A program made the position numbers and the translations under genes. Positions 1-16,886 of a DNA stretch of 16,886 nucleotides are shown piece after piece (position 1 is the first letter of the stretch; every line of letters starts with the position of its first letter). The notes under the pieces are model-generated. The model was not told the DNA's origin. It ran no database searches and saw only the letters and a list, made by a program, of their open reading frames with translations. The stretch is from Candidatus Brevefilum sp. GTDB lineage: Bacteria > Chloroflexota > Anaerolineae > Anaerolineales > Anaerolineaceae. Location: the NCBI GenBank assembly GCA_007135845.1, contig SLIC01000051.1, positions 1-16,886 on the forward strand, given 5' to 3'.

Positions 1-350
1 CCATCCGCTTCAATCAGCAATGAATAGCCATTTTCAGCACAGAAATCGTGAACGGCCTGCAAAGACCGATCATTCAGACTCGATAATCGCTCCCCTTCAA
101 CCTCTGTTCCGGTGAGCAACACAGTGTTTATGCCTTCATCAATCACCTTTTTAAGCGCTTCGGGTGATGTGAATAAATCATGGTGATCGGCAAATGCTGC
201 TTGCCAGGTACCCAAGTGGGTGGTTGTGGTCAGGACAACTGGCGGAGGCAATTCCCTCGCCAGGGTAAACATGGTGCCGGTCTTTCCTCCTGCACCCACA
301 AACGCAACGGTTTCACCCTGCTTTAAACCAAGTCCCTGGGCGATTTTCAT
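1..350 (-). CDS. yqeC: YqeC-family selenium-dependent hydroxylase accessory protein (partial, C-terminus outside window)
   Basis: About 116 codons are visible; the rest lies beyond base 1. The protein starts MKIAQGLGLKQGE and has a P-loop-like GAGGKT at residues 19-24, a TTTTH stretch at 41-45, and an IEADG ending exactly at the window edge. These three motifs, in this order, are typical of the YqeC family of small nucleotide-binding proteins found beside selenium-dependent molybdenum hydroxylases. Its exact biochemical role is not established; the family is thought to help make or insert the selenium-containing molybdenum site. The ATG lies 6 bases after the YqeB stop codon, so the two are probably co-translated. 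No strong Shine-Dalgarno sequence is seen, only a purine run (AGAAAGAA). Family assignment is confident; function is by family and neighbourhood only. Confidence 0.85.
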   Translation of the reverse strand, partial: MKIAQGLGLKQGETVAFVGAGGKTGTMFTLARELPPPVVLTTTTHLGTWQAAFADHHDLFTSPEALKKVIDEGINTVLLTGTEVEGERLSSLNDRSLQAVHDFCAENGYSLLIEAD

Positions 351-356
351 TTCTTT

Positions 357-1184
357 CTATCGATCCCAACCCTGCACTTCCAGCAGCTTGCTGCGGATTT
401 CGGGTTTAGTCAGCACGGCCTCTAATACGCCACCGCCTATCGCTAAGGACTTTTCTGAAACATACTGGCAACGGAACGCTTCTGAGCGGGGGTCAATGTC
501 CCCAACTTTGGTGCCGGCTTCCACATGCAGCCCAGGGTAGATCAATCCCCTGACCACACCATTAAAGGGCGCTGTCATTACAAGATCACCTACCCGGAGC
601 ACACGATCCCCAGCAGCAACAGTATCACCGATTTCAACAAATGTCTCTACCTGACCCGCAACCGGCGTGTGCAGCACTCGCGCTTGCTGATAATGTCCCA
701 CTTTCTCAGGAATGCCCGTATCTTCCTGGGTACTTCCCTGCCAGTACACCCTTCCCAGGAAGTGACCGCGGTTGGTCTCAACGGCAGCATGGCAATTTTC
801 ACCAGCAGTAAAACCTGGTCCCAACCCAATTAATAACCCAACCATCTCCAGCGGCAATGCAGAACGCACTTTACGCATCCGGGCATCAACCAAAACCAAT
901 GGTCGATGAAGCTGCAACAGCTCCAGCTCGGGATCTACCAGAACAGGCACCTGGTTCGCTTCCCAGCAATGATGCATTTGGTCTGGCGATCCGACCCTCT
1001 GCGCATGCACATCTTCCACCATAACCCCGCCATCAAGCACAGCTTGTGCAAAAGAAACTGAGCGCCGCACCGCCAGGGGCTGGGGTCGTTCAACAACCAA
1101 AACACGGATGCCCACCCGGTGCAGGCGGATCGCCACACCAGTAGCTAAATCTCCGCCGCCCCAGGTGAGCACATAGGATTTCAT
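357..1184 (-). CDS. yqeB: YqeB/EF2563-family selenium-dependent molybdenum hydroxylase system protein
   Basis: A 275-residue protein beginning MKSYVLTWGGGDLATG. The Gly-rich GGGDLATG near residues 9-16 resembles a Rossmann-type nucleotide-binding turn, and the segment around 128-141 (GENCHAAVETNRGH), followed by GRVYWQG, is the conserved core of the YqeB/EF2563 family. The C-terminal half, with PVAGQVETFVEIGDTV and then APFNGVVRG, looks like a small beta-barrel or biotinyl-like fold. The family accompanies selenium-dependent molybdenum hydroxylases; its activity is unknown. I chose the ATG at 1184 rather than an upstream in-frame start at 1244 because the ATG overlaps the stop codon of the preceding molybdopterin subunit as ATGA, and because the family N-terminus is just before the Gly-rich motif. 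It is followed closely by yqeC, a frequent partner. Confidence 0.85.
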   Translation of the reverse strand: MKSYVLTWGGGDLATGVAIRLHRVGIRVLVVERPQPLAVRRSVSFAQAVLDGGVMVEDVHAQRVGSPDQMHHCWEANQVPVLVDPELELLQLHRPLVLVDARMRKVRSALPLEMVGLLIGLGPGFTAGENCHAAVETNRGHFLGRVYWQGSTQEDTGIPEKVGHYQQARVLHTPVAGQVETFVEIGDTVAAGDRVLRVGDLVMTAPFNGVVRGLIYPGLHVEAGTKVGDIDPRSEAFRCQYVSEKSLAIGGGVLEAVLTKPEIRSKLLEVQGWDR

Positions 1185-3391
1185 TTTATTTTTCCCAATC
1201 CCCGCAACACTCTTTCGGGTGTCAGGGGAAAATCGTGGAACCAAACCCCAGTTGCGTCATACATGGCATGCATAATGGCTGGGGCCAGTGGCAGGTAAGG
1301 CATCTCTGCCATGCCACGTGCACCAAACGGGCCGATTGGCTCAGGGTATTCCAGTACAATCGATTCGATTTCACCCGGAATATCCAGGACGGTCGGAATC
1401 AAGTAATTTGATAACATATCCGTCATCACATAACCATCCTTCTGGATGAAGTTCTCCATGATGACATACCCAGCTGCTTGGACAAGTGCACCTTCGATTT
1501 GTCCCACAACCTGCATGGGGTTGATTGCTTTGCCCACATCATTTGCACAGTAAAGCTTCAGCAATCGGATATCACCGGTTTCGGTGTCAACCTCAAGTTC
1601 AACGGTTTCTGCGACATAGCCATAGGAGAAGTTCGGGTTGCACTCACCAGTTTCAGGATCAAACGGAGTGGTTGCAGGCGGTCGAAAAACAAATTCCGCA
1701 ACGGCAGGTCGCTCCTCAGCCCGCCATTTTTCCATGGCCAGGGCAGCTGCACCGCGAATGGAATTACCCGCCATAAAGGTCATACGGGATGCAGATGCAC
1801 TGCCTGAATTGCCGGAAGTGGCCGTGTCCGATGCCACCAGGGTAATCTTTTCCAATGGTATATCCAGGGATTCAGCGGCAAATTGTTTAAACACGGTATG
1901 CGCACCCTGACCGACATCCGCCCCGGCATGGTGCAGGACGACACGTTCAATCTCAGCCCCGCCGTGAAGCTCGATGATCGCAGTACAGGATTCTGGGGCA
2001 CCAAAGGAAAAACCAACGTTTTTGAACGCACAGGAAACGCCGCGTCCCCGCTTAACCACACCTTCACCGGGCATAGCAGTTGGTTTCTCCCAGCCATGCT
2101 CTGTTAACTGCCAGCCGGACCTTTTCGCCAGGGCTTCCACCACCGGTTTGATCGTCACGCCCTTTGGCGGTGGTGAGTTGGTCGACATCAGGGAATCATC
2201 GTCGATCAAATTGCGCATCCTGAATTCAATCGGGTCCATACCTAATGCTTCAGCCAGGAGATTAACCTGCATTTCCCCTGCAAAAGAACCTTGGGGTCCG
2301 CCGAAGCCGCGGAAGGCACCTCCCGGGATGTTATTGGTGTAAATTGAGTTCGCATCAACCCGAACATTGGGGATTTCATAAGGGCCAGTGCACATCAATG
2401 TGCTGTTTCCCAGCACCTTGGTGGAGGTATAGGCATACGCACCGCCATCCTGATAAACCTGTACGTCAGCAGCGAGGATTTTTCCCTCTTTGTTGGCACC
2501 CCATTTTGCCTTAATTTTGTACGCATGTCGTTTATGGTGGCCAACAATCGATTCCTCACGACTCCACATGGTTTTCACCGGTCGATCAATGCCAAGGTCG
2601 TGTAAACGAACAGCTGCCAGCGCCAACACAATCTGCACAGACATATCCTCCCGACCGCCAAAGGCACCACCAATCGCAGGATAAATCACCCGTACGCGGT
2701 CCAGAGGCAGTCCCAAGGAATGAGCGATTTGTTCCTGATCCTCATGAGTCCACTGACCAGCAACCAACACAGTCACCCGGCCTTCTTCATCCATGTAACT
2801 CACCCCAGCTTCTGGCTGCAAATAAGCATGTTCTTGCATCGGCGTATGATATTCGTGTTCAACAAGTACATCACAGTTCTTAAACGCCTCATCAACATCC
2901 CCATGCCGAACCTGGTAGTGACAAAACACATTCGATTCCCGGTCTGGATGCACCAGCACAGGATCCTCTTGCAACGCCTCTTCAATCGAAGTGACAACCG
3001 GCAGGTCTTCATAGGTCACTTTGATCGTCTTAACGGCAGCTTCAGCGATGGGCAAGGTGTCTGCAACCACCACTGCCACCTGGTCACCCACAAACCGCAC
3101 CCGATCCCCATATGCCTTCGTAGAGCCCGGCCCGCACAATACCGGTTGATCAGGCATGATCAAACCATACTCATTGACAGGTACATCTTTTGCGGTCAGT
3201 ACTGCCAACACACCCGGCATTGCTTCAGCTTCTGCCGTGTCGATCGCCTTGACAATCGCATGGGGACGGCCAGCAAATAGAATTTTTAAATATGCCTGGT
3301 TAGGCAGGTTTATATCACCTGGAAATAATGTTTTCCCAGTTACTTTTTCTTTGACATCAATTCTTGTTATGGATTCACCTATATATGCCAT
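1181..3391 (-). CDS. Molybdenum hydroxylase A, molybdopterin-binding catalytic subunit (xanthine dehydrogenase/aldehyde oxidase family)
   Basis: A 736-residue stand-alone large subunit, the usual length for this role. The N-terminal aldehyde oxidase a/b hammerhead domain covers about residues 15-135 (TGKTLFPGDI, VRFVGDQVAVV). The molybdopterin domains follow: GGAFGGRE at 241-248, GAFRGFGGPQ at 358-367, GADVGQGAHT at 490-499 and GARGMAEMP at 690-698. Glu696 corresponds to the family's catalytic base. It probably hydroxylates a carbon next to a ring nitrogen or an aldehyde, using water as oxygen donor; the substrate cannot be told from the sequence. The CO dehydrogenase active-site loop (AYRCSFR) is absent. 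It follows the fused FAD-[2Fe-2S] partner by 18 bases and overlaps yqeB by 4. An AAGGAG ribosome site 5 bases ahead supports the ATG at 3391. Confidence 0.92.
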   Translation of the reverse strand: MAYIGESITRIDVKEKVTGKTLFPGDINLPNQAYLKILFAGRPHAIVKAIDTAEAEAMPGVLAVLTAKDVPVNEYGLIMPDQPVLCGPGSTKAYGDRVRFVGDQVAVVVADTLPIAEAAVKTIKVTYEDLPVVTSIEEALQEDPVLVHPDRESNVFCHYQVRHGDVDEAFKNCDVLVEHEYHTPMQEHAYLQPEAGVSYMDEEGRVTVLVAGQWTHEDQEQIAHSLGLPLDRVRVIYPAIGGAFGGREDMSVQIVLALAAVRLHDLGIDRPVKTMWSREESIVGHHKRHAYKIKAKWGANKEGKILAADVQVYQDGGAYAYTSTKVLGNSTLMCTGPYEIPNVRVDANSIYTNNIPGGAFRGFGGPQGSFAGEMQVNLLAEALGMDPIEFRMRNLIDDDSLMSTNSPPPKGVTIKPVVEALAKRSGWQLTEHGWEKPTAMPGEGVVKRGRGVSCAFKNVGFSFGAPESCTAIIELHGGAEIERVVLHHAGADVGQGAHTVFKQFAAESLDIPLEKITLVASDTATSGNSGSASASRMTFMAGNSIRGAAALAMEKWRAEERPAVAEFVFRPPATTPFDPETGECNPNFSYGYVAETVELEVDTETGDIRLLKLYCANDVGKAINPMQVVGQIEGALVQAAGYVIMENFIQKDGYVMTDMLSNYLIPTVLDIPGEIESIVLEYPEPIGPFGARGMAEMPYLPLAPAIMHAMYDATGVWFHDFPLTPERVLRGLGKIK

Positions 3392-3396
3392 GTTCG

Positions 3397-3402
3397 CTCC
3401 TT
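3397..3402 (-). promoter_or_regulatory. Ribosome binding site of hydroxylase A molybdopterin subunit
   Basis: AAGGAG on the minus strand, 5 bases before the ATG at 3391, in the 18-base gap after the FAD-[2Fe-2S] gene. Confidence 0.8.
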
Positions 3403-3409
3403 TTCTCTG

Positions 3410-4843
3410 TTATTCCCTTAGATTATCCTGTGATGCACCAGCAAATTCAGGCTGGCTGGCGTTTTCAATGGCTTCGATAATCTTGTAGTATCCTGTGCAC
3501 CGGCACAGGTTCCCCGTGATTGCCTGCCGGATCTCTTCTTGTGATGGAGTCTTGCGCTCCTCCATAAGTTTAACAGCCGACATCACAAAACCTGGCGTAC
3601 AATATCCACACTGAACTGCGCCAAAAGCAACAAATGAATCCTGAACAGGATGCAGAACCTCGCCATCACTCAACCCTTCAATCGTGACGATCTCTGCCCC
3701 GTGTGCCCTGGGTGCCGGCACCAGGCAGCTCATCACTGCCCGGCCATCCAAAAAGACCGTACAGGCACCGCATTCCCCTTCTGCGCAGCCTTCCTTTGTG
3801 CCGGTTAATCCTGCCTCATCCCGGATCAGATTTAACAAGGTTTTTTCAAAACCAGTCTTAAACCGAAATTCCTTTCCATTGATCCAGGTATGGATCTCAT
3901 CTCCCGACCAGGGGATTTTCGATGCCTCAGCATGAAGACCGGTACCCATCAAAAGGATTGGATTGCTGGGAATCTGGTCTTTATCAACCCCATCTCGGAT
4001 CGCTGATAAAGCCCGTTTTGCAATGACACCCATCATATAATCACGGTAATCTGATGAACCCCGAATATCGGAGATAGGTCGAGAAGCTTGGGCGACCAGT
4101 GTTGCTGCTTCAGCAAGGACCTCATCATCTAAAGCATTCCCCTCAAGATACGCCTCGGCTGCCTCTGCATAGATGATCGTTGGCGCAGCCGCACCTAAGG
4201 TAATTTGCGGTTGATGGACAAGTCCGTCTTTGATTTCCAGTAAAACACTGACATTAATCACGGATATCGCTTGTGCTCGACGCAAAGCTGTTTTGATGAA
4301 ATAGGAATGCTGGATCGGTTTGGGTGCTTCGAAGAATATATCTATCATAACTTCATCCGGCGTCATGACAGTTTTGCGTACACCGGTATAAAAATCGGAA
4401 AGTGGAACTGTACGTTCGCCCCGTTTTGAAACCAGCTTGACCTTAGCTCCGAAAGCCATCAGGGGACTGATGGCATCGTTGGCTGGTGAAGCCGTCACCA
4501 GGTTGCCCGCAATCGTGCCCCGGTTGCGGATCTGAGGTGATCCAACTTCCCAACATGCTTGTAAGAGGGCAAAGGCTTTTTCCCGAATAAGCGGTGATGC
4601 AACCACATGGTTATGCGTGACCAAAGGCCCCATGTGTATGATGCCATCTTTATCCTCGACAATATCATCCAAACCGGGAATCCTTGTGATGTCAATAATG
4701 GTTGTTATGCCCTTGCGGACACCACGTTCGATCTCTAAGATCAAATCTGTTCCACCCGCGATAATGCGAGCCGAGTCTCCAGCTTCTGCTAATGCATTTA
4801 CTGCCTCATCAATTGATTCTGCTAAAATAAATTTTTTCCACAT
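3410..4843 (-). CDS. Molybdenum hydroxylase A, fused FAD-binding and [2Fe-2S] electron-transfer subunit
   Basis: A 477-residue fusion of the two small subunits of a xanthine dehydrogenase-type enzyme. Residues 1-285 are the FAD domain, with both flavin-contacting motifs intact: AGGTDL at 29-34 and TIAGN at 110-114, plus the CoxM-type C-terminal domain. Residues 315-465 are the two-cluster iron-sulfur domain. The plant-type [2Fe-2S] cysteines are C353, C358, C361 and C373; the second cluster uses C412, C415, C447 and C449. Electrons would pass from molybdenum through the clusters to FAD and then to an unknown acceptor. FAD first and iron-sulfur second is the reverse of the order in eukaryotic xanthine dehydrogenase and in bacterial XdhA fusions. 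A linker at about 286-314 joins the halves with no stop, so this is a real fusion. It precedes its catalytic subunit directly. Confidence 0.92.
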   Translation of the reverse strand: MWKKFILAESIDEAVNALAEAGDSARIIAGGTDLILEIERGVRKGITTIIDITRIPGLDDIVEDKDGIIHMGPLVTHNHVVASPLIREKAFALLQACWEVGSPQIRNRGTIAGNLVTASPANDAISPLMAFGAKVKLVSKRGERTVPLSDFYTGVRKTVMTPDEVMIDIFFEAPKPIQHSYFIKTALRRAQAISVINVSVLLEIKDGLVHQPQITLGAAAPTIIYAEAAEAYLEGNALDDEVLAEAATLVAQASRPISDIRGSSDYRDYMMGVIAKRALSAIRDGVDKDQIPSNPILLMGTGLHAEASKIPWSGDEIHTWINGKEFRFKTGFEKTLLNLIRDEAGLTGTKEGCAEGECGACTVFLDGRAVMSCLVPAPRAHGAEIVTIEGLSDGEVLHPVQDSFVAFGAVQCGYCTPGFVMSAVKLMEERKTPSQEEIRQAITGNLCRCTGYYKIIEAIENASQPEFAGASQDNLRE

Positions 4844-4851
4844 ATGTTGTT

Positions 4852-4857
4852 ACCTCC
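4852..4857 (-). promoter_or_regulatory. Strong ribosome binding site of the FAD-[2Fe-2S] fusion gene
   Basis: GGAGGT on the minus strand, 8 bases before the ATG at 4843, in an 18-base gap after the xdhC-like gene. It is among the best Shine-Dalgarno matches in the window. Confidence 0.8.
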
Positions 4858-4861
4858 AGTA

Positions 4862-5650
4862 CTATGCTCTCTGAAAATGCTTCTTCATCTGGTTGTAGTG
4901 ATCAATGATCTCTGCCATGACACTGATGGCGATTTCATTCGGTGTTTCTGCGTTAATAAAAATTCCGATAGGCGACTTTATTCTTTCAATCGCCTCTTTG
5001 GAGATACCCTTCTCGATCAGTTTTTCCTGTGTATGCGTCCACCGCCGTTTGGATCCAATCAATCCAATATAGGGTACATTCGTATCTAAGATTGCCGGAA
5101 GCCCTTCGATATCAACATCCACCCCCCTTGTCACCAAGACCATGTAAGTTCTTGGACCCAAATCGATTTTCTCTGGTATCTGGCTCATGGGTACCGGCAG
5201 GTAAAGATCTCCTCCTGGGGTCTCTTCTGGGTTACATAAATCTTCACGATCATCACTGACCACAACCCGGAAACCCAGCCACTTTGCCAGGTGTACAATC
5301 GGCTTGCCAACATGCCCTGCACCAACGACGACAATCGTTGGCAGTTCTAGAAATGGCTCAACAAACACCGTCACCACACCACCACAGATGCCCGCATCAC
5401 CCCGTTCGGGATCAATCATGTCATAAGTCAAGAAACGTGTTTTTCCATCTTTAAACGAAGCCATCGCCTCGTCGAGGACCCGGTACTCCACTTCACCACC
5501 ACCTACCGTACCTTCATAACGGCCATCGCTGTAAACCAGCATTTTGGCACCAGCATGCCGTGGCACAGCACCCTTTGTGTTCACAATCGTGCACAGGACA
5601 ACCGATTTCCCTGCAGTGATTGCTTGATTTAATCGTTTTATGATATCCAT
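4862..5650 (-). CDS. xdhC: XdhC/CoxI-family molybdenum cofactor maturation protein
   Basis: A 262-residue protein of the XdhC/CoxI family, which binds molybdenum cofactor, favours its sulfuration and delivers it to xanthine dehydrogenase-type enzymes. The N-terminal domain carries NTKGAVPRHAGAKM at 24-37, GTVGGGEVE at 47-55 and GICGG at 87-91. The C-terminal Rossmann domain has VGAGHVGKP at 109-117, GLIGSKRRW at 196-204 and the closing signature SPIGIFINAETPNEIAISV at 226-244. Both halves of the family are present, so this is a full-length member. The ATG lies 2 bases after the pyrophosphatase stop, with GAGGA 6 bases ahead. Lying between the two hydroxylases, it may serve both. In selenium-type systems XdhC relatives may handle selenium rather than sulfur; the sequence does not decide this. 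Confidence 0.9.
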   Translation of the reverse strand: MDIIKRLNQAITAGKSVVLCTIVNTKGAVPRHAGAKMLVYSDGRYEGTVGGGEVEYRVLDEAMASFKDGKTRFLTYDMIDPERGDAGICGGVVTVFVEPFLELPTIVVVGAGHVGKPIVHLAKWLGFRVVVSDDREDLCNPEETPGGDLYLPVPMSQIPEKIDLGPRTYMVLVTRGVDVDIEGLPAILDTNVPYIGLIGSKRRWTHTQEKLIEKGISKEAIERIKSPIGIFINAETPNEIAISVMAEIIDHYNQMKKHFQRA

Positions 5651-5652
5651 AC

Positions 5653-7038
5653 TTATTCCTCGATCAGGCTCAGAACAACAGGTAAGAGTTGTTTCTTCCG
5701 CGATACCACACCCTCCGCCATGTATGTGCCATCAGAAAGCCGTCGATAGGGTAGATCATGTAAAGCAACGGGCGGATCGACCATCAACAAGCGACTGACA
5801 CCCTTAACCACATCTGTCACCATCAACATCGCAAAGTCCAGGCTCCTGCGTTCTTTTAATTCCTGTAAGGCTTGACACAATGGCTTTAAGAAATCATTGA
5901 GTTCGTGCAGGTCGGACACTTCAGCCTGTGCAATGGCAAAACGGACGTTTTCTGTTTCGTATTTCTTCATATCCGTCGTGACCACATCTTCAGGATCTCG
6001 GCTTGCTAAACCAGTACCTGCAGTCAGCACTTTCTGACCGTAGGATTGCAGGTCCTCATCAGCGAGTGGTGTGCCCCACACGAATGCCCAGCGAGCCAGC
6101 CTTTCTCCTGCTGCCTGATCACGGGGCGTGGTTGTCGGGGATGTCAAAATTAATGTATCAGAAAGCAAACCGGCCAGCATTAAGCCAGCCAAATCAGGTG
6201 GTGCACTCAAGCCGGCGTCTTCAATTAGTTCTGAAACCAGTGTGCTGGTACTGCCAACAATATCAACTGTAAAACGAATCGGCTCATGCGTAGAAGAATT
6301 ACCCAGGCGATGATGGTCCAGAATCTCAACCAACTCGGCTTCTTCAATCGACATTAAAGCCTGCTGTGGTTCGTTATGATCCACCAGGATGATTTTCAAA
6401 CGTGGTGGATCCAGAAGATCCCGCTGTCGACAAATCCCCAGGTAGCGCTGATTCTCATCCAATACCCAGAACTCATCAACATCATCCCTAAGCAGCCGCT
6501 TGATCACGTCTCGAATCCGTGTTGTTGCCGTGTAGCGAGCAACATCCGTTTCTGCAGCTTTACGGCAGGGTATTTCAAGCAGCTCTGCCAGGGTCATATT
6601 CTGGTAACGTGGGTTTGGTCCGACCATTTTACTCAGGAAATTGAACAGGGTTTTACCGGAAATCAAACCGTAAGGCGTTCCGTCCTTGTTGACAACAGGC
6701 GCAACGCCGCCCGTTCGGCTGAGAATAGCCCAAGCTTCACTCAGGGGGCTTTCAGGTGTGACGGTATCAAAACGGCGCATCACGGATTCGAACCGCGGTG
6801 AAGCATCATTGAACAGCATAGGCGGTTCGAGTCCTAGCGTTCTTAATACCCAGGCGGTTTGTAAGTTGATCGCGCCTGCCCGGGCAGGGATGGCATTAAG
6901 GCCATCCCGCTCACGCAGCAGCCAGGCATATCCCATGGCAGAGGCAACCGCGTCGGTATCTGGGTTCACATGCCCAATAACAAAAACCTGGTTTTCTGTC
7001 CCAATGTTGGGAGAACTAGGAACACGATATCCAGCCAA
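5653..7038 (-). CDS. ppaC: CBS-domain family II (manganese-dependent, DHH) inorganic pyrophosphatase
   Basis: A 461-residue soluble pyrophosphatase that hydrolyses PPi to two phosphates. DHH domain motifs are GHVNPDTDA at 22-30 (H23, D27, D29), VDHNE at 219-223, DHHR at 241-244 and LSDT at 292-295 (D294), matching the metal ligands of the family. The C-terminal DHHA2 domain ends with SRKKQLLP at 446-453, which binds PPi. Residues of about 82-210, inserted after the first motif, form a CBS pair (GLISGKTLF near 124-132, GICRQRDLL near 201-209), so activity is probably tuned by adenine nucleotides as in known CBS pyrophosphatases. The DRTGG domain seen in some members is absent. The start is TTG, 2 bases after the XdhD-like stop; no ATG or GTG lies between it and the first metal motif. 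Why it sits in this operon is inference: CofC and cofactor cytidylation release PPi. Confidence 0.92.
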   Translation of the reverse strand: MAGYRVPSSPNIGTENQVFVIGHVNPDTDAVASAMGYAWLLRERDGLNAIPARAGAINLQTAWVLRTLGLEPPMLFNDASPRFESVMRRFDTVTPESPLSEAWAILSRTGGVAPVVNKDGTPYGLISGKTLFNFLSKMVGPNPRYQNMTLAELLEIPCRKAAETDVARYTATTRIRDVIKRLLRDDVDEFWVLDENQRYLGICRQRDLLDPPRLKIILVDHNEPQQALMSIEEAELVEILDHHRLGNSSTHEPIRFTVDIVGSTSTLVSELIEDAGLSAPPDLAGLMLAGLLSDTLILTSPTTTPRDQAAGERLARWAFVWGTPLADEDLQSYGQKVLTAGTGLASRDPEDVVTTDMKKYETENVRFAIAQAEVSDLHELNDFLKPLCQALQELKERRSLDFAMLMVTDVVKGVSRLLMVDPPVALHDLPYRRLSDGTYMAEGVVSRKKQLLPVVLSLIEE

Positions 7039-7040
7039 TT

Positions 7041-10000
7041 CTAAACCTTGCTTTCTGTTGCTCGCTGTTCAGTTAAATCACGCCACACATCCTCTGGCAG
7101 AGCAGGTATTTTATGAAGTGATACACCGCACGCGTCTAGAATGGCATTGCCAACAGCAGGGGCAACACCGTCCAATGGGATTTCTGCCACAGCTTTAGCG
7201 CCGTATGGATGCGAAGGCTCGTAGGTTTCCACAAAAATTGTGGTTAACTCGGGCATTTCATCGGAACGGAAAATATGGTAATCAACAAAATCCCGCTCCC
7301 GTGGTTGGCCGTTTTCATCGTAAACCATCTCTTCACAGACAGCATAACCTAATGACTGCGACATGCCGCCTTCAATCTGTCCAGAGGCAGTAATTGGGTT
7401 AATGATCACACCTGAATCCACCGCCATCACCAGCTTATCAACGGTAACCATACCGGAATCAGTATCCACCGTGACTTCTGCAAATTGTGCAGCAAAAGGC
7501 GGCGGTGCAACCGGGGACATATGCGACCCAACAGCCATTATTTGTAACTGGTCTGTCTTGTGAAGTGCATGCAGAGCAATCTCATCAAAACCAAATGATT
7601 CACCAGAGGGTGCAGTGGCTTTCCGATCCTCCAGTTTGATATCGTTCACATCGACTTCCTTGTCAACCTCAGCAAACATTAAAACCGCCCGTTCGCGAAT
7701 CTGCTGGGCAACCTGCTCAGCGGCTTTAACGACTGCTGCACCGGAAATATACGTTGTGCTTGAGGCATAGGCACCCTTATCAAAGGGAGTGAAATCTGTA
7801 TCTGAAGAATAGACAAGGATATCTTCCAGGGGTACGCCCAGAGTCTCCGCTGCCATTTGCCCAAGAACCGTATCTGAACCAGTTCCCAGGTCTGTTGCAC
7901 CTACAAGAAGGTTAAAGGACCCATCATCATTCATCTTAATGCTGGCACCGCCCATGTCGAGATAGGGGATGGCTGTCCCTTGCATTACCATGGCAATCCC
8001 AATACCTTTACGCAGGTGGGCTGCACCAGGAACATGATGCCAGGCTTCGTTGTTATATTTATGGTCCCACCCTATTGCCATTCTGCCCTGGTTGACACAT
8101 TCCTCTAAACCGACTGTGTAAATTGTCTCTGGTTTGGGCTCACGACCTTCGCTCCATTCTGTGCTGAAGGGATGAATTTCTCCCGATCGCAATGCATTCT
8201 TCAAACGGAAGGCAATCGGGTCCAGGTTAAGCTCTCGGGCAATCGTTTCCATATGACGTTCAACGGGCCAAAAGCCCTGGGGCACGCCATAACCCCGATA
8301 AGCACCTGATGGCACAGTGTTGGTGTAGACCACATCCGCGTAGAAGCGTATATTTGGATGCTCCCTGTAAGAACCATCACCGACATAAAGTGCCATGGCT
8401 TTATGACCGGTATTCCCAGTAACGGTGAGTGCATGACAGCCTAAAGCTCCGGTATCGCTCAGGCAGTACATCTCGTTGGCAGTGATCGTGCCATCTTCTT
8501 TCACACCGGTTTTGAGACGGACCTTCATCGGGTGCCTCGTGCGTGCACCTATGAATTCTTCTTCCCTGGTCATTTCATAGATTACGGGCCGTCCAGTAGC
8601 AATCGTCAGGTGTGCAGCCACATCTTCTATAAGCACCTCCTGTTTGCCACCAAAACCACCACCAATCCTGGGTTTGATAACCCGAATGCGTTTGATTGGC
8701 AGATCCAGGACGGGTGCAATTTGGCGACGCACATGGAATGGCACCTGAGTGCTGGTACGAATAACCAACCGGTCATCCTCATCCCAATAAGTCACCACAA
8801 CATGCGGCTCAATATGTGCCTGCTGCACCTTGGGGACGATATATTCTGCTTCATAAATTCGATCTGCTTCTTTAAACCCTTGCTCAACATCACCGATATC
8901 AACCCGGATTTCTGCTGCCAGGTTGCGGGATGGGTCTGAATCAGCAAAATTCACATATTCTTCTTCATCATGTATGCGGATCGCGCCTTCATCCATTGCC
9001 TGGGCAGGATCGATGATTGCGGGCAAAATTTCATAATCAACCTCGATCAACGACAAAGCTTTTTCGGCAATCTCAGCAGTTTCAGCCGCTACAAAGGCAA
9101 CGCGATCTCCCACAAAACGCACTTTTTTATCCAACGAAAATGTGTCCAAGGGTCCGGGGATAGGATGGGATTGACCGGCAGTTGAGTACACCACACGGGG
9201 GATATCTTTCCAGGTCAAGACTGCCGCCACACCACGTAAGGCTTCCGCAGCAGAGGTTTCAATATTTTTTATAACCGCATGGGCATGGGGACTGCGTAAA
9301 ACTTTGGCAACCAGCAAATCTCGCTTGTCAAAATCAGCCGTAAAGGCCGGCTTGCCCTGGACAAGCTTAACTGCATCAACTTTTGGTTCGCCGTGTCCAA
9401 CGGTTTTCATTGGGGAATGCGCATCCAAAACCTTCAATTTCGGAAAGACTCTGGTCTCTGTCATCGTACCCGTGCCAGATGTGAGCGGGGTACCGTCGAA
9501 ACCAGGGCTTTTATCGAAATCGATCACATCTCGTATCTCAATAGGTTCTTCGATGGGTGGAACTTCTTCTCCTCGTAACGTGGCTGCAGCACGCAGAACA
9601 GCCTGAACCGGTTTAAGATAACCAGTGCAGCGGCACAAGACGCCCGAAAGCACTTCCCGTACCTCATCTTCAGTGGGTGAAGGATTTTGCTCAATTAAGG
9701 CTTTTGCTACCAACACCATCGCGGGTGTGCAATAACCACATTGAATTGCGCCTGTGTCCACAAAAGCCTGTTGAATGATATGCAAGCCATCAGTTTTGCG
9801 CCAACCTTGCTCGGGATGTTCGCCGAGGCCTTCAATTGTTTGAATGAGATGTCCCTCTGCCTGGGCCGTTAACATGGTACAGCTATTAACTGGCCTGCCA
9901 TCAAAAAGAATTGCGCATGCACCACATTCACCTTTTTGACAGCCACCGCTTTTCACGCTGAAATATCCAAGACAGCGAAGCGTATCCATCAACCGCTCAC

Positions 10001-10055
10001 CGGCAGGTACATTTAATGGAATATCTTGATGATTAATGTTTAATGTAATTCTCAT
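7041..10055 (-). CDS. xdhD: Molybdenum hydroxylase B, fused [2Fe-2S]-molybdopterin catalytic subunit (XdhD-like)
   Basis: A 1004-residue fusion. Residues 1-165 form the iron-sulfur domain with all eight cysteines: C39, C44, C47, C59, then C106, C109, C141, C143. A linker at about 166-215 leads to the hammerhead domain (SPHAHA near 255, VRFVGDRVA near 312-320). Molybdopterin motifs are GGGFGGKQ at 465-472, GAYRGYGVPQ at 584-593, TDLGTGSDT at 721-729, GAYASSTTY at 761-769 and GAKAVAEIP at 952-960, with E958 as the expected base. Architecture, the STQVPFHVRRQ segment near 435-445 and the short FAD partner upstream match the E. coli YgfM-XdhD pair, once proposed as selenate reductase or hypoxanthine oxidase subunits. 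E. coli XdhD, as I recall it, has lost its cluster cysteines; this protein keeps them. The ATG follows the FAD-subunit stop by 1 base (TGAAATG), with GAGGT 5 bases ahead. Substrate unknown. Confidence 0.9.
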   Translation of the reverse strand: MRITLNINHQDIPLNVPAGERLMDTLRCLGYFSVKSGGCQKGECGACAILFDGRPVNSCTMLTAQAEGHLIQTIEGLGEHPEQGWRKTDGLHIIQQAFVDTGAIQCGYCTPAMVLVAKALIEQNPSPTEDEVREVLSGVLCRCTGYLKPVQAVLRAAATLRGEEVPPIEEPIEIRDVIDFDKSPGFDGTPLTSGTGTMTETRVFPKLKVLDAHSPMKTVGHGEPKVDAVKLVQGKPAFTADFDKRDLLVAKVLRSPHAHAVIKNIETSAAEALRGVAAVLTWKDIPRVVYSTAGQSHPIPGPLDTFSLDKKVRFVGDRVAFVAAETAEIAEKALSLIEVDYEILPAIIDPAQAMDEGAIRIHDEEEYVNFADSDPSRNLAAEIRVDIGDVEQGFKEADRIYEAEYIVPKVQQAHIEPHVVVTYWDEDDRLVIRTSTQVPFHVRRQIAPVLDLPIKRIRVIKPRIGGGFGGKQEVLIEDVAAHLTIATGRPVIYEMTREEEFIGARTRHPMKVRLKTGVKEDGTITANEMYCLSDTGALGCHALTVTGNTGHKAMALYVGDGSYREHPNIRFYADVVYTNTVPSGAYRGYGVPQGFWPVERHMETIARELNLDPIAFRLKNALRSGEIHPFSTEWSEGREPKPETIYTVGLEECVNQGRMAIGWDHKYNNEAWHHVPGAAHLRKGIGIAMVMQGTAIPYLDMGGASIKMNDDGSFNLLVGATDLGTGSDTVLGQMAAETLGVPLEDILVYSSDTDFTPFDKGAYASSTTYISGAAVVKAAEQVAQQIRERAVLMFAEVDKEVDVNDIKLEDRKATAPSGESFGFDEIALHALHKTDQLQIMAVGSHMSPVAPPPFAAQFAEVTVDTDSGMVTVDKLVMAVDSGVIINPITASGQIEGGMSQSLGYAVCEEMVYDENGQPRERDFVDYHIFRSDEMPELTTIFVETYEPSHPYGAKAVAEIPLDGVAPAVGNAILDACGVSLHKIPALPEDVWRDLTEQRATESKV

Positions 10056-10056
10056 T

Positions 10057-10830
10057 TCAGACCTCGCTTTCTTTTAAACTATCGATGCGTTCCAGGCAGC
10101 GTAAGGCAAGTTTAGCCGCAACATCTCGCCGGTACTGTGCCGTCGCCCAATGATCATTTGCTTCATAAACCGCATTGTGGCTGGCAAAATCCACACCACT
10201 GCTGTCCGGCCCATCCATGGCAACGATTGGTGCTTGACCCGTTCCACCGAGTACAACCCGCGTTCTACCCGAGCCCCATTGCGCTATGGCGACCACCAAA
10301 ATCGGGCGATCTTTGGGTGAACGTGCCACATACTCAAAAGCCACATGCAACTGAGGATACCAGGCAATCTCGGTCAGTAGAACGGCTGGAGGTAATTGAT
10401 CTCTCAACGGCAGCCAATCGCCCAAAAGTACCTTTTGACTTTCAGGCTCCCAGGTTAATGCCGCATCCAGGGCAAGCAACACCGTCGTCAGGATGGAACG
10501 CCCATCACTGGTGATCAACCAACCGGCCAGAGTCGCCATATTGCGTATGTTCTCAGCGGCATCGATTTTTATCGCTCGTTTTATTTCTTGATCAACCTTT
10601 GGGTGGGTTAATAAATGATCCAATCGGGTCATCGCTCCGATAGCAATGGTCTGGTCTGTAGTGCTAATTTGATCCAACCCAGCTTCCTGTAAATCCACCA
10701 CGCTAAAATCACCAGATTGATATCGGCTCAGGTTGGTACCACCTCCCAGTGGTTTTCGATTTTTTCCTTCCTCAGTCAATAATGAAATAGCTTCATCAAG
10801 CGAGGTTGGTCTCAAGTATTCTCGTATCAT
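10057..10830 (-). CDS. ygfM: Molybdenum hydroxylase B, FAD-binding subunit (YgfM-like), with altered flavin motif
   Basis: A 257-residue protein, shorter than CoxM/CutM subunits (about 285-295) and close to YgfM. It starts [15 protein letters not shown], typical of the family. The first flavin motif is GGGTNL (about 29-34) in place of AGGTDL. The second, usually TIGGN followed by a small-residue run, is here TLAGW in the IRNMATLAGWLITSDGRS stretch (about 95-112), so the Gly-Asn that contacts flavin phosphate is lost. Whether FAD still binds is open. It would pass electrons from the iron-sulfur clusters of the downstream XdhD-like protein to NAD(P)+, F420 or a protein acceptor. Its ATG overlaps the thioesterase stop (ATGA) and a GAGGAGG ribosome site lies just ahead, so expression is coupled. 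Confidence 0.82.
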   Translation of the reverse strand: MIREYLRPTSLDEAISLLTEEGKNRKPLGGGTNLSRYQSGDFSVVDLQEAGLDQISTTDQTIAIGAMTRLDHLLTHPKVDQEIKRAIKIDAAENIRNMATLAGWLITSDGRSILTTVLLALDAALTWEPESQKVLLGDWLPLRDQLPPAVLLTEIAWYPQLHVAFEYVARSPKDRPILVVAIAQWGSGRTRVVLGGTGQAPIVAMDGPDSSGVDFASHNAVYEANDHWATAQYRRDVAAKLALRCLERIDSLKESEV

Positions 10831-11306
10831 GCTGCCTCCTCATCAGGATAAACACGCCAACCCAATTCTTCTGGATTGACATCCGCCAATCGCTCCTCAG
10901 GAATATCGACCAAAACCAGTTCAGCGTCGGCCAGAACTTCACCATTCATATTCTGGATTTCACTGTGGGCGTAGGACACTCTTCCACGGCGATCACCTGC
11001 TTCACCGATCACAATCAGGTCTGTGTCCGTCGGGACGGGCAAGCGATAACGCACGTTCAATTGGGCAGTGACCAAAAATCGATCTGGTTCAAGCATATGT
11101 GCCCGACCGCCGCACTCATCCAGGATTGCAGCGATAATCCCACCATGAACAACCCCCGGGTATCCTTCGTAGTCTGACGATACCCGTAGGTCCACTTGCA
11201 CCTTTCCAGGAGCAATTGTATAAAAATTTAATTTCAACCCAGCCGGGTTCTCCCTACCGCAAACAAAGCAGTTTCTCGAACCCGGCTGCTTTTGGAACGT
11301 TTTCAC
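10827..11306 (-). CDS. PaaI-family (hotdog fold) thioesterase
   Basis: A 159-residue protein with a PaaI/4HBT hotdog domain. The core signature [13 protein letters not shown] at about 52-64 carries the family HGG turn (54-56) and an acidic catalytic candidate, D63 or E64. Near the N-terminus is [16 protein letters not shown], a segment with a CxxC pair (C13, C16) common in this thioesterase subgroup. It probably hydrolyses an acyl- or aryl-CoA thioester in the cytosol; the substrate cannot be read from the sequence. The start is GTG and overlaps the stop of the luciferase-like gene as GTGA; the end overlaps the FAD subunit start. A thioesterase is not a usual member of selenium-hydroxylase clusters, which hints at a CoA-linked intermediate or a housekeeping role. 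Fold confident, role unknown. Confidence 0.85.
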
Positions 11307-12304
11307 TTTGTGGCAAAGGTATCAATCAGGACCTTAACATTTCCACCGACCGGATAGAGGATCGGGCAGGTGGCACCATTGTTCATATACTCCTGCACCT
11401 TCTTCTTAGCTTCATCGGGGGTACCGCTGGCGGTAATGCGGTGAATCAAATCATCGGGGACCAGGTGCTTGGCCTGTTGGATTTGCTCATGAGTCGCAGG
11501 CCAGCCTAAGATTGACTGAATCTGTTGAACGATATCCATGGAGACGCCAGATGCCTTGGCAATATGCGGCTGCTGCGCCAGGTATTGAGTCAGCAGTTCA
11601 CGGCTGGTTTCGATTGCTTGATCACCATCTTCATCGACTGAACACACAACCAGCTGCGGCCGGTCCAGATCGTCCAAAGTACGGCCTGAGGCTTTTAGCC
11701 CCTTTTTCAACTCATCAATCGCCCGTTCATTGTAAGATGGCGGAACACAATAGTTAAGAACAACACCATCAGCAATCTTACCGGTCAACTCAAGCATTTT
11801 TGGCCCGGTAGCCCCAATCATAATGGGAACATTACGGGGTTCCCGCCTGCCGTGGACCACATCAAGCTCAATATCCTTGACCTGCACAAATTCACCCTCA
11901 AATGTCACTCGCTCCATATTCAGCAAGCGGCGCAGGACAACGATCGTTTCTTCCATTGCCTTTAAGGGGCTCTTTCGATCAATACCAACATTCTTCGCCA
12001 GGGGATCCCACCATGCTCCAATGCCACAGATAACCCTGTCAGGAGCCAGGTCATCCAGGGTCAGAAATGTTGACGCCAGCAATCCTATATTTCGAGTCCA
12101 GTTATTGATCACGCCAGATCCAACCTTGATTTCTTCTGTTACCGCAGCATAGGCAGCCATCGGGACAATCGCATCCCGAACCAATCGGCTTTCTGCTTGC
12201 CAAACGGCTTCAAATCCGCGTTCCTCAGCATATTTCGTATAATCCAGTCCATCTCGCAGATCATGTGCATCCTGTAAATATAGTGCAACTCTTTCCAATT
12301 TCAT
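11303..12304 (-). CDS. F420-dependent luciferase-like (LLM) oxidoreductase, methylene-H4MPT reductase-like
   Basis: A 333-residue single-domain TIM-barrel protein of the bacterial luciferase-like family, of the group resembling F420-dependent methylenetetrahydromethanopterin reductase (Mer). Seen in the sequence: [12 protein letters not shown] at about 61-72, at the place where Mer-like enzymes have a non-prolyl cis bond and a flavin/F420 contact; [12 protein letters not shown] near 96-107; and [21 protein letters not shown] at about 150-170, the typical phosphate-binding strand-loop. It probably moves a hydride between F420 and an organic substrate. True Mer function is not implied, since no other methanopterin genes are present. 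I chose the ATG at 12304 over an in-frame start at 12394 because AAGGAG lies 7 bases ahead and the family N-terminus starts here. Its place directly after cofC strongly supports F420 rather than FMN as cofactor. Confidence 0.85.
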
Positions 12305-12311
12305 TTTGGTT

Positions 12312-12317
12312 CTCCTT
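12312..12317 (-). promoter_or_regulatory. Ribosome binding site deciding the LLM oxidoreductase start
   Basis: AAGGAG on the minus strand, 7 bases before the ATG at 12304, in the 31-base gap after cofC. It favours this ATG over the longer reading that would run back into cofC. Confidence 0.85.
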
Positions 12318-12335
12318 TTTATAGAAACTATTAAA

Positions 12336-12950
12336 TTAAGTTGAGATCGGTAATAAACTTGTTGAACGGAGGATATCATAATCCTCCGGCACATCTAGAT
12401 CTAAAGCAATTTTCTCATTTTCATAAACGATCACCTCGGCGCCTTTTTGCGCTGCCAGGTCACAATGTTTACTGAAAGAATCCATACCAAACGAGAAAGT
12501 GATCAGGTCTGCCGGATTGATAAAAAGCATGTTTGTCCCTTGACGTCGTCTGTCGGGGCTGATCACCATCAGGGGTGGATGGGTACGTTGGGCAAGAAAG
12601 TCTTCAACATCCTGGGGGGTCAGCATTGGCAGATCTGCTGGGACAATTAAGACCCCTTCTTTGGAAAAGACATTTGAGAATAGCGATGCTCTTCGTAAAG
12701 CATTATTCAATTCCGGAGTACCGTTTTCGGTAACCGTCCGGACTTTCTTTTCCCGAGCTTCAGTTAATACATGTGAATCTCTGCTGACGACAAGGATCTC
12801 AGAAATGGCATTTACTTGTAATAAAACATCTATTGTGTTTGTGAATAAGTGGTAATTTAATCGGGAGCGTTCATCTTCAGTTAAGATTTCCGATAGTCGT
12901 GATTTTCCACGACGCAAAGGTTTGACTGGTACGATTGCCCAAAGGCTCAT
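12336..12950 (-). CDS. cofC: CofC/FbiD, phospholactate (or phosphoenolpyruvate) guanylyltransferase
   Basis: A 204-residue GTP-dependent nucleotidyltransferase of F420 biosynthesis. It joins GMP to 2-phospho-L-lactate, phosphoenolpyruvate or 3-phosphoglycerate, releasing PPi, and hands the unstable product to CofD. Motifs: [13 protein letters not shown] at about 8-20 (nucleotide binding), PADLPML near the middle (metal and base site), [19 protein letters not shown] and [10 protein letters not shown] near the end, all typical CofC features and distinct from the MobA/MocA signature. The three-carbon substrate cannot be assigned from what I can see. The ATG at 12950 lies 4 bases after the cofD stop (TAAACCTATG). 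I rejected an upstream start inside cofD because family members begin at this position. Confidence 0.92.
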
Positions 12951-12954
12951 AGGT

Positions 12955-13899
12955 TTAGTGACTCCTGGCAAGGACCTCATCGCCAAATTCGAGGATCTCC
13001 TCTGCCAAGCGGATGCGGTCCCGTTCAACATTCATTATTATATTGGTGAGTAATGTAATTATATGCCAACCGTGAATTTTTTCCAATTCTTCTTGATCTT
13101 GATTGTCAAACACAAATCCTCTCAAGAAATTCCGATAATGAAATGCTACAGCAGAAGCAGAGGGTTCAAAACCCAATTCACGGTACATCTTAGCTGCTGG
13201 TCCCTTTAAGGATTTTCCAGCAACCAATGGTGACACAGCAATTACAACCTTATCCATTATAGCCGGCAGGTATCCAGGCACTGACAGGATCGGATCAATA
13301 CTTACCCAGGGATTAGAAGGAGTCAGTATGATCAAGTCAGCTTGATCGATGGCTGCCAGCGCACCAGGGGCTGGTCTCGCCTGTTCAACACCCTGGAAAT
13401 CAAAAGACTCGACCACGGGTTCACACGCTTTCTGAACAAAATATGTCTGAAAGCCAAGCGAACCCTGGTCGACTGTGTGAACGATGGTCCGCACAGGATC
13501 ATCACTCATTGGGAAGACCCGATGCTCCACACCCCATGCGTCACAAAGCGATTGGGTCACATCTGATAAAGTTTTACCCAGAGCGAGTTGACTGGTTCGA
13601 TAGAGATGTGTAGCCAGGTCTCTATCGCCTAATCGAAACCAATCCGGTCCACCCAGGTTTTGTACTGCGTCAAAAACCACCCAGGTCTCATCTCGCTGCC
13701 CCCACCCTGTAACGGGATTGGCAAGGCCAGCCAGTGTATAACATACGGTATCCAAATCAGGAGAAATATTTAAGCCGCAATACTCAAAATCATCACCGGT
13801 GTTGACGATAATACTCAGCTCATCAGGTGGAAGAAGCGCAGCCAAACCATCAACGAGTTTTGCGCCACCCACACCACCAGCCAGAGCTAAAATTTTCAA
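12955..13899 (-). CDS. cofD: CofD, 2-phospho-L-lactate/phosphoenolpyruvyl transferase
   Basis: A 314-residue transferase that moves the phospholactyl or phosphoenolpyruvyl group from the GMP-activated donor to the deazaflavin Fo, giving F420-0 or dehydro-F420-0. Motifs: AGGVGGAK at about 7-14, VNTGDD at 32-37, GLNISPDLDTV just after, and TPSNPWVSIDP in the middle, with RDRIRLAEEIL near the C-terminus; these cover the nucleotide and Fo sites of the family. The start is most likely TTG at 13899, because AAGGAG sits 6 bases ahead and the protein then opens MKILALAGGVGG as in relatives. A TTG seven codons upstream would put the ribosome site inside the gene. It lies 11 bases after the 2H phosphoesterase and just before cofC, its direct supplier. 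Confidence 0.94.
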   Translation of the reverse strand: MKILALAGGVGGAKLVDGLAALLPPDELSIIVNTGDDFEYCGLNISPDLDTVCYTLAGLANPVTGWGQRDETWVVFDAVQNLGGPDWFRLGDRDLATHLYRTSQLALGKTLSDVTQSLCDAWGVEHRVFPMSDDPVRTIVHTVDQGSLGFQTYFVQKACEPVVESFDFQGVEQARPAPGALAAIDQADLIILTPSNPWVSIDPILSVPGYLPAIMDKVVIAVSPLVAGKSLKGPAAKMYRELGFEPSASAVAFHYRNFLRGFVFDNQDQEELEKIHGWHIITLLTNIIMNVERDRIRLAEEILEFGDEVLARSH

Positions 13900-13905
13900 G
13901 AGATA

Positions 13906-13911
13906 CTCCTT
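13906..13911 (-). promoter_or_regulatory. Ribosome binding site deciding the TTG start of cofD
   Basis: AAGGAG on the minus strand, 6 bases before TTG at 13899. It overlaps the stop codon of the 2H phosphoesterase gene by one base, so the two genes are probably translationally linked. Confidence 0.85.
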
Positions 13912-14450
13912 TATCCGCAAAAACGGAAACGATTCAAAGCTTCGTTCTTTGGATCAGACCCTTGCTCGACCAGGATCATATTGTCAATAGAAACTGATAT
14001 ATCTATTGTCTCAAAAGCAAGCAAATCCAGGGCGCACGCCAGGTTGATTGATGATAAATCATTCACTGCCAAAGTAATGTGAGGCATCCAGTAAAACGGT
14101 TCATAATATCGGTTCGGCCGATTAGCAAATGCTGGAACTTGATCCCAAACCTGGTTATGGATGTCGATCATCACTTGTGTTTTCACCAACGGCAAGTACA
14201 AAACTGGGCGAACACCTGTAAAGATCCCCAAACCAAAGGAATGTGTCGTAAACACACAGTTTTCAGCAACGATAGCACTCACAATTTTTGCAGTTGATTG
14301 AATGTCAAGATCCTCTGCAACAAACCAGGTTAGATGCGGTGTCGGCAGGTCATAGATCGCTTCCAGGCCGCATAAATCTCGTAATTTTTGCCATAAAATC
14401 CGTACAACTTCCGTTGAATGTGTATCTAGTTCACTAATAATCGCATACAT
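13911..14450 (-). CDS. 2H phosphoesterase-family (2'-5' RNA ligase-like) protein
   Basis: A 179-residue protein with the two His-x-Thr motifs that define the 2H phosphoesterase superfamily: H39-L-T41 in TPHLTWF and H124-I-T126 in MPHITLAV, 85 residues apart as expected for the two lobes of this fold. Members hydrolyse or form 2',5' or 2',3'-cyclic phosphodiester bonds in RNA or nucleotides, or act on ADP-ribose cyclic phosphate. The target here is unknown. It lies between cofE (7-base gap) and cofD (11-base gap), in the middle of the F420 genes. A role in processing or proofreading a phosphodiester intermediate of F420 synthesis is possible but pure inference. The ATG at 14450 has GAGG 6 bases ahead, formed from the cofE stop region. 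Confidence 0.82.
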   Translation of the reverse strand: MYAIISELDTHSTEVVRILWQKLRDLCGLEAIYDLPTPHLTWFVAEDLDIQSTAKIVSAIVAENCVFTTHSFGLGIFTGVRPVLYLPLVKTQVMIDIHNQVWDQVPAFANRPNRYYEPFYWMPHITLAVNDLSSINLACALDLLAFETIDISVSIDNMILVEQGSDPKNEALNRFRFCG

Positions 14451-14457
14451 TATGGCC

Positions 14458-15225
14458 TCACCTGAACAAGTCTTCTTCTTTCGGACGGATCAGCTCAGAC
14501 AACGAACCTTCACGTAAGGGATATGGAAAACCCCGGGCGAGCACAACAGGTAAGCCCTCACGAGCCTGTCCCATGAGCAAAGAAGCTCCGGCAGCCAATT
14601 CATCGCTTGCGGCAACCTGGGTGATTCGTAACTGGTAGTCATATAGATCGGGTTCACCGCGCAAATCAACCAGGCCAGGTAAACCCGATAAGCCAATTGT
14701 TGTCCCGGTTGTCCCCAACCGCCAGGCGCGTCCATGCGAATCAATGATCAAAACACCGATCCGGCAGCCGTATTTTCCTTCCAATTTTTTTCTGATGACC
14801 CCGGCAGACTCATTGGGGTCTTCAGGTAATAGCAAGACCCAATCCTCGGGTTCGCCCCACGGTCCTGAAACATTGGAATGATCGATGCCCGCATTCGCAC
14901 TGATGAAACCCAGACGGTGCTCAACAATGATCAAGTTGTTCCGAACACGCAAGACATCCTGGCTCTCAGAAAGGATCAATTCAATCATACGCGGGTCTTT
15001 GCCTGTGACGCGCGCATAATCTAGGGCAGCCTCAGAGGGTATTACCGTTGTAAGATTGACCAAGCGATCCTCTGCTTTAGAGACGATTTTCTGAGCAATG
15101 ACGATAATATCGCCATCCAAGAGCGTTATTCCATTCCGCACAAGGGTCTCAGCTATCAACGCGGCAAGATCATCGCCCGGGGACACCAGCGGCAGTCCCT
15201 TAAGAGCAATTAAGGTCAGATCCAT
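14458..15225 (-). CDS. cofE: CofE, coenzyme F420-0:L-glutamate ligase (stand-alone)
   Basis: A 255-residue GTP-dependent ligase that adds gamma-linked glutamates to F420-0. GDIIVIAQKIVSKAE at about 38-52 is the family hallmark; NAGIDHSNVSG and later IDSHGRAWRLGTTGTTIG supply metal and GTP contacts. Length matches archaeal single-domain CofE (about 250); the C-terminal nitroreductase-like domain of mycobacterial FbiB, which reduces dehydro-F420, is missing. The ATG at 15225 follows the npdG stop by 1 base (TAATATG). I rejected an in-frame start at 15270 that would overlap npdG, since the family begins with a short beta strand such as DLTLIAL. No good Shine-Dalgarno is seen, so it probably relies on coupling to npdG. 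Confidence 0.93.
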   Translation of the reverse strand: MDLTLIALKGLPLVSPGDDLAALIAETLVRNGITLLDGDIIVIAQKIVSKAEDRLVNLTTVIPSEAALDYARVTGKDPRMIELILSESQDVLRVRNNLIIVEHRLGFISANAGIDHSNVSGPWGEPEDWVLLLPEDPNESAGVIRKKLEGKYGCRIGVLIIDSHGRAWRLGTTGTTIGLSGLPGLVDLRGEPDLYDYQLRITQVAASDELAAGASLLMGQAREGLPVVLARGFPYPLREGSLSELIRPKEEDLFR

Positions 15226-15226
15226 A

Positions 15227-15913
15227 TTATTTTTGGTCAGGAATACCTGTGATGCGGATACCAGAGGCATGCACCTTGTGTTGGATATTTAATCCAATTA
15301 ATACCGAGGTCAATCCTTCCACCACCACGGCGTTTTCAATTGGTCCAGCATCCCATCCCTTTAATCCTGTATCCTCTACCAGGCCAATGACGACTTTCCG
15401 GGCATCTTTTCCTGTACCACAAACTAAAACATCACAATCTGTATCACCCTGTCCCAGCAAACGCTCATGGGAGATATTTTGGAACGCATCCACAACCTGG
15501 CAAGCATCTCCCAGAATGGCCTGGGCTTCCTGTGCGGCAGATCCTGCCTCGGGCATCTGTACTTTGCTAACCTTTGGCGGAACAATCGGAACGACGACAT
15601 CAATCACGATTTTTCCTTGCAAGGAATCTTTTAAGTCCTCCAAAGTGGCTTTGTGACCTGCATACGGAACAGCAATCACGGCAATATCACATGCCTCAAC
15701 CGCAGACCGGTTATCCATCCCCTGTAAGTTTTCGGGTTGAAATCCCATAAAATCTGCAAGCTCTTCAACTGCCGTCTGGGCTTTCTCATATTGTCTTGAA
15801 CCAATAATCACGCGATGCCCTGCCTGGAGCCAGCGGTAAGCTAACCCTTTGCCTTCTTTCCCAGTCCCACCAACGATCCCCAGTGTGTAAATCTTCTTTG
15901 TATTGTCAGTCAT
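15227..15913 (-). CDS. npdG: NADPH-dependent F420 reductase (F420H2:NADP oxidoreductase)
   Basis: A 228-residue single-domain enzyme that moves a hydride between NADP(H) and F420. The Rossmann motif GIVGGTGKEGKGLA at 12-25 is the family form of the dinucleotide turn, followed by IIGSR at 36-40, where Ser-Arg marks NADPH preference. Further family features are VIAVPYAGH near the middle and NAVVVEGLTSVLIGLN near the C-terminus. In bacteria it usually supplies F420H2 to F420-dependent reductases, here possibly the LLM enzyme at 11303-12304; in fermenters it can run the other way to make NADPH. The ATG at 15913 has AAGGAAA 5 bases ahead and follows the SsnA-like gene by 35 bases, the largest gap in the window. 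Confidence 0.94.
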   Translation of the reverse strand: MTDNTKKIYTLGIVGGTGKEGKGLAYRWLQAGHRVIIGSRQYEKAQTAVEELADFMGFQPENLQGMDNRSAVEACDIAVIAVPYAGHKATLEDLKDSLQGKIVIDVVVPIVPPKVSKVQMPEAGSAAQEAQAILGDACQVVDAFQNISHERLLGQGDTDCDVLVCGTGKDARKVVIGLVEDTGLKGWDAGPIENAVVVEGLTSVLIGLNIQHKVHASGIRITGIPDQK

Positions 15914-15918
15914 ATTAG

Positions 15919-15925
15919 TTTCCTT
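15919..15925 (-). promoter_or_regulatory. Ribosome binding site of npdG
   Basis: AAGGAAA on the minus strand, 5 bases before the ATG at 15913. The 35-base gap around it (15914-15948) is AT-rich, but I see no terminator hairpin and no convincing promoter boxes. Confidence 0.7.
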
Positions 15926-15948
15926 ATCTTCTACGAATATTTTTTATC

Positions 15949-16886
15949 TCATTTCTGAGTTGCGATATCTTCAAAGCGTTTCCAAATGGATGTTGAAATT
16001 TCCATGGCTTTAGCTGCGATTTCAGCCTCATCGAGGGTTAACAAATTCCGGCGATACATTAAAGGCTTTCCGGCAACGATGGTTGCGGTGATCATGCTCT
16101 CTTGAAATCCAAACAGGATTTGCCAGGGCAGGTTTCCGGCTACCAACGGTGTAAATGGATGGTAATCCACAAAGATTAAATCGGCCGCAGCACCTTCAGA
16201 TATCTCACCAACCGGCAAGCCGTCAAACAATGCTGTCACCAGGGCGGCGTTGTTTTCAACTGCCAACTGCGTGATGGTGTAACCGCCCATCCGCTGGGGA
16301 TCCCTGTGGTAAAGTTTGTGCAGCAGGTATGCTTCTTTCCACTCTTGCCACATGGTATTTGAAAATCCATCATTACCCATCCCCACCCGCATTCCAGCAG
16401 CGAGCATATCTTCAATGGGTGCAACACCAACTGCGTTGTTCATGTTTGAACGCGGCTGATGTGTAAGCCAGGTCTGTGTCTCCGCCAGGCGGGCAATTTC
16501 ACCTTCATCGAGATGGACGCCGTGGGCCAGGATCGATTCAGGTCTCAAAATACCAAATTGATCAAGCCGATGCGCCACACGCTTACCAGAAGTTTCCAGG
16601 CTGAAAACCTGGTCAGCAATGCCCTCAGCAGCATGGATGTGAAACCCAATCCCAGGCGGGCAGAGCTCATTTGCGCGAGCCAGGGTTTCGTCCGAGAGGG
16701 TCAGACTGGCATGTAAGCCAAAATGTGCTCGCAGGTTGGCATCTTCGGGGGCTTTGTTTTTCACTCGCTCGATGAAACGTAGGTTTTCTTGTAAACCCTG
16801 CTCTGCTTTTTCAACACCGTCTCGATCAGTCACCTCATAACACAGCGAAGCTCGCAGACCAGCTTGGTTAACCGTCTCAGCAATGA
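15949..16886 (-). CDS. ssnA: SsnA-type amidohydrolase (partial, N-terminus outside window)
   Basis: About 312 C-terminal residues of a protein expected to be near 440. The frame is open to the window edge: residues before a GTG at 16833 read GLRASLCYEVTDRDG, continuous with the SsnA segment that normally reads YEVSDR, so that GTG is internal and not a start. Metal-site motifs of the ATZ/TRZ-like (guanine deaminase, chlorohydrolase) amidohydrolases are visible: HIHAAEG at about 16641-16621, AHGVH near 16527-16513 and a GNDGFSN aspartate near 16371; the first HxH motif lies outside. SsnA accompanies YgfM and XdhD-type hydroxylases in enterobacteria and clostridia and probably deaminates a purine or related heterocycle, but no substrate is proven. 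It is the first visible gene of the array. Confidence 0.88.
   Translation of the reverse strand, partial: IAETVNQAGLRASLCYEVTDRDGVEKAEQGLQENLRFIERVKNKAPEDANLRAHFGLHASLTLSDETLARANELCPPGIGFHIHAAEGIADQVFSLETSGKRVAHRLDQFGILRPESILAHGVHLDEGEIARLAETQTWLTHQPRSNMNNAVGVAPIEDMLAAGMRVGMGNDGFSNTMWQEWKEAYLLHKLYHRDPQRMGGYTITQLAVENNAALVTALFDGLPVGEISEGAAADLIFVDYHPFTPLVAGNLPWQILFGFQESMITATIVAGKPLMYRRNLLTLDEAEIAAKAMEISTSIWKRFEDIATQK

Follow-up and report, generated by a model that had tools for sequence, protein, structure and literature searches.

We propose that an operon from the Anaerolineae probably encodes the anaerobic reductive degradation of purines (uric acid) known from E. coli and Clostridium, but with the cofactor F420 in place of NADH for the second reduction. 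What is new here is that genes that assemble F420 and reduce it are in the same operon as the purine genes. What the analysis itself shows is gene content, conserved gene order, co-occurrence across genomes, and protein fold. The stretch analysed, which we call the window, is 16,886 nucleotides of Candidatus Brevefilum sp. (contig SLIC01000051.1), and the statements made at the level of genomes rest on the genomes of relatives, not on the window's own. The window has sixteen genes, all on the minus strand and running from 16884 down to 3, as follows.

15949..16884, minus strand: ssnA, amidohydrolase, 5′ end cut by the window (NF005540 302 bits and TIGR03314 282 bits, for the fragment)
15227..15913, minus strand: npdG (Fno), NADPH:F420 oxidoreductase (TIGR01915 201 bits, cut-off 149.8)
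14458..15225, minus strand: cofE, F420-0:gamma-glutamyl ligase (TIGR01916 264 bits, cut-off 180.65; start refined)
13911..14450, minus strand: 2H-phosphoesterase / 2′-5′ RNA ligase-like protein (PF13563 38.9 bits, cut-off 27)
12955..13920, minus strand: cofD, 2-phospho-L-lactate transferase (TIGR01819 320 bits, cut-off 257.45)
12336..12950, minus strand: cofC, 2-phospho-L-lactate (or PEP) guanylyltransferase (TIGR03552 154 bits, cut-off 105; start refined)
11303..12304, minus strand: LLM, luciferase-like F420-dependent oxidoreductase, proposed yanthine reductase (PF00296; start from relatives)
10827..11306, minus strand: hotdog-fold thioesterase-like protein (PF03061 33.3 bits, cut-off 20.6)
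10057..10830, minus strand: ygfM-like FAD subunit (PF00941; TIGR03312 58 bits, below the cut-off of 241.5)
7041..10055, minus strand: xdhD-like fused FeS-Mo subunit, proposed urate reductase (TIGR03313 ~696 bits, below the cut-off of 1101.9)
5653..7038, minus strand: CBS-domain manganese-dependent inorganic pyrophosphatase (NF011443 327.5 bits, cut-off 335; DHH, CBS, and DHHA2 domains)
4862..5650, minus strand: xdhC-type Mo-cofactor maturation factor (PF13478, PF02625; NF045664 233 bits, below the cut-off of 350)
3410..4843, minus strand: second xanthine-dehydrogenase-like hydroxylase, fused FAD and 2Fe-2S subunit (PF00941, PF03450, PF01799)
1181..3391, minus strand: Mo subunit of the second hydroxylase, proposed to convert xanthine to urate (PucD-like TIGR03196 559.5 bits, below the cut-off of 783.65)
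357..1184, minus strand: yqeB (TIGR03309 301 bits, cut-off 220; start refined)
3..350, minus strand: yqeC, 3′ end cut by the window (PF19842 54.7 bits, cut-off 27.6; below the NCBIfam cut-off)

After refinement of the starts, neighbouring genes overlap by up to 10 bases or stand up to 35 bases apart, which confirms an earlier reading of the letters alone (the sequence-only reading) that had seen sixteen genes in one direction with gaps of at most 35 bases. That reading placed the operon at 350..16886, which leaves YqeC (3-350) outside, and ssnA, the first gene, was absent from its list. Its gene identities hold firmly for NpdG, CofE, CofD, CofC, and YqeB, all of which score over their NCBIfam cut-offs; the LLM protein, XdhC, and the Mo, FAD, and FeS subunits are family matches that score under equivalog cut-offs. 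The first ATG in the cofE frame is at 15270. In several relatives, the product of yqeC is 442-447 amino acids long (L082-L084, L087, and L088) and continues into a MocA-like part (in the L082 sequence). At the junction where a separate transcript start would have spoken against the sequence-only reading, by its own account, the thioesterase gene runs 4 bases into the ygfM-like gene, so that there is no room for an intergenic promoter. Scans of the window found 17 promoter-like sites versus a shuffle mean of 20.5 (sd 4.5), and 17 terminator-like sites versus 16.9 (sd 4.2); neither is enriched, and scans at chance level cannot settle transcription. Neither Rfam families nor tRNAs were found in the window.

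The pathway would proceed in five steps. First, the second hydroxylase (FAD/FeS and Mo subunits) would oxidise xanthine to urate, and second, the XdhD-YgfM-like enzyme would take an oxygen off urate to give yanthine (2,8-dioxopurine). Third, CofC, CofD, and CofE would complete F420 from FO, and NpdG would charge it with NADPH. Fourth, a hydride from F420H2 would pass to yanthine via LLM, breaking the aromaticity, and fifth, SsnA would open the ring of the dihydropurine to ureidomethylhydantoin, so pulling the reduction forward. NpdG and LLM would together replace the NADH-dependent YgfK. XdhC, YqeB, and YqeC would serve in the maturation of the Mo cofactor, and the pyrophosphatase might clear the pyrophosphate left by nucleotidyl transfer. 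For the E. coli proteins, the second and fifth steps and the overall pathway have been demonstrated (Li et al. 2025, PMC12507026). We infer the fourth step and its dependence on F420, also predicted in that work, as well as the first step and the link of the F420 supply to the purine pathway.

No YgfK over its cut-off was found in the window or in either set of relatives searched (0/16 and 0/25), and among 16 genomes YgeX is over its cut-off in two and YgeY in six. A hydantoinase, YgeY, YgeW, and a lyase are all missing from the window, and some relatives have YgeW-like, YgeY, and carbamate kinase genes in their clusters. The gene ssnA is key to the function of the operon. Its fragment in the window corresponds to full-length orthologs in relatives (L005 and L064) that score 472 and 501 against the TIGR03314 cut-off of 455.5.

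How much of this arrangement is conserved? We surveyed gene order at 80 loci anchored on cofD. LLM comes after cofD in 72 of them, three loci are without it, and in five the contig is too short. At the same 80 loci, ssnA is upstream in 56, downstream in 6, and absent in 6, with contigs too short in the other 12. The order of the F420 genes, LLM, and ssnA is conserved and is not accidental. The 2H-phosphoesterase gene is found (by tblastn) in 20/80 loci. The hydroxylase half is joined less tightly: among the 72 loci with LLM, an xdhD-like gene appears within 9 kb downstream in 27, there is none for at least 8 kb in another 27, and the contig is too short in 18. The separation of the two halves, which the sequence-only reading had named as evidence against a joint system, does occur in many relatives, though both halves co-occur in those genomes.

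One could then ask whether two unrelated gene sets, one for F420 supply and one for purine oxidation, were fused by chance in one lineage, with F420 serving many enzymes. The distance between the halves in many relatives would agree with this, as would the 28/80 genomes that have CofD without LLM or SsnA. But across Anaerolineae these pieces are found together again and again, in varying order, and genomes in which LLM, SsnA, and the xdhD-like gene are unlinked still tend to have all three. We regard a chance fusion as quite unlikely.

The clusters of some relatives are more extended than the window. In one genome (G008), a single same-strand run of about 39 kb goes from purine deaminases to yqeC. 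It starts with an 8-oxoguanine deaminase, an adenine deaminase, carbamoyltransferases (the YgeW-like one scoring 177 against a YgeW cut-off of 500), a BMP-type ABC transporter, and two genes of the PLP-lyase family, and continues with a D-hydantoinase, ssnA, the F420 genes, LLM, ygfM, xdhD, the second hydroxylase, yqeB, and yqeC. Two other genomes (G100 and G132) have a cluster of xdhD, ssnA, YgeY, a gene for carbamate kinase or something similar, a YgeW-like gene, and PLP genes, which in G100 also includes a hydantoinase; both are without YgfK and have LLM on a separate contig. Yet another (G060) has ssnA, an xdhD-type Mo subunit, and a YgeW-like gene, with no LLM match at 1e-90 and no YgfK. 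At one locus (L094), a gene like FMN alpha-hydroxyacid dehydrogenases lies between ssnA and xdhD.

A different N-heterocycle could be the one degraded, either a pyrimidine, xanthine itself, or another oxopurine, in which case LLM would be an F420-dependent counterpart of dihydropyrimidine dehydrogenase (DPD). A D-hydantoinase/dihydropyrimidinase gene adjoins ssnA in three of the 80 loci (L032, L041, and L067), a fused PreT-PreA/DPD-like gene is present in seven, usually between cofC and ssnA, and also in G044, and the set of genes that acts downstream in E. coli is incomplete in the relatives. On the other hand, the DPD-like gene is limited to that minority of loci, the long run in G008 is headed by two purine deaminases, the Mo subunit is of the XdhD type throughout, and the clusters of relatives carry YgeW-like, carbamate kinase, and YgeY genes. 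Another substrate is in our view unlikely. The DPD-like gene resembles the pig-PydA-like layout of YgfK, and it could do the reduction in the loci that have it. The idea that LLM replaces YgfK everywhere is weakened by those seven loci, and by G060.

Returning to the degradation of uric acid, layout, motifs, and tree position bring the candidate urate reductase near XdhD, although it scores below the cut-off of the XdhD model. The ygfM-like protein is 25% identical to E. coli YgfM, and the xdhD-like protein aligns with E. coli XdhD at 36% identity (1022 columns) and shares its fused FeS-Mo layout. The Mo part is closer to XdhD (40% identity) than to XdhA (36%), and two motifs are common to the xdhD-like protein and XdhD, GTG (not GQG) and E-I-x-x-[DN]-G. 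In a tree, E. coli XdhD nests in the xdhD-like family with XdhA outside (99/97 support, with a warning of long branches). The best match to a solved structure is 4-hydroxybenzoyl-CoA reductase, a reductive dehydroxylase. The xdhD-like gene is present in 16/16 locus-anchored genomes and in 19/21 genomes with LLM; the other two (G051 and G053) have no xdhD match at 1e-150. In genomes without both the LLM ortholog and SsnA, xdhD-like matches appear in 6/55, all at 48% identity or less.

The sequence-only reading had called these hydroxylases selenium-type. YqeB is over its cut-off and SelD is found in 24/24 genomes, which go along with this label, but the Mo subunits all score far below the cut-offs of the selenium models (~696 vs. 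1101.9, 442 vs. 830.45, and 462 vs. 830.45 bits). SelD mostly has an in-frame TGA, and so it may serve selenoproteins; its presence in all 24 genomes does not discriminate a selenium-type hydroxylase.

Could F420 be instead the electron carrier of a Mo hydroxylase, as acceptor in the oxidation of xanthine or an aldehyde or as donor in the reduction of urate, with LLM doing some other job? By their layout, the F420 and hydroxylase genes are cotranscribed in the window, and they are adjacent in 27 of the 54 loci with enough sequence. However, Pfam shows only FAD, 2Fe-2S, and Mo domains in the hydroxylase subunits; in the FAD subunits the FAD domain is of the standard kind, and no domain known to bind F420 is recognised. 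Moreover, the E. coli XdhD-YgfM enzyme uses NADH (PMC12507026), and the F420-LLM-ssnA part is kept in the other 27/54 loci, which have no hydroxylase nearby. We consider this role for F420 highly improbable. The sequence-only reading had offered F420 either as electron acceptor of a hydroxylase, for which we find no support, or as reductant of its product, which fits both the prediction in PMC12507026 and the co-occurrence of LLM and SsnA.

Of 121 Chloroflexota genomes, 21 have an LLM ortholog (at least 67% identity). In the 80 of these 121 that were tested for SsnA, it is present in 21/21 genomes with the LLM ortholog versus 4/59 of the others. When restricted to the 50 genomes that bear CofD, SsnA is in 21/21 with LLM and 1/29 without it (Fisher test, uncorrected for kinship). 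Over the 80 genomes, the presence of the LLM ortholog goes with that of SsnA more closely than with that of CofD. Since ssnA and LLM are on different contigs in 9 of the 21 genomes, linkage alone does not make the correlation.

What kind of enzyme is LLM? No protein of the cluster is more conserved (median identity 78.8%), and LLM shares its fold and its F420-dependent luciferase-like family with Mer, the F420-dependent methylene-tetrahydromethanopterin reductase. Mer is its best NCBIfam model, as well as its nearest solved structure both by sequence (29% identity) and by fold (TM 0.82), and the best 120 of at least 8000 matches in a homology search, all at 83% identity or more, are often named 'methylenetetrahydromethanopterin reductase'. 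LLM could then be a Mer-kind F420-dependent reductase of methylene-tetrahydrofolate (or methanopterin), a one-carbon enzyme merely stored beside purine genes, and its high conservation would suit that role too. Against this, LLM is under both Mer cut-offs (184 bits vs. 276, and 174 vs. 348.7). PMC11094777 places Glu6, Asp96, and Phe233 of the M. jannaschii enzyme in the pterin site. As read from alignments, Asp96 aligns with Trp99 of LLM and Phe233 with Gln240; the position of Glu6 is beyond the alignment, and residues 7-12 of the LLM consensus contain no Glu. In addition, LLM follows SsnA genome by genome, which a one-carbon enzyme need not do. On the residues and the distribution we rejected the identification of LLM as Mer, and a one-carbon role for it is very unlikely.

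If LLM is the proposed yanthine reductase, it needs F420. Of the route to this cofactor, the operon encodes just what follows FO (CofC, CofD, and CofE), together with the reduction of F420 (NpdG). There is no FO synthase gene in the window, and CofH, a subunit of that synthase, is found at E-values of 1e-40 or better in 0/16 locus-anchored relatives and 2/40 genomes in all. A homology search with one of these (from G104) reports that some named Chloroflexi, as well as entries labelled Ardenticatenales and Anaerolinea, do carry CofH, so that its absence does not extend to all of the phylum. The scarcity of CofH suggests that the F420 core may be salvaged, and it weighs against our model, which needs a source of F420. 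A claim of the sequence-only reading, that F420 is made on demand, thus applies to its completion and reduction, but not to its core. We tentatively suggest, at a little under even chances, that these Anaerolineae run an F420-dependent degradation of purines without the known FO synthase, and that they either obtain the deazaflavin core from neighbours (FO auxotrophy) or produce it with an enzyme not yet known. If so, the cells would salvage a vitamin-like redox cofactor and complete it locally to serve a single catabolic reaction, and the origin of the F420 core in bacteria without CofH becomes a question in its own right.

The operon points to a concrete pathway for a substrate, with a reductase dedicated to it, a hydrolase as the partner of that reductase, and the supply of reductant, all of which can be tested in the cultured Anaerolinea thermolimosa (L064). 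If the proposal is correct, F420 takes over the hardest step of the anaerobic breakdown of uric acid, which is the loss of aromaticity.

With respect to known systems, LLM as proposed would be similar to Fht, in that F420H2 gives a hydride to an aromatic ring and both belong to one superfamily. Fht is a luciferase-like F420H2-dependent picrate reductase (hydride transferase) known from Actinomycetales that acts on nitroaromatics (PMC8498797); that review makes no mention of a purine role (no occurrences of 'purine', 'xanthine', 'uric', or 'molybd'). The same 2021 review states that experiments on F420-dependent reductases had not yet reached any bacteria beyond the well-studied group, and it counts Chloroflexi among those left out. 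Another close system is the gene cluster with which E. coli and Clostridioides difficile degrade uric acid reductively (Li et al. 2025, PMC12507026). The sequence-only reading knew of no described system joining F420 and hydroxylase genes; that work did predict an F420-dependent yanthine reductase, a luciferase-family protein beside SsnA in Chloroflexota, but its main text does not mention the F420-assembly genes (no occurrences of 'cofD' or 'npdG'). In common with that cluster, the window has SsnA, the XdhD-YgfM-like enzyme, YqeB, and YqeC, and its relatives have HyuA-, YgeW-, and YgeY-like genes. In E. coli K-12, the genes ygfK, ssnA, ygfM, and xdhD follow one another directly. The window has no YgfK or UacX, and between ssnA and ygfM it carries npdG, cofE, cofD, cofC, and LLM.

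The minus strand of the window carries 16 genes, all in the same direction, and adjoining genes either overlap by at most 10 bases or leave a gap of at most 35 bases. In order of transcription, they begin with ssnA (cut at its 5′ end), npdG, cofE, a 2H-phosphoesterase-like gene, cofD, cofC, and the gene of LLM, a luciferase-like F420 oxidoreductase. Behind it follow a hotdog thioesterase-like gene, the genes of a ygfM-like FAD subunit and of an xdhD-like subunit with fused FeS and Mo parts, a CBS-domain pyrophosphatase gene, xdhC, two further subunit genes (a fused FAD/FeS one and a second Mo one), yqeB, and finally yqeC (cut at its 3′ end). Judged from this layout, the genes are arranged as a single operon, which confirms what the sequence-only reading had observed here, one apparent operon. 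Matches to promoter and terminator consensus sequences in the window do not exceed the level of shuffled sequences.

The most likely function of this operon is F420-dependent reductive urate degradation. In E. coli, as described by Li et al. 2025 (PMC12507026), XdhD-YgfM converts urate to yanthine with NADH, and YgfK together with SsnA converts yanthine to ureidomethylhydantoin. The same paper describes YgfK and UacX as missing near SsnA in Chloroflexota, with a luciferase-family, putatively F420-dependent protein found instead. We observe no YgfK over the cut-off in sets of 16 and 25 related genomes (0/16 and 0/25).

Is the association between SsnA and LLM a general one? A search of 121 Chloroflexota genomes with LLM (E-value 1e-90) matched 22; 21 of them have an ortholog at 67% identity or more, and G113 has only a 50% paralog. 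We then considered 80 of these genomes, the 22 matched ones and 58 of the other 99. SsnA is found in all 21 genomes with the LLM ortholog vs. 4 of the 59 without it. Among the 50 genomes that have CofD, the numbers are 21/21 vs. 1/29. The Fisher p-values (1e-15 for the 80 genomes, 3e-13 within the 50) take no account of kinship. Of the 21 genomes, 9 have ssnA and LLM on separate contigs. The xdhD-like gene is present in all 16 locus-anchored genomes and in 19 of the 21 LLM genomes (14 at 71% identity or more, 5 at 51-62%). It occurs in one of the four genomes having SsnA without LLM, and in 6 of the remaining 55 tested genomes, always at 48% identity or less.

The xdhD-like protein, the proposed urate reductase, has 36% identity to E. 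coli XdhD over its full length; for the Mo part, the identity is 40% with XdhD vs. 36% with XdhA. The protein has in common with XdhD a GTG, which is GQG in XdhA and in the second Mo subunit, as well as the motif E-I-x-x-[DN]-G. A tree places E. coli XdhD among the SsnA-linked Mo subunits and XdhA outside, with long E. coli branches about which the program warns.

The proposed yanthine reductase lies at

11303..12304, minus strand: luciferase-like F420 oxidoreductase (LLM)

and is the best-conserved protein of the cluster (median identity to the window, 78.8%). Its AlphaFold2 model (mean pLDDT 87.4, pTM 0.86) has as top Foldseek match Mer of Methanocaldococcus jannaschii (TM 0.82, 29% identity), and LLM scores under the Mer cut-offs. 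The pterin-site residues described for that Mer include the catalytic Glu6, Asp96, and Phe233 (PMC11094777). At alignable positions these are changed in LLM (Asp96 to Trp99, Phe233 to Gln240). The stretch L8-Y9-L10-Q11-D12 is invariant in 49 aligned sequences, thus there is no Glu close to the position of the catalytic Glu6, which is beyond the reach of the Mer alignment. We infer that LLM reduces yanthine.

The loci closest to the window belong to Brevefilum and other Anaerolineaceae MAGs, with LLM identities of 91-92% in L001-L003 and a cofD identity of 75% in L001. The run from ssnA to yqeC recurs in relatives when paired views are joined (L005/L082, L006/L083, L009/L084). In these, ssnA comes first, adjoining opposite-strand genes, and yqeC comes last, with 444-447 aa and, in L082, a MocA-like part. 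For a broader survey of gene order, we used 80 loci anchored on cofD, counting apart the contigs that are too short. LLM is downstream of cofD in 72 loci and missing from 3, and 5 contigs are too short to tell; ssnA is upstream in 56, downstream in 6, and missing from another 6, with 12 contigs too short. The core is therefore ssnA-npdG-cofE-cofD-cofC-LLM. Of the 72 loci with LLM, 27 have the xdhD-like gene behind it within 9 kb, 27 have none in at least 8 kb, and 18 contigs are too short; the hydroxylase half is therefore joined to the core in half of the informative loci. In some of the other loci, the hydroxylase half is on the strand of the core at a greater distance downstream (about 9, 17, and 24 kb in G128, G021, and G044, respectively), or it is on a separate contig or far from the core. 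When unlinked, the pyrophosphatase and xdhC often still stand behind xdhD.

Several other genes accompany these clusters. The pyrophosphatase that accompanies xdhD is of the CBS-type Mn class (window 5653-7038), and a small pyrophosphatase-like protein, below the Pfam cut-off, is beside cofE in 6 of the 80 loci (e.g., L024:6373-6732). Between cofE and cofD, 40/80 loci have a nitroreductase that resembles the C-terminal domain of FbiB and scores under its cut-off, and 22/80 have a PPOX-class F420-dependent protein that is over its own. The window has neither, and in their place is the 2H-phosphoesterase-like gene. Upstream of ssnA, and in its direction, 32/80 loci carry a NACHT-HEAT protein of about 845 aa (e.g., L068:3103-5643), preceded by beta-lactamase-like and zinc-ribbon coiled-coil proteins. 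Thioesterase and ygfM-like genes adjoin an M16 peptidase (PreP-like) and a DNA methylase, apart from xdhD, in L016, L018, L024, L029, L040, L049, and L054.

Purine genes are among the surroundings in some relatives. G008 has a single-strand run of about 39 kb that starts with 8-oxoguanine and adenine deaminases (both over cut-off), carbamoyltransferases, and a BMP-type ABC transporter, continues with a pair of PLP genes, a D-hydantoinase that is likewise over its cut-off, ssnA, the F420 genes, and LLM, and ends with ygfM, xdhD, the pyrophosphatase gene, xdhC, the genes of the second hydroxylase, yqeB, and finally yqeC. G016 has the same set plus a carbamate kinase, interrupted by one opposite-strand frame. 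These surroundings tie the operon to purines. In G100 and G132, ssnA adjoins xdhD, YgeY-like, carbamate-kinase-like, YgeW-like, and PLP-dependent genes (in G100 also a hydantoinase), and LLM is elsewhere. The close relative G001 has a second cluster with an amidohydrolase, YgeY, a GntR regulator, and YgeW-like, amino-acid-kinase-family, and PLP genes. As for selD, G001, G003, G004, G008, and G014 have a second copy, which lies within an open frame of 685-752 residues and may be part of a fusion. This frame has no internal TGA, whereas an in-frame TGA is present in most selD genes that occur singly.

Some observations do not fit. YgeX is over the cut-off in only 2 of 16 genomes, and YgeY in 6 of 16. 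A divergent PLP-lyase-family protein (PF00291) recurs next to SsnA or YgeW/YgeY-like genes:

L125:1252-2718, divergent PF00291 protein
L128:15446-16909, divergent PF00291 protein
L129:3066-4526, divergent PF00291 protein
L089:6826-8121, divergent PF00291 protein
L090:3116-4495, divergent PF00291 protein

This protein and a threonine-synthase-like one may replace YgeX. In 7 of the 80 loci, and also in L107, the F420-ssnA cluster includes a fused gene like PreT-PreA (dihydropyrimidine dehydrogenase, DPD), usually between cofC and ssnA:

L019, L022, L028, L047, L058, L061, L069; L107: fused PreT-PreA/DPD-like gene

In G044 it adjoins a second ssnA and LLM. The fused protein could be the reductase in clusters that carry its gene. 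Of the two ssnA genes in the L107 cluster, one adjoins npdG, and the other is flanked by the DPD-like gene and LLM. In G060, ssnA and an xdhD-type subunit are present, and searches for LLM and YgfK found neither; SsnA without LLM occurs also in G018, G031, and G035.

FO synthesis, the making of the F420 core, is described as common to all known F420 pathways in an F420 review (PMC8498797). We searched for the FO synthase subunit CofH (TIGR03551, at a fixed threshold, an E-value of 1e-40 or better) in 40 genomes carrying SsnA or a window-type cluster, most of which have CofD. It was found in two (G104 and G035), in a set whose MAGs may be incomplete, and at the same threshold in none of the 16 locus-anchored genomes, the isolate A. 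thermolimosa included. Control genomes give matches in 6 of 14 (3 over cut-off), thus the search is not blind to distant relatives. If the absence is true, FO would be either salvaged or the product of an unknown enzyme.

The pathway is most likely a variant of the known reductive urate degradation, and it has been partly predicted in print. What is new here is the apparent lack of FO synthase in relatives, as judged from CofH, the genome-wide association of SsnA, LLM, and XdhD, and the presence of F420 assembly and reduction genes in the same operon as those of the proposed urate pathway. E. coli K-12 has the order ygfK-ssnA-ygfM-xdhD, whereas the window has ssnA-[F420 genes-LLM]-thioesterase-ygfM-xdhD: ygfK is missing, and an F420 block separates ssnA from ygfM.
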